56,070 bases of DNA. It comes from Sulfurimonadaceae bacterium. Lineage in GTDB: Bacteria > Campylobacterota > Campylobacteria > Campylobacterales > Sulfurimonadaceae. The notes beneath the pieces are model-generated. The model was given only the letters and a program-made list of their open reading frames with translations. It ran no database searches and was not told the origin of the DNA. The DNA is taken from NCBI GenBank assembly GCA_016744905.1, contig JADGDM010000010.1, positions 1-56,070 of the forward strand. The letters are read 5' to 3'. The translations under genes were made by a program, and so were the position numbers. Each line of letters begins with the position of its first letter. The stretch's first letter is position 1. Shown here one piece after another: positions 1 to 56,070 of this stretch.

Positions 1-753
1 GTTATAAAAGTAGGTAGTGCAGTTTTAACCCATAAAAATAATATTGCAAAAGAGAGAATGTTAAACCTTGTCCGTCTGATTTCAACACTTAGAGAAAGAT
101 ATGATGTTGTTTTAGTGACTTCGGGTGCTGTTGCAGCAGGATATTCAGCCTTAAAATTAGACAAAAGTAAGCAAATTGGTAAAAAAGCTATTGCGGCGGC
201 TGGTCAACCTATATTGATGACCAGTTATAAAAAGAAGTTTGATATTTTTGAAATTGATACGGCTCAAATTCTTTTGACTGAAGATGATTTTGATTCAAGA
301 AAAAGAACAAAAATGTTTCAAGAGATTATTGATGCGCATTTAGACAATGATATATTGGCAATTATCAATGAAAATGACATTACTTCAACCCCAGAACAAC
401 TTTTTGGAGACAATGATCAACTCTCAGCAACAGTGGCACATGCTATTAATGCTAATTTATTGATAATTCTTAGTGATATTGATGGCTATTATGATAAAAA
501 TCCTCAAGATCATGATGATGCACAAATTTATAAAGTGATGACTGAATTACCTGAGGGTGCTTTGAAAGATGATACAACCCCGAATAATGCATTTGCAACC
601 GGTGGGATAGTAACAAAATTAAAAGCTGCTGACTTCATGATGAAGAATGGTAGAAAAATGTTTTTAACCAATGGATTTGATTTATCTGCTGTTGAATCAT
701 TTCTTATAGATGATAAACATACTTTGGGCACGCTTTTTGAAGCAAAATCTTAA
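1..753 (+). CDS. proB: Glutamate 5-kinase, 5'-truncated by window edge
   Basis: First enzyme of proline synthesis, phosphorylating glutamate with ATP in the cytoplasm. The frame is open from base 1, so only the first few N-terminal residues are missing. Amino-acid-kinase motifs are visible: SGAVAAGY, AAAGQP, the substrate loop DNDQLSA and ATGGIVTK near the C-terminus. About 250 residues are present and the protein ends without the C-terminal PUA domain of the E. coli enzyme, as is usual for the short epsilonproteobacterial form. A 77-bp gap separates it from sbcD. No upstream gene is visible. Confidence 0.93.
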   Translation, partial: VIKVGSAVLTHKNNIAKERMLNLVRLISTLRERYDVVLVTSGAVAAGYSALKLDKSKQIGKKAIAAAGQPILMTSYKKKFDIFEIDTAQILLTEDDFDSRKRTKMFQEIIDAHLDNDILAIINENDITSTPEQLFGDNDQLSATVAHAINANLLIILSDIDGYYDKNPQDHDDAQIYKVMTELPEGALKDDTTPNNAFATGGIVTKLKAADFMMKNGRKMFLTNGFDLSAVESFLIDDKHTLGTLFEAKS

Positions 754-835
754 GAGACAATTATTTTAACACGGATCAATATTACTCTCTTAAATTCATA
801 ATTTTGTGTTATTATCATCTTAAAAAAAGATGTTC

Positions 836-2017
836 ATGAAAATACTCCACACTTCTGATTGGCACTTAGGTCAAAACTTCATGGGTAAAAGCCGTGAAGA
901 AGAGCATCAAGCTTTCTTGTCATGGTTGTCTGAGACAATTATCTTTGAAAAAATTACTGTTTTGATTGTGGCAGGGGATATCTTTGATACGGGGACACCA
1001 CCGAATTACGCACTTGAACTCTATTACAATTTTTTAACCAAACTCTCCTTATCAGCATGTGAAAATATTATTATCACTGCTGGAAATCATGACTCTATAG
1101 CCACCCTTAAAGCCCCAAAACAGCTATTAAAAGCACTCAATGTTCATGTTGTTAGTAGTGTGGATGAAGATGAGTTGGTTCCTATTTATGAAGAGGAACA
1201 ACTTGTCTCGGTTGTCTGTGCTGTTCCTTTTTTACGTGATGCTATGGTACGTAAAGCGCAGTCATCTGAAACCTCAACAGATAAAGAAAATGCCTTAAGT
1301 GAAGGTATTAAAGAACATTATAAAAATATTTATGAAGAAGCAAAGTTTTTATGCTCAGGTGAGAATATCCCCATTATTGCCACTGGGCATCTGACGACGG
1401 TTGGCAGTAAGACAAGTGAAAGTGAACGTGAGATTTATATTGGGGGAACGCTTGATATTGACAGTGCGTTTTTAGGAAAATATTTTGATTATGTGGCATT
1501 GGGTCATTTACATATCAACCAAAAAGTGGGCTGTAATCATGTGCGTTATAGTGGCTCACCTTTGCCTCTTAGTTTTAGCGAAGCGCACTCGGTTAAAAAA
1601 GTAAATATTATTGATTTTTATGATGGGATACTGAATGTGGTAGAGAAAGAGATACCTCTTAACCGACCTCTTTTAGTCTTACGTGGAGATTTGGAAAATA
1701 TTTTAGTCTCTTTAGAAAAGATAAGCAATAAAAGCACATGGATAGAAGTACATCTCAAAGATGAAAATCCATTTTTTGCCAATCAAAGTGTACGTGAGCG
1801 CGCTAGTGAATTAGAGTTGAACCTTTTAGCAGTGAAAATTGAGCGAAAAGAGCAAGCCTTACAAGCCAAAGAGTTAGAGGTTATTAGCTTAGATGAGTTA
1901 ACTCCTTTGGAGGTGTTTGAACAGCGACTTGATCAAGATGAGTTAGAGAGCAGTGAATTAAAAGAAGCCTTGATTTTAAACTTCAAAAAGATAATGGATG
2001 AGGTAGCGCACAGATGA
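836..2017 (+). CDS. sbcD: Exonuclease SbcD (Mre11-type subunit)
   Basis: Nuclease subunit of the SbcCD complex, which opens hairpins and trims protein-blocked DNA ends. The N-terminus has the calcineurin-like phosphoesterase signature (ILHTSDWHLGQ, then AGDIFDTG, GNHDS, and further on GHLTTVG and ALGHLH). At about 393 residues it has normal family length. An in-frame ATG lies two codons upstream at 830; ATG 836 is preferred because the family starts MKILHTSDWH. Neither start has a clear Shine-Dalgarno. Its stop overlaps the sbcC start (ATGA), so the two are translationally coupled and presumably made in stoichiometric amounts. Confidence 0.95.
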   Translation: MKILHTSDWHLGQNFMGKSREEEHQAFLSWLSETIIFEKITVLIVAGDIFDTGTPPNYALELYYNFLTKLSLSACENIIITAGNHDSIATLKAPKQLLKALNVHVVSSVDEDELVPIYEEEQLVSVVCAVPFLRDAMVRKAQSSETSTDKENALSEGIKEHYKNIYEEAKFLCSGENIPIIATGHLTTVGSKTSESEREIYIGGTLDIDSAFLGKYFDYVALGHLHINQKVGCNHVRYSGSPLPLSFSEAHSVKKVNIIDFYDGILNVVEKEIPLNRPLLVLRGDLENILVSLEKISNKSTWIEVHLKDENPFFANQSVRERASELELNLLAVKIERKEQALQAKELEVISLDELTPLEVFEQRLDQDELESSELKEALILNFKKIMDEVAHR

Positions 2018-5000
2018 AGATACATTCACTTAAAGCACTTAATATTAACTCTCTAAAGGGTGAAATCTCTGTTGACTTTGAAGCATTGACAAAAGAGAGT
2101 GCACTTTTCGCAATTACGGGACCAACGGGTTCAGGAAAAAGTACACTGCTTGACATTATCTCTTGTGCACTTTATGGAAGAACGGCACGTCTTAAAAATC
2201 CCAATGACCTGATGTCACGTCATAGTGGTGAGGCATATTGTGAGGTGGAATTTGAGATTAAGGGAAAAGTATATCGCTCTTCTTGGTCTCAAAAAAGAGC
2301 GCGAAAAAAACATGATGGAAACTTTCAAAGTGCCAAAATGGAACTCTCAGATGTTGAGCGCGCTGAAGTTTTGATGACGGGTTCTAGAGAGGTTCCTAAA
2401 TATATCGAAGAACTCTCTGGTTTGGATTTTGGGCGTTTTACCCAGTCGATGTTGTTGGCACAAGGGGGCTTTGATGCTTTTTTAAAAGCAGATGAGAAAG
2501 AACGGTCAGCACTATTAGAAAAGATAACAGGCACGCAGATATATGCAGAAATCTCAAAAGCAGTTTATGAAAAGTACAGCGCGCTGGATAAAGACATGGA
2601 GGCGGATAGACGTGTCTTAGATTCGATGACACTATTAGAAGATGAGGCGTTAGCTAAAAAAGAGCAGGAATTACGTGAATATATGGTTCAAAAGTTAAGT
2701 AGCGATAAAGGGCTTGAAGAGATTCATAATGCGCTGCAATGGAGAAGCACACTCGATGAGATGCAAAAAAACTTTGATAAACAAGTTTTACTTTTATCCG
2801 AAGCCACACTTTTAAAAGAGCAGAGCAGTAATGATTTTGAAAAGCTCTCTTTGGCCGAACGTGCGCTCAATGTTGAAGCTACATGGCGCGCTAAGACCTC
2901 ACTAGTTAACTCTCTTTTGCTTGATAAAAAAAATCTACTGGGGCTTGAAGATGAACAAGTGCAGATGAATGAAGCATGGATAAAAGCCCAAGAACTTTCT
3001 ACTTTTTCAAACATAAGCTTTGAGAAAGCCCGTGTGCATTTTGAAAAAGAGAATACAAAACTAAAAGCTTTGGCGACTGTTTTAACACAAAAAGAAGAGC
3101 GCTCTCTTAGTCGAAGAAATTTAGAAGAGCGTATTGAAAATAGAGAAACTATTTTAAAAAAGAGTGATTCAAATCTTGTACAATTAGAATCTTCTTATGA
3201 AAAACAAAGTAGTGAGATTGCTGAGATAAAATCATATTTAAACACACATGCAAAAGATGAAGACCTGTCAGAATCTTTAGGCTTGATAGAGCAGAACATC
3301 ATCTACTATAGTGAATCCTTACTGAACAGCAGTAGTCTAAGTAGTACGCTAGAACAGCAGTCTATTCTGTTTGAAAGTGAAGCTAATACTTTTGAGTTAC
3401 TTAAAAAAAATGTGGACACTTTGAAAACTGTTTATGAAGAAGCACAGGAACTGTACAACAAAGTTGATACCAGTGCGCAAGCGTTTGCCTTAGAAGAAGC
3501 AGTGTTAGAGAAAAAAGTAAGTGTGGATGAAAAAGCGCTTTTCAATTTTCAAAAACATCAAGAGATTCTTCTGAAAATCAAGAGTGAAGAGCAGTCTTTA
3601 ATGATTGGTCGTATCGAGATGATAGCCAAGATAGAAATGAGCAAGCTCTCTTTGGCACATCTCGATGAGATGAAAAAACATATCCAAACATTGCGGGCGA
3701 AAAAAGAGCGTGAGCAGTTGATACAGAAGTATGAAGAGGATAGAACACACTTGATAGCGGGTGAAGCTTGTAGTCTGTGTGGTTCGTTAGAACATCCTTT
3801 TGTAGAGCATCAAAGTGAGATTCATTTGGATGCCACTACTTTTATGATTAATGAAGCGCTTGATATGTTGGCTATCAAAGAGAAAGATTTTCAAGTCATT
3901 GAAAACGGACTGAGTGTTCAAGAGAGTAAGTTAGAAAGTAGTGCTTTGGAGATAAAAAAACTTCAAGAAGAGCGTACGGTTTATCCTTTATCTACCCAGA
4001 GTGAAGTAGACTTGAAAGAAGATCTTGAAAATTCAAATACTGCGCTTCTTTCACTTAAAGAGAGACGACTCAAACAAGATCAACTTTTAAAAGCTTTGAG
4101 TTTAGCCAAAGAACAATTCAATAATGAAGAAAAACTCCTTGAAGCAAAGAGATTCTTAGTCCAAAAGTTAGAGAGTGAAAAAGTACAGAATCATAGTGCG
4201 CTGGAAACCTCAAACCTAAAAAGTGATGCTTATTTTAAAACGCTACAGGTATATGCCGAAAACTTTTCATTTTCACTAAATGATTTAGACTTGGCGCTAG
4301 AAGATTTAACTAAAAGAAAGGGATACTACTTAAAAACGCAATTATTGCTTAAAAGTAGTGAAGAGAAACTGGCGCTTTGTAGTGTGGACAAAAAAGAGAG
4401 TGAAACCACTATCAAAGCTTTGAGTGCTGAGATAGCGCGAGACAGAGAGAATTTGTCTAATATCATGACAGAGATAAAAGCCTTAGTCGAAGAGGGGATA
4501 AGGATACTCAACGTTGTGGACATTACACTTTATGAACGTGAGCTGGAACAAAACTATAAAGTGGCGCAAAGTAACCATCAAGAAGCACAGAATGCATTTC
4601 AAACTTTAGGTGTTCAACTAGAGGAGCGCGCTGAGGTAAAACGTGTTTTATCATTTCGTATTGATAAAGATGAAAGAGAGTGTTCTGCTTTAACACAGAC
4701 CTTTATCGCGCTACTTCAAGAGAACAGTTTTAAAAATGAGGACGTCTTAAAAGATGCGCTTTTAGAGAGTGAAGTACGTGAGCTTTTACGTAAAAAGTGT
4801 GAAGCCATCGAGACGAAGTTTACACAAACACAGGCACTCTTTAAAGAGAGTGAGAAGCGATTAAAAGAGCACGCAGGGATGAACCTCAGTTTGAAACCGC
4901 TTAGTGATCTTGAAACTAAGGCAGCGCTTTTAAAACAAAAAAGTGACAGCTTTCAACACAGCGTGGGTGCGCTGAGTCAAGAACTTGAAATAAACAGTGA

Positions 5001-5562
5001 GAAAAGTGCGGAATCTAAGAGTAAGGTCTTAGACTTAGGGAAGAAAAAAGAGAACTTTCGTGTCTGGGTGAAACTGCAAGAGCTTATCGGTTCTGCAGAT
5101 GGAACGAAGTTTAAAAAGTTTGCGCAAGGCATCACCCTAGATCAACTCATCACCCTTGCCAATCAACACCTAGAAGTTTTAAGTACGCGCTATACCCTTC
5201 TTAGAAGTGAAAACAAACTTTTAGAATTGGAAATAGTTGATGCCTACCAAGGCAATGTCGTTCGACCTGTTGGCACACTCTCCGGTGGAGAGAGTTTTAT
5301 TGTGAGTCTGGCACTCGCTTTAGGTCTCTCAGAACTCTCTAGTCAAAAGATATCTATCGATTCTCTGTTTTTAGATGAAGGATTTGGTACGCTGGATGAG
5401 GAGAGCTTAGAGTTGGCACTCAATGCACTCAACCTCTTACAAAGTAGAGGAAAGATGATTGGGGTTATCTCTCACGTTGAAGCGCTTAAAGAACGTATTC
5501 CCTTACAAATTAAAATCAATCCTAATGGCGATGGAACCAGCAGTGTGGAGATGTGTTTATGA
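2014..5562 (+). CDS. sbcC: Exonuclease SbcC (Rad50-type ATPase subunit)
   Basis: ATPase and coiled-coil arm of SbcCD. The 1182-residue protein has the SMC/Rad50 plan: Walker A GPTGSGKST near residue 40, a very long Glu/Lys/Leu-rich coiled coil, a zinc-hook CSLC motif near residue 586 halfway along the coil, then the returning coil, the ABC signature LSGGE and Walker B LFLDEGFGTLD near the C-terminus. It starts 4 bp inside sbcD and its stop TGA overlaps the ATG of the next gene in the same ATGA arrangement. The whole set reads as one operon. Confidence 0.95.
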   Translation: MKIHSLKALNINSLKGEISVDFEALTKESALFAITGPTGSGKSTLLDIISCALYGRTARLKNPNDLMSRHSGEAYCEVEFEIKGKVYRSSWSQKRARKKHDGNFQSAKMELSDVERAEVLMTGSREVPKYIEELSGLDFGRFTQSMLLAQGGFDAFLKADEKERSALLEKITGTQIYAEISKAVYEKYSALDKDMEADRRVLDSMTLLEDEALAKKEQELREYMVQKLSSDKGLEEIHNALQWRSTLDEMQKNFDKQVLLLSEATLLKEQSSNDFEKLSLAERALNVEATWRAKTSLVNSLLLDKKNLLGLEDEQVQMNEAWIKAQELSTFSNISFEKARVHFEKENTKLKALATVLTQKEERSLSRRNLEERIENRETILKKSDSNLVQLESSYEKQSSEIAEIKSYLNTHAKDEDLSESLGLIEQNIIYYSESLLNSSSLSSTLEQQSILFESEANTFELLKKNVDTLKTVYEEAQELYNKVDTSAQAFALEEAVLEKKVSVDEKALFNFQKHQEILLKIKSEEQSLMIGRIEMIAKIEMSKLSLAHLDEMKKHIQTLRAKKEREQLIQKYEEDRTHLIAGEACSLCGSLEHPFVEHQSEIHLDATTFMINEALDMLAIKEKDFQVIENGLSVQESKLESSALEIKKLQEERTVYPLSTQSEVDLKEDLENSNTALLSLKERRLKQDQLLKALSLAKEQFNNEEKLLEAKRFLVQKLESEKVQNHSALETSNLKSDAYFKTLQVYAENFSFSLNDLDLALEDLTKRKGYYLKTQLLLKSSEEKLALCSVDKKESETTIKALSAEIARDRENLSNIMTEIKALVEEGIRILNVVDITLYERELEQNYKVAQSNHQEAQNAFQTLGVQLEERAEVKRVLSFRIDKDERECSALTQTFIALLQENSFKNEDVLKDALLESEVRELLRKKCEAIETKFTQTQALFKESEKRLKEHAGMNLSLKPLSDLETKAALLKQKSDSFQHSVGALSQELEINSEKSAESKSKVLDLGKKKENFRVWVKLQELIGSADGTKFKKFAQGITLDQLITLANQHLEVLSTRYTLLRSENKLLELEIVDAYQGNVVRPVGTLSGGESFIVSLALALGLSELSSQKISIDSLFLDEGFGTLDEESLELALNALNLLQSRGKMIGVISHVEALKERIPLQIKINPNGDGTSSVEMCL

Positions 5563-7046
5563 ACCTCTCTAAGTCACTCTACACGAAGGGCATTCAGTGT
5601 GAAAAACTGCTTTGGATAACAAAATACAAAAAAGAACTTCTCAGCTCTCCTGATGCCAGCGCATTGGCACGTTTTGAAACAGGTAATGTGGTAGGTGATT
5701 TGGCGTGTGCACTTTTTCCAAACGGTCGTGAAGTTCCTTACACACCTACTGATTTTCAAAAGATGTTAGAGACCACAGCGCGCTGGATGGAAGAGGGATT
5801 AGAATACATCTATGAGGCAAGTTTCCTCCATGCGGGTATCTTGGTTTTGGTTGATGTTTTAAAGGTGACCCCTCAAGGTCTTGAGATCTATGAGGTGAAA
5901 AGTTCGACTTCACTCAAAGATATCTATCTTCATGATGTCTCTATCCAACACTACGTGCTCAGAGCGCTGGGCTTTAATATTGTGGGTGATTATCTGGTGC
6001 ATATAGATAAAGAGTATATTTACTCTGGCGTGCTGGAGTTGGAGAAGCTTTTTAAGATTGTAGATGTTGGTGATGAGGTGGGCGCGCTACTGCCTGAGAT
6101 TCCTACTAAATTGGCGTCTTTTGAGAACTGCCTAAATGACAAAGAAAATGAACCGGATATTGATATCGGATCACACTGTAACAAACCTTATGAATGTGAA
6201 CTCAAAGCGTATTGTTGGCAAACACAGCACGCTATCCCTGAGTACTCGATGTTTAATATTTTTAATCTGGGTTCTAAGAAACAGCTTGAACTTTATGAAA
6301 AAGGTATTGTAGATATAAAAGATATCCCTGATGATTTTCCTATGACGGCACTTCAAAAGCAGAAAGTTGCAAACTACAAAGCAGAAGAAACATATATCGA
6401 TAAGGCGGGCATTCAAAGCTTTTTAGAGACCTTGAACTATCCAATTTATCATCTGGATTTTGAGACTTTTCAGCAAGCGATTCCTGAGTTTGAGGGTTTG
6501 AGTCCTTATGTACAGATTCCTTTTCAGTACTCGCTACATATTGAGCGCGCTGATGGGACGCTGGAACATAAAGAGTTTTTAGCCAAAGAGGGAGAAGACC
6601 CCCGATTGACACTGGCAGAGCAGTTGGTTCAAGATATTCCTGAGGATGTTTGTGTTTTGGCGTACAACATGAGTTTTGAAAAAGGGGTCAATGCCAAACT
6701 TGCAGATCAGTTTCCGCATTTAACTGCCCATCTTTTGAAAATCAATGAAAATATAAAAGACCTTATGGTACCGTTTCAGAAAAAATATTATGTGACACCG
6801 TCGATGCAGGGGAGTTACTCTATAAAGTATGTCCTTCCTGCCTTGGTTCCCTCTATGGAAAATGCCTATCAAGAACTGAACGGTATTCAAAATGGAAGTG
6901 ACGCCATGAATGCTTTTCCTGCACTCAGCGCGCTGGACGACGAAAAAAGATTAGCCACACGTAGCGCATTACGCGCGTACTGTAAGCTCGATACATTGGC
7001 GATGGTAAAAGTACTAGAAAAACTAAAAGAGGTTTGTGATGATTGA
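5559..7046 (+). CDS. DUF2779-type protein: Cas4-like nuclease module fused to a DEDD exonuclease-like module
   Basis: Predicted double-nuclease protein of 495 residues; no biochemical function is established for the family as far as I know. The N-terminal part resembles Cas4/PD-(D/E)XK nucleases: Cys14, an EVK motif at about 112-114, and a cysteine cluster C207, C213, C219 that with Cys14 could bind an iron-sulfur cluster. The C-terminal part has RNase H/DEDD-like motifs: DFET (D300, E302), AYNMSFE and YCKLDT. ATG 5559 is chosen over GTG 5553 because GGAG lies 8 bases upstream. It is embedded between sbcC (4-bp overlap) and dgt (8-bp overlap), which points to a role in DNA end processing or defence. 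Confidence 0.8.
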   Translation: MNLSKSLYTKGIQCEKLLWITKYKKELLSSPDASALARFETGNVVGDLACALFPNGREVPYTPTDFQKMLETTARWMEEGLEYIYEASFLHAGILVLVDVLKVTPQGLEIYEVKSSTSLKDIYLHDVSIQHYVLRALGFNIVGDYLVHIDKEYIYSGVLELEKLFKIVDVGDEVGALLPEIPTKLASFENCLNDKENEPDIDIGSHCNKPYECELKAYCWQTQHAIPEYSMFNIFNLGSKKQLELYEKGIVDIKDIPDDFPMTALQKQKVANYKAEETYIDKAGIQSFLETLNYPIYHLDFETFQQAIPEFEGLSPYVQIPFQYSLHIERADGTLEHKEFLAKEGEDPRLTLAEQLVQDIPEDVCVLAYNMSFEKGVNAKLADQFPHLTAHLLKINENIKDLMVPFQKKYYVTPSMQGSYSIKYVLPALVPSMENAYQELNGIQNGSDAMNAFPALSALDDEKRLATRSALRAYCKLDTLAMVKVLEKLKEVCDD

Positions 7047-8490
7047 TTATACAAAGAAAATTAGAAGTGATAGAGAAGTCTATCCGATAGAGGATATCAA
7101 CTACTCCAGCGAAAGTGACCGAGGACGTATCATCTCTTCACCTGCTTTTAGACGTCTTCAAAAACGTACCCAAGTCTTTCCCCTTGAAATGAATGCCGCT
7201 GTACGTAGTCGTCTCACACATTCACTGGAAGTGCAACAGACCAGTCGTTATATTGCTAAAACTATCTTGGCGTCTATTAAAGAAAATGGCGAGACTGAGA
7301 AGTTTGGACTGAGCGGTTTAGAAGATGCTTTTATCTCCATTTGTGAGATGTCTGCACTGCTTCATGACATCGGAAATCCTCCTTTTGGTCACTTTGCGGA
7401 AGCGTCGATGAATCGATGGATTGCCAAAGAGATTCCTACTGTTTTTGAGAAGTTTGAAGAAGATGCGTTTAAAAGTATGTTGATTAAAGATTTGAGTAAT
7501 TTTGATGGGAATGCACAGGCGATACGTATGGTTGAAAAACTACAACGTCTAAACCTCTCCTACACCCAAAGTGCCTCAGTTTTAAAATACACACGCGCCG
7601 CAGGAAGTTCCAAACCTTTAAAATCAGAACCACTCTCTTATGTCAAAAAGAAACCAGGATTTTACTACTCAGAAGAAGCCTTTGTAAAAAAAATGTGTAG
7701 CGCGCTGGGTATGGAAGAGGGACGTCGTTTTCCACTGACCTATATCATGGAAGCGGCGGATGATATCTCTTACCTGACGGCAGATATCGAAGATGCAGTT
7801 GATAAAGGTATCTTAACGTTAGAACGTATTTATGAACTGATCCAGATAGAGATCATGGCCGTTTATAAAGATGAGGTATTAGAAGAGACCTACCTTATGA
7901 AGTTGGTTGAAAAAGCCTACACCAATGCACGAAAAAATGAAAAACCCTATCAGTTTAATATGTTCCTCACTCTCCTGCGCGCTTGGCTCATCAATGATCT
8001 GGTAAAACATGTAAGTCACGTCTATCTTGAAAATCATCAAGCCATTTTTGACGGGGAATTTAACAGTGCGTTACTAGAATTTGAAAGTAACAGCAGCTAC
8101 ACAAAGGCAGTAAAAGCCTTACAAATACTCTCTATTAAACATATCTACGGAAACCACGAAGTAGAGACTTTAGAGCTAAAAGGTCACGCTATCTTAACAG
8201 GTTTACTCAATCATTACCGACCTGTTTTAGAGTTGGATAAAGAAGAAGTCAGCGCGCTGGTAGAAGAGAAAAGAGTAGACGATGTTATCGCTCAAAAACT
8301 CTTCCGTAGGCTCTCTAAAAAACATGTGGTCGCCTACTCCAAAAGTGTTGAGCTAATTGATGAGACTTTTTGTGAAGAGAAAAAATCTGTTTTAGAACTT
8401 TACTATAGAGTGAGACTTGTATTAGACTACATCAGTGGTATGACAGATGATTACGCATTACAAGAGTTTCAGACCTTGTCTGCGTTGTAG
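7039..8490 (+). CDS. dgt: Deoxynucleoside triphosphate triphosphohydrolase (dGTPase family)
   Basis: HD-domain enzyme that hydrolyses dNTPs to deoxynucleoside and triphosphate. The N-terminal SSPAFRRLQ segment, the RLTHSLEV histidine, the metal-binding HDIGNPPFGH signature and a later EAADDISYL match the family. The 483-residue length is typical. ATG 7039 is preferred over GTG 7036 because AGAGG sits 6 bases before it; this start overlaps the preceding nuclease gene by 8 bp. Being last in an operon with sbcCD and a nuclease, it may adjust the nucleotide pool or destroy dNTPs during repair or phage infection; that link is inference. Confidence 0.9.
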   Translation: MIDYTKKIRSDREVYPIEDINYSSESDRGRIISSPAFRRLQKRTQVFPLEMNAAVRSRLTHSLEVQQTSRYIAKTILASIKENGETEKFGLSGLEDAFISICEMSALLHDIGNPPFGHFAEASMNRWIAKEIPTVFEKFEEDAFKSMLIKDLSNFDGNAQAIRMVEKLQRLNLSYTQSASVLKYTRAAGSSKPLKSEPLSYVKKKPGFYYSEEAFVKKMCSALGMEEGRRFPLTYIMEAADDISYLTADIEDAVDKGILTLERIYELIQIEIMAVYKDEVLEETYLMKLVEKAYTNARKNEKPYQFNMFLTLLRAWLINDLVKHVSHVYLENHQAIFDGEFNSALLEFESNSSYTKAVKALQILSIKHIYGNHEVETLELKGHAILTGLLNHYRPVLELDKEEVSALVEEKRVDDVIAQKLFRRLSKKHVVAYSKSVELIDETFCEEKKSVLELYYRVRLVLDYISGMTDDYALQEFQTLSAL

Positions 8491-8501
8491 AAGATTAAAG
8501 T

Positions 8502-8516
8502 GAGTTCTTAGAACTC
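8502..8516. terminator. Short palindrome between convergent dgt and parvulin genes
   Basis: GAGTTC and GAACTC form a perfect 6-bp stem with a TTA loop, right between the dgt stop and the stop of the convergent gene. The following bases are AT-rich but not a clean T-run, so it is only a candidate weak bidirectional terminator. Confidence 0.4.
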
Positions 8517-8960
8517 TTAATAAATAAATTCTTCTTGATTTTGATGATTATTTTGAGCGAAGTTTGTATTTTCTAAATAAATCACATGGTATCCAAACTG
8601 TGTTTTAATAGGATAATTTGAATACGTACCTATTTGCATATTAAATACTGCGGTTTCAAAACTTTTTACCATAACACCTTGAGCAAACCAACCTAAATCA
8701 CCGCCAGTAGGGCCACTAGGTCCTGTGGAATACTCTTTCGCTAAACGAATAAAGGTCTCCCTTGGTACGGTAGACTTTGAGAGAGTATTTATAATCATGT
8801 ACGCATCCGCTTCTGAATTTAATAAAATATGTCTTGCATGAACTTTTGCATTAGTAGGTATTGTGGATGCTGTTCTTTGATGATTTGAAGTCTGCGCTTG
8901 TACACATCCAGATATAAATATCGCTATAAAAAGGGGAAGAATTAGTGTGTATATTTTCAT
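8517..8960 (-). CDS. Parvulin-type peptidyl-prolyl isomerase, lipoprotein
   Basis: Predicted periplasmic prolyl isomerase helping fold exported proteins. The 147-residue protein starts with a lipoprotein signal (lipobox ISGC near residue 17), then a single parvulin domain containing ARHILL, the GPTGGDLGWF loop and GYHVIYLE. It lacks the SurA-like chaperone domain, so it is a minimal enzyme. The start at 8960 is chosen because GAGG lies just upstream; longer upstream starts would bury the signal peptide. It stands alone, convergent with dgt. Confidence 0.85.
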   Translation of the reverse strand: MKIYTLILPLFIAIFISGCVQAQTSNHQRTASTIPTNAKVHARHILLNSEADAYMIINTLSKSTVPRETFIRLAKEYSTGPSGPTGGDLGWFAQGVMVKSFETAVFNMQIGTYSNYPIKTQFGYHVIYLENTNFAQNNHQNQEEFIY

Positions 8961-9031
8961 TTTATACCTCATTAGTATGTTAAGATTAATATAATATACA
9001 AAGATGTTACTTAAACTTTTATATATATCTA

Positions 9032-9076
9032 TAATATGGGTCACCCGATCCACCACTTTAGAATTTTAGTGTGGTG
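9032..9076. repeat. Structured repeat, copy 1
   Basis: Contains GGGTCACCCGATCCA, which matches a second copy at 10576-10596 at 18 of 21 positions over the full shared block. It is followed by a short inverted repeat (CACCAC at 9051-9056 and GTGGTG at 9071-9076). The core itself nearly folds as GGGTC-loop-GACCC. It lies in the gap between the parvulin and the orphan lipoprotein gene. It could be a degenerate MITE-like or regulatory element; identity unknown. Confidence 0.5.
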
Positions 9077-9129
9077 TCGGCCAAAACTAGTGCACGAATA
9101 TAAGTAGAAAAGTAATAAACTTTATTATT

Positions 9130-10161
9130 CTATTTTACAACTTCAGATCTTAGAGTTGAATCAATTGAAAAAGTTGCGCTAATTTTATAACTGGCTTGAC
9201 TGTTTGAATCCAACATCTCTATATCAGTTACGGAACCTTCAATATGTAAAGTATCTCCTCTCAATTCTGCCAGTGAGATGTTTACCAAAAAATCACTGTA
9301 TCGATGTAGTACAACATCTCCATCAGTAAAGAGTATCCAATCAGATGTGATATCACCTGCAGTTAATATTTGATTGGGAAATATAATCTCTAATTCAAAC
9401 TTATTTGGATTTGGAGTTGTTTCAAAAAGGTTGACAGTTTCTATGGTTTCATAAGCGCCTAAAGCAGTCCTGTATTGATTAAAAGCAGGATCTAAAGTCT
9501 GTTTACCTGCATAATAGGTTGCTGTAGGATAATCTGACACAATTTGATAACTATAAAAAGTGTTGCTTATCTCACTGCTGTCCGCTATTTTTGTGACTGT
9601 TGTATTAACTTCTGCTGCTTTAATATGTGCTTTTGTATAGGTAGAGTATTGATAGGTAACGGTATCCCCATTATTTGAAAGTACATACTCTTTTGGAACA
9701 TAAGTACTACCTCCTCCAGGAGAAGTTATTAACGCCAATGCCGCATCTCTATCTCTTGCACTGGCATAAATAATCATTGTGTCCGTGTTTGTTTGTACCG
9801 TAACAGTAAATTTTTGGCCACCCCCATTTGCTGTACCAAGGTATGTTAGGGTTATCTTTTGTGTGTCTTCAAAAGCATCTCCTTCTATGGTTAAGACATT
9901 ATTTGTTATTGAATAGGTCTCTCCATCATCATAAGCACCATTTACATCTATACCAGTAAGTGTCAAGCTACTTGAAAATGTCATAGATTCTGGGTGACCA
10001 TCATCAATACTATATAGCGTCTGTCCGACAAAATAATCATTGAGATTAAATGTTACAGTTGGCGTGCCAGCATTCGAATCAGTATCTGTTGAAGTGTCAT
10101 CACAGGCTGAAAAACTTAAGAGCATGAATGCTACCAAGAGCAATTTAAAGTAATTTTTCAT
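9130..10161 (-). CDS. Orphan lipoprotein of unknown function
   Basis: Not recognised. About 343 residues, with a lipoprotein signal (lipobox FSAC near residue 20) followed by an Asp/Thr/Ser/Asn-rich linker and a beta-rich, Thr-rich body, suggesting an exported surface or periplasmic protein. The second of two adjacent ATG codons (10161) has the better spacing to AAGGAT; 10164 is equally possible. It is flanked by the two copies of a structured repeat and by a toxin-gene remnant, and lacks the AGCGCGCT palindrome common elsewhere, so it may be acquired. Confidence 0.7.
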   Translation of the reverse strand: MKNYFKLLLVAFMLLSFSACDDTSTDTDSNAGTPTVTFNLNDYFVGQTLYSIDDGHPESMTFSSSLTLTGIDVNGAYDDGETYSITNNVLTIEGDAFEDTQKITLTYLGTANGGGQKFTVTVQTNTDTMIIYASARDRDAALALITSPGGGSTYVPKEYVLSNNGDTVTYQYSTYTKAHIKAAEVNTTVTKIADSSEISNTFYSYQIVSDYPTATYYAGKQTLDPAFNQYRTALGAYETIETVNLFETTPNPNKFELEIIFPNQILTAGDITSDWILFTDGDVVLHRYSDFLVNISLAELRGDTLHIEGSVTDIEMLDSNSQASYKISATFSIDSTLRSEVVK

Positions 10162-10271
10162 CATATATCCTTTGTCTATCTATATTTATCACTATTATAA
10201 AATAAAACCATTGTAAAACCATTGCAAAATGAAGACTTAGTTTAATAAAGAAAGCATAAGAAGATTTTAAT

Positions 10272-10562
10272 GCATACTTTACAATTAAAGATGGTAACGC
10301 TCTTGATGACACATTTAATGAGCTACACGATATAAAAAGTTATATCACTCAAGAAGACTCTTTAAGCAAAGCTAATCAGTTCTTATCAGAACTAAAGGTA
10401 AGTATTGGAAGTTTAGAGGAGATGCCTTCTAGATGTAGAAAAAGTTACTATACACCAGAGACTAAGACTCATGACCTTATCTATAAAAAATATACTATCG
10501 TATTTAAAATCATTAAAGAGACCGTCCATATTTTGACTATTTTTAAACAGCGAAGTTATTGA
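10272..10562 (+). pseudogene. RelE/ParE-family toxin remnant without a start
   Basis: The frame ending at the TGA at 10560-10562 reads ELHDIKSYI, then FLSELKVSIGSLEEMP, RCRKSYY, DLIYKKYTIVFKI and ILTIFK, the pattern of a ParE/RelE ribonuclease-fold toxin almost from end to end. No ATG, GTG or TTG occurs in this frame before the domain. The only nearby ATG (10270) is in another frame and runs to an early stop, so a one-base indel near the N-terminus is likely. No antitoxin gene is seen upstream. An ATT start is a remote alternative. Confidence 0.65.
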
Positions 10563-10575
10563 TTTCTTTATATTC

Positions 10576-10627
10576 TAATATTGGTCATCCGACCCAAATT
10601 TTTCGACTCCAATTTTTTAAAAGTGGA
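10576..10627. repeat. Structured repeat, copy 2
   Basis: Contains TTGGTCATCCGACCCA, the partner of the block at 9032-9052. It is again followed by an inverted repeat: CTCCA at about 10606 pairs with TGGAG at about 10623 around a T-run/A-run. The two copies bracket a 1.5-kb segment holding the orphan lipoprotein gene and the toxin remnant in direct orientation. Confidence 0.5.
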
Positions 10628-10639
10628 GATTCACTCACA

Positions 10640-10676
10640 GGGGTGTAATTTGGGGGTGTAATTTGGGGTGTAATTT
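10640..10676. repeat. Three tandem copies of GGGGTGTAATTT
   Basis: Units at 10640-10651, 10653-10664 and 10665-10676 are identical 12-mers (one extra G between the first two). The array lies just downstream of the small lipoprotein gene, which is on the opposite strand. G-tract periodicity of 12-13 bp could bind a protein or simply be a slippage product. The remainder of the 10165-10710 stretch holds only the toxin remnant and repeat copy 2. Confidence 0.85.
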
Positions 10677-10710
10677 GCGTTTTATTTTAGGTCTAGGCAC
10701 TGTTTATCCT

Positions 10711-10908
10711 TTAACGATTTTTATACTCTTCATAGGTTTTTTGGTTGATTCTCTCTTGGCATTGTTTAACTTCAGTGGGTGGTTGATTTCGGCAGTTGCG
10801 TTGTGCCTCATTTTGTCCCGTCTCATACCCAGCCTTCGTACTACATCCTGAAAGATGGCTAGTAAAAAGAGTCAGTAAAATTACGAGTACTATTTTTTCT
10901 GTTTTCAA
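10711..10908 (-). CDS. Small lipoprotein
   Basis: A 65-residue protein with a clean lipoprotein signal (hydrophobic stretch, lipobox LSGC near residue 22) and a short polar mature part with two further cysteines (RNC and KQC). It starts with TTG at 10908, with GGAG about nine bases upstream. No family is recognised. The overlapping plus-strand frame is judged a shadow because this strand has both a signal peptide and a ribosome site. It is probably a peripheral envelope protein. Confidence 0.6.
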   Translation of the reverse strand: MKTEKIVLVILLTLFTSHLSGCSTKAGYETGQNEAQRNCRNQPPTEVKQCQERINQKTYEEYKNR

Positions 10909-10990
10909 TTTAAAATACTCCTATATAGTTTAACTATTATCTTAGCTCAAGTGAAATAACTAACTACTGAATATTGGAACTTGAGTAGCC

Positions 10991-12295
10991 TTAAAAGATA
11001 TGGCTAAAGTGGATATATAGCGCGCTGCCTTCTCTACTTGTTCCATAGTCCATCATCATCACAGTGGAAAGATTCCAGGCGATGCGCATTCCTGCGCCGT
11101 AGGTGTATTTTATATTCTCAAAGTTTGTCTCTTGAACGGAATCAAAAACAGACCCTGCATCTATAAAGGGCACCAACATCACGTCAAAAGATTGCTCCAT
11201 TAGGGTGGTTTGATAGACTTGAAATCTTGTCTCTATGTTGGCCAGTGTTTTGATGTCTGCGACAAAACGATCTTGTTGATATCCTCTTAGTGTTCTGTAT
11301 CCGCCAAGACCATATTGATAAGCATCTTCGTAGCCGATCATATTTTTTCTATAAAAAGGGGTATCACCACTTTGGATACTGTATATCCAGCGTCCTGCAA
11401 ATGTGACAAAATTTAGCTGATCTAGGGTGAGAAAGTTTTTAGTCGAAAAAGTGTATCTTTGATGTTCATAATCACTAGCAATTGCTTTGGAGTAAAACTC
11501 TAAGGTTAAGTCATGCGCACTACCATTTTTAGCATTGCTGGCATAATCACGTGAGTCATAGACCAGTGAAAACTTCAGTCCATTATCAAATCCACCAGCA
11601 AAACCAACAATAGCTTCTTCTTCATTATCATCATAAAGTTTTGAAGCAATATTTTTTGTATCATCAAGTTGGGCATTTTGATAATTTGTTATGTTGGCAT
11701 GAGAGAGATTTAAGCCCATTGCAGCACGCATTATTCCACCAAAAAGATCATATTCAAGTTCTAATTCAAAGGAAGGGATCTCAAGGATATAACGGTTGTA
11801 AAAAGGAGAGTCTATACTTTTTAGATAGTTCTCTTGTTCGTGTGCATTGACAAATGTTTTACCATCAGGGGTATCCAAGTCATTTAAAGATGTAGAGGTT
11901 GTTCCAAAGTAGTGGGCTTGTGTGTTTTTTTCATAGATAAGGTTTGAGGTTACTTTAAAAAGTGTATCAGCAACGTAAGGGGCATCATAATGCAGGGCAT
12001 ATTTTGAAAAACCATTGGTTGTTTGAAAAAATTGCATGTAGACTCTGTGTTTATAGGGGACGTATTTAAAGGTGGTGTCCTCTTTTTTTCCATAGTCAAA
12101 CCAAAACACACGCGCCCCATATCCAAAGCCTAAGTTTTCATCATAGTTAAACAGTGGAAGACCCGTATAATGTGCACCTTCTTGCTTCTTTGTGAGGCTC
12201 TCTTCACTCATGGTTGGTTTGTTTTGAAGAAGTTCAGATAGCTCTGCGCTGTAGGCAAAACTTATGACGAGCAGTAGAAATAGAAGTTGTTTCAT
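10991..12295 (-). CDS. Outer-membrane beta-barrel, Omp85/D15 surface-antigen-like
   Basis: A 434-residue exported protein: signal peptide ending near SYSAEL, then alternating aromatic/polar strands typical of a 16-strand barrel, with an RTLRGYQQDRF-type segment and an AGSVFD turn near the C-terminus that resemble the Bac_surface_Ag (D15) barrel, and a terminal Phe. No POTRA repeats are evident, so it is a barrel-only family member rather than BamA itself. The start at 12295 is chosen for the signal peptide; the longer frame adds an unlikely extension. It is divergent from the exonuclease gene. Confidence 0.75.
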   Translation of the reverse strand: MKQLLFLLLVISFAYSAELSELLQNKPTMSEESLTKKQEGAHYTGLPLFNYDENLGFGYGARVFWFDYGKKEDTTFKYVPYKHRVYMQFFQTTNGFSKYALHYDAPYVADTLFKVTSNLIYEKNTQAHYFGTTSTSLNDLDTPDGKTFVNAHEQENYLKSIDSPFYNRYILEIPSFELELEYDLFGGIMRAAMGLNLSHANITNYQNAQLDDTKNIASKLYDDNEEEAIVGFAGGFDNGLKFSLVYDSRDYASNAKNGSAHDLTLEFYSKAIASDYEHQRYTFSTKNFLTLDQLNFVTFAGRWIYSIQSGDTPFYRKNMIGYEDAYQYGLGGYRTLRGYQQDRFVADIKTLANIETRFQVYQTTLMEQSFDVMLVPFIDAGSVFDSVQETNFENIKYTYGAGMRIAWNLSTVMMMDYGTSREGSALYIHFSHIF

Positions 12296-12423
12296 TAAGT
12301 CCCGATATTGATGGTATATTATTAAAATATTATCATAATTATATGGCACTGTGTCATAAAAGATAAAATAATGATGAAATTTGGTCATAATTCGAGCAGA
12401 AATATAAAAGTAGGGCAGTATCT

Positions 12424-12948
12424 ATGATTGTACTAGATTTTGAGACCAACAGTGGAAATGTTCAAGATGTTATTGAGGTAGCAGCGTGCAAAGTGCGTAA
12501 AGAAAATGGGCAATATATTGTTGTGGAGACTTTTCATCGTTATTATTATTCGCAGTATGAGGTAAACCCTTATGCGCTGGCTGTGCATAAACTCACCCCA
12601 GAGGCTATTGAAATCCTTCGTGAAGATAGCGATGAGGCTGAGTATGTGGAGTACTTTAAAGATGATGAAGACTTTATTGCCTTTGCGTCTGACTCTGAAA
12701 CCTTAGTCGCACACAACATCAACTTTGAGTTACGTCATCTTAATGGATGTGTGGAGTTTGAAAATCATCTCTGCACCATGAAAGAGAATAAAAAAGCGGT
12801 TCAAGCGAAAAATATAAGAGGCAATCTAAAAAATCCAAAACTTATCGAAACTTGTCTGCACTATGGTATAGATTTTGATGAAGAGCAGTATCATAGCGCG
12901 CTGTATGATGTAGAGAAGACTATTGACATACTTAATTGTATGCCGTAG
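12424..12948 (+). CDS. DEDD-family 3'-5' exonuclease (DnaQ/RNase T-like)
   Basis: A single exonuclease domain of 174 residues. Motif I is VLDFETN near the start, motif II is AHNINFE, and motif III is the C-terminal SALYDVEKT with His replaced or shifted. It resembles the epsilon proofreading subunit or RNase T but is too short to carry extra domains. Whether it acts on DNA or RNA cannot be told. It is separated from the divergent barrel gene by 128 bp and convergent with the YceI gene, 15 bp away. Confidence 0.8.
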   Translation: MIVLDFETNSGNVQDVIEVAACKVRKENGQYIVVETFHRYYYSQYEVNPYALAVHKLTPEAIEILREDSDEAEYVEYFKDDEDFIAFASDSETLVAHNINFELRHLNGCVEFENHLCTMKENKKAVQAKNIRGNLKNPKLIETCLHYGIDFDEEQYHSALYDVEKTIDILNCMP

Positions 12949-12963
12949 TATTCGAATTTCTAA

Positions 12964-13581
12964 CTATTTTGGATTACAAACGGCAACAATACGGGTTTTA
13001 AATCCGATGTTTACATCACTCCACGTTTTACCCTTGTGCAGATCAAAACAGGCTTTATTGATTGAACTCAGCGCGCTGTGTGCTTGAAAGTCAAAAATAT
13101 CGATAATACCGCTACCTTCTAAAAGACCATCAAAATAACTGAAGTTCATAGGGGTTGTTTTAGTGACGCCATTCATCGTAATCTCAACTTGAAAAATACC
13201 TGTTTTAGGTTTCCCTTTTTCACGTTTTCCTGCACTGTATCCCACAATCTTCGCCGTGATATTTTTTCCACTCATCTTTTCAAAAAAGAAACTCAGTAGC
13301 TTTGCATCACGAGCAGGGTGATTTGAGTTGACACTGGCGGTATCGATGTTGATAGATGAACCGACAAATATCTGTGTGAAGTTGGTACCACTTTTCTTTA
13401 TAGCGGTGTAGCTTGTTTTATCAAATTTTCCACCAACACCTAGTTTGGCAGGGGTTTTATACGCTTTCCAGTTCACTTCGATGTTACCTGTTTGTGCAAG
13501 GGTACATGAACCGTTTGCTTTTGACATGGTGGCAGATGAGAGTGTGATGGTGAGCGCGAGGATAAGTAGTGTTTTGAACAT
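12964..13581 (-). CDS. YceI-family periplasmic protein
   Basis: A 205-residue exported protein with a 17-19 residue signal peptide. The mature part fits the YceI lipocalin-like family that binds isoprenoid or polyprenyl lipids: VNWKAYKT near the start of the domain, the GKFDKTSYT segment, and a SHPARD-like NSNHPARDAKLLSFFF block. Two cysteines (near residues 26 and 202) could form a disulfide. It is divergently transcribed from the cytochrome c peroxidase gene across about 100 bp, which could share a control region. Confidence 0.8.
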   Translation of the reverse strand: MFKTLLILALTITLSSATMSKANGSCTLAQTGNIEVNWKAYKTPAKLGVGGKFDKTSYTAIKKSGTNFTQIFVGSSINIDTASVNSNHPARDAKLLSFFFEKMSGKNITAKIVGYSAGKREKGKPKTGIFQVEITMNGVTKTTPMNFSYFDGLLEGSGIIDIFDFQAHSALSSINKACFDLHKGKTWSDVNIGFKTRIVAVCNPK

Positions 13582-13683
13582 AGAATTTCCTTGTTGGTTG
13601 ATTTAAGTCTAGTTTTTTTCGTCTTCACTATGATAGACTTTTTGACTTAACTTTAGGGTTACTATTTGATTGCAGGAGTCTTT

Positions 13684-14928
13684 ATGGGAAACGTTACAAT
13701 GAAAAAAGTTTATTATACGCTCTTTTTTGTTCTTCTTAGTGTTTATGGACTCTCTTATCTTCTTCCCGCCAAAGATACACAGTTTCACTATAGTGACGCA
13801 GAACTTAGAGCGACGGCACTTGGTCGAAATATGAACAGTATCCCCTCTGAGTACTCTGAACTTTTAAAGTTGGTTGACAGTGAAGAGAACAGACTGTCAA
13901 AAGCAAAAATTGAATTGGGGCGTGAACTCTACTTTGAGAAGATGCTCTCTGGTGATAAACAAGTAAGTTGTAATACTTGTCATATGTTGAGTAAAGAGCC
14001 ACAAGATAAAGAGCGTTATCTGAAGGCTTTACTCACAACGCCACATGCGCCAAAAAGTGACTGCCGTATCTGTCATGAAAAAGATGAAAGTGGCACAGAC
14101 AGACAAGCCTTTGCTTTAAACAGTAGTGACAAACCCCACCCTTATTTGCTAAATACCCTCAGTACCCTCAACGCCGCATTGGCAAAATACCAAACTTGGG
14201 ATGCGGGTATAGAGAGTATAGAAGATCAAGTGGGGCACTCTTTGATTGACTCTTTTGAGATGAATATTTCGGTGCAAAAACTCGAAAAACGTCTGCGCGC
14301 TGATAAAAATTATGCACTAAAATTTGAATTGGCTTTTAAAGATGATAATGAGACGGTGAGTTTGTCTAATGTCGAAAAAGCACTCGGGGCATATCTACGT
14401 ACTTTAGTAACACGCAGTGCCTATGATGAGTTTTTAGATGGTAATGATTCTGCGATGAGTTCAAAAGCCAAAAAAGGTATGGCAAACTTTATTAACTTTG
14501 GATGTAAGGGTTGTCATACGGGTATCACAGTTGGTGGTCAAACCATTCAAAAGTTTCCAGTGCGTGATTACAACAGTATTATTGATATCACCAACTCTTT
14601 TAACGAGGTTTCACGTGGTCGGGAGGTTGGCACATTAGGTCTAAATATCGCCATGCGTCATAACTTTCCTTTTAAAAATGAGGGTGGATTTATGGGGATG
14701 AATGAGGAACAACTTTTTCGTGTGCCTATTTTGAGAAATGTCACCAAGACCTCCCCTTATTTTCACAATGGTGAGATTCAAAATATTCGTGAAGCAGTTT
14801 TTATTATGGCAAAACATCAGTTGGGAATGAACCTAAGTAATGAGCAAATAGATGAGATTGTGGAGTTTTTAAAAGCCTTAGAAGGTGATATCGTAGAGTA
14901 TGAAATTCCTAAGGAGGTGAGACAATGA
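13684..14928 (+). CDS. Cytochrome c peroxidase-like protein with three haem motifs
   Basis: Predicted periplasmic peroxidase reducing H2O2 with cytochrome electrons. 414 residues, with an N-terminal signal anchor and three CXXCH motifs: CNTCH at 96, CRICH at 127 and CKGCH at 274. Canonical CcpA/MacA enzymes have two; here about 30 residues carrying CRICH lie between the first haem motif and the GTD segment. The C-terminal LRNVTKTSPYFHNG block is typical. The start is ATG 13684 because AGGAG lies 5 bases upstream; the longer frame starts inside that site. It overlaps the next cytochrome gene by 4 bp (ATGA) and likely exchanges electrons with it. Confidence 0.88.
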   Translation: MGNVTMKKVYYTLFFVLLSVYGLSYLLPAKDTQFHYSDAELRATALGRNMNSIPSEYSELLKLVDSEENRLSKAKIELGRELYFEKMLSGDKQVSCNTCHMLSKEPQDKERYLKALLTTPHAPKSDCRICHEKDESGTDRQAFALNSSDKPHPYLLNTLSTLNAALAKYQTWDAGIESIEDQVGHSLIDSFEMNISVQKLEKRLRADKNYALKFELAFKDDNETVSLSNVEKALGAYLRTLVTRSAYDEFLDGNDSAMSSKAKKGMANFINFGCKGCHTGITVGGQTIQKFPVRDYNSIIDITNSFNEVSRGREVGTLGLNIAMRHNFPFKNEGGFMGMNEEQLFRVPILRNVTKTSPYFHNGEIQNIREAVFIMAKHQLGMNLSNEQIDEIVEFLKALEGDIVEYEIPKEVRQ

Positions 14929-16751
14929 AAACAGTGCACATGAAGATCTATATAATTTTAATGTTTTTAAGTGGCGTACTTCAGATGAGTATCTTTAACC
15001 TTTCATGGGAATATTTTAGTATTATTCAAGCGATTCATATTGTGAGTTCAGCCTTTGTATCCTTTATCTTTTTGATACCCTATGTCAACAGACACACTTA
15101 TGAATATATGATAGTGAAAAAAGCAAACTCTAAAAGTGGCATAATTTTAGGTCTTATTCTATTTTTAATTATTGGCAGTGGGGTTTATCTCTTTTTAGTC
15201 GGCAATAGAGGATCAGATATTTATGGCTTAATATCTTACTATACCCATCTCTATGGATCCTTTATTTTAATGCTGTTTTTATTTATCCACGTACGTCAAA
15301 AGATAGAAGCTAAAAATGCAACACTTGGGGTTCTGGCACTACTTCTAATCCTCAGCGCGCCAGACTCATTACAAGCCAGTGATAAAACAAGCTCAAAACT
15401 CTTCAACATAGAACTACAAGAGGGTGTGGATAGATATCATACCGAAGACTGGACGAACTCGACCAAGTGTAAGTCTTGTCATAGTGACATTTTTGATCAA
15501 TGGGCGGATTCAAATCATCGACATCTTACTGAGTCAAATCCTTACTATATGGTCTTAGAAAACTTAGCAGCGGCAGATAAGGGAGAAGAATTTAGACAGT
15601 GGTGTATCGGTTGTCACAATCCCAGCGCGCTGAGTACTATGCAAGGACGAAGTACTCACGGCATGATTGCGAATGATATGCCAGATATGATTTTTGAAAA
15701 AGGTTCAAAACAGTTGGTGGATGATTTTGCGATTCATGGGAACTCTAAACTGGAACAAGGTGTTTCGTGTGTGACCTGTCATCGTATCACTAAAACTACT
15801 TCAATGGGAAACAGCTCTTATACCTTAGCCATAAAATCCAGAGAGAAATATGTTTATGAAGAACACAGTTTTGGTCTGCGTGCTTGGCTGGGTGAAAAGT
15901 TTATCAATGCCAACCCTGTAAAACATAAAGAGAGCTACTCAAACGAGATTTATAAAAGCAGTGCGTATTGTGCCTCGTGTCATGATGAGTTTTTACCTGA
16001 GAGTAAAAAAGAGATAGTGTCTACTTTTAAAGAGTGGGAAAAATCATCTTTTAATAATCCTGATGATAAAACAAAACACAAAAGCTGTATTGATTGTCAT
16101 ATGACCAACTTGGTGGATGGTGAATATACACCACTAGAAGGTCAGTCTACGGATGGTGGAGAAGTTAAAAAAGATATCAAAGTGCACTACTTTGCAGGAG
16201 GAAATCATTTTCTCTCAGGTCTTAAAAATCCCATCAATGAAGATCAAAGTCTACAACTGCTTCGTCGCTCTGCTGAGCTAGATGTGGCTTTAAATGCCAG
16301 CGCGCTAGAGGTTGGGGTTAAAAATGTGGGGGCAGGGCATCATCTGCCTACAGGAACCTCTGATTTTAGAGAGTTGTGGTTAGAGATTACACTTAAAGAT
16401 GCAGATGGACGTGTCATCTTGGAGCGTGGAAAACTTAAAGCTGATGGAAACTTAGGGGAAGACGCCCGTCCTTATATGAAAGTCTTTGGTGATGAAAGTG
16501 GCGCACCGGTAGGTCTGTTTTTTTGGAGATATAAAAAACTCTTAAGTGATACGCGTATCGCAGCAGGGGAGAGAAGAATAGAGACGTATAAAATAGCAAA
16601 TTTTGAGCGCTTGAAAAAGCCACTGAGTGTCGACGTTAAACTAAACTTTCGTATCTATCCTCAATGGGTGACTGATGTGGTACAAAATGCGTATCCACAA
16701 CTGCCTTCACCACCAGTGGTGGTTTTAGAAACATTGAAAAAAGAGCTTTAA
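14925..16751 (+). CDS. Membrane-anchored penta-haem cytochrome with b-type-like N-terminal domain
   Basis: 608 residues. The first roughly 140 form about four hydrophobic helices with histidines near their ends (AIHIVSS, YTHLYGS, FIHVRQ) that could bind b haem. A second hydrophobic stretch ending SLQASD leads to a periplasmic domain with five CXXCH motifs at about 182, 227, 282, 349 and 388, of the cytochrome c554/multihaem type, then a beta-rich C-terminal domain. A strong AGGAGG ribosome site lies inside the peroxidase gene. The pair looks like a quinol-to-peroxide electron path: membrane b/c module feeding the peroxidase. This is inference from the coupling. Confidence 0.8.
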   Translation: MKTVHMKIYIILMFLSGVLQMSIFNLSWEYFSIIQAIHIVSSAFVSFIFLIPYVNRHTYEYMIVKKANSKSGIILGLILFLIIGSGVYLFLVGNRGSDIYGLISYYTHLYGSFILMLFLFIHVRQKIEAKNATLGVLALLLILSAPDSLQASDKTSSKLFNIELQEGVDRYHTEDWTNSTKCKSCHSDIFDQWADSNHRHLTESNPYYMVLENLAAADKGEEFRQWCIGCHNPSALSTMQGRSTHGMIANDMPDMIFEKGSKQLVDDFAIHGNSKLEQGVSCVTCHRITKTTSMGNSSYTLAIKSREKYVYEEHSFGLRAWLGEKFINANPVKHKESYSNEIYKSSAYCASCHDEFLPESKKEIVSTFKEWEKSSFNNPDDKTKHKSCIDCHMTNLVDGEYTPLEGQSTDGGEVKKDIKVHYFAGGNHFLSGLKNPINEDQSLQLLRRSAELDVALNASALEVGVKNVGAGHHLPTGTSDFRELWLEITLKDADGRVILERGKLKADGNLGEDARPYMKVFGDESGAPVGLFFWRYKKLLSDTRIAAGERRIETYKIANFERLKKPLSVDVKLNFRIYPQWVTDVVQNAYPQLPSPPVVVLETLKKEL

Positions 16752-18437
16752 CTATTGTGGATTTGAGAAAGTGATCTCAAAGACCACGCCATCATCTTGA
16801 TTGTACGCTTGAAGAGTACCATTGTTATGATCTTCAATCATAATCTTTGACATGTACAGCCCCAGTCCCGTTCCATTTTTTTCATCCTTAGTACTAAAGT
16901 AAGGATCGAAAATTTTATCGATAACATCTGTTGGAATTCCACCACCGTTATCTTTAAGAACAATACTAAAGGTATCTGCTTCTCTTTTTGTTTCAATCAA
17001 AATTTGAGCGTTTTCTATCTCTGCATCGACAAAATTATCTTCTGAGTTTTTCAAGATATTTAAGATGACTTGTAAAATTTCATTGTGAAAAAGTGGCAGG
17101 GACTCATCTGTTTTAAAATCTTTTATGATGGATATATTTTTATCATTGAGTGAGGTTTGAACAATTTTTAGCGCTTTTTCTATAGGGGCATTAATGAGTG
17201 TCATCTCTGCATTTTTATTGGGCTTAAAGAAGTTTCTAAAGTCATCAATAGTCATAGATAAGATATGTACATATTCAGTAACATCTTTAACCTTGTTGTT
17301 AAGATAGATCAAAAATTTCTCACGCTCTTGCACATCATCTAAATCATACTCATTACTTAGAAGACTCAGTTCTACATCTATAGTCGCACTACTAATAGCA
17401 CCAAGAGGCTGTCTCCACTGATGGGCAATCATACTGAGCATCTCACCCATCTGTGCCAAACGACTCTGTTGCTGGATGATTTTCTCTCTTTGATGTGTCT
17501 CTTCTATGGCTTCTTGAATCCTCTTCTCTAGGTTTTGATTGAGTTCATACAGTGCCAACTCGGTATTTTTACGATTGCTGATATCACGACTGATAACATG
17601 TAAAAGATTTTTTCCATCAACTTCGATTTTATTAATGGTGATTTCTGCCCAAAATTCCTCGCCATTGGCGCGTTTGTAGACCCACTCCAAATTATGTTGC
17701 CCTTCTTTAAGCGCAAGCAACATCATTTTTGAAGCTTTCTCACTACTGAGTGCACCATCTGGCTGATACTTAGGTGAGAGATCATCAGGATACATATCTA
17801 AAAGTGTATCACTGTCTCCACACTTTAACATGCGAACTAATGTCTTATTACACTTGATAAACTTTCCATCTTCGATGATCAAAATACCATCAGAAGAATT
17901 TTCAAATATATTTTCAAGAAATACTTTCTGTTCTAATAGTGCCTTTGATTGAGCATTTTTATTACGTTGTAAGGCATAAAGTACCACAGAGATAAGAATA
18001 TATTCTAAATTGATGGCAAGCATATCCATATTGGTATAAGAGCTGTGTAGTTGCCCTAGATGATAGAGAATATTGGCACTGAGTAGGAGTGAGATATTAA
18101 CATAGCTGATGATGCTGTAACGTTTAAGTGAATAGGCCACTACAGGAAACAGAAGTATCCACTCTAGCAGTAGCGTATCAATATCTGACCAGATTATAAA
18201 GTTGAGATTATGTAAGTAAAAGAAAAATACATAGAGTGTAGATGCGGTAAAAAAGTTAATTTTATTGAAATGAAAAAGTAAAAATAAGATGAAATAGACA
18301 GTGCTGACCCCAATGAGTGCCAAGGTAAAAGGAACTGAAATGGGATAAATATCAGGCAGTGCTAAAGTGGTAAATAATACTCCAAAGAGCATAAAGGACT
18401 TAAGGATTTTGTGATCAAAGGTACTGAGTTTGGTCAT
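16752..18437 (-). CDS. PAS-domain membrane histidine kinase
   Basis: Sensor kinase of 561 residues with about six N-terminal transmembrane helices (residues 1-155), a PAS domain (from about 165, DGILIIEDGK), a short coiled linker, a HisKA domain with the phospho-acceptor in AHQWRQPL, and a C-terminal ATPase (NxxxN region, DNGGGI, GTGLGLYMSK). The small extracytoplasmic loops suggest it senses a membrane or lipid-soluble signal. No response regulator is adjacent. It follows pgeF by 2 bp, so the two are cotranscribed, and its stop abuts the convergent cytochrome gene with no gap. Confidence 0.9.
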   Translation of the reverse strand: MTKLSTFDHKILKSFMLFGVLFTTLALPDIYPISVPFTLALIGVSTVYFILFLLFHFNKINFFTASTLYVFFFYLHNLNFIIWSDIDTLLLEWILLFPVVAYSLKRYSIISYVNISLLLSANILYHLGQLHSSYTNMDMLAINLEYILISVVLYALQRNKNAQSKALLEQKVFLENIFENSSDGILIIEDGKFIKCNKTLVRMLKCGDSDTLLDMYPDDLSPKYQPDGALSSEKASKMMLLALKEGQHNLEWVYKRANGEEFWAEITINKIEVDGKNLLHVISRDISNRKNTELALYELNQNLEKRIQEAIEETHQREKIIQQQSRLAQMGEMLSMIAHQWRQPLGAISSATIDVELSLLSNEYDLDDVQEREKFLIYLNNKVKDVTEYVHILSMTIDDFRNFFKPNKNAEMTLINAPIEKALKIVQTSLNDKNISIIKDFKTDESLPLFHNEILQVILNILKNSEDNFVDAEIENAQILIETKREADTFSIVLKDNGGGIPTDVIDKIFDPYFSTKDEKNGTGLGLYMSKIMIEDHNNGTLQAYNQDDGVVFEITFSNPQ

Positions 18438-18439
18438 GG

Positions 18440-19198
18440 TTAATCTTTTAACATCAATATTCCGGCATTACGTCCCGTGGTTTGATTGTCTGCTCGGTAT
18501 GAAAAGTAGGTGTCATTTTGACAAGCACTACAAATTTCTAAGCTCTCTATATTCTCTTTTTTAACGCCGAGCTGTTCAAGTTGGCTTAGGATGATGGAGG
18601 GCACGTTTAAGTATGTTTTTTCATCTCTAAACTCCAGCGCACTGGCATATTCAGTTTTTTCTATTGTCTTGGCTAAGTCTTCTCCTATTTCATAACAACA
18701 GACATGAATAGACGGACCTAAAACAATAACCAAGTTCTCTGCTTGAGAGTTAAAATGTGTATTCAATGCTTCAACGGTGTTTTTAACAATATTGTTAAGT
18801 GCACCTTCTCGTCCTGCATGAACAACAGCAATGGTTTTTTCTGTATCATCATAGATAAGAATTGGCACACAGTCTGCGGTCATGACCATAAGAGGTTTGT
18901 TTAAGATGTTGGTGATTAAGGCATCACACTCAGGAGGATTTTCAAAGTTGTCATTTTCACTCACCAAGTGTACTTTTGTCGAATGAATTTGTCTCATATG
19001 GACTAAATTTGCGGGATTGTAACGTAGAGGGCGCGCCAACATTCTGTGATTGCGTAAGACATCCTCTTCTTTGTCCCCTACATGAAAGGCAAGATTGTTA
19101 CTCTCATAAGGTTTTTGACTTCTACCACCTTCACGTGTGGTGAAAACGGAGGTTAAGTTTGTATATTTACTTAATAAGTTTTGATGTTGATTCTTCAT
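18440..19198 (-). CDS. pgeF: Peptidoglycan editing factor / laccase-domain protein
   Basis: DUF152 (multi-copper-polyphenol-oxidase-like) family, known in E. coli as YfiH/PgeF, which removes wrongly incorporated serine from peptidoglycan stems and has purine-nucleoside activity in relatives. Key blocks are TREGG, MRQIHS, the TADCVP cysteine, VHAGREG histidine and CCYEIG. The 252-residue length is normal. It lies immediately upstream of the histidine kinase on the same strand. The start lacks a ribosome site but lies 7 bases from a TATAAT box (19211-19206), suggesting a leaderless transcript. Confidence 0.92.
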   Translation of the reverse strand: MKNQHQNLLSKYTNLTSVFTTREGGRSQKPYESNNLAFHVGDKEEDVLRNHRMLARPLRYNPANLVHMRQIHSTKVHLVSENDNFENPPECDALITNILNKPLMVMTADCVPILIYDDTEKTIAVVHAGREGALNNIVKNTVEALNTHFNSQAENLVIVLGPSIHVCCYEIGEDLAKTIEKTEYASALEFRDEKTYLNVPSIILSQLEQLGVKKENIESLEICSACQNDTYFSYRADNQTTGRNAGILMLKD

Positions 19199-19205
19199 AA
19201 AGTTT

Positions 19206-19211
19206 ATTATA
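19206..19211 (-). promoter_or_regulatory. -10 box of pgeF, possibly leaderless
   Basis: TATAAT on the minus strand, followed by seven bases and the pgeF ATG. No Shine-Dalgarno sequence fits between them, so transcription would start at or within a base or two of the start codon. The whole pgeF/ovoA divergent gap is only 39 bp. Confidence 0.55.
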
Positions 19212-19237
19212 GTAGAATTTGCTCAAGAGGAGCTAAT

Positions 19238-21343
19238 GTGATTGAAAAACAGATGATGTCAATAAACTTAGATGGTAAAAGTGTAGAAGAGAAACGCCGT
19301 GAAATACGTCGCTATTTTAATAACTCTTCTCGTACTTTTGAAAAACTGTTTGAATGTTTTAGAGATGAGGATGTTTTTTATGAACAGCCAGAATCAACAC
19401 GCCATCCTTTGATGTTTTACTTTGGTCACACGGCCGCTTTTTTTATTAATAAACTTATGGTTGCCAATGTTATAGATAAACGTATCAATGCTGAGTATGA
19501 AAATACCTTTGCAGTGGGCGTGGATGAGATGCGTTGGGATGACCTTGAGAAGATTCACTACAAGTGGCCCAGTGTAGATGAGGCAAAAGCGTATCGCGCT
19601 AAGGTGCGAAAACTGGTTGAAGAACTTATAGAAACGCTACCACTTACCCTTCCTATTAAACAAGAAGACCCGATGTGGATTATTTTGATGGGAATTGAGC
19701 ATGAGCGTATTCACATTGAAACTTCAAGTGTCCTTCATCGTCAACTCCCTTTAGAGATGGCAAAACCACATAAAGACTTTCCTGTTTTTAGTGGAGATAT
19801 TAGTGCACATCGTAATTCGATGGTGAGTATTGAGGGTAAAATAATCTCTCTTGGAAAAGATGAAAATCATCATCTTTATGGTTGGGATAATGAGTACGGG
19901 GTTAAAACGGTAGACGTTAAAGATTTTCAGACTTCAAAATATCTTATCAGCAATGGTGACTTTTTACGATTTGTGCAAGCGGGTGGATATAAAGATACCC
20001 GTTTTTGGGATGAAGAAGGCTTAGACTTCTTAAAAGAAGAGAAGGTAGAGCATCCTCCATTTTGGGTAAAACAGAGAAATGGTAGTTTTAAAATACGTGA
20101 GATGTTGGAAGAGATGCCTTTTAATCCTGCCCTACCTGTTGAAGTAAATTATCTTGAAGCCAAGGCGTATACAAAATTTTTAAGTTTAAAAGAGAAAAAA
20201 CATATACGACTACCAAGTGAGGCAGAGTGGATGCTTCTTTATGAGCGCGCTGGCTTAGAAGACGTACCAGCTTTTAATGTAAAAAAAGCAAATATCAACT
20301 TAGAAAAATACGCATCATCATGTCCGGTGGATACTTTTGACTTTGATGATATTTATGATGTAGTAGGAAATGTTTGGCAGTGGACTGAAAGTCACATGGA
20401 AGGCTATGATGGTTTTAAATATCATCCTGCTTATGATGACTTTTCGATTCCCTGTTTTGATGCCAAACACAACTTAATAAAAGGTGGATCATGGGCAAGT
20501 ACGGGTAATGAAATTACCAAGTATGCGCGCTACGCCTTTAGAAGACACTTTTACCAGCACGCTGGATTTAGAACCGTTATAGGAGACGATTTGAAAGATA
20601 ATAATGATAATATTTACGAGACAGATACCTTAGTTTCACAGTACTGTGAATTTCAATATGGAGATACACACTTTGGTGTAGAAAACTTTGCGGCCGCTTG
20701 TGCGCAAAAAGCAATCATGTATATGGGTGAGCACAAAATGAGTAGTGCGCTTGATTTAGGTTGTGCAACAGGACGTACAAGTTTCGAACTCGCTCGTCAC
20801 TTTGATAAGGTCACGGGGATTGATTTCTCTGCGCGCTTTGTTCAAGTCGGTGCTGAGATGCAGCGTGATGGTGTGATTCACTACATGCGTCAAGAAGAGG
20901 GAGCTTTATCGTCTAAACAAGAGAGAACACTCAGCGCGCTGGGTCTTGAAGATACGGCCTCTAAAGTAGACTTCTGGCAAGGTGATGCGTGTAATCTAAA
21001 AGAACACTTTAGCGGTTATGATCTTCTATTGGCAACAAATTTAATAGACAGACTTTATAATCCGATGCTCTTTTTAGATGATGTGGCAGAACGACTTAAT
21101 GAAGGGGGATTATTGATTTTAACCTCTCCGTATACTTGGCTTGAAGAGTACACTAAAAAAGAACTTTGGTTGGGTGGATATATGGAAGATGGTGTAGAAG
21201 TCTCTACTCTTGATGGTCTAAAGTTTGCATTGGCAGAGTCTTTTGAATTGGTGGCAACAGAGGATGTTCCTTTTGTTATCTCAGAGACCCCAAGAAAATT
21301 CCAACATACACTGGCTCAGATGAGTGTTTGGCGTAAAAAATAG
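19238..21343 (+). CDS. ovoA: 5-histidylcysteine sulfoxide synthase / methyltransferase OvoA
   Basis: Bifunctional ovothiol enzyme. It joins cysteine and histidine with O2 on a non-haem iron, and its C-terminal domain later N-methylates 5-thiohistidine. 701 residues: a DinB-like N-domain with HTAAFF and HERIH (H155 and H159) supplying iron ligands, an FGE-sulfatase-like middle domain (GNVWQWTE, KGGSWAS, RYAFRRHF), and an SAM methyltransferase domain with DLGCATGRT at about 506. GTG 19238 is chosen because AAGAGGAG lies 5 bases upstream. It is 1 bp overlapped with the PLP enzyme that follows. Confidence 0.92.
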   Translation: MIEKQMMSINLDGKSVEEKRREIRRYFNNSSRTFEKLFECFRDEDVFYEQPESTRHPLMFYFGHTAAFFINKLMVANVIDKRINAEYENTFAVGVDEMRWDDLEKIHYKWPSVDEAKAYRAKVRKLVEELIETLPLTLPIKQEDPMWIILMGIEHERIHIETSSVLHRQLPLEMAKPHKDFPVFSGDISAHRNSMVSIEGKIISLGKDENHHLYGWDNEYGVKTVDVKDFQTSKYLISNGDFLRFVQAGGYKDTRFWDEEGLDFLKEEKVEHPPFWVKQRNGSFKIREMLEEMPFNPALPVEVNYLEAKAYTKFLSLKEKKHIRLPSEAEWMLLYERAGLEDVPAFNVKKANINLEKYASSCPVDTFDFDDIYDVVGNVWQWTESHMEGYDGFKYHPAYDDFSIPCFDAKHNLIKGGSWASTGNEITKYARYAFRRHFYQHAGFRTVIGDDLKDNNDNIYETDTLVSQYCEFQYGDTHFGVENFAAACAQKAIMYMGEHKMSSALDLGCATGRTSFELARHFDKVTGIDFSARFVQVGAEMQRDGVIHYMRQEEGALSSKQERTLSALGLEDTASKVDFWQGDACNLKEHFSGYDLLLATNLIDRLYNPMLFLDDVAERLNEGGLLILTSPYTWLEEYTKKELWLGGYMEDGVEVSTLDGLKFALAESFELVATEDVPFVISETPRKFQHTLAQMSVWRKK

Positions 21344-22527
21344 TGAGCTATAATTTTAACGAGCAGTGCCAGCGCGCTGACTCTAAAGCGGAGAAGTATC
21401 GCTTAAGAGAGGAACTTTTTGGAACCGAGGATGTCTTACCTATGTGGGTAGCAGATATGGATCTTAAAACGCCTCAATTTGTTGTTGACGCAGTAAGTCA
21501 ACGCGCACAAGAAGGCACCTATGGTTACGAGATGTACGATGAAAAAGCCAAACTTGCTCAAATACAGTGGATGAAAAAACGTCATAACTTTACATTTGAA
21601 ATTGATGATCTGTTTTATTCTCACTCCGTGGTAGCGTCTATGAATGTTGCGATTCAAGCCTTTAGTGAAGAGGGTGACAAGATAATTGTGCAAACCCCTG
21701 TCTACTCTCCTTTTTTTAAAAGTGTTAAAAATAATAAAAGAGAAGTATTGCTTAATCCTCTTAAAAAAGATGAAAATGGCGAGTACACGTTTGACTTTGA
21801 TGATTTAGAATCTAAGATAGATGATAAGACAAAACTGCTTCTTTTATGTTCTCCACACAATCCTGTTGGACGTGTTTGGCGCCATGAGGAACTGGAACGT
21901 CTTGGTGAAATCTGTCTCAAACACAATATCATTGTTTTTGCGGATGAGATACATTCCGACCTACTTATTGGTGGTGTGAAACATACGCCATTTGCTACGC
22001 TTTCAACGCAGCTTAACGCGCTGTGTATCACCGCTATTGGTGTGGGCAAAACATTTAACCTTGCAGGAATTGCGAGTTCCAATGTGGTTATTCAAGACGA
22101 GGTGCTTAAAAAACGTTTTGATGAGGTGTATGAGAGTATTCACTTTGCTCAAGGTAATATTTTTGCGCACGCAGCCATACAAAGTGCTTATAGTGAAGGT
22201 AGTCTTTGGGTTGATGAACTTTTAGTGCATCTTGAAGATAATTTTAAAGCGTTGAGTGAGATGCTTTTAAAACATGAAAATAGTATTCGTTTTATGATTC
22301 CTCAAGGAACATATCTTGCCTGGTTGGACTGTTCAGCCTTAAATATGCGAGACAGTGAGCTTCGTGAGTTTTTTGTTAAAGAGGCACGTTTAGGACTCAG
22401 TCCTGGTCTCTCTTTTGGAAAAGAGGGCAGTCAATATATGCGTATCAATTGTGCCGTTTCCAGTGATATGATGCATGAAGCGGTATTAAGATTAGACAGC
22501 GCACTGAGAGGGAGAACAGATGGTTAA
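21343..22527 (+). CDS. ovoB: PLP-dependent C-S lyase of MalY/PatB type, candidate OvoB
   Basis: Fold-type I PLP enzyme of 394 residues. HNPVGR and DEIHSD are typical, and the PLP lysine is K236 in GVGKTFNLAG. Relatives are annotated cystathionine beta-lyase (MalY/PatB). OvoB, the lyase that cleaves the sulfoxide made by OvoA to 5-thiohistidine, belongs to this class, and the direct coupling to ovoA (TAG stop sharing its G with a GTG start) makes that the best call. It may also have general cysteine desulfhydrase or beta-lyase activity. There is no separate ribosome site, so it depends on translation of ovoA. Confidence 0.85.
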   Translation: MSYNFNEQCQRADSKAEKYRLREELFGTEDVLPMWVADMDLKTPQFVVDAVSQRAQEGTYGYEMYDEKAKLAQIQWMKKRHNFTFEIDDLFYSHSVVASMNVAIQAFSEEGDKIIVQTPVYSPFFKSVKNNKREVLLNPLKKDENGEYTFDFDDLESKIDDKTKLLLLCSPHNPVGRVWRHEELERLGEICLKHNIIVFADEIHSDLLIGGVKHTPFATLSTQLNALCITAIGVGKTFNLAGIASSNVVIQDEVLKKRFDEVYESIHFAQGNIFAHAAIQSAYSEGSLWVDELLVHLEDNFKALSEMLLKHENSIRFMIPQGTYLAWLDCSALNMRDSELREFFVKEARLGLSPGLSFGKEGSQYMRINCAVSSDMMHEAVLRLDSALRGRTDG

Positions 22528-22759
22528 AATTAATTTTGATAAATTTAAAGAGTTCAAAGCTTATTTGAGTCCTGAACAGAAAAAAGATAACTTTTTATCT
22601 TTAATCAGCTTTTTGAGAAAAGAGTATAGACTGTACACTATTGATGATATCTATGAGACACTTTTAGAAGATGATCTGGGAACAGCGATGATGGAAAAAA
22701 GAGAGATAAAATCTATTAAAGATTTTGAAATGTTTGTATTTAAAAGTCAGAAAAAGTAG
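22520..22759 (+). CDS. Small hypothetical protein at the end of the ovothiol operon
   Basis: 79 residues, charged and probably soluble and helical, beginning MVKINFDKFKEFK; no family recognised. It starts 8 bp inside the preceding lyase gene with GGGAG just upstream, so it is clearly part of the operon. Its stop lies inside a terminator hairpin. Its partner role, if any, in ovothiol metabolism is unknown. Confidence 0.7.
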   Translation: MVKINFDKFKEFKAYLSPEQKKDNFLSLISFLRKEYRLYTIDDIYETLLEDDLGTAMMEKREIKSIKDFEMFVFKSQKK

Positions 22760-22777
22760 AGGAAACTCTCTACTTTT
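22752..22777. terminator. Bidirectional terminator with perfect 10-bp stem
   Basis: AAAAGTAGAG pairs exactly with CTCTACTTTT around a GAAACT loop. It includes the stop codons of both convergent genes (plus-strand small gene and minus-strand thioredoxin-like gene). Each strand ends in a T-run, so it should terminate in both directions. Confidence 0.85.
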
Positions 22778-23159
22778 CGTTAACTACTGATTTGAGTTTT
22801 TTCATCATACCCATAACATTTGATCCACCAACCTTAACTTCTAATGTCTTTTTTGCGGAGCTGTCTAAAAAGTAAAATGTCGGTGTTCCGAAAACATCAT
22901 ACCCATCATGTCCATCCATCTCAATATCTTGTTCAATAGCCACAAAGTGTTTGTTTACGTACTCAGAAACTTCTTTATCGGGAAAGACATCTGCTTTCAT
23001 CATGTTACAGACGTGACAGTTCGTACCTGTAAAAACCAACATAATCAACTTGTTTTCAGCCTTAGCCCGTGCTAAACCTTCATCATAATCCTCTGTCCAG
23101 TTGATATCTGCAAGAAGTGTGGTACCCATCAGTAGTAGTGAAAGTAATAATTTTTTCAT
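22770..23159 (-). CDS. Periplasmic thioredoxin-fold protein with CHVC site
   Basis: 129 residues with a 17-residue signal peptide (ends LLAD). The mature protein is a thioredoxin-like domain with the redox motif CHVC in TGTNCHVCNMM and a cis-proline in FGTPTFYF. It resembles the DUF255/SoxW/thiol-reductase group rather than classical thioredoxin. Likely a periplasmic reductant for haem maturation or exported thiols. It has its own ribosome site and is separated from the next plus-strand gene by 184 bp that holds AT-rich promoter-like sequence only. Confidence 0.82.
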   Translation of the reverse strand: MKKLLLSLLLMGTTLLADINWTEDYDEGLARAKAENKLIMLVFTGTNCHVCNMMKADVFPDKEVSEYVNKHFVAIEQDIEMDGHDGYDVFGTPTFYFLDSSAKKTLEVKVGGSNVMGMMKKLKSVVNEK

Positions 23160-23343
23160 TAATGTCCTTTATTGTTGGATGAATTATACTACAAAAGGGT
23201 AACGAGATTAGGAATGAGTGATACATAACAAGAGTGAAACATTTTTAAAACCTCTGTATTACAAGGATATGACTTTTAAAGTGATACAATTAGACATGAC
23301 TTAGTAATTTAATGAGTCAAAATTTAATATCATAAGGATTAAT

Positions 23344-23634
23344 ATGGCAAAAGTATTAAAGAAAAAAACAATCAAGTCTGTTGCTAAAAAAGCGACTAAA
23401 AAACTGGTAAAAAAAGGGAATCTTGCAAAAGGTAAACTTAAAACTGCGGTTAAAAAAACTGTAAAAGCAGTGGCTAAAAAGAAACCAACTGCTAAAAAAA
23501 CAGTCGTAAAAGCAGCTAAAAAAACAGCTAAAAAAATGACAAAAAAAGTAACTGTTAAAAAAGCACCAAAAAAAGTTACAGCTAAAAAAGTAGTCGCTAA
23601 AAAAACTGCACCTAAAAAAGCAGCAAAAAAATAA
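23344..23634 (+). CDS. Lysine/alanine-rich histone H1-like protein
   Basis: 96 residues made almost only of Lys, Ala, Thr, Val and Pro in KKA/AKK/KKT repeats, like the tail of eukaryotic histone H1 and bacterial Hc1/AlgP-type proteins. It would be strongly basic and disordered and should bind DNA or RNA without sequence specificity. AAGGATTAAT precedes the ATG. The frame is a genuine gene rather than low-complexity noise because it starts with a ribosome site and is free of stops on one frame only. It has no close functional partner nearby. Confidence 0.8.
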   Translation: MAKVLKKKTIKSVAKKATKKLVKKGNLAKGKLKTAVKKTVKAVAKKKPTAKKTVVKAAKKTAKKMTKKVTVKKAPKKVTAKKVVAKKTAPKKAAKK

Positions 23635-23640
23635 TTTTAA

Positions 23641-23660
23641 ATTGCTCTAGCTAGGGCAGT
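23641..23660 (+). terminator. Hairpin after the H1-like gene
   Basis: ATTGCTCT and AGGGCAGT can form an 8-bp stem (two G-T wobbles in RNA) with an AGCT loop. The sequence after it is not T-rich, so termination strength is doubtful. It lies between the H1-like gene and the convergent membrane-protein gene. Confidence 0.35.
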
Positions 23661-24056
23661 TTAAAAAAACCAACCCTCTTCCTCTTCTCCCGTACAAATC
23701 TTTTTAGATGTTTCAACAAATTCATTCAAATCTTTATCTGCACCTTTTTCTAAAGCAAGATACGATTTTAAATTGTATTCTTTAAAAATTTTATCATCTA
23801 AACAATCACACAGCGTCGTATTGTACTCGCTCACGCAGCGCGCTTGAAGTTCTGCTTTATCTCTGTCTTGCCAAGTAAAGTATTTATTATAAAAAGGAAC
23901 CGCTGCCCAGATAAAAAAACCAAATGTTAAAACGATGTTGATAACATATTCACGTTTTTTAGTTTCAAAGTATTTTTTTATATCATAAGCAATAAAAATT
24001 AGAAAAGCTATCTCTAAGGCAATGGTAAACCAGTCACTCTCATAAAAATCAAACAT
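23661..24056 (-). CDS. Small membrane protein of unknown function
   Basis: 131 residues with two predicted transmembrane helices (about 10-25 and 38-57), then a soluble acidic tail with four cysteines, three of them in ARCVSEYNTTLCDC and one in KKICTG, that could form disulfides if periplasmic. No family recognised. It is monocistronic. The AGCGCGCT palindrome occurs within it, so it looks native to this genome. Confidence 0.7.
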   Translation of the reverse strand: MFDFYESDWFTIALEIAFLIFIAYDIKKYFETKKREYVINIVLTFGFFIWAAVPFYNKYFTWQDRDKAELQARCVSEYNTTLCDCLDDKIFKEYNLKSYLALEKGADKDLNEFVETSKKICTGEEEEGWFF

Positions 24057-24141
24057 TAGTTTCCTTAAGTATTTAAATATTATTTTAAAAGCGATATCAT
24101 AGTGTAAATTATTAAAATAAAAATTATGAAATGAGATTATT

Positions 24142-25056
24142 ATGGACAGAAATAAATTATTAGGAATGTTATGGGGTGCGTATGTGGCGGATGCTTACGC
24201 TTTAGGGGCACACTGGATATACAACGTTGATGAGATTAAGGACAGCGCGCTGAGCTATGAAGGTTTTAATGATCCATTGACTGAGTATCATAATGATAAA
24301 AAAGCGGGCGAATTTACCCACTATGGTGATCAATCATTATGGCTTTTAGAGTCGATTGCACTTGAAAATGAATTTACATTGAGTCTGTTTAGTGAGCGCT
24401 GGAAAAAGTATATGATCGAATATAATGGCTACCTTGATGGGGCATCGAGTGCGACACTTTTAGGACTTCGTGATGGTAAAGGAGTTTTAGGTTGTGGTTC
24501 TACGTCTAAAGACTTAAGTGTCATCGGACGGATGGCACCACTGATTTACAAATATGCGGACAGTATGGATAAGTTGATTGAAAATGTAAAACTGCATACG
24601 GTATTCACACACATGACAAAAGAGTTGGTTCAAGGTGGTGGATTTTTTACCGAGATTGTTGTCGCAATGCTTTTAGGTGTAGATGTTCAAAAAGCAGTCG
24701 AAGATAGTGCGCAAGGTTATGATGAAAAGATACAGCATTGGGTGAAACTGGGCATCGTCAGTAAGGATTATGATACAAGAGAAGCGATTAAAGATTTTGG
24801 CCAGTCTTGTAGTGTTGAAAATGGCTTTCCTGGTGTGATTCATCTAATTTTAAAGTATGCAGATGATTATAAGGGTGCAATGATTGCTAATGTGAAAGCA
24901 GGTGGTGATAGTGCTGCACGGGGTATGGTTGTGGGCATGATACTGGGTGCCCGTAATGGAGTCGATGCAGTACCAAACGAATGGCGCAATGCGCTAACAC
25001 ACAGTGATGATATAAAAAAACTATTAAAAATTATAGATGAACAAAAATCTAACTAG
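24142..25056 (+). CDS. ADP-ribosylglycohydrolase-family protein
   Basis: 304 residues of the all-helical ARH/DraG superfamily. Metal and substrate motifs are partly recognisable: GAYVADAYALGAHW near the N-terminus, GDQSLWLL near 65, and GGDSAARGMVVGM near the C-terminus, close to the dinuclear-metal GDTDT-like motif. It resembles the crystallin J1/Selenoprotein-J-like branch more than nitrogenase-specific DraG. It may remove ADP-ribose from a protein or nucleic acid; no transferase partner is visible here. It overlaps the yhbP gene by 20 bp. Confidence 0.75.
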   Translation: MDRNKLLGMLWGAYVADAYALGAHWIYNVDEIKDSALSYEGFNDPLTEYHNDKKAGEFTHYGDQSLWLLESIALENEFTLSLFSERWKKYMIEYNGYLDGASSATLLGLRDGKGVLGCGSTSKDLSVIGRMAPLIYKYADSMDKLIENVKLHTVFTHMTKELVQGGGFFTEIVVAMLLGVDVQKAVEDSAQGYDEKIQHWVKLGIVSKDYDTREAIKDFGQSCSVENGFPGVIHLILKYADDYKGAMIANVKAGGDSAARGMVVGMILGARNGVDAVPNEWRNALTHSDDIKKLLKIIDEQKSN

Positions 25057-25459
25057 AATAGAATCATTTATAAATGAGCATCATGTCTTAAGTCTGGCAA
25101 CGATTCAAGATGAGACCCCTCAATGCTCAAATCTCTTTTATGCGTATGATACGCAGACACAGAGTTTTATTGTTGCCAGTGAAGATAAAACGCAACATAT
25201 TAAAAATGTCTTGAACAATCCTAAAGTAGCGGGAACAATAGTTTTAGAAACATCAAGTGTGGGGAAAATTCAAGGTTTACAGTTCAGTGCACAGATGTCT
25301 AAAAGTGAGGATAAAAGAGAATACAATCTCTATATCAAATGTTTTCCTTACGCGCTGGCACTCTCTCCAGTTTTATGGAAAATTGAACTACAGACTATGA
25401 AGTTAACGGATAATAGATTGGGTTTTGGGAAGAAGTTGCTGTGGGAGAGAAAGATTTAA
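25037..25459 (+). CDS. yhbP: YhbP-like split-barrel protein (UPF0306)
   Basis: 140 residues. It aligns from memory with E. coli YhbP: a HVLSLAT start, an EDKTQHIKNV block, a KIQGLQF segment, a CFPYAL segment and the C-terminal TDNRLGFGKKLLW, all in matching order. The fold is the FMN-binding split barrel of the pyridoxamine-phosphate-oxidase superfamily, but its substrate is unknown. It is translationally linked to the upstream glycohydrolase (20-bp overlap) and its last codons overlap the end of the small convergent gene. Confidence 0.85.
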   Translation: MNKNLTRIESFINEHHVLSLATIQDETPQCSNLFYAYDTQTQSFIVASEDKTQHIKNVLNNPKVAGTIVLETSSVGKIQGLQFSAQMSKSEDKREYNLYIKCFPYALALSPVLWKIELQTMKLTDNRLGFGKKLLWERKI

Positions 25460-25578
25460 GAACGGTCTCTTTTTCTACGATTTGGCTGGTTGATAAAACT
25501 AAAGTAGTTGGCGATCTCTTTCTTTTTTTTCTCTTCAGTCATTTTTTCTTTTTCAATAGTCTCTTTTGTAGAATTCAT
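25456..25578 (-). CDS. 40-residue basic small protein
   Basis: Frame of 40 codons plus stop, below usual annotation length. It starts with ATG at 25578 with a well-placed GTGAGGAAT ribosome site, a Lys/Glu-rich first half (TEEKKKKE) and a conserved-looking end, YFSFINQPNRRKRDRS. Charge is strongly positive at the C-terminus. The stop codon overlaps the yhbP stop by 4 bp. No homolog is recalled; it could be a small nucleic-acid or ribosome-binding protein. The ribosome site is the main reason to believe it. Confidence 0.55.
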   Translation of the reverse strand: MNSTKETIEKEKMTEEKKKKEIANYFSFINQPNRRKRDRS

Positions 25579-25689
25579 TTATTCCTCACCCATAATTATA
25601 TTTGATTTATAATACACATTTAATAACTGAAAAGAAGTATATCACATTAATATGATAATTTCAATCCTTCATAAAAATTCATCTTATAG

Positions 25690-25695
25690 TATAAT
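25690..25695 (+). promoter_or_regulatory. -10 box upstream of phnA/yjdM
   Basis: TATAAT 30 bases before the ATG at 25726, in an AT-rich stretch with AAGGTATC as ribosome site. No -35 box is evident, as usual for epsilonproteobacteria. Confidence 0.5.
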
Positions 25696-25725
25696 TTCAT
25701 CAATAATTTAACATAAGGTATCAAA

Positions 25726-26301
25726 ATGTCTGTAGAACAAGATCTATTAGCGCGCTCGAATGAGGCGTGTGAGCTCTGTAGTGCCACTGAAAATCTTAGC
25801 GCGCTAGAAGTGGCTCCAAGTGATGGTAGCACAGAGCAATCAATCATGGTATGTGGCACATGTAAAGAGATGATTACAGACAGTTCTAAGATGGATGCGA
25901 ATCATTTTAGATGTTTGAATGACTCTATGTGGAACTCAGAACCAGCGGTTCAAGTTATGGCGTATCGTCTACTTAAACAGTTAAGCGCTGAGGGTTGGCC
26001 ACAGGACTTACTTGATATGTTATATCTTGAAGAGGACGTTCAAGTTTGGGCGGATGCACTGGGTTCTGATGATGAAGATGTAGCAGTTGCTCCGACTAAA
26101 GATAGTAATGGTGTGACCTTAGAAGCAGGGGACAGTGTGACTATCATCAAAGACCTTGAGGTTAAGGGTGCAGGTTTTACGGCAAAGCGTGGAACGATGG
26201 TTAAAGGTATTCATCTGGTTCCTGGGAACAGCGAGCAGATAGAAGGGCGTGTTAATGGAACGAAGATTGTTCTTTTAACCAAGTTCTTAAAAAAGATGTA
26301 A
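25726..26301 (+). CDS. PhnA/YjdM-family zinc-ribbon protein
   Basis: 191 residues. The N-terminal zinc ribbon has CELC near residue 15 and CGTC near 43. The C-terminal PhnA domain is recognisable from SNGVTLEAGDSVTIIKDLEVKG cut into parts: DSNGV, GDSVT and KDLEVKG, then KRGTMVKGI. Called alkylphosphonate-utilisation protein PhnA or YjdM in databases, but the family has no proven role in phosphonate breakdown. It appears to stand alone with its own TATAAT box. Two AGCGCGCT palindromes occur in its first 80 bases. Confidence 0.85.
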   Translation: MSVEQDLLARSNEACELCSATENLSALEVAPSDGSTEQSIMVCGTCKEMITDSSKMDANHFRCLNDSMWNSEPAVQVMAYRLLKQLSAEGWPQDLLDMLYLEEDVQVWADALGSDDEDVAVAPTKDSNGVTLEAGDSVTIIKDLEVKGAGFTAKRGTMVKGIHLVPGNSEQIEGRVNGTKIVLLTKFLKKM

Positions 26302-26384
26302 ATTTTCATTCTAAAGAATGAATTAAAAAGATATAAGCGCAAATCATGATATGATGGCGCAAAATTAATATAAAGAAGTGAATT

Positions 26385-26681
26385 ATGGGCAAATTTGATG
26401 CACTATTTGAAGATGAAGATGATATCTTCGCAGGAACTCCTCAGTCAAAGTTTTGGGATATTAGAAAACAGTTAAGTGATGATCTTTTTGAAGATGAATT
26501 TGATAACCTAGTTGAACGTTTAGCGATTATGGAAATGATGTTGTCTGAGACACATAATTATGAAGACTTAGATAAAATTATTGCTGGATACCGTTATACT
26601 GACCTAGGTAAAGTAGAAGAACTGAAAAAAAGTACTTATATGGAACTTGCAGGACAACTTATCTACAGAGTGTCTGAGTAG
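26385..26681 (+). CDS. Small acidic hypothetical protein
   Basis: 98 residues, rich in Asp and Glu (FEDEDDIF, LFEDEFDN), predicted helical, no signal peptide. No family recognised. It has its own AAGAAGTGA ribosome site and is followed 20 bp later by a strong terminator hairpin, so it is probably a single-gene transcript, and independent of clpB. Confidence 0.7.
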   Translation: MGKFDALFEDEDDIFAGTPQSKFWDIRKQLSDDLFEDEFDNLVERLAIMEMMLSETHNYEDLDKIIAGYRYTDLGKVEELKKSTYMELAGQLIYRVSE

Positions 26682-26700
26682 ACCATACCTTTCTATAATT

Positions 26701-26736
26701 AACAGAACTCTTGTATGAGTTCTGTTCCCCTTTTCT
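26701..26736 (+). terminator. Rho-independent terminator, 10-bp perfect stem
   Basis: AACAGAACTC pairs exactly with GAGTTCTGTT around a TTGTAT loop, followed by CCCCTTTTCT. It ends transcription from the small acidic gene before the clpB promoter. Confidence 0.85.
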
Positions 26737-26827
26737 AAACCTTCCTTGATTTTTACCTTTTACCTTAATAATTGATTCACGGACAGTAGAATCTAAATTT
26801 ACATATGATGCTGTTGATATAAAAAGA

Positions 26828-26858
26828 CTTGACATTAAGTGACTCAATGATGTATAAT
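26828..26858 (+). promoter_or_regulatory. clpB sigma-70 promoter with candidate HspR (HAIR) operator
   Basis: TTGACA at 26829-26834 and TATAAT at 26853-26858 with an 18-bp spacer form a good vegetative promoter 29 bp before the clpB ATG. Overlapping the -35 box, CTTGACA-N7-ACTCAAT (26828-26848) resembles the HspR-associated inverted repeat consensus CTTGAGT-N7-ACTCAAG with 11 of 14 half-site matches and exact N7 spacing. Repression by HspR and release on heat shock is inferred; hspR is not in the window. Confidence 0.65.
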
Positions 26859-26887
26859 TCTTCTATATAAAACTAAAAGGAAACATT

Positions 26888-29464
26888 ATGAATAATATTT
26901 TTGAAAAATTAACCCACCAAATGACACAAAGTATCGAAGCAGCCATATCTTTAGCACTACATAATAAAAACTCAGAAGTGGAGATGGTTCACTTTCTATG
27001 GGCACTATTGACGAATTCAAACTCAGTTTTAAACCAAGCATTTAACAAAATGAGTGTGGATAAAACTGCCATCGAGTTGGATATAAGATCTGCGAGTGAA
27101 AAGTTCCCTAAAAGCTCTACAGTCAACAAAGAGAACATCAAGCTATCTCGTAATTTTGTGAGTTCTTTAGAGCGCGCTGCGGGAGAGATGGTGAAAAATG
27201 GCGACAGCTTTTTAGCCGTTGACAGTTACATCTTAGCCAATATCAAAGACGAGCCTTTCAAGTCAGTTCTTTCAAAGTATCTTGATGTGACTGAGCTGAT
27301 TAAAACTTTTGAAGCGATGCGCGCTGGTCAAAAAATCGAGTCGCAAAGTGCAGATGAAAATCTGGAAAGTTTAGAAAAGTATGGAATTGACTTGACAGCG
27401 CAAGCAGCAGAGGGCAAGTTGGCTCCTGTAATTGGTCGTGATGAAGAGATCAATCGTATGATGCAGATTTTGATTCGTAAAACGAAAAATAATCCTATCT
27501 TGCTAGGTGAACCAGGTGTTGGTAAAACGGCTTTAGCTGAGGGGTTGGCACAACGTATCTACGACAAAGATGTACCGCTTAGTTTACAAAATAGACGTTT
27601 GGTTACCTTAGATATGAGCGCGCTGATAGCAGGGGCTAAATATCGTGGTGAGTTTGAAGACAGACTCAAAGCCGTTATCGATGAAGTCAAACAAAATGGT
27701 AATGTTATTTTGTTTATTGACGAAATTCATACCATTATCGGGGCAGGGGCAAGTGAAGGAAGTATGGATGCAGCCAATATCTTAAAACCTGCTCTGGCAC
27801 GTGGAGAGTTGCATACTATCGGGGCAACAACACTTAAAGAGTATAGAAAGCATTTTGAAAAAGACACGGCGCTTCAAAGACGTTTTCAACCGGTTAATGT
27901 AAATGAGCCAAGTCTGAATCAATCACTTCAAATTTTACGTGGAATTAAAGAGCGTTTAGAAACCCACCATAATGTCAGTATTACGGACAGCGCACTGATA
28001 GCGGCGGCAAAGTTATCTGATAGATATATAGCAGATCGCTTTTTACCAGATAAGGCGATAGATTTGATTGACGAGGCGGCGGCTGAGTTAAAGATGCAAA
28101 TCGAGTCTGAACCACATGTCTTGAGTGCAGTGAAGCGTTTGGTTCAGGAGTTACAAGTTGAGCGTGAAGCACTTAAGATGGATATCAAAGCAAATAATGA
28201 AAAACGTTTGTCTGAGATCGAAAAAGAGTTGGCAGATGCACAAGAAAAACAGCAAACCTTGGAAAATAAATTTTTATTAGAAAAAGAAGTTTTTGAGAAA
28301 ATTGCCAATATTAAAGGTGAAGTAGAGACACTAAAACGCGCTGCAGTCAATGCTAAAAATGCAGGTGAATTTGAAAAGGCGGCTTCTATTGAGTATGGGG
28401 ATGTTCCTAAATTATTAGAAGATGAAGTGGCTTTGAAAGAGAAATGGGAGACCATGCAAGAGGAGGGAACATTGCTTCAAAACAGTGTGGATGAAGACTC
28501 TATCGCCTCGGTTGTGAGTCGTTGGACACAGATCCCAATTACGAAGATGTTACAAAGTGAAAAAGAGAAGATTTTAAATGTAGAATCGGAACTGAACAAA
28601 GAAGTCATTGGTCAGTCAAAGGCAACTTTCGCGGTAGCACGCGCTATTAAAAGAAATAAAGCAGGGCTTTCGGATAAAAATAGACCTATTGGTAGTTTTC
28701 TATTTTTAGGGCCAACGGGTGTGGGTAAAACACAGACAGCAAAGACCTTGGCTAAGTTTCTTTTTGACTCGAGTGAAGCGATGGTACGTATAGATATGAG
28801 TGAGTATATGGAGAAACAGTCTGTCTCTCGTCTTGTTGGACCACCTCCGGGCTATGTGGGTTATGATGAAGGTGGACAGTTGACAGAAGCGGTTCGTCGA
28901 AAACCGTATAGTGTTATCTTGTTTGATGAAGTAGAAAAAGCACATCCTGATGTATTTAATACACTTTTGCAAGTTTTAGATGATGGACGATTAACGGACA
29001 ATAAAGGGGTGACGGTTGACTTTAGTAATACCATCATTATCTTGACCTCAAATATTGCCAGTGATAAAATCATGAATGAGGCGCAAAATCCAGACTTAGA
29101 AAACATCGTACTTGAAGAGTTAAGACGCCATTTTAAACCTGAGTTTTTAAATCGTTTAGATGACATTATCCAGTTTAATGCACTGGGTCAAGCAGAAATT
29201 ACAAATATTGTAGATCTGTTTTTTAAAGAGATTCAAGAAAAAGTAGTGGAGCGTCAGATTGAATTGACACTCAGTAAAGAAGCGAAAGTGATGATTGCCG
29301 AGGCTGGATTTGACCCAACTTACGGAGCGCGCCCACTCAAACGTGCGCTTTATGAGATTGTGGAAGACAGACTGGCAGATCTTATTTTAGAGGGTAAAGT
29401 TATAGAAGGTTCACAAGTTCATTATGACTTTATTGATGGTGAATTTAAAGTGCGTGTCTCTTAG
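26888..29464 (+). CDS. clpB: ATP-dependent disaggregase ClpB
   Basis: Heat-shock AAA+ chaperone that, with DnaK, pulls proteins from aggregates. 858 residues with the complete layout: Clp N domain (about 1-145), first ATPase with GEPGVGKT and LFIDEIHT, a middle coiled-coil domain (about 400-520), second ATPase with GPTGVGKT and DEVEKAHPD, and the C-terminal small domain with [18 protein letters not shown] is the ribosome site. The promoter overlaps a HAIR-like operator. It is monocistronic and convergent with a rhodanese gene by a 4-bp overlap. Confidence 0.97.
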
Positions 29465-29832
29465 TTACTAAGAGGCTCTTTCACTTCTCTTTCAAACTCA
29501 CTTTGTGTGGCGACATCGTAGACTGTCCAACCATTTTTAGTGAGAATTTTTGCTGCGTAAGAGCTACGACTACCGCTTTGACAATAGACAACGAGCACTC
29601 TTTTTTTAGGCACACGTGCCAGTGATTTACTAATCTCTTCTACTGGGATATTAATCGCACTTTCTATATGTCCTTGTTGATACTCTTTTATTGTCCGAAC
29701 ATCCATAATCACTGCACCTTGTTCAACTGCCTTATGCGCTGCCAGTAGAGTGGCATCATCAACTTTTGAACAGCCTGTATAAAATGTAAATGTAAGTAAG
29801 AGTGTTAGAATAGTGAATAGAGATTTTCTCAT
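29461..29832 (-). CDS. Rhodanese-domain lipoprotein
   Basis: 123 residues: a lipoprotein signal with lipobox YTGC near residue 21, followed by one rhodanese domain. The active-site loop is CQSGSRSS, with Cys near residue 84, and VMDV-type [15 protein letters not shown] precedes it. It likely carries persulfide sulfur or binds a redox partner on the periplasmic side of the membrane. It overlaps the clpB stop by 4 bp and has its own AAAGG-like ribosome site. Confidence 0.88.
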
Positions 29833-29900
29833 GTAAAAGCTTTCCTTATAATTTTTATCAAAATTCTAGCACAGTTTTTCTTGGTTAACTTCAGATAGAG

Positions 29901-29906
29901 TATAAT
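29901..29906 (+). promoter_or_regulatory. -10 box of tetra-haem cytochrome gene, possibly leaderless
   Basis: TATAAT followed by TCATTT and then the ATG. No Shine-Dalgarno fits, so the transcript would begin at or next to the start codon. Confidence 0.5.
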
Positions 29907-29912
29907 TCATTT

Positions 29913-30299
29913 ATGAAAAAAATACTACTATTATTAACCATTTTTATCTCCTCTTTGATGGCCTGTACAGGTGACTGTATGACCTGTCATCCTGCCTTAG
30001 AAAAAAATATTTTAACCGACAAACGTCACTCTCCTATGCTTACTTGTATCTATTGTCATAAAGAAAATAGTGAATCTATGGCAGAGTGTGGACCAGACTG
30101 TTTTGAGTGTCATACCAAAGAAAAAATTGATAGACGAGATATTCGAGAACATGATGTTATTGAAGATTGTCGTATCTGTCACATGAAGATGAAAAAAGAA
30201 AAAAATAGCGCACTTGATGCTGCACCAACACAGTCAACGCAGGTGCCATTAAGAGATTTTTTACAAGAAAACAATACAGGCGGTTTAAATGAGTTTTGA
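29913..30299 (+). CDS. Small tetra-haem c-type cytochrome
   Basis: 128 residues with a signal peptide ending about SSLMA and four CXXCH motifs: CMTCH, CIYCH, CFECH and CRICH. Extra histidines (KRHSPM, REHDVI) could be distal ligands, giving bis-His haems like those of small periplasmic electron-shuttle cytochromes. The last 35 residues are a polar tail without haems. The 3' end overlaps the HDOD gene by 11 bp, an unusual pairing of an exported cytochrome and a cytoplasmic signalling domain. Confidence 0.85.
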   Translation: MKKILLLLTIFISSLMACTGDCMTCHPALEKNILTDKRHSPMLTCIYCHKENSESMAECGPDCFECHTKEKIDRRDIREHDVIEDCRICHMKMKKEKNSALDAAPTQSTQVPLRDFLQENNTGGLNEF

Positions 30300-31104
30300 G
30301 CAAATTATAGAAGAGATAGATACCTTTCCCCCTTTTCCAGAGTCGGTACAGAAAATAGAAAGTGCCTTTGCTAAAGGGGAAGTTGAACCAAAGCTCATTA
30401 TCAAGCTTATCGAATCTGACGCTATTTTAACAGCTGAAATTTTAGCACGTGCCAACTCGCCGATGAATGGTTTTCGTAAAGATATTGTCTCTGTTTCACA
30501 AGCGGTAACCTTACTCGGAAATGTAAAAATACGGGCCTTTGTTTTAGAATTTGCGATGAAAAAGAATTTTAAAGTTGATATGTCTGTTTATGGAATTGAC
30601 AATTCAAAGTTTTCAGATGTCTCAAATCTTCAAAGTACCTTGATGTTTCAGTGGTACATGGGCGTTGATATCAACCTCTCAAAACTCTTAGTGCCTATTA
30701 TTTTTTTACTAGATATTGGAAAAGTACTTATTGCTAATGAAATTACTTCAAGTGCGTACGCTGCGCAGTTTACACAGGAGATGCAAGAGTGTGATGATGT
30801 TGAAGCTTTAGAAATGATGTTTAGTGATACAAATTCTTACAAGGTCAGCGCGCTACTGTTTAAGCACTGGAACTTTAATGAACTGTTTATAGACTTAGCC
30901 AATGAATTGGCCAGTGGCAGTTCAATGGCAGAACTTAAAGAGGCACTTATTGCTATAAAAGCGGTACGTTTAGCGGTTAATATCAAAGAGCAACTGAGTG
31001 AAAATAGTCTTTACCATGCACAGCAATTTTTACTACACAATGGAAAAGATGCGATTAAATTTGAAAAAGTGTGTTTGAGAATTAAGTCGAAGTTAGAGGA
31101 ATAA
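30289..31104 (+). CDS. HDOD-domain signalling protein
   Basis: 271 residues of the HDOD family, a catalytically dead relative of HD-GYP phosphodiesterases used in regulatory complexes. The opening IIEEIDTFPPFPESVQKI-like segment (LP.LP.vv family signature) and the ILARANSPM and AVTLLGNVKIRAFVL blocks are typical. The metal-binding HD pair is absent: the expected site reads LLDIGK. It starts 11 bp inside the cytochrome gene, so is cotranscribed with it. Function: likely protein-protein regulation, specifics unknown. Confidence 0.85.
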   Translation: MSFEQIIEEIDTFPPFPESVQKIESAFAKGEVEPKLIIKLIESDAILTAEILARANSPMNGFRKDIVSVSQAVTLLGNVKIRAFVLEFAMKKNFKVDMSVYGIDNSKFSDVSNLQSTLMFQWYMGVDINLSKLLVPIIFLLDIGKVLIANEITSSAYAAQFTQEMQECDDVEALEMMFSDTNSYKVSALLFKHWNFNELFIDLANELASGSSMAELKEALIAIKAVRLAVNIKEQLSENSLYHAQQFLLHNGKDAIKFEKVCLRIKSKLEE

Positions 31105-31108
31105 AGAT

Positions 31109-31129
31109 ATCTACGTTTTAAGCGTAGAT
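31109..31129. terminator. Short hairpin between convergent genes
   Basis: ATCTACG and CGTAGAT form a perfect 7-bp stem around TTTTAAG, placed between the HDOD stop and including the stop of the minus-strand gene. No clear T-run follows, so it is a weak candidate. Confidence 0.45.
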
Positions 31130-31663
31130 CATCTCTTGTAGTTGATCAAAGTCTTTCATGACTTTTTCTAGAAGTTTTTGACTCTGTTCTATCAGTTTTG
31201 CGATGGCTTCTTGCGCACTATCTTCACTCTCTAGATGTTTGTTTAAAGAGTTGTCAAAGGCGTGAACCAGTTCATTTTTAGCATGTGCTTTGGCGTTCTC
31301 ATTGCGGTCTTGCATGGGTGATAAAATATCGTTGAGTTGTTTTGCCATTTTATTTAGAGGCGTCGTCTGCTCATCACTCAGCTCACTCATAAAGTTATCT
31401 ATAAAGGGCTGAGCCGTTTTCATAAATTCTTTAATCTCTTTTCTATCTTGCGCATCAATCCCATTACTTTCAACGGAAAATTTAAATTGCTGTTGCGTTG
31501 CAAAACTAAACTCAGTTTTTGAACCACCGTCATTGGTCTGATTTTTATAATTTAGTTCACTTTCATTACTCATATCCATTTTGATAACATCGCCACTAGA
31601 GGTCTTCATCATTATGTTAAGGTCGTGCGAACGGTAAGCGTCCAAAGAAGTTAAAGAGTTCAT
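31118..31663 (-). CDS. Hypothetical helical protein
   Basis: 181 residues, no signal peptide or membrane segment. The first third is polar, with short strands (GDVIKMDMSNESELNY); the rest is predicted amphipathic helix rich in Gln, Glu and Lys. The layout faintly recalls DUF5610-type proteins of proteobacteria, but I do not assign it. TAGGAATAAATT is a usable ribosome site. It is monocistronic and convergent with the HDOD gene. Confidence 0.7.
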   Translation of the reverse strand: MNSLTSLDAYRSHDLNIMMKTSSGDVIKMDMSNESELNYKNQTNDGGSKTEFSFATQQQFKFSVESNGIDAQDRKEIKEFMKTAQPFIDNFMSELSDEQTTPLNKMAKQLNDILSPMQDRNENAKAHAKNELVHAFDNSLNKHLESEDSAQEAIAKLIEQSQKLLEKVMKDFDQLQEMIYA

Positions 31664-31796
31664 AATTTATTCCTATTTTCTATACTATTATGTATATCGT
31701 CTAAAACAATAAAAAGTTGAGTTTTGTAGAGATGATATTTTAGTTGTTAATTAATAAAAAAATGGTTCTGACTAGTCTATATAAATAGAATTGTCG

Positions 31797-31802
31797 TATA
31801 AT
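31797..31802 (+). promoter_or_regulatory. -10 box of the tandem sulfatase genes
   Basis: TATAAT about 20 bases upstream of the first sulfatase ATG, followed by AAGGAG as ribosome site. A partly matching TTGTCG lies too close to serve as -35. Confidence 0.5.
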
Positions 31803-31822
31803 CATAAAAATAAGGAGAATCA

Positions 31823-33403
31823 ATGAAAAAAAGAACTTCAAAATTATTGTTTTCACTGGGTTTAGGTATTGCTACTTTAGTGATGCCTGCACAAGTAATA
31901 GCAGCTAAAAAACCAAATATACTTGTAATGTGGGGTGATGATATAGGCTATTGGAATACGAGTGCTTATAATCAAGGAATGATGGGCTACAAAACGCCAA
32001 ATATTGATTCTATTGCCAAAGATGGTGCTCTTTTTACGGATATGTATGCACAACAATCATGTACAGCGGGACGTGCTTCTTTTATCTTAGGGCAACAGCC
32101 TTTTAGAACAGGTTTACTTACTATTGGTATGCCCGGAAGTGATCATGGTATTCCTGATTGGACGCCTACTATTGGAGATTTACTCAAAGAACAAGGGTAT
32201 GCTACGGGTCAATTTGGTAAAAATCACTTAGGCGATCAAGATAAACATCTTCCAACAAAACATGGTTTTGATGAGTTTTTTGGAAACCTTTACCATCTGA
32301 ATGCAGAAGAAGAACCAGAAACGTATTATTATCCAAAAGACCCTGAGTTTCATAAAAAGTATGGTCCTCGTGGCGTTATTCACTCTAAGGTCGATGGAAA
32401 GGTTGAAGATACTGGACCACTAAATAGAAAAAGAATGGAAACAGTAGATTATGAGTTTGGTGCAGCAGCTAAAGACTTTATGTCACGTTCAGTAAAAGCG
32501 AAGAAGCCATTTTTTGTGTGGATGAACTATACGCGTGCGCATGTTTGGACGCGCCAGAAAAAAGAGTATCAAGGTATTACCGGGATTTCTCTTTATGCGG
32601 ATGCTATAAAAGAGTTAGATGATATGGTGGGTGATATGCTCAATCATGTTAAAAAGCTAGGCGTTGAAGACAATACTATTATTGTATTTTCTACCGATAA
32701 TGGTGCTGAGAAATTTACTTTTCCTGATGGCGGTGCCACACCATTTTATGGAGAAAAAGGGACTACTTGGGAAGGTGGTATGCGTGTTCCACAAATGGTT
32801 AAATGGCCAAAAACAATTAAACCTGGAACTGTTTATAATGACATTATGTCTCAAGAAGATTGGATGCCAACACTGCTTGCTGCGGCTGGAGTAGATGATG
32901 TAAAAGAGAAACTTGCTTCCAAAAAAGGTTTGAAAGCCAATGGTAAAAACTTTAGAGTGCATCTTGATGGATATAACTTTAAACCATACTTTGAAGGTAA
33001 AACAGAAAAAGGACCACGTAGAGAGATTATGTACTTTGCAGCCAGCGGTATGTTAAACGCTATTCGTGTTGATAATTGGAAACTCTCTTTTGCTATTGAA
33101 GATGGAGCAATTAACGAAGCGTATCGTAAAACTCCAGCTTGGCCTGTTATTACAAACCTAAGAGCAGATCCATTTGAGAGTGCGCATAAAGATTCAGCAC
33201 TTTATATCAAATGGTATGCAGACAACATGTGGTTAATGGTTCCTGCCCAAGGATTTGTTCAAAACTTTATGGGTTCTATAGAAGGTTACCCTTTCCAATC
33301 AGGTAGCTCTTTAAGTGCTGGTAATATTGGTTATGGCACACTTGAAATGCAAAAAGCCAAAGGTGGTCTCCAAAGACTATTGAACAATGCACCAATTAAC
33401 TAA
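31823..33403 (+). CDS. Exported type I arylsulfatase, copy 1
   Basis: 526 residues; signal peptide cleaved near VIAAKK. The sulfatase fold is clear: NILVMWGDD metal site at the N-terminus, and CTAGR with Cys80, the C-x-A-x-R motif oxidised to formylglycine, followed by the ILGQQPFRTG block. STDNGAE and GEKGTTWEGG are the other metal/active-site blocks. It hydrolyses a sulfate ester in the periplasm; substrate unknown. It lies 12 bp from its paralog. No FGE or anaerobic maturase is in the window. Confidence 0.9.
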   Translation: MKKRTSKLLFSLGLGIATLVMPAQVIAAKKPNILVMWGDDIGYWNTSAYNQGMMGYKTPNIDSIAKDGALFTDMYAQQSCTAGRASFILGQQPFRTGLLTIGMPGSDHGIPDWTPTIGDLLKEQGYATGQFGKNHLGDQDKHLPTKHGFDEFFGNLYHLNAEEEPETYYYPKDPEFHKKYGPRGVIHSKVDGKVEDTGPLNRKRMETVDYEFGAAAKDFMSRSVKAKKPFFVWMNYTRAHVWTRQKKEYQGITGISLYADAIKELDDMVGDMLNHVKKLGVEDNTIIVFSTDNGAEKFTFPDGGATPFYGEKGTTWEGGMRVPQMVKWPKTIKPGTVYNDIMSQEDWMPTLLAAAGVDDVKEKLASKKGLKANGKNFRVHLDGYNFKPYFEGKTEKGPRREIMYFAASGMLNAIRVDNWKLSFAIEDGAINEAYRKTPAWPVITNLRADPFESAHKDSALYIKWYADNMWLMVPAQGFVQNFMGSIEGYPFQSGSSLSAGNIGYGTLEMQKAKGGLQRLLNNAPIN

Positions 33404-33415
33404 AAGGAATATAGG

Positions 33416-34972
33416 ATGAATAAAAATAGTTCAAAGTTTCTAATGGCTTTAAGTTTGGGTATTGCGACAGTCGTCATGCCAACTCAACTGATGGCGGCTA
33501 AAAAACCAAATATTTTAGTTATATGGGGAGATGATATTGGTCAATCAAATATCTCTGCCTATTCAAGAGGGATGATGGGTTATAAAACACCTAATATTGA
33601 CCGTATAGCTAATGAAGGAATAATGTTCACGGATTATTATGGTGAGCAGTCTTGTACAGCTGGGCGTTCAACATTTATATTAGGTCAGTCCGTACTCAGA
33701 ACGGGCTTGTCAAAAGTAGGTGTTCCCGGTGCAAAAGAAGGTCTTTCTATAAAAGATCCTACGATAGCGGTACTTTTAAAAGATCAAGGTTACGCAACAG
33801 GTCAGTTTGGTAAAAATCATTTAGGTGACCAAGATGATATGCTCCCTACCAATCATGGTTTTGATGAGTTTTTTGGTAATCTTTATCATCTTAATGCAGA
33901 AGAAGAACCTGAGAATATTGACTATCCAAAAGATCCTGAATTTCGTAAGAAGTTTGGTCCTCGAGGCGTTATCCACTCTAAACGTGATGGTAAGATAGAA
34001 GATACAGGGCCTTTGAGTAAAAAACGTATGGAGACTATAGATGATGAAACGGTAGCCGCTGCTATTGATTTTATAGAGCGTGAAACTGCTGCAAAGAAAC
34101 CATGGTTTGTATGGTGGAATGGTACGCGTATGCACTTTAGAACCCATGTGAAAAAAGAGCTTCGAGGTATCTCGGGTCAAGATGAGTATGGTGATGGTAT
34201 GGTTGAGCATGATATGCATGTTGGTAAAATCCTTGATACACTGGATAGACTTAAAATTGCAGACAATACTTTTGTATTTTACTCAACAGACAATGGTCCA
34301 CATAAAAATACTTGGCCAGATGCGGGGTCTTCTCCATTTAGATCTGAGAAAAACACAAACTGGGAAGGTGGTTGGAGAGTACCGGCATTGGTAAGATGGC
34401 CAGGTCATATTAAGCCAGACTCAGTGAGTAATGGCATCGTTCGTGGTATGGATTTTTTTCCAACCCTTTTAAGTGTTGCAGGTAAGAAAGATGCGAAAGA
34501 AGATTTACTAGATGGCTATAAATCAAAATCAATGGATAGAAAATATAAGGTTCATTTAGATGGTTACGATATGTTAGCACATTTAGAAAATCCAGATAAA
34601 GTTCCAAGTCCACGTAAAGAAGTATTTTACTTCTCTGATGATGGTGATTTGACGGCAATGCGTTATGGTCCATGGAAGATGATTTTTATGGAGCAACGCG
34701 CTACGGGGACGATGAAAGTATGGGCGAATCCGTTTACACCTCTTCGTTTACCATTGATTTTAAATTTACGTCGTGATCCATATGAGATAGCACCTATTAC
34801 TTCTAATACCTATTATGATTGGCTTTTAGATCGTGCTTATCTTCTTGCTGGAGCACAAGAATACGCAGGAAAATTTCTTGCTACGTTTAAAGAGTTTCCT
34901 CCTCGTATGAAAGCGGCAAGTTTTAATCTTGATCAAGCCATGGAAGTGATGACTAAACCAAAAAGTGACTAA
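33416..34972 (+). CDS. Exported type I arylsulfatase, copy 2
   Basis: 518 residues, closely related to the upstream gene across the whole length (shared GQFGKNHLGDQD, NHGFDEFFGNLYHLNAEEEPE cut into FDEFFGNLYHL, and GPRGVIHSK blocks) but clearly diverged, so an old duplication. Signal peptide ends near LMAAKK; catalytic Cys80 lies in CTAGRS, and STDNGPH is the second metal block. The different C-terminal halves suggest different substrates. The terminator just downstream separates it from the next operon. Confidence 0.9.
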   Translation: MNKNSSKFLMALSLGIATVVMPTQLMAAKKPNILVIWGDDIGQSNISAYSRGMMGYKTPNIDRIANEGIMFTDYYGEQSCTAGRSTFILGQSVLRTGLSKVGVPGAKEGLSIKDPTIAVLLKDQGYATGQFGKNHLGDQDDMLPTNHGFDEFFGNLYHLNAEEEPENIDYPKDPEFRKKFGPRGVIHSKRDGKIEDTGPLSKKRMETIDDETVAAAIDFIERETAAKKPWFVWWNGTRMHFRTHVKKELRGISGQDEYGDGMVEHDMHVGKILDTLDRLKIADNTFVFYSTDNGPHKNTWPDAGSSPFRSEKNTNWEGGWRVPALVRWPGHIKPDSVSNGIVRGMDFFPTLLSVAGKKDAKEDLLDGYKSKSMDRKYKVHLDGYDMLAHLENPDKVPSPRKEVFYFSDDGDLTAMRYGPWKMIFMEQRATGTMKVWANPFTPLRLPLILNLRRDPYEIAPITSNTYYDWLLDRAYLLAGAQEYAGKFLATFKEFPPRMKAASFNLDQAMEVMTKPKSD

Positions 34973-34979
34973 AATATTT

Positions 34980-35013
34980 AACTTCAAAGGCTTCTGCCTT
35001 TGAAGTTTTATTT
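34980..35013 (+). terminator. Strong terminator after the sulfatases
   Basis: AACTTCAAAGGC pairs perfectly over 12 bp with GCCTTTGAAGTT around a TTCT loop, followed by TTATTTG. It should end the two-gene sulfatase transcript before the HAD/MoxR operon, or act as a partial read-through point. Confidence 0.88.
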
Positions 35014-35063
35014 GTAAGATTTTATGTAAATATTATAGATAAAACTTCACTCAAGGAAATATC

Positions 35064-36032
35064 ATGATCCGTCTACTTCTATTAACGCTGTTGCTACTGG
35101 CAACGTCTCAAGCCAGTGAGGCTTTAGTATCTTGGAATGACACTGTCTCAAAACAGAACATTATCGAATATGTGCAAACTGTTACCAATCCTAAAGATAA
35201 AAACTTTATACCTGAGGTAGATCGTATCGCTGTTTTTGACAATGATGGAACACTTTGGAGTGAACAACCTCTCTACTTTCAACTCTATTTTGCGATGGAC
35301 AGAGTTAAATCTTTAGCCTCAGAGCACCCTGAGTGGAAAACAGAAGAACCCTTTAAATCTGTTCTTGCTAATAATATCGAAGGGGTGATGAAAAGTGGAG
35401 AGAAAGGTCTGCTTAAACTTGTTCTTGAGACGCACTCTGGTATGAGTGATGAAGCTTTCTCCTTAGTAGTAAAAGAGTGGATAAATAGTGCAAAACATCC
35501 TCGTTTTAATCGTCTCTATAAAGAGTTGGTTTATCAACCAATGTTGGAGCTTTTAGTATATATGCGCGCTAATGGGTTTAAAACTTTTATTGTCTCTGGT
35601 GGGGGTATTGATTTTATGCGTCCCTTCGCTTCGCAGATGTATGGGATTCCCTCACATCAGATTATAGGTTCATCTTTGGCCGTAAAATATGAAAATAGAA
35701 GTATCTATACCGAAGCAAAAATTCGCGCCATTGATGACAAACATACAAAACCTATCCATATTCACTACCATATTGGTAAACGTCCTGTAGCGGCATTTGG
35801 AAACTCAGATGGTGACTTTGCGATGATGCAGTACACTGAAGCCAATCAAAAGTATAAAACGCTTCAGTTATATGTGCATCATACGGATGAAAACAGAGAG
35901 TGGATGTATGATAGAAAATCACATATAGGTAAACTTGATAAGGGTTTAGATTATGCAAAAAAACATAACTGGACCGTTGTTGATATGAAAAAAGAATGGA
36001 AAATTATATATCCATTTGAGAAGGAGCGTTAA
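35064..36032 (+). CDS. Exported HAD-superfamily phosphatase
   Basis: 322 residues with a signal peptide (hydrophobic LLLLTLLLLATS, ends near SQASEA). HAD motif I is FDNDGTL with nucleophile Asp59, motif II is SGGGIDF, and motif IV is FGNSDGDFAM. It resembles phosphoserine-phosphatase-like acid phosphatases. Being exported, it would remove phosphate from an extracytoplasmic substrate. Its stop codon directly precedes the MoxR start (no gap), so it belongs to the MoxR/Bat operon. Confidence 0.87.
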   Translation: MIRLLLLTLLLLATSQASEALVSWNDTVSKQNIIEYVQTVTNPKDKNFIPEVDRIAVFDNDGTLWSEQPLYFQLYFAMDRVKSLASEHPEWKTEEPFKSVLANNIEGVMKSGEKGLLKLVLETHSGMSDEAFSLVVKEWINSAKHPRFNRLYKELVYQPMLELLVYMRANGFKTFIVSGGGIDFMRPFASQMYGIPSHQIIGSSLAVKYENRSIYTEAKIRAIDDKHTKPIHIHYHIGKRPVAAFGNSDGDFAMMQYTEANQKYKTLQLYVHHTDENREWMYDRKSHIGKLDKGLDYAKKHNWTVVDMKKEWKIIYPFEKER

Positions 36033-37004
36033 GTGACTACGCTTGATCAGATTAAAAAGTTAAAAGAAGAGATGAGTAAGTCTATTATTGGGCAAGAACA
36101 TATTGTTGAAAGACTTGTTATTGGACTTCTTAGTAATGGAAACCTGTTAGTAGAAGGACTTCCTGGTTTGGCTAAGACACGTGCGGTAAAAAGTCTTGCC
36201 CTTGGTATTGAGAGTGATTTTAGTCGAATTCAGTTTACACCTGACCTACTGCCAAGTGATGTGACGGGAAGTGAGATGCTTTATGAAGATGCAGGGAAAC
36301 ACACTTTCCGTTTTGAAGAGGGACCGCTGTTTGGAAATATCATATTGGCTGATGAAATTAACCGTGCTCCGGCAAAGGTACAGTCTGCGATGCTTGAAGC
36401 CATGGAAGAACGACAGATTACAGTCTCAGGTAAGACACATAAACTTCCTGAGCTGTTTATGGTTATGGCCACACAAAATCCTGTTGAGCAAGAAGGAACG
36501 TATCCTCTCCCCGAAGCGCAGATGGATAGATTTTTAATGCATGTTAATATCGAGTACCCCAGCGAAGAAGCTGAGATGCAGGTTTTAGAACTTGTTAGAT
36601 CCGAGGGTGGGGGACATAATGAAAAGCCGAACAATACAAAGATCCCACAGTCGGTAATCTTTGAGGCCAGAGAAGAAATTGCCAAGGTTAAAAGTTCACC
36701 GGAGATTGATCGTTATATTATTGATCTGGTTTTTGCTACCCGTTTTCCAGCGCGCTACAGTGATGAGCTTGCCTCATTTATTGATATTGGTGCCTCGCCT
36801 CGTGCTTCTATCGCCTTAGACAAATGTGCGCGTACCGTTGCTTGGCTGAATGCACGTGACTTTGTAACGCCTGAAGATGTGAGAAATGTACTCCATGATA
36901 TTTTACGACATCGACTGACGCTCTCTTATGAGGCGATGGCAAAAAGTAAAAGTGCGGATGATATTATCTCTATGATTGTGGATAATGTAGCTATAAGCGC
37001 GTAG
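36033..37004 (+). CDS. MoxR-family AAA+ ATPase
   Basis: 323 residues. The ATPase core has GLPGLAKTR in place of the classic Walker A with a Lys-Thr pair, Walker B ILADEINRA, sensor VMATQNPVE and an arginine finger region EAQMDRF. MoxR ATPases act with VWA-domain proteins as chaperones for metal insertion or protein activation. GTG 36033 is chosen because AAGGAG lies 8 bases upstream and it is immediately after the HAD stop. It is followed 2 bp later by the DUF58 gene. Confidence 0.93.
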   Translation: MTTLDQIKKLKEEMSKSIIGQEHIVERLVIGLLSNGNLLVEGLPGLAKTRAVKSLALGIESDFSRIQFTPDLLPSDVTGSEMLYEDAGKHTFRFEEGPLFGNIILADEINRAPAKVQSAMLEAMEERQITVSGKTHKLPELFMVMATQNPVEQEGTYPLPEAQMDRFLMHVNIEYPSEEAEMQVLELVRSEGGGHNEKPNNTKIPQSVIFEAREEIAKVKSSPEIDRYIIDLVFATRFPARYSDELASFIDIGASPRASIALDKCARTVAWLNARDFVTPEDVRNVLHDILRHRLTLSYEAMAKSKSADDIISMIVDNVAISA

Positions 37005-37006
37005 TC

Positions 37007-37930
37007 ATGCACTCTGCTGTAAGTATCTCACTGAATGAACTGATGGAGGTTGGCTTAAAGTCAAAACATATCAGTTTCTTACCAAATCAAAAAACTAAGT
37101 CCATTTTATCTGGTCGTCATAGTTCAAAATTACGTGGTCGTGGTATGGACTTCTTGGAACTCAAAAACTATGTGCAAGGCGATAACGTACGCAATATCGA
37201 CTGGAAAGCATCGATGCGTTCGCAAAAAACGTATGTACGTGTTTTTAGCGAGGAAAAAGACCGAAGTGTGTATATCGTTCTCTCACAACAGTCCAATATG
37301 TTTTTTGGTTCACGTGGCAGTTTTAAGTCGGTTCAGGCTGCGAAACTGGCTTCTGTTGCCTTACATGCAGTTATGAAGAATGGTGATAGAGTAGGTGCGG
37401 TACTTTATGATGATGAAGAGATTTTACAGTTTAAGGCGGCGAAAGGTAAAAAGAGTGCGATGCATTTTTTACAAGAGTTGAGCCGACTTAATAGTAATCT
37501 CACACAACGCAGTCAAAAACCTAATTCTAAGATGTTAAATAGGGCCATGGATTTTTTGATGACACAGGTTAAGCATGATGACCTTATTATATTGATTGGG
37601 GATGGAAGTGGTTTGGATGATGATTCACGCCACAAAATTACACTGCTTTCACAGCACAATGATATTATAGGGGCGATTGTTTATGATGATATGGAACGAA
37701 AACTTCCTGATGAGGGGAGCCTACTGTTTCAAAATTTCAATGAATTTATTAATGTCAACAGCAGTGATAAAAGTTTTCAAGATAACTACAGCGCGCTGAG
37801 TGTTGAGAAAGTTAATAAATACAAAAATCTCTCTTTACTGCATAAAATCCCTCTTTTAGAGATCAATACGAATGAAGATGTTATCCTTCAATTACAGCGC
37901 CAACTTGGAACATTAAGAGCTACTCGATGA
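37007..37930 (+). CDS. DUF58-family protein with a degenerate VWA site
   Basis: 307 residues. The GRGMDFLELKNYVQGD block and NIDWKAS match DUF58 proteins, which pair with MoxR. In most relatives a D-x-S-x-S metal site follows; here the position reads LSQQSNM, so the metal site is lost. The role is likely scaffold-like. It starts 2 bp after moxR and shares a 4-bp ATGA overlap with the DUF4381 gene. Confidence 0.88.
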   Translation: MHSAVSISLNELMEVGLKSKHISFLPNQKTKSILSGRHSSKLRGRGMDFLELKNYVQGDNVRNIDWKASMRSQKTYVRVFSEEKDRSVYIVLSQQSNMFFGSRGSFKSVQAAKLASVALHAVMKNGDRVGAVLYDDEEILQFKAAKGKKSAMHFLQELSRLNSNLTQRSQKPNSKMLNRAMDFLMTQVKHDDLIILIGDGSGLDDDSRHKITLLSQHNDIIGAIVYDDMERKLPDEGSLLFQNFNEFINVNSSDKSFQDNYSALSVEKVNKYKNLSLLHKIPLLEINTNEDVILQLQRQLGTLRATR

Positions 37931-38370
37931 AAAGCCATGGTTCTCTAGACAATCTGAGAGATATTTATATCCCCCCTGAGCTGGGCTTCTTTCCATTAAG
38001 TGAGGGCTATTTCGCACTGCTAATTTTTACGACAAGTATATTACTTACGTTGATCTATTTATCGGTGGCAAGATATAAGGCAAATCGTTATAAACGGGAG
38101 GCACTTAAAGAGTTGAAAACACTCAATGAGGTTAGTGGCATATTTTTTTTGATAAAACGGGTTATGTTAACATCTCATCCTAGAGAAGTAGTCGCATCTC
38201 TAAGTGGCAGTGCTTTGGTTGATGTGATGCAGATACTAAAACATTCAGAGTTGCTTTTAAAGGCCAATAGCTCTATTTATAACCCCTCTTTAGAACTTGA
38301 TGGTGATGAGCAGATACAATTTAAAAAAATCATTAAGCTGTGGATCAAAAGACAAAAGGGCTTAGAGTGA
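37927..38370 (+). CDS. DUF4381 membrane protein of the MoxR/VWA operon
   Basis: 147 residues with the family plan: DIYIPPE-type opening (LRDIYIPPELGFFPL), one transmembrane helix (about 32-52) and a helical basic cytoplasmic part. DUF4381 genes sit between DUF58 and VWA genes in many gamma- and epsilonproteobacteria. Probably an inner-membrane partner for the Bat complex. Start is fixed by a 4-bp overlap with the DUF58 gene; end overlaps the BatA start by 4 bp. Confidence 0.82.
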   Translation: MKSHGSLDNLRDIYIPPELGFFPLSEGYFALLIFTTSILLTLIYLSVARYKANRYKREALKELKTLNEVSGIFFLIKRVMLTSHPREVVASLSGSALVDVMQILKHSELLLKANSSIYNPSLELDGDEQIQFKKIIKLWIKRQKGLE

Positions 38371-39350
38371 TAGAATTTACTTATCCCTTAGCTTTTTGGT
38401 TACTGATCTTACCTTTTGTGATGGTACTCTTACCTCTGCGTTACGCCACTAAAAAAAGGGCGCTTCATTTTTCCAGTTTTTCACTGCTTAAAGAGGCAAG
38501 TGTTGATGTACATGTAGATAAGCCCATTCTGAAAGCATCGTGGATTCAACGATTAATGATGTTTTTAGTGTATGCTTTACTAGTATCAGCTATAACAAAG
38601 CCGGTACTGATTGGTGAGCCTGTTGTAAAAGAAGAGTCACTTCGAGAAGTACTCATCTGTGTGGATCTTTCACAGTCGATGGAAGCGGTGGATTTTAGAC
38701 TGAACAATGGAAAATGGGTGAACCGTCTTAAGGCACAAAAAAGTATCTTAAATGACTTTTTTGACACTTTAAAACATGAAAATATAGGATTGATTTTTTA
38801 TGGCAGTGCTGCCTTTGTTCAAAGTCCATTTAGTAGTGATACCAATGCCACTAAACTGCTCTTAAATGAAGCCCAAATCGGGATGGCTGGACCCAAAACG
38901 GTGATAGGTGACGCCATTGGTTTAGGTATAAAGCTTTTTGATGAGGCAAAGGTCAAAGAGCGTTTGATGATTTTGATGAGTGATGGAACAGACTCAGGTT
39001 CTAAAGTACCTCCCCTTAAAGCAGCCGAGTTGGCCAAGAAAAAAGGCATCAAAATAGAAACTATTGCCGTGGGTAATCCGCATGCTAAAGGTGAAGAGAA
39101 GGTAGATGTCAAAACTTTGCGTGACATTGCGCGTGTGAGTAATGGAAATTTCTATTTTGCCTCTGATACTAAAAGTCTGGAAAATATTTATCAAACTATT
39201 GACAAATTACATCCTCGAAAAGTGAAACGTCACACTTATCGACCGACTACGGAGCTGTTTACCTATCTACTAGTGGCCTCTATAGCTGTACTATTTTTAT
39301 ATATACTGTGGCTCTTTCTATATTGGTTGATTAGGAGACGTAATGTTTAA
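38367..39350 (+). CDS. BatA-like VWA-domain membrane protein
   Basis: 327 residues. GTG 38367 gives an N-terminus of MIEFTYPLAFWLL, the usual BatA opening, so it is preferred over a longer frame from 38340. N-terminal transmembrane helices, a VWA domain with an intact metal site (CVDLSQSM, that is D-x-S-x-S), GDAIGLG, MSDGTDSGS, then a C-terminal transmembrane helix. In this operon it is the only VWA-type protein with a full metal site and may contact the substrate or MoxR. Confidence 0.88.
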   Translation: MIEFTYPLAFWLLILPFVMVLLPLRYATKKRALHFSSFSLLKEASVDVHVDKPILKASWIQRLMMFLVYALLVSAITKPVLIGEPVVKEESLREVLICVDLSQSMEAVDFRLNNGKWVNRLKAQKSILNDFFDTLKHENIGLIFYGSAAFVQSPFSSDTNATKLLLNEAQIGMAGPKTVIGDAIGLGIKLFDEAKVKERLMILMSDGTDSGSKVPPLKAAELAKKKGIKIETIAVGNPHAKGEEKVDVKTLRDIARVSNGNFYFASDTKSLENIYQTIDKLHPRKVKRHTYRPTTELFTYLLVASIAVLFLYILWLFLYWLIRRRNV

Positions 39351-40239
39351 TAATTTACATCTCTTAAACGCAGAATTTTTATATCTACTTATCCCCACTT
39401 GGGTAATAGTATTTTGGTTGATTTTTATTCAAGATAATGCGAAAGTCTGGAAAAAACATATAGATGCCAATTTTTTGCCATATTTATTGGATCGTTCGAG
39501 CAAGACAATTTTTAAAACGCCTTTTTACCTTGGAATTGTTATGAGTTTTATGGTGGTAGCTCTTGCCTCTCCTGCGTGGAAAATAAAGGCTCAAAATGGC
39601 TCTAATGAAATTAGCGAAGTAGTTTGGGTCTTAAATGTCTCTCACCGTATGCAAAGTCGTGACTTGATGCCGACAAGAATCAAGCGCGCTATCTTTAAAA
39701 TAGATGACTTCCTTACTCAACGGATTGATATTCGCTCGGGATTGGTTGCTTATTATGGTTCGGCTCACCTTGTGATGCCATTGAGCAAAGATAAAAATAT
39801 TATCAATGCTTTTGCTTCATCTTTGAGTCCAGAGATAATGCCACTTCGAGGAGAGGCGCTGTATGAGGCAATAAAATTGGCTAGTAGGCAGTTTATAGCA
39901 GTTGATGGAACGATAGTGGTTTTGAGCGATACTTTGAGTGCCTCTGAAATGAAGAAAATCAATGAAGACAAAGCACTAGAAAAGTATAAAATAATTTTCT
40001 ATAATATTACTTCATCTGCGTTAAAAAACGAGAGTATGAGAGATGCCTTAGAGATCAGTTTTGATGATAGTGATATAGTGCGCTTGAGTGATGAAATAGA
40101 TCATCAGTTTGATAGTTATCAGACAAAGAAGAAGGGAGAATATGAAAATGGGGGCTTCTATCTGCTGCCTCTTATCCTCTTTTTAATGTTGTTTTGGTTT
40201 AGACGAGGCTTTATTGGTGAGCTTTGGAGGATAGAGTAA
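39343..40239 (+). CDS. BatB-like VWA-domain membrane protein with degenerate metal site
   Basis: 298 residues with N-terminal helices, a VWA domain and a final transmembrane helix. Where BatA has D-x-S-x-S this protein has LNVSHRM, with Asp replaced by Asn and the last Ser by Arg, so metal binding is probably lost. It overlaps batA by 8 bp and batC by 1 bp. It may act as the structural partner of BatA, an arrangement common in BatA/BatB pairs. Confidence 0.82.
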   Translation: MFNNLHLLNAEFLYLLIPTWVIVFWLIFIQDNAKVWKKHIDANFLPYLLDRSSKTIFKTPFYLGIVMSFMVVALASPAWKIKAQNGSNEISEVVWVLNVSHRMQSRDLMPTRIKRAIFKIDDFLTQRIDIRSGLVAYYGSAHLVMPLSKDKNIINAFASSLSPEIMPLRGEALYEAIKLASRQFIAVDGTIVVLSDTLSASEMKKINEDKALEKYKIIFYNITSSALKNESMRDALEISFDDSDIVRLSDEIDHQFDSYQTKKKGEYENGGFYLLPLILFLMLFWFRRGFIGELWRIE

Positions 40240-40862
40240 TGCGAAGATTTTTTATCCTTTTACCTTTTTTAACAGCCTTGATTATTGGACTATGGTATGC
40301 CTTTATATTTGATAAAGAGCCTAAACGATTATGGATCAGTGCAGACGCAGAGGCGCAGAGTCTTCAAAAAGCAGGTAAGCTTGAAAAGGCGTTATCAACT
40401 TATGAAAATAAGCTCTCTATTGCTTCGATATATTTTCAAAAAGGTGACTTTAAAAAAGCATTGGACATTTATGAACTTATCAGTTCAAAAGAGGCTTTTT
40501 ACAACCGTGGAAATACCCTTGTGATGTTGGGAAAATACAATGATGCCATAGAAAACTATCAACTGGCACTACAAGCCGATGGGAATTATCGGGAAGCAAA
40601 AGAGAATATGGCTATTGCCTTAGCGCGCCAAGCTGAGCTTGATAAGTTTAAAGGCTCTGGAAAAGGAACGGGTGGAAAACTTGCCGCTGATAAAATTGTT
40701 TATGACAATAAAAGTAAACAAGGTGAGACTATTCAAGAACACGGAAAGAAAAAAGAGGGCTCTAATGAGCAGTGGTTAGACAGACTTGAGACTTCACCAC
40801 AAGGTTTTTTAAAAGCAAAATTCTCTTATCAATATTCTCAGCAAAAGAGGGGACAAAAATGA
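40239..40862 (+). CDS. BatC-like TPR protein
   Basis: 207 residues. ATG 40239 is used because GGAGG lies 8 bases upstream; the ORF could extend to 40224. An N-terminal transmembrane helix (LLPFLTALIIGLWYAFIF) leads to TPR-like repeats (FKKALDIYELI, NRGNTLVMLGKYNDAIENY, REAKENMAIALARQA) and a Gly/Lys-rich tail. BatC proteins dock other components of the Bat complex. It overlaps batB by 1 bp and batD by 4 bp. Confidence 0.85.
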   Translation: MRRFFILLPFLTALIIGLWYAFIFDKEPKRLWISADAEAQSLQKAGKLEKALSTYENKLSIASIYFQKGDFKKALDIYELISSKEAFYNRGNTLVMLGKYNDAIENYQLALQADGNYREAKENMAIALARQAELDKFKGSGKGTGGKLAADKIVYDNKSKQGETIQEHGKKKEGSNEQWLDRLETSPQGFLKAKFSYQYSQQKRGQK

Positions 40863-42094
40863 TTCGATTTTTCTTTTTAATGTGGATCCCTCTGTCCCTT
40901 TTTGCCATCGAGGGGAAAGTCAAACTAGAGATCAAGCCAAATCAAGAATTTTTTGTTTCTAAAAAAATCATCGTCACACTCAAGGTGATGTCTACTGGTT
41001 TCAAGATGGATAATTTAAATGTGAACTTTGGAAAAAATAGAAAATTTATTATCATTGCTCCAAATAGTGCGGCTTATACAGTTTCAGAAGATGATTTTAA
41101 TGTCGTGGTTTATGAGTATGAGCTTTATCCACTAGAAAAAGGACAAATCTTATTACAACCATGGAAGGTTAGTTTTAGTAGCTCTTTGGGATATGGAATG
41201 CCAAAAGAAAATTTTGTCTGTACTAGTACTCAAAAACAGCTTACCATTGCTTCCATCAAAGGATATGATTTTCTTTTAGCAACCCCAAGATTGACTGCAA
41301 CAACGAGCTTTATCGCTAAAAGTAATACACTGAATGTGGGAGATGCCATTACGCGTAAAATTGTTTTAAAAGCTTATGACGTACCAGATATTTTAATTCC
41401 CCATGTTGAAACACTGAAGATAAAAGGGATTAAAAACTATCCTGAAGAAGCACAGCTTTCTCAAACTCAAGAGGAGAAGCATCTGGTTTCAACGCGGATA
41501 GAAGAAGATGTTTTTGTCCTAAATAAAGAGGGAAATTACTCCATACCAAGTACACTTTTTTATTGGTACAACACCGATTTAAAGAGGGTTGAAAAAGAGT
41601 ATACAAAGAAATTTTCTTTTGAAGTTAAGGCCTTACCTAAGCCTGATGTTATTGTGATAGAAAAAGGAATGAATAAAAAAGAACTTTTGTTTTATACTTT
41701 GTTTATAGTGGGTGCACTCCTCAGCCTTTTTCTGCTGTATCGTCTTACTCAAGTAGTTAAGCGTAAAAAAAAGCATAAACTTTTCCTTTATAATGACACT
41801 CTTTTAGGACGTTTAGATTTACTTATCAACGCTTGCGATCAACAAGATGTTGTCGCCGTGTATAACGCTTTTTATAGATGGGGAGAATGCTTAGGTTTAA
41901 AGCAGGTTAATCTCACAATAATTGCGCAACACTATCCTTTACTTAAAGAGGATCTAAATAGCTTAAACTTGGCCTTAAATGGTGCTGCATTTGATTTTTT
42001 TCAAACCCAGAAAAACCTGAGAATAATTAAAAAGCAGTTGCAGATAAAAGAAGTTACAATGGCGTTAACAGAGAATATAAACCCCGTGGTTTGA
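40859..42094 (+). CDS. BatD-like oxygen-tolerance protein
   Basis: 411 residues: signal peptide (LMWIPLSLFAIEG), beta-rich extracytoplasmic domains with the opening KLEIKPNQEFFVSKKI, a transmembrane helix at about 279-300, and a cytoplasmic helical tail. It matches BatD by position and layout although sequence similarity across BatD proteins is low. It is the last gene of the MoxR/Bat transcript; a TATAAT box follows before the DUF202 gene. Confidence 0.8.
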   Translation: MIRFFFLMWIPLSLFAIEGKVKLEIKPNQEFFVSKKIIVTLKVMSTGFKMDNLNVNFGKNRKFIIIAPNSAAYTVSEDDFNVVVYEYELYPLEKGQILLQPWKVSFSSSLGYGMPKENFVCTSTQKQLTIASIKGYDFLLATPRLTATTSFIAKSNTLNVGDAITRKIVLKAYDVPDILIPHVETLKIKGIKNYPEEAQLSQTQEEKHLVSTRIEEDVFVLNKEGNYSIPSTLFYWYNTDLKRVEKEYTKKFSFEVKALPKPDVIVIEKGMNKKELLFYTLFIVGALLSLFLLYRLTQVVKRKKKHKLFLYNDTLLGRLDLLINACDQQDVVAVYNAFYRWGECLGLKQVNLTIIAQHYPLLKEDLNSLNLALNGAAFDFFQTQKNLRIIKKQLQIKEVTMALTENINPVV

Positions 42095-42105
42095 TAAGTA
42101 ACTGC

Positions 42106-42111
42106 TATAAT
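42106..42111 (+). promoter_or_regulatory. -10 box upstream of the DUF202 gene
   Basis: TATAAT, 25 bases before the AAGGGAATAG ribosome site and the ATG at 42137. It could restart transcription for the DUF202-octahaem-Let genes within the larger cluster. Confidence 0.5.
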
Positions 42112-42153
42112 GTCAAGAATTTTTACTAAGGGAATAGATGTCTAATCTTAAAT

Positions 42154-42537
42154 ATGATTAAAAATTATTCGGATCATGCGGCTAATGAAAGAACCTACCT
42201 TTCATGGGTACGTACCTCTATCGGAATTATGGCCTTTGGATTTCTAATTGAAAAATTTGAAATATACATAGCGTATGTGGGTAGGGCTATAGAAGATGAA
42301 AAACATTTTCAACCCTCTTTATCAGCCGAACTGGTTGGACTTGGGCTTTTTATGGTGGGCATATTAATGATGATTATGGCTACGGTGAGGTTCTTTATGC
42401 ATAAAAAAGCCATTGAGTCAGATGAAATGCTTCGATACAGCGTGAAAAAAAGTAATATTCTCCTTTCTGCTTTAGTTGTATTAATCGCACTATTTCTATT
42501 TTTCTATATGGGAAATCAGGTTTTTGGGCTTCATTAA
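42154..42537 (+). CDS. DUF202 (YidH-like) membrane protein, start region doubtful
   Basis: 127 residues with three transmembrane helices and the DUF202 motif [13 protein letters not shown]. The ribosome site (AAGGGAATAG) belongs to an ATG at 42137, which is out of frame and meets TAA after seven codons; the stop overlaps ATG 42154. Deleting one T near 42160 would give a natural start [19 protein letters not shown]. So either a short leader couples to the real start, or there is a frameshift or sequence error. The 3' end overlaps the cytochrome frame but the chosen start there lies downstream. Confidence 0.75.
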
Positions 42538-42553
42538 AAATAAAGTGCGTACT

Positions 42554-44752
42554 ATGTCTAAATCAATACTTTTCTTTCTATTTTTTTCTTATTCTGTATT
42601 TGGTATGGAGTCTACTTATATAGGTGATAAAGCCTGTGTGTCTTGTCATAAACAAGAGCACCAAGAGTGGCAGGGTTCTCATCATGATGAGGCGATGATG
42701 ATTGCAGATGAGAACTCAGTGAAAGCCGACTTTAACAATACAAGTTTTAACTACAATGGGATCATCAGTACTTTTTATAAAAACAACAACAAATATATGG
42801 TCAAAACAGATGGCCCCGATGGTAAGTTACATGAGTATGAAATCTCTTACACCTTTGGTATCTACCCTCTTCAACAATATATGATTAAATTTCCCAATGC
42901 AAAAGTGCAAGTTCTTGATCCAACTTGGGATAACAGAAGTAAAAAAGAGGGTGGTCAACGTTGGTATCATATTCATAAAGACGAAAATGTAAAAGCAGGA
43001 GATCCACTGCACTGGACTGGTCCAAATATGAACTGGAACTACATGTGCGCAGAATGTCATTCGACCAATTTAAAGAAAAATTATGATGCGAAAACAAAGT
43101 CTTATCAAACAACTTTTGACAGTATTAACGTCTCTTGTGAAGCTTGTCATGGTCCAGCATCTGAGCATATAAAATGGACTGAAAATAAAACTGATAAACT
43201 TAAAAATAGTGGCTTTCCAATCTCATTTAAATACTCAAAACAAGAAGCTTGGCGCGATAGAAATAACACGCTAAAATCAGTCTTGCAAAAAGAAGAATTA
43301 AATGTTTGTGCTACATGCCACTCAAGAAGAACGCAGTTAGATGATGATTTTGTGCCTGGAGATGATTTTCATGAGCACTACTTGAGTGTGAATTTAGATG
43401 AAGGTCTCTATTTTAGTGATGGAAAAATTCAAGATGAAGTGTATGTGTATAACTCATTTGTTCAAAGTGCCATGTATGAAGAGGGTGTGACTTGTTCGGA
43501 CTGTCACAATCCGCATACACTAGAGCGTAAAGGCAGTGGTGATAAGGTCTGTTTTCAGTGTCACCAAACAGGTGTTTATACTGCCACGTCTCACCATAAA
43601 CACAAAAAGGGTAGTGCGGGTAGCTCTTGTATAGACTGTCATATGCCTGCACGTACTTACATGGGTGTTGATAGTAGAAATGATCATAGCTTTAGAGTGC
43701 CCAGACCGGACTTATCTGTAGAAAATAAAAACTTACCAAATGCTTGTAATCTTTGTCATACAGATAAAACTGCGCATTGGTCTACGGACGCCATGAAAAA
43801 ATGGTACGGAAAGATACCTACGGGAAAACAAAACTTTTCGCATGATATAGAGTCTTTAAGATCCCATAGTGCGGATGCGTCTAAAAGTTTATATCATATC
43901 TTAATGAGTGAGGCGCCCAATATTGTTAAATCAACAGTAATCCAATATCTTGGTAACTTTGCAAATAAACAAACGTATACAACAACCCTTCAAATGTTGC
44001 GAAATTCTGATCCAATGATTCGTAGATCTGCACTTCAAGCACTAGAGTCTTTTCCTCCTAAGATGAGGGTAAAAGAGACTTTTAAAATGCTTTCTGATCC
44101 TATAAAGATAGTAAGAACTGAAGCCGCACGACAGTTGGCAAGTTTTCCAGTAGCACAGCTTGATGATGGCAATAAAGCACTTTTATTAAAAGTGATGCAC
44201 GAGTATGAGCAGACCCTTCTTTTTACAGCTGAACGTCCTGAATCTCAGCTCTCCTTGGCGCTGTTTTATACGCAAAAAAGGATGTTTGACAAAGCAGAAC
44301 AATCCTATAAAGAAGCACTTCATTTGCAAGTGAAGTTTATTCCTGCTTATATAAACTATAGTGACTTTTTGATGCAATTGCAAAGAAAAGAAGAAGCAAT
44401 GAAAATTTTAAAAAAGGGTATCCGTGAAGTTCCGAATATAGCTATCTTACACCACTCTTTAGGTCTGTCATATATAAGATCTAAAGAGTATGTATATGCG
44501 GATAAAGAGCTAAAAAAAGCAGTTGAATTAGACCCAGATGATGCTCGATTTTCTTATGTCTATGCTGTGTCTCTTGGAGAGAAAGATCCTAAAGTGTCTA
44601 TTACTATTTTAGAAAAAGCGTATCAAAAGAATAGTGGTAATATTGAAATTGTCTCAGGCTTAGTTTATTATTCTCAGCAAGTAAATGATCAGATAAAGCG
44701 TGCAAAGTATGAAAATATTTTGAAAACCTTACAAAATTTTTCTGTGCAGTAA
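42554..44752 (+). CDS. Octa-haem cytochrome with HEAT/TPR-like C-terminal repeats
   Basis: 732 residues with signal peptide MSKSILFFLFFSYSVFG. The N-terminal 420 residues hold eight CXXCH motifs (CVSCH, CAECH, CEACH, CATCH, CSDCH, CFQCH, CIDCH, CNLCH), a multihaem layout of the type fused to TPR repeats in marine bacteria. The C-terminal 300 residues look like HEAT repeats (MLRNSDPMIRRSALQAL) and TPRs (ADKELKKAVELDPDDARFSY). The haem part probably moves electrons at or outside the outer membrane and the repeats bind a partner. Start 42554 gives a proper signal peptide; no strong ribosome site. Confidence 0.85.
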   Translation: MSKSILFFLFFSYSVFGMESTYIGDKACVSCHKQEHQEWQGSHHDEAMMIADENSVKADFNNTSFNYNGIISTFYKNNNKYMVKTDGPDGKLHEYEISYTFGIYPLQQYMIKFPNAKVQVLDPTWDNRSKKEGGQRWYHIHKDENVKAGDPLHWTGPNMNWNYMCAECHSTNLKKNYDAKTKSYQTTFDSINVSCEACHGPASEHIKWTENKTDKLKNSGFPISFKYSKQEAWRDRNNTLKSVLQKEELNVCATCHSRRTQLDDDFVPGDDFHEHYLSVNLDEGLYFSDGKIQDEVYVYNSFVQSAMYEEGVTCSDCHNPHTLERKGSGDKVCFQCHQTGVYTATSHHKHKKGSAGSSCIDCHMPARTYMGVDSRNDHSFRVPRPDLSVENKNLPNACNLCHTDKTAHWSTDAMKKWYGKIPTGKQNFSHDIESLRSHSADASKSLYHILMSEAPNIVKSTVIQYLGNFANKQTYTTTLQMLRNSDPMIRRSALQALESFPPKMRVKETFKMLSDPIKIVRTEAARQLASFPVAQLDDGNKALLLKVMHEYEQTLLFTAERPESQLSLALFYTQKRMFDKAEQSYKEALHLQVKFIPAYINYSDFLMQLQRKEEAMKILKKGIREVPNIAILHHSLGLSYIRSKEYVYADKELKKAVELDPDDARFSYVYAVSLGEKDPKVSITILEKAYQKNSGNIEIVSGLVYYSQQVNDQIKRAKYENILKTLQNFSVQ

Positions 44753-44754
44753 GT

Positions 44755-44760
44755 TATAAT
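44755..44760 (+). promoter_or_regulatory. -10 box of letA-like gene, possibly leaderless
   Basis: TATAAT followed by GCGATT and then the ATG at 44767, with no ribosome site between. This would give a leaderless transcript for the lipid-transporter genes. Confidence 0.45.
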
Positions 44761-44766
44761 GCGATT

Positions 44767-45378
44767 ATGAAAGATAAAATAGCGTGTAGTGGTTGTGGAT
44801 TAATTGTTCATCGTGTGGATGTGGATGAAGAGAGTATCTCTGTTTGTCCACGTTGTAAGACTACCATTGAGAGTAGGGGAATGGATTTCTCTACTATTAT
44901 TGCTTTGGCATTCAGCGCGCTGATACTTTATGTTCCTGCGGTAAGTTTGCCACTTCTAACAGCAGAAGTTGGAGGGATTTTAGAAAAAAATTCACTTTTA
45001 ACGGCGGTAGGATATTTTTTTCAAGAGGGTTATGTCTTGGCCTCGGGAGTACTTCTTTTTACTACTGTATTAATCCCTATTATTTTAATATTATCTATAC
45101 TAACGATGTTGATTCCTATTCATTTTAATCGTTTTCCTTATGTTATAAAAGTAGCTTATAAACTGTTTACCCTGTTTCATTATTGGGTACTTTTTGATGT
45201 TTATATTTTATCAATGATTGTTGCGAGTGTAAAACTAGAAGTAACGACGGAGTTGCTATTGGGCTCAGGAATGACCTTCTTTTTATTGGAGTTTATCTTG
45301 ATGTTCTTTCTCTTAAAATGGTTTGAACCTTATGATGTTTGGAGGAAAATTGAAAAAAGTAATTACCGATATCAGTAG
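44767..45378 (+). CDS. PqiA/LetA-like half protein, N-terminal
   Basis: 203 residues: two CXXC pairs (CSGC and CPRC) forming a zinc- or rubredoxin-like ribbon, then four transmembrane helices. This matches the first half of E. coli LetA/PqiA, which drives lipid transport with an MCE tunnel. The partner gene downstream codes for the second half, so here the usual single protein of about 420 residues is split. The ends overlap by 29 bp. Confidence 0.85.
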   Translation: MKDKIACSGCGLIVHRVDVDEESISVCPRCKTTIESRGMDFSTIIALAFSALILYVPAVSLPLLTAEVGGILEKNSLLTAVGYFFQEGYVLASGVLLFTTVLIPIILILSILTMLIPIHFNRFPYVIKVAYKLFTLFHYWVLFDVYILSMIVASVKLEVTTELLLGSGMTFFLLEFILMFFLLKWFEPYDVWRKIEKSNYRYQ

Positions 45379-45958
45379 TGAGACAATTCTTTGTGATACC
45401 TGCAATACATTAAACAGTCAAAGTGATGTTTGTTCTCTTTGTGGCTCAAAAATCCATCAGCGTACGCCATATTCAGTTGCGCTCACTTGGGCATTTATTT
45501 TGTCAGCAACCTTTTTTCTTATCCCTGCAAATACCCTAATTATTATGACGGTGTATACCTATGAAGGGGCAGAGCCTGGAACGATTATGGATGGTGTGAT
45601 TTACTTCTTTTATGACAAGGCATACCATATTGCATTTATTATTTTCTTCTTTAGTATTGTCGTTCCTATTATGAAGATAGTTGTTCTTTACTATCTTTTA
45701 TATATAATTCACACTAAAAAAGCAGTAGCACTGCACCGCAAGATGTTTTATTATAAACTTATTCACTTTATTGGCAAATGGTCAGTTTTGGATATTTTTG
45801 TTGTGGGGATTATGATAGGACTGGTTCAGTTCCAAAGTATCGGTCATGTGACCGCTGGTTCGGGAGTGACTGCATTTGCGATGGTTGTTCTATTAACAAT
45901 ATTTGCTACTTTTTCGTTTGATACAAGATTACTATGGGATAAGGCTACTGATGAGTGA
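45350..45958 (+). CDS. PqiA/LetA-like half protein, C-terminal
   Basis: 202 residues, homologous in plan to the upstream half: CDTC and CSLC ribbon, then four transmembrane helices with SIVVPIMKIVV and KWSVLDIFVVGIMIG. TTG 45350 is preferred because GGAGG lies 4 bases upstream; upstream ATG codons in the same frame lie inside the earlier gene without a site. The 8-bp overlap with letB links their synthesis. Both halves probably associate to form one LetA-like transporter. Confidence 0.83.
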   Translation: MKKVITDISSETILCDTCNTLNSQSDVCSLCGSKIHQRTPYSVALTWAFILSATFFLIPANTLIIMTVYTYEGAEPGTIMDGVIYFFYDKAYHIAFIIFFFSIVVPIMKIVVLYYLLYIIHTKKAVALHRKMFYYKLIHFIGKWSVLDIFVVGIMIGLVQFQSIGHVTAGSGVTAFAMVVLLTIFATFSFDTRLLWDKATDE

Positions 45959-48593
45959 AATACAACAACCAAAAATAAAGAAAAAAGGGGCCATCTGGAT
46001 TATATGGCTCATTCCGATTATTGCTTTTATTTTTGCTTCATGGATGAGTTTTGATTATTTTAAAAATTCTGGTGAAGATATAATAGTTACGGTAGATGAT
46101 GCTTCTGGCTTTATCTTAAAAAAGACACCTCTCAGTTATAAAGGGGTGAGCGTTGGTTCGGTGAAAAGTATAGAAATTAATCAAGATGATTTTTCTAAGA
46201 TTGATGTGACTGTGCGCGTTGAAAAACATGCTATCGATTCACTTCTTCGAGAAGGTACTAAAATCTGGCGTGTATCTCCAAAGCTTAGTTTAACAGAGGT
46301 TAGTGGGTTAAGTTCAATGCTTCCTGGTCCTTATTTAGAAATTATGCCAGCGGTTCCAAATTTAGAAATGTTAAAATCTTTACCCAAACAGACTGTCTTT
46401 ACGGCACTCAATGAAGCTCCTGAAAATGTCTTCAAAAAAGGGATGTTGCTCTATTTAGAAAGTAAATCAAAAATCAGTGCAAGTGCGGGTACCCCGATAT
46501 TATATAACAAACAGATTGTTGGTAAAGTGGTAAAAAAAGTGCTCAAAGATGATTATGAAACTTCACGTCTCTCTTTACTGATTAAGAAAAAATATGTGAC
46601 TTTGATTAAAGATACCTCTACTTTTCATGAAATTAGTGGTTTAGATATTAAAGCATCTCTCTCTGGTGTAAAAATTAAGATGGATTCTTTAAGTACACTG
46701 GTTGCAGGAGGTATCTCGTTTGATTCCCCTCCGGGTAAGAGTGTTGAAGAGAAGCATATTTTTAAACTGTATGAAAATGCGCATGCCCCTCTTATTTCTG
46801 AAAAGGATGTTGTCCTTAATTCTGATCAAGCGCATGAGCTAAATATAGGTGAGTCTAAGGTTTATTTTAAAGGGGTTGAAGTTGGTTTTGTTAAGGATCT
46901 AGATTTCAACATTGAAGAAGGATCAACTAAAATTTTTATCAGTTTTGATAAAAAGTATCGTCATTTGGCAAATTCAAGTGCTTACTTTTGGATTGTTAAG
47001 CCTGAGCTTGGATTTAACAAAATAAATGGACTCGACGCTATTGTTAAAGGTAAATATATCACCTTTAGTGCGAATAAACATGGCGTAGATCAAAGTGAGT
47101 TTTTACTACATAATCACGCTCCAACGATAAAAGGTAAAAGAATACTACTCAGCGCGCCAGATGCAGGTTCGTTAAAAGTTGGTGGAGCGCTCTTTTATAA
47201 AAACCTTGAAGTGGGTGTTATTGAAAGTATCAAACTTCATAATGATAAACAGCAGGTGAATATCTCTTTAAAAATTTTTCAAAAATATAGAAGTTTGGTC
47301 AATGACTCTACACTGTTTTATAATAGTAGTGGGGTTGAAATAGATGCTTCTTTAGCCGGTGTGAAAGTGAATATTGGTTCACTAGAAAATACCTTACGTG
47401 GAGGTATCTCATTTCAGACGGCTGACTTTTCTCAAAAAAGTGATCGTTCTAGTTTTATTTTACATGTATCAAAAAGTGAAATTGATGATATCTTGTATAG
47501 AAATTCTGGAGGTATGCATATTTACCTCTCCTCTGCAACGATGGGTTCTATAAAGTCAGGTGCACCTATCTTATATAAAAAAATTCCTGTTGGAAAAGTA
47601 CTCTCTTATTCATTAGATCACTCGAGTAAAAATATTATTGCAGACATTTATATAGAAAAAAAGTATACCTCTTATGTCAATAATTCAACAAAATTTTATA
47701 ATGCAAGTGGGGTTGAAGCTAAGATCTCTCTTGGGGAAATTGCTGTAAATACTGAGTCTTTAAGCTCTATGATGAGTGGAGGCATCGCATTTTATACGCC
47801 AGATATTGGTACTTTGACCAGAGATGACTTCGAGTTATATAACTCTTATGATGAAGCGCAAGAAGATATGACAGAGGTTATATTTAGTGTGCCAAAGCTT
47901 TCTGGAATTAAAGTAGGTAGCCGTATCCACTATAATGAGATGGAAATCGGTAAGATTGCTTCTATTGGTATGCATGATGAAACATTTGAGTTAAAAGGTT
48001 TGGTCGACCCTCGATATAAACACTATATTTGTCAAGATGCTTATGTTTGGACTGAGAGTGTTAGTGTCTCTATTAACGGGGTTAAAAACCTAGAATCAGC
48101 ACTGCGAGGCTCAGTCATTAAACTTAGTGGGAACTATTGTAAAAAGGCCGTTGAAGAGCTACCTATTATGAGTACTCCACCTTCTCCTCACTTTAGTGAT
48201 GAAGGATTACGTGTAACACTCCGAGCAAGACGCTTAGGCAGCTTAAATGTAGGTTCTCCACTATTTTATAGACAGATACAAATTGGTACAGTAGAAAAAA
48301 TCAATTTGGTAGATGATGCAAGTGCAGTCGACATTGAACTGTTTATAAAAGAAGAGTTTGCATATATCATTCGTAATAATTCAAAGTTTTATTATGCGGG
48401 TGGTTTAGGTGTTGAAATTTCTTTAACAGGTATGAAAGTGAAAACAGAGACCTTATCAACTCTAATGCAAGGTGGAATCAATGTAGTGACTCCACCAGAG
48501 TATACAAAAAAAGCAAAAATGCATGCTCGATTTTTTCTTAACCTCTCTCCAGATGATGCCTGGTTAAATTGGACTCCAAGTATAACTAAGTAG
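45951..48593 (+). CDS. LetB/YebT-like MCE protein with seven MCE units
   Basis: 880 residues: one N-terminal transmembrane helix (WIIWLIPIIAFIFASW) then seven MCE repeats, each starting with a GxxxxYxGxxVGxV-type motif at about 61, 181, 301, 410, 537, 656 and 768. E. coli LetB has 877 residues and also seven MCE domains stacked into a periplasmic tunnel between inner and outer membrane, so this is the LetB class rather than three-domain PqiB. Predicted role: lipid movement across the envelope with the split LetA. A hairpin overlaps its stop codon. Confidence 0.92.
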   Translation: MSEIQQPKIKKKGAIWIIWLIPIIAFIFASWMSFDYFKNSGEDIIVTVDDASGFILKKTPLSYKGVSVGSVKSIEINQDDFSKIDVTVRVEKHAIDSLLREGTKIWRVSPKLSLTEVSGLSSMLPGPYLEIMPAVPNLEMLKSLPKQTVFTALNEAPENVFKKGMLLYLESKSKISASAGTPILYNKQIVGKVVKKVLKDDYETSRLSLLIKKKYVTLIKDTSTFHEISGLDIKASLSGVKIKMDSLSTLVAGGISFDSPPGKSVEEKHIFKLYENAHAPLISEKDVVLNSDQAHELNIGESKVYFKGVEVGFVKDLDFNIEEGSTKIFISFDKKYRHLANSSAYFWIVKPELGFNKINGLDAIVKGKYITFSANKHGVDQSEFLLHNHAPTIKGKRILLSAPDAGSLKVGGALFYKNLEVGVIESIKLHNDKQQVNISLKIFQKYRSLVNDSTLFYNSSGVEIDASLAGVKVNIGSLENTLRGGISFQTADFSQKSDRSSFILHVSKSEIDDILYRNSGGMHIYLSSATMGSIKSGAPILYKKIPVGKVLSYSLDHSSKNIIADIYIEKKYTSYVNNSTKFYNASGVEAKISLGEIAVNTESLSSMMSGGIAFYTPDIGTLTRDDFELYNSYDEAQEDMTEVIFSVPKLSGIKVGSRIHYNEMEIGKIASIGMHDETFELKGLVDPRYKHYICQDAYVWTESVSVSINGVKNLESALRGSVIKLSGNYCKKAVEELPIMSTPPSPHFSDEGLRVTLRARRLGSLNVGSPLFYRQIQIGTVEKINLVDDASAVDIELFIKEEFAYIIRNNSKFYYAGGLGVEISLTGMKVKTETLSTLMQGGINVVTPPEYTKKAKMHARFFLNLSPDDAWLNWTPSITK

Positions 48594-48605
48594 CTTTTGC
48601 TACTT
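48588..48605 (+). terminator. Hairpin at the end of the letB-like gene
   Basis: AAGTAGC pairs perfectly over 7 bp with GCTACTT around TTTT, including the letB stop TAG. The downstream bases GTTAATAG are not a T-run, so termination is possible but unproven. Confidence 0.45.
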
Positions 48606-48670
48606 GTTAATAGAACTTTAAGTAAGTATTGCCTATAATTGCGCACTAAATTTTAATAAGGATATGCTTC

Positions 48671-48805
48671 ATGAAAAGAACATACCAACCCCATTCAACA
48701 CCACGTAAACGTACTCACGGATTCAGATCTCGTATGGCAACTAAAAATGGTCGTCGTATAATTAACCGTCGTCGTGCAAAAGGTAGAAAATCACTTAGTG
48801 TTTAG
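48671..48805 (+). CDS. rpmH: Ribosomal protein L34
   Basis: 44 residues beginning [20 protein letters not shown] in family style and ending [12 protein letters not shown], a perfect L34. It is below usual ORF cut-offs but certain. A TATAAT lies at 48634-48639 and AAGGATATG serves as ribosome site. It is the first gene of the conserved rpmH-rnpA-yidD-yidC-jag-mnmE block. Confidence 0.97.
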
Positions 48806-49154
48806 TGATTTTTCAGTACTGAAGCTCAATCGCGAGTTTCAGTTTGTCTACAAAAGAGGTAAGAGCTTCCATTCAAACTCTTGCGTTCTTTTCTTCTTCT
48901 CGTCAAAAAATATCAAAAAAATCGGTTTCACTGCTAGTAAAAAAGTTGGAAATGCTGTAAAGCGTAACAGATCTAAACGCAGACTTCGTGCACTTTTTAG
49001 TTCCGTAGCTTCAGACCTTAATGATGGTCAATACATTTTGGTTGCTAAACCCTCAACACATGAAAACTCTTATGCTGAGATAGAGAAAGATTTTTTTAAA
49101 TTGGTCAACAATGCTAACAAAACTAATAAACTTACCCCGAAAACTATCTCTTAA
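48798..49154 (+). CDS. rnpA: Ribonuclease P protein component
   Basis: 118 residues with GTG start overlapping rpmH by 8 bp. The family core is [36 protein letters not shown] cut as [13 protein letters not shown], the RNR loop for RNA binding. An upstream GTG at 48774 is also possible but would overlap rpmH more. Works with the RNase P RNA in tRNA 5' maturation. Confidence 0.95.
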
Positions 49155-49458
49155 ACTTCTTTGGGTCTATCAAACATATATTACTAAATTAGCGGGCAAT
49201 AATTGTCGCTATTATCCCAGTTGTAGTGAATATGCACGTCTACAATTTAAAAACAATCCTCTTCCCTTTGCCTTTTATGCATCTGCAAAAAGAATTTTAA
49301 GCTGCAATCAACTTTTTATTGGTGGAATAGATTATCCAAAATTGCTCAAAGTCAACGAAAAACCAAGCACAATTAGGGTAAAATCCATCAAATATTGGCT
49401 TGTCCCAGACAAAGAGGGCCACTATCACATCATAAAGAATTTTTTTTATAAAGGGTAA
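49111..49458 (+). CDS. yidD: Membrane protein insertion factor YidD
   Basis: 115 residues. The YidD core is YQTYITKL, CRYYPSCSEYA with three conserved cysteines, and a later CNQLFIGGIDYP block. It overlaps rnpA by 44 bp, as is usual. Assists YidC in membrane protein insertion at the inner membrane. Confidence 0.95.
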   Translation: MLTKLINLPRKLSLKLLWVYQTYITKLAGNNCRYYPSCSEYARLQFKNNPLPFAFYASAKRILSCNQLFIGGIDYPKLLKVNEKPSTIRVKSIKYWLVPDKEGHYHIIKNFFYKG

Positions 49459-49462
49459 TATT

Positions 49463-51091
49463 TTGTTAGAAAATATGTCATCAAATCAGAGACTCATACT
49501 TGCTGTTGTTCTCTCATTTCTTTTTTTAGTTGGTTATACAACACTGTTTCCACAAGCGCTTCCTGTAGAAGCTGAGAATAATGTTTCTAAAACATCTTTA
49601 GTAATTGGTGAAAATGCACAAGCCATTAACACTGCAACAGCGCAAGCTGCAAATAACAGTACGCCTACCGGTGCCACTAAAGATGTTGATGTTCAAGAGT
49701 CAAATACTCTTGTTACAGTTGAGTCTTCAGCATTTACTGTGCAAATTGATACACTTGGACGTATCGCATCTAAGATATTAAAAGATAAAAAATATCTTGA
49801 TGAAGATGGTAATAAAGCAGAATTGATTCCTAACTTTGGTGCGAAACCACTGTTTATCCGTTTTGCAACAACGGCTATTAATGATGAAGCGATGAAAACG
49901 CCATATACGGCATCTACTGCAACATTAAATGTAGATAATGGTTCTCAAAGTGTCGCATTGACACAAAAACTTAGCGCACTAACAATCACTAAAAACTTAA
50001 CTTTTTATGCCGATGGGCACTATGATATTAAAATTGAATTAACTGAAAATGAGCGTTTTTATCTTTATACAGGTAAACATCCAGAAATAACTGAGCAGAT
50101 GATGACAGTTGTTGGTACGATGATTTATGGTGGTGCAACAGATAAGCTGACTACTATTTATGAAGATGGTGATGTTGAAGGACGTGTGAGTTTTAATGAT
50201 GTTGATCTTGTCTCTTCTTTTGATCAGTACTACGCAACTATTCTTTTTGGTTTTTCACCAGATGTGAGTGTATATGTAGAACGTGATCGTGATAATAATC
50301 CTGTAACTTATCTTGACCTCACTGGTACTACTGAACTTAAAGGTTATGTGGGCGATAAAAATTACAAGACTTTAGAGTCTATCAGTCCCGTTTTAGTTAA
50401 TGCGATTGAATATGGTTGGTTTACTTTTGCTTCGGCACCACTGTTTAAACTACTTTCATGGTTACATGGATTTTTTGGAAACTGGGGATTTGCGATTATC
50501 GCTTTAACACTTCTTATACGTATCGTTCTTTATCCACTAACATACAAAGGTATGTTATCTATGGCAAAAATGAAAGATTTAGCGCCTAAGATTAAAGAGA
50601 TCCAAGCAAAACATAAGGGTGATCCTCAGCGTATGAATGCGGCAGTTATGGATACTTACAAGAAAAATGGTGCCAATCCTTTGGGTGGATGTCTTCCTCT
50701 TTTACTTCAAATTCCAGTCTTCTTTGCAATCTACCGTGTTTTATTAAATGCAGTAGAGCTTCAAGGTGCTGAGTTTATATTATGGATTGGCGATCTTTCA
50801 CGTATGGATCAGTATTATGTATTACCAATTTTAATGGGTGCTTCTATGTACTACCAGCAAAAATTGACACCAACAAATTATACAGATCCTATGCAAGAGA
50901 AGATTTTTAAATTTTTACCAATTATCTTTACATTTTTCTTCCTAACATTCCCTTCAGGTCTTGTTTTATACTGGTTTGTAAATAACCTTTTCTCAATTGC
51001 TCAACAATTTATGGTTAACCGTGCGTTTGCTGCTTCAAAAGTGATTCGTCACGAAGCGCATTTAGCGGAGAAAAATCATGATAAAAATTGA
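49463..51091 (+). CDS. yidC: Membrane protein insertase YidC/Oxa1
   Basis: 542 residues: first transmembrane helix, a long periplasmic domain (about 35-310), then the conserved five-helix insertase core with GNWGFAII, KMKDLAPKIKEIQ, GCLPLLLQIPVFFAIY, and FPSGLVLYWFVNN. TTG 49463 is preferred for its AAGGG site 7 bases upstream; ATG 49475 is the alternative. The tail is basic. It overlaps jag by 14 bp. Confidence 0.95.
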   Translation: MLENMSSNQRLILAVVLSFLFLVGYTTLFPQALPVEAENNVSKTSLVIGENAQAINTATAQAANNSTPTGATKDVDVQESNTLVTVESSAFTVQIDTLGRIASKILKDKKYLDEDGNKAELIPNFGAKPLFIRFATTAINDEAMKTPYTASTATLNVDNGSQSVALTQKLSALTITKNLTFYADGHYDIKIELTENERFYLYTGKHPEITEQMMTVVGTMIYGGATDKLTTIYEDGDVEGRVSFNDVDLVSSFDQYYATILFGFSPDVSVYVERDRDNNPVTYLDLTGTTELKGYVGDKNYKTLESISPVLVNAIEYGWFTFASAPLFKLLSWLHGFFGNWGFAIIALTLLIRIVLYPLTYKGMLSMAKMKDLAPKIKEIQAKHKGDPQRMNAAVMDTYKKNGANPLGGCLPLLLQIPVFFAIYRVLLNAVELQGAEFILWIGDLSRMDQYYVLPILMGASMYYQQKLTPTNYTDPMQEKIFKFLPIIFTFFFLTFPSGLVLYWFVNNLFSIAQQFMVNRAFAASKVIRHEAHLAEKNHDKN

Positions 51092-52007
51092 AGCAGCTAA
51101 TTTAGAGGAAGCTTACTCCCAAGCTGCCTTAAAATTAGAGTGTTCAATCACAGAATTGAATACTGAAGTTATACAACAACCTTCAAATGGTTTTTTAGGT
51201 CTTTTTAAAAAGAGTGCGATTATTGTTGCTTCTTGTAAAATTGAAACTGTTACAGAAGTGCTACTTACTCCTGAACCAGAAGCGACAGTTGTTATAGAAG
51301 AGAGCTCTATTGAGGTTATAGAAACGCAGGTTTCTGAAGAAGAGATAGTAGTTGTAAAAAGCGAAGAGAAAAAAGTCAAGGTTCAAAAAAAGCGTGAAGA
51401 GAAGAAAAAACCTGACTTAAATGAGACAATGATGCCGGCATCATTTGTAACAACTCAAGATGACGACGATGATGTTTCTCAAACTTCTTATTATGATTCA
51501 TATGACGATGAAGAGATCACAGAAAATATGTACAGTGCCAACGACAATGATGGGATAGTGTCAGAAATTCAAGAAGAGATTAATGAACTTTTTTCTCATG
51601 TGTGTTTTGAAATTGACAGTATTGCGGTTAGTATGTATGATGAAAACACATTGTTGGTTGAATTTTCAGGTAAAGATGCGGCGCTCCTTATTGGTAAAGA
51701 GGGTTACCGTTACAAGGCACTTTCTTATATGATTTTTAACTGGATTAATTCTAAATATCGTCTTCAATTACGTCTTGAGATCGCAGAATTTTTGAAAAAT
51801 CAAGAAGAGTCTATTTCTCATTATCTTGTTGGTGTGATTGAAAATGTAAACAGAGATGGGCGCGCTCAAACAAAAATACTTGATGGTGTTTTAGTTCAGA
51901 TTGCTCTTAAACAGTTACGTACTGCTTTCCCTGAAAAATATGTCGCTATCCGCTCAACTCGTGATGGAAACAAATTTATTATCATCAATGAATACAACAA
52001 CTATTGA
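51078..52007 (+). CDS. jag: RNA-binding protein Jag/KhpB
   Basis: 309 residues: Jag N-terminal domain (FLGLFKKSAI near 45), a Glu/Val-rich and Lys/Glu-rich disordered linker, a KH domain (FSGKDAALLIGKEGYRYKAL, cut at GKEGYRYKAL) and an R3H domain at the C-terminus (RDGRAQTKILDG, FPEKYVAIRSTRDG). Involved in small-RNA or mRNA control and cell-wall elongation in other bacteria. It overlaps yidC by 14 bp and mnmE by 20 bp. Confidence 0.92.
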   Translation: MIKIEAANLEEAYSQAALKLECSITELNTEVIQQPSNGFLGLFKKSAIIVASCKIETVTEVLLTPEPEATVVIEESSIEVIETQVSEEEIVVVKSEEKKVKVQKKREEKKKPDLNETMMPASFVTTQDDDDDVSQTSYYDSYDDEEITENMYSANDNDGIVSEIQEEINELFSHVCFEIDSIAVSMYDENTLLVEFSGKDAALLIGKEGYRYKALSYMIFNWINSKYRLQLRLEIAEFLKNQEESISHYLVGVIENVNRDGRAQTKILDGVLVQIALKQLRTAFPEKYVAIRSTRDGNKFIIINEYNNY

Positions 52008-53352
52008 TATTAATGACACCATAGCAGCGATTGCAACTGCTCATGGTGTTGGCTCTATCGCTATCATTCGTCTTAGTGGCTCTCGTGCCATTAAGATTGC
52101 TTCTAAGATTACCAAACTTCAAGAATTTACTCCACGTCATGCATATTTAAAAAAACTTTATAATAGTAAAGATGAACTTTTAGATGAGTCTTTAGTTATC
52201 TATTTTAAAGGACCCTACAGTTTTAGTGGTGAAGATATTATTGAGTTCCAATGTCATGGTGGTTTGGTTTTAGCGCAGCAGATACTAGAAACAACTTTAA
52301 GTTTTGGAGCGCGCTTGGCTGAACCAGGTGAATTTTCAAAACGTGCTTTCTTTAATGGAAAAATAGATTTGAGTGAAGCAGAAGCCATTGCTCAGATGAT
52401 AGAAGCTAAAAGTGAAGATGCTGTAAAAATCCTAGCGCGCCAGATGAAAGGCTCTTTACGTGAGTATATAGAGAGTTCTCGTGATGAACTTATTCATGCA
52501 CTTGCCTACTCTGAAGTGAGTATTGATTACGCGGAGGAAGATCTTCCTCAAGATATTATCGATCAGCTTATAGCGCGCATTGATGCTTTAAAAAAGAAGT
52601 TAGAAAAAACGCTTTTTGCTTCAAAAAGTAGAGCAGGGTTGATGCAAGGTTTTAAAGTTTCCATCGTTGGAAAACCAAATGTAGGCAAAAGTTCACTGCT
52701 TAATGCACTGCTTAATTATGAGCGCGCTATTGTCAGTGATATTGCGGGAACAACCCGTGATACTATTGAAGAAGAGGTTCGTGTGGGCACACATCTCATT
52801 CGTATTGTAGATACTGCGGGAATTCGTGATGCTAGTGATGAGATAGAACGTATTGGTATTGAGCGTTCTATTGAAGCGATTGAGCACAGTGATATTGTGA
52901 TTGCACTGTTTGATAATTCACGTGCTATTGATGAAGAAGATAGACGAATAATAGAGTTGGTTGAACGTTATAAAGATGAAAAAGATATTCAGGTGATTGT
53001 TAATAAGTCAGATCTTGAAACTCTTTTTGATCATAGCGCGCTGCCTTTTGATGAGATCTTACTGATAAACTCTAAAGATGATGTGAGCGCGCTGATTAAA
53101 AATTTAGAGACCATTATGGACTCTAAAAATATTTCAGATGAGATTATGTTGATATCAAGTCGTCAAATTGACGCCGTCAATGCAACACTTTCAAATTTAA
53201 GAGAGTCTATTGACCCCTTAGAAGATCAAGAGCTGGAGATTTTTTCTTTCCATATGAATGAGGCGATCAAAGCATTGAACTCCATTACACGTCCTTATGA
53301 TAATGAAGAGATGCTGGATAAGATGTTTGGCTCTTTTTGTTTAGGAAAATAG
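51988..53352 (+). CDS. mnmE: tRNA modification GTPase MnmE
   Basis: 454 residues. Folate-binding N-domain, then the GTPase with GKPNVGKSS, DIAGTTRDT and NKSDL, and the invariant C-terminal FCLGK. With MnmG it modifies wobble uridine. ATG 51988 fits the family start MNTTTIDINDTIAAIAT; longer frames run inside jag. Its 3' half is packed with AGCGCGCT palindromes. Confidence 0.95.
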   Translation: MNTTTIDINDTIAAIATAHGVGSIAIIRLSGSRAIKIASKITKLQEFTPRHAYLKKLYNSKDELLDESLVIYFKGPYSFSGEDIIEFQCHGGLVLAQQILETTLSFGARLAEPGEFSKRAFFNGKIDLSEAEAIAQMIEAKSEDAVKILARQMKGSLREYIESSRDELIHALAYSEVSIDYAEEDLPQDIIDQLIARIDALKKKLEKTLFASKSRAGLMQGFKVSIVGKPNVGKSSLLNALLNYERAIVSDIAGTTRDTIEEEVRVGTHLIRIVDTAGIRDASDEIERIGIERSIEAIEHSDIVIALFDNSRAIDEEDRRIIELVERYKDEKDIQVIVNKSDLETLFDHSALPFDEILLINSKDDVSALIKNLETIMDSKNISDEIMLISSRQIDAVNATLSNLRESIDPLEDQELEIFSFHMNEAIKALNSITRPYDNEEMLDKMFGSFCLGK

Positions 53353-53356
53353 CCTT

Positions 53357-53749
53357 ATGAAATATATTGCGATTGACTTGGGTCTTAAACGTATAGGATT
53401 GGCCATCTGTCTTCAAGGCGATTTGGTCACACAGATAACAGCGATTGAGCGTAAAAATCGTAATCAAGCCTCAGCTGCTGTAAAATCAGTCCTTGATGAG
53501 TGGGCAGTTGATGCTGTGGTGATTGGTATTCCTATGGGAGGATCAAGTGAGGATGAGATGCGTCGTCGTGTGGCACACTTTATGAACCTTGTTGATTTTC
53601 AAGGTGAAATTTTTTACCAAGATGAAGCGGACAGCTCTATTGAAGCCGAACATATGATGAAAGGCAATATCAAATATAAAAGAGATGGACGGGTTGATTC
53701 GCTGGCAGCTCAGATTATCTTGCAACGTTACCTAAGAACCATCAAATAA
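53357..53749 (+). CDS. ruvX: Holliday-junction-resolvase-like RuvX/YqgF
   Basis: 130 residues with an RNase-H fold: IAIDLGLKRIGLA active-site start, GIPMGGSS and DEADSSIEAE, matching YqgF; in E. coli it takes part in pre-16S rRNA processing. It begins 4 bp after the mnmE stop, so likely cotranscribed. About 75 bp of AT-rich DNA separate it from the following lipoprotein gene; no clear terminator. Confidence 0.93.
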   Translation: MKYIAIDLGLKRIGLAICLQGDLVTQITAIERKNRNQASAAVKSVLDEWAVDAVVIGIPMGGSSEDEMRRRVAHFMNLVDFQGEIFYQDEADSSIEAEHMMKGNIKYKRDGRVDSLAAQIILQRYLRTIK

Positions 53750-53823
53750 AATTTACCCACTACATTCTTTCTAAATTCTAACTTCCTACAATACGAAATC
53801 TTAAATACAACAAGGATTTCAAA

Positions 53824-55056
53824 ATGAAACTTTTAAACAAAACATTAATCTCAACAGCAGCTGCCCTAACTGTACTATTTTCAGGTTGTGGTGAAACAAC
53901 AACAGACAATAGTGCTTCATCTATTGTTGCCGATGATAATATCGTTACAGTTGAACGTGGACCTATCTTAGGTGCTTTGGTTCTTGATGCTAAGAAAAAT
54001 AAAGCAAAAGACTTAGGTGATGGAAGATATGAGTTTAATACGAGTATTGATTATCCTATCGAAGTTGTTGGTGGATATATAGATGTCAACCGTAATGGTT
54101 CTATTGATTCTGGTGAAGTTAAAAATACAGTGGTTCTTAAAGCTGGCTCTGGAAAATCTGTTACACTGGTTAGTACATTAGCAACCGATACAGAGATGAG
54201 AGTGATGATGGAAGAGAACTTTGGTTTAACTTTAAAAGATATTGAGACTAAACTTCCTTCTAACAACACTGAAGTAGAAGCACTTTCGAATGAAATTTAC
54301 GCAATGATGATTGATCAAGGTATCGAAGATATAGAGAAAATCAAGCTAAAACTTAAAGAAGAGGGTACTGTTTTAGAGATTAAAACTAAAATTACTGAGT
54401 ATGAAGAAGATGGTAGAACCGTTGGTGAGCGCGAAGAAGCACTTATTGAAAGTCTATTAAATGCTCCTGTTATTTCTGATTTAGAAGTTGAAGAGATTGA
54501 GTTAAAACTTCAAGAACGTCATGATGGTCGTGAAAATGATATCTTAGAGTATCTTCATGATATTAATCTGAGTGCAGAACAAGAAGTAGCTTTACAAAAT
54601 GCTTACCTATTACAAGATGTGGCATTAGACTTTTTAAATGATGCAGATATTGATGCAGAAACTAAGGCAGAAGTTGAACAAAAAACATTAGAGGCAAAAG
54701 AGAAATTAGAAGCTTTACTAACGCGTTATGAGATTGCTATCCCTACTGAAATGACAGCAGAAATGACAGCGGCAGTTGCTACACTTAAAGCCGCTATTCT
54801 TGCAAGTAGTGATCGTACGGAAATTCGTACTATGATTGAGAACTACCTTAAAACACAGTTTGAAGCAGTAATTGAAAGTATGCCAGAGTCTCTACGTATT
54901 ACATTTGATCATGAGATGGAAATGAAAATGGAGATGGAAAATGAGATGGAAAATGCTGATGATTCAGATGATTCAGATGATTCAGATGATGAGATGAATA
55001 CAACTATGGAAATGGAAGTTGAAATGGAAATGACAATGCTTAATGGTGCTTCATAA
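53824..55056 (+). CDS. Lipoprotein with EF-hand-like loop and Met/Asp/Glu-rich tail
   Basis: 410 residues. Lipobox FSGC near residue 21, then a linker, a DVNRNGSIDSGE calcium-loop-like segment near 90, a long helical Glu/Leu/Lys-rich middle part, and a C-terminal tail that alternates Met and Glu (MEMKMEMENEMEN) around a DSDDSDDSDD run coded by GATTCAGAT repeats at 54961-54987, ending MEMEVEMEM. Met- and Asp-rich tails bind metals such as copper or calcium. No family is recognised. The adjacent two-component genes could control it or be controlled by the same signal. Confidence 0.75.
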   Translation: MKLLNKTLISTAAALTVLFSGCGETTTDNSASSIVADDNIVTVERGPILGALVLDAKKNKAKDLGDGRYEFNTSIDYPIEVVGGYIDVNRNGSIDSGEVKNTVVLKAGSGKSVTLVSTLATDTEMRVMMEENFGLTLKDIETKLPSNNTEVEALSNEIYAMMIDQGIEDIEKIKLKLKEEGTVLEIKTKITEYEEDGRTVGEREEALIESLLNAPVISDLEVEEIELKLQERHDGRENDILEYLHDINLSAEQEVALQNAYLLQDVALDFLNDADIDAETKAEVEQKTLEAKEKLEALLTRYEIAIPTEMTAEMTAAVATLKAAILASSDRTEIRTMIENYLKTQFEAVIESMPESLRITFDHEMEMKMEMENEMENADDSDDSDDSDDEMNTTMEMEVEMEMTMLNGAS

Positions 55057-55067
55057 GCGAATATAGT

Positions 55068-55073
55068 TATAAT
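55068..55073 (+). promoter_or_regulatory. -10 box of the response-regulator gene
   Basis: TATAAT 20 bases upstream of the regulator ATG, with AAAAGGTAGA as ribosome site. It separates regulator and kinase from the lipoprotein transcript. Confidence 0.5.
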
Positions 55074-55093
55074 ATCTTCAAAAAGGTAGAAGC

Positions 55094-55741
55094 ATGAAAA
55101 TCCTCTTTCTTGAAGATGATACACTTCTGGCTCAAAGTCTTTTAGACGAGCTTGAGGAGTATGCATACTCTATCACTTGGGTGGCAGATGGCGATAGTGC
55201 TGCTGACGCAGCGTATGATAATAGCTATGACCTTTACCTATTTGATGTCAATGTCCCCGGCATCAATGGATTTGAACTTTTAAAATCACTACGCATTGCG
55301 AGTGATCAAACCCCTTGTATTTTTCTCACGTCAAAAAATGAGATTAAAGATATTAAGCTTGGTTTTGAATTGGGCGCGGATGATTACATCAAAAAACCTT
55401 TTGATTTGGATGAGTTACTCATTCGAATAGAAGCCAAACTTCCTAAACTCTCTAAAATACAACTGAGTCCCGGCTTTGCTATTGATCCTACTAACTATAG
55501 TATTATCTGTATGGATAAAGAGACAGTGTTGGCGAAAAAAGAGTTTGATATACTTCACTACTTTACTAAACGTCTTGATACTTTAATTGAGACGCAGTCT
55601 ATTATTGATGATCTCTACCCTGATGAACCAATCAGTGTAGCTACCTTTCGTGTGTACATGAAAAATATTAAACGGCATATTGAAGGTGTGGCAATTATTG
55701 AAAATGTTAGAGGAGTTGGTTATCGCTTTAAAACCCTATGA
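55094..55741 (+). CDS. OmpR-family response regulator
   Basis: 215 residues. Receiver domain with LEDD acidic pair, phospho-acceptor Asp in YLFDVNVPG (about 53), SK near 80 and KKPFD (Lys about 102); winged-helix DNA-binding domain follows, ending ENVRGVGYRF. It is 3' overlapped by the kinase gene. Probable targets include the upstream lipoprotein gene; this is inference from adjacency. Confidence 0.93.
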   Translation: MKILFLEDDTLLAQSLLDELEEYAYSITWVADGDSAADAAYDNSYDLYLFDVNVPGINGFELLKSLRIASDQTPCIFLTSKNEIKDIKLGFELGADDYIKKPFDLDELLIRIEAKLPKLSKIQLSPGFAIDPTNYSIICMDKETVLAKKEFDILHYFTKRLDTLIETQSIIDDLYPDEPISVATFRVYMKNIKRHIEGVAIIENVRGVGYRFKTL

Positions 55742-56070
55742 AAAGCGTGCCCTGATTAGATTAATGAGCCTTTTTATGTTGGCTTATTTTGCTATCTTCT
55801 CCGTGATGGCACTGCTTTATTATTTCAAAGCGTATAACACCATCGCCAATGAAAATATTGCTAAGCATCGCATCAAGATTTCAGAATGCGAACGTCTAAG
55901 TCGTTTTGTTGATCAAGATTGCTCAAGTATTAAAGTGGTGAATGAGTTTGATCTTAAAAGTGTTTATCTTGATATCAGTATTGCTTTAGTTCTTACATTT
56001 TTTATTTTTTTACTCTTTAGTTATATCGTAGCGCGCCACGCACTTAAACCGGTGCGTGATTCGATTAATT
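55704..56070 (+). CDS. Sensor histidine kinase, 3'-truncated by window edge
   Basis: Frame open to the window end. It starts with a basic segment (KPYEKRALIRL), a transmembrane helix, a short periplasmic loop with two cysteines (SECERLS and QDCSS), and a second transmembrane helix (about residues 94-110) leading to a basic ALKPVRDS HAMP-like stretch. Kinase domains lie outside the window. The start is uncertain: ATG 55704 and TTG 55716 overlap the regulator by 38 and 26 bp; ATG 55764 would cut the conserved basic segment. Partner of the OmpR-type regulator. Confidence 0.75.
   Translation, partial: MLEELVIALKPYEKRALIRLMSLFMLAYFAIFSVMALLYYFKAYNTIANENIAKHRIKISECERLSRFVDQDCSSIKVVNEFDLKSVYLDISIALVLTFFIFLLFSYIVARHALKPVRDSIN

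Follow-up and report, generated by a model that had tools for sequence, protein, structure and literature searches.

A palindromic octamer and its sister words as probable self-DNA tags in Sulfurimonadaceae

Results

An octamer iterated through coding DNA

The window, by which we mean the whole 56,070-nucleotide stretch of the Sulfurimonadaceae contig JADGDM010000010.1 under analysis (G+C 36.95%), contains 32 exact copies of the palindromic octamer AGCGCGCT, all of which are located inside predicted genes between positions 1797 and 53093 (Table 1). These copies occupy the three reading frames 18, 9, and 5 times, with 29 in genes on the forward strand and three in genes on the reverse strand, gene calls in our scripts being uncurated longest open reading frames. 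Shuffling the dinucleotides of the window 100 times yields a mean of 0.33 copies and a maximum of 2, and a first-order Markov model predicts 0.23. A sequence-only reading of this DNA had estimated about 32 copies in three frames and in genes on both strands, with a random expectation of well under one, and these counts bear it out. The copy at 52308 encodes residues that are present in nearly all 75 homologues, so that no residue change is incurred, and the copy at 52721 encodes a glutamate that is shared with five homologues at a place where most others have asparagine (56) or aspartate (11).

Table 1. Exact and variant copies of the octamer in the window. Gene strands follow gene coordinates; e, row based on an exact match and its frame.
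Feature	Position	Strand	Gene	Encoded residues	Basis or remark
AGCGCGCT copy	1797..1804	.	830-2017 +	ERA	e
AGCGCGCT copy	2357..2364	.	2014-5562 +	ERA	e
AGCGCGCT copy	2578..2585	.	2014-5562 +	SAL	e
AGCGCGCT copy	4625..4632	.	2014-5562 +	ERA	e
AGCGCGCT copy	5777..5784	.	5553-7046 +	TARW	e
AGCGCGCT copy	6544..6551	.	5553-7046 +	ERA	e
AGCGCGCT copy	6927..6934	.	5553-7046 +	SAL	e
AGCGCGCT copy	7699..7706	.	7036-8490 +	SAL	e
AGCGCGCT copy	8251..8258	.	7036-8490 +	SAL	e
AGCGCGCT copy	11019..11026	.	10991-12388 -	SAL	e
AGCGCGCT copy	12895..12902	.	12424-12948 +	SAL	e
AGCGCGCT copy	13070..13077	.	12964-13581 -	SAL	e
AGCGCGCT copy	15624..15631	.	14925-16751 +	SAL	e
AGCGCGCT copy	16299..16306	.	14925-16751 +	SAL	e
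AGCGCGCT copy	20244..20251	.	19181-21343 +	ERA	e
AGCGCGCT copy	20933..20940	.	19181-21343 +	SAL	e
AGCGCGCT copy	21371..21378	.	21343-22527 +	QRA	e
AGCGCGCT copy	23837..23844	.	23661-24056 -	QARC	e
AGCGCGCT copy	24244..24251	.	24142-25056 +	SAL	e
AGCGCGCT copy	25749..25756	.	25726-26301 +	LARS	e
AGCGCGCT copy	25798..25805	.	25726-26301 +	SAL	e
AGCGCGCT copy	27171..27178	.	26888-29464 +	ERA	e
AGCGCGCT copy	27617..27624	.	26888-29464 +	SAL	e
AGCGCGCT copy	30847..30854	.	30289-31104 +	SAL	e
AGCGCGCT copy	36749..36756	.	36033-37004 +	PARY	e
AGCGCGCT copy	37790..37797	.	37007-37930 +	SAL	e
AGCGCGCT copy	39683..39690	.	39343-40239 +	KRA	e
AGCGCGCT copy	44914..44921	.	44767-45378 +	SAL	e
AGCGCGCT copy	52308..52315	.	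mnmE-like, 51901-53352 +	GARL	e; gene label read from sequence
AGCGCGCT copy	52721..52728	.	mnmE-like, 51901-53352 +	ERA	e
AGCGCGCT copy	53035..53042	.	mnmE-like, 51901-53352 +	SAL	e; variable protein place
AGCGCGCT copy	53086..53093	.	mnmE-like, 51901-53352 +	SAL	e; first two residues variable there
AGCGCGCC variant, possible weaker copy	2885..2892	-			variant class enriched
AGCGCGCC variant, possible weaker copy	6081..6088	-			variant class enriched
AGCGCGCC variant, possible weaker copy	15354..15361	+			variant class enriched
AGCGCGCC variant, possible weaker copy	29326..29333	+			variant class enriched
AGCGCGCC variant, possible weaker copy	40622..40629	+			variant class enriched
AGCGCGCC variant, possible weaker copy	47151..47158	+			variant class enriched
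AGCGCGCC variant, possible weaker copy	51859..51866	-			variant class enriched
AGCGCGCC variant, possible weaker copy	52434..52441	+			variant class enriched
AGCGCGCC variant, possible weaker copy	56030..56037	+			variant class enriched

The 3.0 Mb genome from which the window comes holds 1152 copies of AGCGCGCT, as compared to 2 of a control word obtained by reading the octamer backwards, and the window is somewhat rich in copies (32, where the genome mean predicts 21.5; p = 0.02). Of the 19 readable stretches in our sample of this genome, 18 contain copies, ruling out an artefact confined to the window or arising from contamination, and the iteration is genome-wide, as had been proposed, rather than restricted to this one window. 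Over stretches of 20 kb the spread of the words is fairly even genome-wide (chi2/df 1.10-1.73). Each of the other 227 of the 228 Sulfurimonadaceae genomes in our family scan has at most 91 copies, and iteration of AGCGCGCT is lineage-specific within the family. An order-wide scan of 396 genomes shows that five others reach, for AGCGCGCT, the word-bearing cut defined below (G314, G379, G456, G529, and G536), with at most about 86 copies per Mb compared to 383 in this genome.

In a 374 kb sample of the genome, 120 of 128 copies are genic, occupying all three frames, and 8 are intergenic. Within-gene synonymous shuffling (100 replicates) leaves a mean of 4.4 and a maximum of 10 of the 120 genic copies, and codon or amino-acid bias, which had already been thought insufficient, is rejected as the cause. 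A C precedes or a G follows the octamer in 95 of the 128 copies (both in 42), so that its fuller form is best written cAGCGCGCTg; past this one base the flanks carry almost no information, and a longer repeat unit or mobile element is therefore rejected as well. Ser-Ala-Leu is encoded by 59 of the 128 copies (46%), as might be expected of a codon, amino-acid, or compositional by-product, but the outcome of synonymous shuffling, the use of three frames, the intergenic copies, and the uninformative flanks make it hardly credible that the word is such a by-product or a mobile repeat family. The commonest one-letter variant in the sample is AGCGCGCC/GGCGCGCT (A1 to G), with 42 copies against 1.1 expected from a first-order Markov model, followed by the inner variant C3 to T (26 against 4.9), TGCGCGCT (A1 to T; 25 against 2.3), and the inner variant G2 to A (19 against 3.2); every remaining one-letter variant has at most 8 copies. 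Deviations are thus most enriched at the outermost letter, as expected of a HIP1-like word.

Sister words and their exclusiveness

Three other words, TACATGTA, CACATGCC, and AAACGCAG, are iterated in 40, 20, and 32 of the 228 family genomes, with top counts of 1768, 803+865, and 1187+1144, respectively. A genome was taken to bear a word if its count reached 100 and was no less than three times that of the backwards control. This cut excludes near misses for TACATGTA (G019 and G214, with 99 copies each, G104, G121, and G181) and for AAACGCAG (G007, G009, G019, G021, G035, G219, G221, G224, G225, and G226, which have at least 100 copies but less than three times the control), and retains the marginal AAACGCAG genomes G131, G163, and G100 (111 copies on one strand and 30 on the other). 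So defined, word-bearing genomes number 92 of 228, and a single genome (G215) has two words where 12.0 would be expected by chance (P 0.00005, from 20,000 draws that ignore kinship). No core is shared by all of TACATGTA, CACATGCC, and AAACGCAG; two of the three are non-palindromic, and TACATGTA lacks GC. Two of the dialects are palindromic. A tree of the single gene YidC has 6 word changes among its worded rows, the minimum possible being 4. As with the uptake sequences of Neisseriaceae (DUS) and Pasteurellaceae (USS), the dialects vary from lineage to lineage and are used consistently inside each. When searched, neither G043 (genus g15) nor G003 (g3) yielded an iterated word of comparable strength, which implies that some lineages have no word or a word of another form.

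Conservation of word positions

We compared loci at 72-80% identity, setting the number of identical motif copies against the expectation from same-phase flanks; the pairs are not independent, because both directions are counted and ancestry is shared. When both loci use the same word, 130 of 414 AAACGCAR copies are identical (45 expected), as are 99 of 246 for CACATGCC (20 expected) and 85 of 262 for the TACATGTA group (27 expected). Against loci that use a different word, the corresponding values are 20 of 1393 (133 expected), 0 of 517 (40 expected), and 29 of 761 (51 expected), and against loci without a called word they are 81 of 2202 (204 expected), 8 of 909 (70 expected), and 26 of 1216 (101 expected). 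Copies therefore hold their place 3-5 times better than their flanks in same-word loci and worse than their flanks in different-word loci, a result that rests on the sister words, AGCGCGCT having no close relative for comparison. None of the four comparable CTCACGCA-group copies is conserved.

Orientation and placement

Orientation is measurable on the non-palindromic sister words only, since AGCGCGCT is palindromic. Strand counts assigned by GC skew in genome samples are 119/139 for CACATGCC in G117 and 61/51 for AAACGCAG in G193, and neither word has a replication-strand bias in these samples. In five yidC loci CACATGCC is also unbiased (38/49), and AAACGCAR favors the strand of yidC (85/49, p 0.002) as well as the coding strand (83/42, p 0.0003). 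A Chi-like recombination signal would fit the lineage-to-lineage variation of over-represented octamers and the one-strand bias of AAACGCAR. Chi, however, works in one orientation and two of the dialects are palindromic, so that a signal of this kind seems very improbable; it is disfavored by the balanced strand counts that the sister words give in the genome samples, with AAACGCAR in the yidC loci as the exception.

CACATGCC has 61 intergenic copies in G117 compared to 27.7 expected, and 14 close inverted intergenic pairs are listed in this genome (TTGGCATGTGGAA with TTCCACATGCCAA), 6 of which start 8-17 bp past the last sense codon of the preceding gene. The intergenic excess is absent for the other three of the four words (8 against 12.4 in the AGCGCGCT genome, 12 against 14.6 in G193, and 9 against 9.5 in G087), and inverted pairing is hard to define for AGCGCGCT because of its symmetry. 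Depletion in accessory genes, which would be expected of uptake sequences, is not clear: for AGCGCGCT it is weak (440 vs 300 copies per Mb in less-shared genes, p = 0.039), and the three further genomes show none (p 0.84-1), sharing being judged from a comparison pool that covers part of each genome. One-letter variants of CACATGCC in G117 are near chance, and the same holds in G193 for AAACGCAG at every letter but the last; given that a gradual-drive account predicts an excess of variants, these counts argue against it.

An abundant intracellular DNA-binding protein, either a chromosome organizer or a recombination factor, might also account for the words if its specificity drifted between lineages. 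The fairly even spread, the two palindromic dialects, and the retention of copies in place are consistent with such a protein, but the words differ in symmetry, and the close inverted pairs that one dialect forms behind genes are more familiar from uptake sequences. Moreover, about a thousand selected sites would have to be rewritten at each word change without population-level drive, and we regard this explanation as quite unlikely.

Candidate uptake machinery

The uptake channel ComEC is found in 210 of the 228 family genomes, including that of AGCGCGCT (C30:23649-24431), and, being near universal and present also in genomes without any of the four iterated words, it does not discriminate between them. 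The AGCGCGCT genome gives eight N_methyl prepilin matches genome-wide, plus T2SSG, and a cluster whose genes read as secretin, ATPase, and pseudopilins; with ComEC, this set would constitute machinery for natural transformation. All nine prepilin-like proteins (the eight N_methyl matches and one neighbor) are neutral or acidic, none being basic. A FimT-like prepilin on contig C67 was rejected as the receptor, as it occurs in 181 of 228 genomes, some bearing one of the words and some not, and by eye its distribution does not match that of the words. Our literature search found no uptake experiment in Sulfurimonadaceae.

Methyltransferases and the HIP1 model

AGCGCGCT resembles cyanobacterial HIP1 (GCGATCGC, which has 0 copies in the window) in being a GC-rich palindromic octamer scattered through genes, with outer letters that vary most. 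On a HIP1-like explanation, a methyltransferase marks a portion of the word, and the palindrome is both created and maintained by methyl-directed mismatch repair or by some other process that depends on methylation. The cited passages of Elhai report an outer-letter bias for HIP1 and tie other palindromes in exceptional cyanobacteria to methyltransferases (PMC4390886), and the AGCGCGCT genome does encode one C5-methyltransferase (PF00145). No PF01555 enzyme is present, however, and no orphan methyltransferase was found in the two families searched (PF01555 and PF00145). The sole C5 enzyme adjoins a divergent 360-aa open reading frame, as in a restriction pair, and is 53-56% identical to its three best plasmid relatives (Moraxella, Psychrobacter, and Parabacteroides), so that it looks like part of a mobile restriction-modification pair. 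Many sister lineages use different words, which share no core and are in part non-palindromic, and inverted pairs behind genes do not figure in the model as set out in the cited passages. We therefore consider a HIP1-like origin unlikely. The sequence-only reading had rightly named HIP1 and uptake sequences as the nearest styles and had suggested a methyltransferase or an uptake role; the second suggestion gains from the inverted pairs and from sister words that are used likewise, and the first is somewhat weakened by what the genome encodes in the two methyltransferase families searched. The contig that carries the methyltransferase pair (C88; 11,194 bases) has 3 copies of AGCGCGCT, all outside the pair.

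Discussion

On balance, we favor the explanation that the family has a common system of DNA self-tags, functioning in the manner of the Neisseriaceae and Pasteurellaceae uptake sequences, and that AGCGCGCT is the word used by this lineage. The selecting agent would then be DNA uptake, with a pilus-borne receptor reading the word. A surface part of the transformation machine may prefer DNA that bears the word, and such fragments would enter and recombine more often, so that alleles with the word would displace alleles that have lost it. The word would consequently accumulate in any frame wherever proteins tolerate it, and its positions would be held over evolutionary time. A shift in receptor preference could lead to slow rewriting of the genome in a new word, thereby giving dialects that are nearly mutually exclusive among relatives.

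According to the cited part of a 2016 review, uptake guided by sequence tags is found in two bacterial families (PMC5031613), and the Sulfurimonadaceae dialects would probably represent a third origin. The fuller proposition, to which we give somewhat less than even credence, is that self-DNA uptake arose independently here, employs a new type of receptor, and has switched among unrelated words, two of them palindromic, with hundreds to more than 1000 sites rewritten at each switch. If this is true, a third and distant family, with four or more dialects at genome scale among 228 species, would be an independent evolutionary replicate, giving access to how a genome-wide word is replaced, to the roles of drive and selection, and to the protein that reads the word; the words would also predict which lineages of sulfur-oxidizing bacteria exchange genes.

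Like the DUS of Neisseriaceae, for which dialects are described (PMC3630211), the Sulfurimonadaceae words occur in hundreds to thousands of short copies, form lineage-specific dialects alongside natural-transformation genes, have unbiased orientation in the genome samples of two words (AAACGCAR in the yidC loci being biased), and, in one dialect, form inverted pairs near gene ends. Uptake sequences are described as having no orientation bias, with about 10% present as inverted repeats, and the published ones treated in that source are non-palindromic, unlike AGCGCGCT (PMC1939737). The phylum is also different, and the Neisseriaceae dialects are stated to share three bases (PMC3630211), whereas no common core is seen here. 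No counterpart of the DUS receptor ComP stood out among the nine prepilin-like proteins. The USS of Pasteurellaceae is similarly a short word (9 bases) with copies within genes and dialects inside the family, although both word and phylum differ; its predicted receptor, given as ComN/PpdA in the cited text (PMC12616744), was matched by no proven gene here. Campylobacter jejuni belongs to the same phylum and is naturally transformed by means of a signal on the DNA. The consensus of its methylated signal is RAATTY. Methylated EcoRI sites are described as the proper uptake signal in this species (PMC10046745), so that its signal is a methylated common site, in contrast to the over-represented word of Sulfurimonadaceae.

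A genome-wide iterated word

The palindromic octamer AGCGCGCT is a real, genome-wide, lineage-specific iterated word, and Sulfurimonadaceae have at least three further dialects that reach genome scale. Our recount confirms the number and coordinates of the copies reported in the sequence-only reading, with 32 across the window's 56,070 bases, whereas dinucleotide shuffles average 0.33 and a first-order Markov model predicts 0.23. All 32 lie in predicted genes and, as had been claimed, they occupy all three frames (18/9/5) and genes on both strands (29 plus, 3 minus). The suspected genome-wide occurrence is also borne out, since the organism's own genome (3,006,917 bases, 122 contigs) holds 1152 copies against 2 of a control, the word read backwards, and the word is not limited to the window. 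Its fuller form is cAGCGCGCTg, with flanks that hold little information more than one base out, and its one-letter variants are enriched, most of all at the outer letter.

The argument that codon bias does not account for the word holds as well. A 374-kb sample of the genome, comprising the window and 19 readable stretches (90% genic DNA), contains 128 copies, 8 intergenic and 120 genic (frames 59/32/29), whereas shuffling synonymous codons within genes leaves a mean of only 4.4 and a maximum of 10 in 100 shuffles. Ser-Ala-Leu occurs 149 times in this sample, compared to 56 expected from composition, and AGCGCGCT spells 59 of these occurrences; we therefore infer that the proteome is seemingly bent by the word. 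When an mnmE-like gene is compared with 75 homologues, one copy is compatible without any residue change, one gives E instead of the usual N/D, and two lie at variable places.

Other words in the same sample also depart from expectation, with the non-palindromic CTAAGGCA (39 vs 6.0) and AGACTTAG (45 vs 9.1) in excess and ACTAGT scarce (17 vs 77). Purine-rich words (CAAAAGAG, AAAAAGAG, AAAAGAGA) are above expectation in samples from our genome and two relatives (G117, G087) and in several loci, the one in excess in our genome being AAAAGAGA. Exact AGCGCGCT is absent from two long stretches of the window, the first of which includes two adjoining genes labeled sulfatase-like from reading the sequence (see table).

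Coordinates of features discussed in the text
Feature	Location	Position	Strand
Stretch without exact AGCGCGCT	window	30855-36748	
Two sulfatase-like genes	window	31823-34972	
Stretch without exact AGCGCGCT	window	44922-52307	
C5-methyltransferase, PF00145	L103 (G000:C88)	127-1380	-
Facing 360-aa ORF	L103 (G000:C88)	1451-2533	+
AGCGCGCT copies	contig C88	3498, 5616, 7942	
1689-aa protein and three prepilin-like proteins	L114	249-7388	+

Sister words in related genomes

Eighty YidC relatives (56-64% protein identity) group the organism with Sulfurimonas and Sulfuricurvum (Sulfurimonadaceae, Campylobacterota), and scanning k-mers in the window and in 80 of the relatives' loci reveals that the iterated word differs between lineages. 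Sister words have the logos TTACATGTAR, TTCCACATGCCAAG, TAAACGCAR, and YCACGCAR. Counts across the family bear out three sister words at genome scale, with maxima of 1668 (CACATGCC), 1768 (TACATGTA), and 2331 (AAACGCAG) copies per genome. Counting a genome as word-bearing when it has at least 100 copies and at least three times the backwards control, we find, among 228 genomes, 40 with TACATGTA, 32 with AAACGCAG, 20 with CACATGCC, and 1 with AGCGCGCT. Together these make 92 worded genomes and leave 136 without any of the four at this cut. Only one genome bears two words, compared to 12.0 by chance (P 0.00005, ignoring kinship). This genome, G215, has 271 copies of TACATGTA and 109 of CACATGCC, possibly reflecting a word switch in progress or a mixed assembly. 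The other 227 family genomes, no congener among them, have at most 91 copies of AGCGCGCT (control 65), and the runners-up among 396 genomes of the order have 155 (control 250) and 138 (control 4). A milder excess is seen outside the family, where a single genus (g61, family f13) includes four genomes with 111-138 copies and controls of 2-6. A fifth word, CTCACGCA, is seen in two loci alone, from Sulfurimonas indica (9 vs 0.57 expected) and a MAG (6 vs 0.34).

Synonymous shuffling is beaten in every worded genome sampled: AAACGCAG in G193 (120 vs 11), CACATGCC in G117 (192 vs 24), and ACATGTAG (91 vs 17) and TACATGTA (68 vs 15) in G087. Samples from G043 and G003 yielded no iterated word of comparable strength. 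A quick tree of 81 rows, built from YidC alone, groups the words by clade, with TACATGTA and AAACGCAG each in separate parts, and 6 word changes among worded rows compared to a possible minimum of 4.

For the sister words, copies are kept in place only between loci sharing the same word. Using non-independent locus pairs at 72-80% identity and expectations from same-phase flanks, identical copies between same-word loci number 130/414 for AAACGCAR (45 expected), 99/246 for CACATGCC (20), and 85/262 for the TACATGTA group (27). The corresponding values are 20/1393 (133), 0/517 (40), and 29/761 (51) against other-word loci, and 81/2202 (204), 8/909 (70), and 26/1216 (101) against loci without a called word. 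A rare word is expectedly less shared where it is unfavored, and the result is the contrast between locus classes. The CTCACGCA group gave 0/4 in a first version of this test.

Methylation and DNA uptake

Methylation, as proposed for HIP1, the iterated palindrome of cyanobacteria, is a less likely explanation of AGCGCGCT. Of two methyltransferase families searched, the genome has one C5 enzyme (PF00145) and no PF01555 enzyme. The lone enzyme faces a divergent ORF with no Pfam or NCBIfam match, an arrangement typical of restriction pairs, and its best three plasmid relatives (Moraxella, Psychrobacter, Parabacteroides) match it at 53-56% identity along almost the whole protein; the two genes are apparently a mobile restriction-modification pair. 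This pair belongs to the same genome because its contig (11,194 bases) bears three copies of AGCGCGCT, all outside the pair. In Elhai's HIP1 model, palindromes are linked to methylated GC (PMC4390886), so the model would leave TACATGTA, which lacks GC, uncovered.

We consider an uptake-sequence function, in which the word would work like the DNA uptake sequence (DUS) system of Neisseriaceae, to be the best explanation, and on balance a probable one. Eight dialects are described in Neisseriaceae (Frye et al. 2013, PMC3630211), and uptake that depends on sequence is credited to two families in a 2016 review (PMC5031613). Speaking against uptake, AGCGCGCT is a palindrome, unlike published uptake words (PMC1939737), and one-letter variants are near chance for CACATGCC in G117 and, except at the last letter, for AAACGCAG in G193. 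Other features point toward uptake. Unlike Chi, two non-palindromic sister words are unbiased by GC skew in genome samples (119/139 in G117, 61/51 in G193). Published uptake sequences are likewise said to have no preferred orientation and to form inverted repeats in about 10% of cases, in a paper whose author is skeptical that they act as terminators (PMC1939737). Our confidence is slightly lowered by the strand bias of AAACGCAR, which in five loci around yidC favors the strand of yidC itself (85/49, p 0.002) as well as the coding strand (83/42); CACATGCC is unbiased in such loci (38/49). In G117, 61 of 258 copies lie between genes where 27.7 would be expected, and 14 of these 61 fall in gaps between convergent genes. 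Neighboring intergenic copies form 14 close pairs in inverted orientation, for example TTGGCATGTGGAA with TTCCACATGCCAA, and six of the pairs start 8-17 bp past the last sense codon of the preceding gene. None of the other three words is enriched between genes (8 vs 12.4, 12 vs 14.6, and 9 vs 9.5 expected). A title on uptake sequences in terminators is cited in the reference list of PMC5031613.

On the side against uptake, an accessory-gene test gave a weak signal in our genome (440 vs 300 per Mb, p = 0.039) and was null in three others. Searches of open-licence papers turned up none that links "DNA uptake sequence" with Sulfurimonas or Campylobacterota, the term being confined to the reference list in an Aliarcobacter paper, and among the matches listed no title concerns iterated words in Sulfurimonadaceae or the letters AGCGCGCT as a bacterial genome word. 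ComN is the predicted Pasteurellaceae receptor (PMC12616744, 2025), and in Campylobacter jejuni the prepilin-like Cj0683 starts uptake, and the authors of that study used methylation of EcoRI sites to provide the uptake signal (PMC10046745). Also against uptake, no receptor stood out among nine prepilin-like proteins of our genome, all neutral or acidic, and the FimT-like one is present in 181 of the 228 genomes. In favor of uptake, ComEC is present in 210 of the 228 genomes, ours included, and our genome has a cluster of secretin-like, GspE-like ATPase, and pseudopilin genes, the first two so labeled from sequence reading. At locus L114, a protein without Pfam match precedes three that are prepilin-like, and together these genes may form a pilus-tip operon.

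Follow-up and report, generated by a model that had tools for sequence, protein, structure and literature searches.

The sbcD-sbcC-DUF2779-dgt operon of a Sulfurimonadaceae bacterium: probably a modular, transferable anti-phage defence locus in its cargo-free state

The window analysed here is a stretch of 56,070 nucleotides, and near its start four genes, sbcD, sbcC, a gene of the DUF2779 family and dgt, follow one another on the same strand (Table 1); this set is called the frame below. The reading frames overlap by 4 bp (sbcD/sbcC, ATGA), 4 bp (sbcC/DUF2779, ATGA) and 8 bp (DUF2779/dgt, ATGATTGA), as an earlier note on this DNA had described, and the ORF coordinates, the family assignments and the intact catalytic motifs agree with that description; an in-frame ATG at 830 is a possible alternative start of sbcD. 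The window sequence retains the SbcD motifs DWHLG, GDIFD, GNHD and LGHLH, the Walker A, CSLC zinc hook, LSGGE and LFLDE motifs of SbcC, and the RLTH, HDIGN and DDI motifs of Dgt, all intact. The phosphoesterase motifs of SbcD and the ATPase and zinc hook of SbcC, encoded by adjacent genes, identify the first two products as an SbcCD pair. At window positions 1-753 lies proB, a second glutamate 5-kinase paralogue, with another copy on contig C37 (55% identical); when a chromosomal empty site was sought through this gene, the proB neighbours in relatives did not match the window. Some 4 kb downstream of dgt, a gene for a DnaQ-like exonuclease (174 aa, 12424-12948) has homologues, about 60% identical, in the island of locus L185, just before dgt, and in L186.

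Table 1. Frame genes and slots of the window, and defence systems found as cargo in related loci
Feature	Window position or locus	Strand	Evidence
sbcD (Mre11-type nuclease), frame gene 1	836..2017	+	TIGR00619 E=1e-67; Metallophos + SbcD_C; motifs intact
sbcC (Rad50-type ATPase, CSLC zinc hook), frame gene 2	2014..5562	+	NF007600 E=3e-146; AAA_23 + SbcC_Walker_B
DUF2779 gene, frame gene 3	5559..7046	+	PF11074 E=3e-47; invariant residues; AF2 model + Foldseek
dgt, E. coli-type dGTP triphosphohydrolase, distal frame gene, optional	7039..8490	+	HD + HD_assoc; PRK04926 equivalog
Slot A, sbcC/DUF2779 junction (ATGA), empty in window	5559..5562	+	Cargo at this point in relatives
Slot B, DUF2779/dgt junction (ATGATTGA), empty in window	7039..7046	+	Cargo at this point on plasmids
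Gabija cargo	L188 (GajA 1e-187, GajB 2.5e-241), L177		PADLOC
Lamassu cargo (LmuA/LmuB)	L181, L187, slot A		PADLOC
SIR2-HerA cargo	L178		PADLOC
Qat cargo (QatA/QatC)	L197		PADLOC
Old cargo	L093, L195		PADLOC
DRT cargo, RT_UG6	L180		PADLOC
Ppl cargo	L190		PADLOC
PADLOC candidate systems as cargo	PDC-S06: L192, L194; PDC-S53: L186; PDC-M49: L184		
ThsB-like TIR protein as cargo	L208		PADLOC

The product of the third gene exceeds the gathering score of DUF2779 (PF11074) by a wide margin (160 versus 23.3 bits) and carries two nuclease modules. Its N-terminal half is a Cas4-like PD-(D/E)XK domain with C14, C207, C213, C219, D99 and E112-V-K114; the four cysteines together with D99, E112 and K114 are invariant among 32 diverse homologues, which assigns this half to the Cas4-like (DUF83) nucleases. 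The C-terminal half shows the DEDD-like motifs D300-F-E302, N370-xx-F-E374 and Y474-xxx-D478, of which D300/E302 and Y474/D478 are invariant and N370 is nearly invariant in 32 homologues, while motif II has an invariant Glu (E374) at the usual Asp position. The AlphaFold model of the window protein (pLDDT 93.5) was compared with the PDB by Foldseek: the best relevant matches were Cas4 proteins (7mi4, 4r5q), covering the N-terminal half, the top one being the Cas4 of a Cas4/Cas1/Cas2 integration complex, and weaker matches were obtained with DEDD-type exonuclease domains, e.g. those of HSV polymerase and 3'hExo. Invariant residues and structural matches thus bear out the earlier reading of this gene as a fusion of a Cas4-like Fe-S module with a DEDD-like module. 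The pairing is already published (PMC3985635): in the passages of that paper that were found, DUF2779 appears as family F.17 (RNase H-like + DUF83), with the same two-nuclease architecture and a predicted 3'-5' exonuclease activity. Those passages mention no operon or defence context, and the SbcCD-linked subclade described below is new here. In phages, only C-terminal fragments of DUF2779 were found.

The fourth gene, previously assigned to the dNTPases, indeed encodes a member of that family, an E. coli-type Dgt with the HDIGN motif (544 bits against the NCBIfam dGTPase model PRK04926, cut-off 405; E=1.6e-62 against the PADLOC dGTPase model; relatives 7w1f/4x9e). Against the anti-phage dGTPase family NF041026 it scores 164 bits, below the curated cut-off of 400, and it is filed as Dgt. 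This gene is the looser member of the frame. Of 37 long-dgt genes, 22 are located no more than 20 kb from DUF2779 or a remnant of it; where downstream sequence is available, dgt is adjacent in about one fifth of the loci and farther downstream in about one fifth more, and it stands alone in genomes G003, G008, G009 and G020. Since the window dgt is sister to the stand-alone dgt of G008 (73%), apart from most linked dgts, it appears to have joined the frame, or to have been replaced, separately. Furthermore, the typical ATGATTGA overlap stems from the conserved MIDY start of dgt, so that the DUF2779/dgt junction can re-form. A third way of pairing dgt with DUF2779 is seen in L203 and L204 (genomes G291 and G343), where DUF2779 is immediately preceded by a divergent dgt and a 231-aa gene and the stretch contains no SbcCD.

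Of 397 Campylobacterota genomes, 109 contain DUF2779, 34 a long dgt and 55 sbcD, a patchy distribution that marks all of these genes as accessory. Their co-occurrence, calculated over the 397 genomes without regard to phylogeny, is strong (odds ratio 15 for DUF2779-dgt and 22 for dgt-sbcD). Within Campylobacterota, 27 of the 33 distinct loci of one DUF2779 subclade are preceded by a same-strand SbcCD, as against none of 12 loci with more distant DUF2779. The members of this subclade are about 59% or more identical to the window protein; the 33 loci were drawn from DUF2779 loci with at least 57% identity to it and at least 8 kb of upstream sequence, the window included; 27 of 34 loci were listed initially, L021 and L231 being one locus that was counted once, and the sbcD of L020, which bears on this count, lies just beyond its locus region and was found in the wider context. 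In the DUF2779 tree, all SbcCD-linked loci fall within one clade of 42 (SH-aLRT 98). Two very different SbcCD types occur upstream of the subclade genes, a canonical, window-like one (about 395 + 1190 aa) and a short divergent one (372 + 789 aa), and the SbcD type switches at least four times inside the linked clade; hence the SbcCD-DUF2779 linkage outlived changes of partner. The six loci without SbcCD upstream count against reading the frame as a defence locus, and so does the grouping of the window dgt with a stand-alone gene.

The co-occurrence check proposed in the earlier note therefore places the close DUF2779 subclade with SbcCD. The prospect that DUF2779 and dgt lie elsewhere in most relatives, and that the neighbourhood is fortuitous, does not hold for sbcCD-DUF2779 and holds in part for dgt, which is also found alone. 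Single occurrence of the members in some genomes would suit a chance neighbourhood, but gene order and strand are constant in many genera and on plasmids, and a same-strand SbcD no more than 12 kb upstream, expected in about 0.2% of cases by a rough estimate for a 2.5-Mb genome, is observed in about 80%; these linkage counts and the sister-plasmid comparison given below rule chance out. The linkage does not extend to the whole family, as 43-57% identical homologues from Firmicutes, Helicobacter, Bacteroidales and others have no SbcCD in the flanks examined, except L115. In this locus, from an uncultured Ruminococcus, a distant DUF2779 gene (44%) is followed by SbcD- and SbcC-like genes, possibly an independent linkage. 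A fused form was also noted: in L199 (genome G394), the N-terminus of DUF2779 is extended, at the position of slot A, by some 270 aa that form an alpha/beta-hydrolase-like domain.

Relatives without the cluster carry stand-alone sbcCD pairs among ordinary genes, and stand-alone sbcCD and dgt in such contexts fit repair or dNTP-pool roles. SbcCD is, moreover, a known end-processing repair nuclease that acts on hairpins and blocked ends (PMC6265447). The operon could thus be a housekeeping repair unit, in which SbcCD opens hairpins and blocked ends, DUF2779 finishes resection and Dgt tunes dGTP, the defence genes being incidental. A simple conserved housekeeping set was rejected, as each gene is patchy and alone in some genomes; this accessory distribution, the carriage on plasmids and the repeated presence of defence cargo inside the operon make the repair reading quite improbable.

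Slot A is occupied in most relatives by up to 9.6 kb of defence genes, and slot B, too, is often filled, the modules in both being interchangeable and on the operon strand; on Aliarcobacter plasmids slot B holds 2-4 kb of helicase/ATPase genes along with genes of no assigned family. PADLOC family matches numbered 323 in the cargo versus 74 in genes just outside the frame; AbiE and RhuM-like genes are also present near it. The cargo is oriented with the operon: 81 of 83 ORFs of at least 100 aa, called mechanically between sbcC and DUF2779 in 22 occupied loci, lie on the operon strand, and in these loci the median gap is 12 bp from sbcC to the first cargo gene and about 0 bp from the last one to DUF2779. 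Slot A is empty in L200 (genome G289) and in the window, where both slots are empty. The occupied counterpart of the window is L093 (sbcD 69%, DUF2779 71%, the same 8-bp dgt overlap), whose slot A contains one Old-type gene between sbcC and DUF2779. Relatives of the window thus display what defines a hotspot or island, namely unrelated defence systems in one place between conserved flanks, and the window itself is cargo-free. The earlier note, drawn from this cargo-free state, did not include interchangeable defence systems between the genes. Large cargo genes recur in L178/L179 (about 1120 and 440 aa) and in L177/L194 (about 900 aa), one of them protein-kinase-like; they are candidates for unrecognised defence systems.

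Comparison of six loci revealed that sbcDC (about 91% identical where compared) and DUF2779 (83-92%) are highly conserved, whereas the cargo shows essentially no homology, the sole exception being one 78-bp match in one pair. Across these loci, homology breaks off with the stop codon of sbcC and returns with the start codon of DUF2779. The sbcDC of L197 fell outside this measurement and is 93% identical to that of pAFAEC in the plasmid comparison. The latter comprised four Aliarcobacter/Arcobacter plasmids with the same backbone (pACRY43158, p133_LEO_107, pM830MA and pAFAEC), all arranged as sbcD-sbcC-[A]-DUF2779-[B]-dgt, with DNA identities of 92-93% for sbcDC, 89-96% for DUF2779, 88-99% for dgt and 97-98% for the downstream flank. 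No two of these four dgt-bearing plasmids have related contents in slot A; slot B is unrelated as well, except that pM830MA and pAFAEC, despite their different slot A, share an identical slot B (100%), indicating that the two slots exchange separately. A fifth plasmid, pCNAC48, has sbcD, sbcC and DUF2779, with slot A contents that partly resemble those of p133_LEO_107 (65%). It lacks dgt (locus L261); the position that dgt takes on the sister plasmids is filled by ereB, msr(D), mef(A) and transposase genes.

Several loci retain 5' stubs of DUF2779 of 26-94 codons (L177, at about 7853-7975, L178, L179, L182, L209, L210 and L211), located just before cargo genes, either in the interval from sbcC to an intact DUF2779 or at places from which DUF2779 has been lost. 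Recurrent stubs of about 27-40 codons suggested site-specific integration at the 5' end of DUF2779, but this was rejected: stub and downstream gene are common to L177/L209 and to L178/L179, and in L194 an apparent homologue of the L177 gene comes after a complete DUF2779. It is therefore simpler to regard the stubs as remnants of older DUF2779 copies, presumably traces left during rebuilding of the locus. The precision with which cargo begins at the stop of sbcC and ends at the start of DUF2779, the stubs beside cargo genes and the Foldseek match to an integration-complex Cas4 could also mean that the frame itself captures cargo, SbcCD and the Cas4-like trimming nuclease processing ends so that cassettes are joined at the sbcC/DUF2779 boundary. 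We consider this highly improbable, as neither a constant integrase-like gene nor a repeated terminal sequence was seen at frame loci, homologous recombination with selection for operon structure explains the identical boundaries, and the stubs can be leftovers of older copies.

Collectively, the linkage, order and strand of the genes, the exchange of cargo at two points, the carriage on plasmids and the intact motifs of the window, all read directly from the compared sequences, suggest that the operon is probably a modular anti-phage defence locus, transferable and, in the window, free of cargo. The proposal of a coupled DNA-end surveillance or defence module thus stands as a genomic linkage in a defence setting, with dgt as the more loosely attached member. 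The constant genes of the locus are sbcD, sbcC, the dedicated DUF2779 subclade and often dgt, and whole defence systems are swapped at two points, directly behind the stop codons of sbcC and DUF2779. Judging from its family, SbcCD would recognise and cut abnormal ends, hairpins and blocked ends, e.g. phage replication or packaging intermediates, and DUF2779, with its Cas4-like and DEDD-like modules, would degrade or trim the resulting ends. Dgt-type enzymes can restrict phage through dNTP depletion (PMC12265719), and Dgt of the frame would likewise drain dGTP, starving phage synthesis and repair. More speculatively, SbcCD and DUF2779 may act on shared DNA ends as a first layer of defence, to which the cargo, expressed along with them, would add further ones; in that case the window strain would possess the first layer and Dgt alone.

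On the other hand, the locus could be a passive hotspot, sbcCD, DUF2779 and dgt serving as mere homology-arm flanks with ordinary repair and dNTP roles and no part in defence. Hotspots between conserved genes are known (PMC10250203), the cargo systems are of self-sufficient types, and the flanks are nearly identical while the cargo differs, as exchange by homologous recombination predicts. However, the flanks are not core genes, as their counts in the 397 genomes indicate, the frame occurs in differing chromosomal and plasmid contexts, its linkage survived the switches of SbcCD type, and the cargo is inserted operonically on one strand. The frame is also kept together without slot A cargo, in L200 and in the window, and that it endures in the window with no cargo at all speaks, though short of proof, for a role of the frame itself rather than for a purely passive hotspot. 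We therefore hold the passive reading to be a serious but minority possibility. A more ambitious variant of the defence reading, itself rather doubtful, is that SbcCD and DUF2779 could constitute a universal DNA-end sensor and processing core wired to unrelated defence systems, whose activity, or inhibition by phage, would trigger the system docked in slot A or B, by analogy with PrrC as a guard of type I restriction enzymes; where nothing is docked, the core and Dgt would act alone. Since the cargo systems are complete and work alone elsewhere, they need not depend on SbcCD-DUF2779.

The proposed defence locus connects a classical repair complex, SbcCD, and a so far uncharacterised double nuclease with bacterial immunity across an entire phylum. 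The sbcC/DUF2779 and DUF2779/dgt junctions are predictable places to seek new defence systems, and several cargo genes at the slots belong to no known family. More generally, the frame raises a testable question, whether a defence system encoded in one operon with a DNA-end nuclease acts through this enzyme or just travels with it, for which the window, with both slots empty, is a natural control.

Complete anti-phage systems are likewise swapped between conserved flanks in the core defence hotspots of P. aeruginosa (PMC10250203) and in the island repertoire of E. coli (PMC10121019). In contrast to these, the flanks of the frame are themselves accessory nuclease and dNTPase genes forming one operon, on plasmids as well as chromosomes, and the cargo enters inside this operon, at two fixed gene junctions and on one strand. 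Extra effectors in or beside a DNA-targeting operon are also known from type I restriction-modification (hsd) loci, with PrrC linked to type Ic hsd and with RloC (PMC2610378), and from BREX loci with auxiliary effectors (PMC12839542); the frame differs from both in consisting of SbcCD, DUF2779 and dgt, with no methyltransferase or specificity subunit. As in the bacterial Mre11-Rad50 complex SbcCD, the window sbcD and sbcC have all nuclease, ATPase and zinc-hook motifs; unlike ordinary SbcCD, they form a fixed operon together with DUF2779 of a dedicated subclade, which in relatives includes defence cargo, and a second, short SbcCD type takes the same position at other loci. Lamassu and Wadjet couple Rad50/SMC-like DNA sensing to nuclease effectors in defence (PMC10586767), whereas LmuAB appears here as slot A cargo and the frame itself holds true SbcD and SbcC. 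The dGTPase defence and Clover (PMC12265719) use the same enzyme type to deplete dNTPs and restrict phage, but the window Dgt resembles the E. coli housekeeping enzyme and has no adjacent NTase (CloB) gene. The two-slot SbcCD-DUF2779-dgt frame is not described in the literature searched, which lay mostly outside subscription journals and bioRxiv, so that this absence is no proof; the passage found of PMC6690266 tabulates the four genes on pM830MA without comment. Operons of the hsd/PrrC and BREX types and defence hotspots are already known; the SbcCD-DUF2779-dgt frame with its two slots is new to the searched literature.
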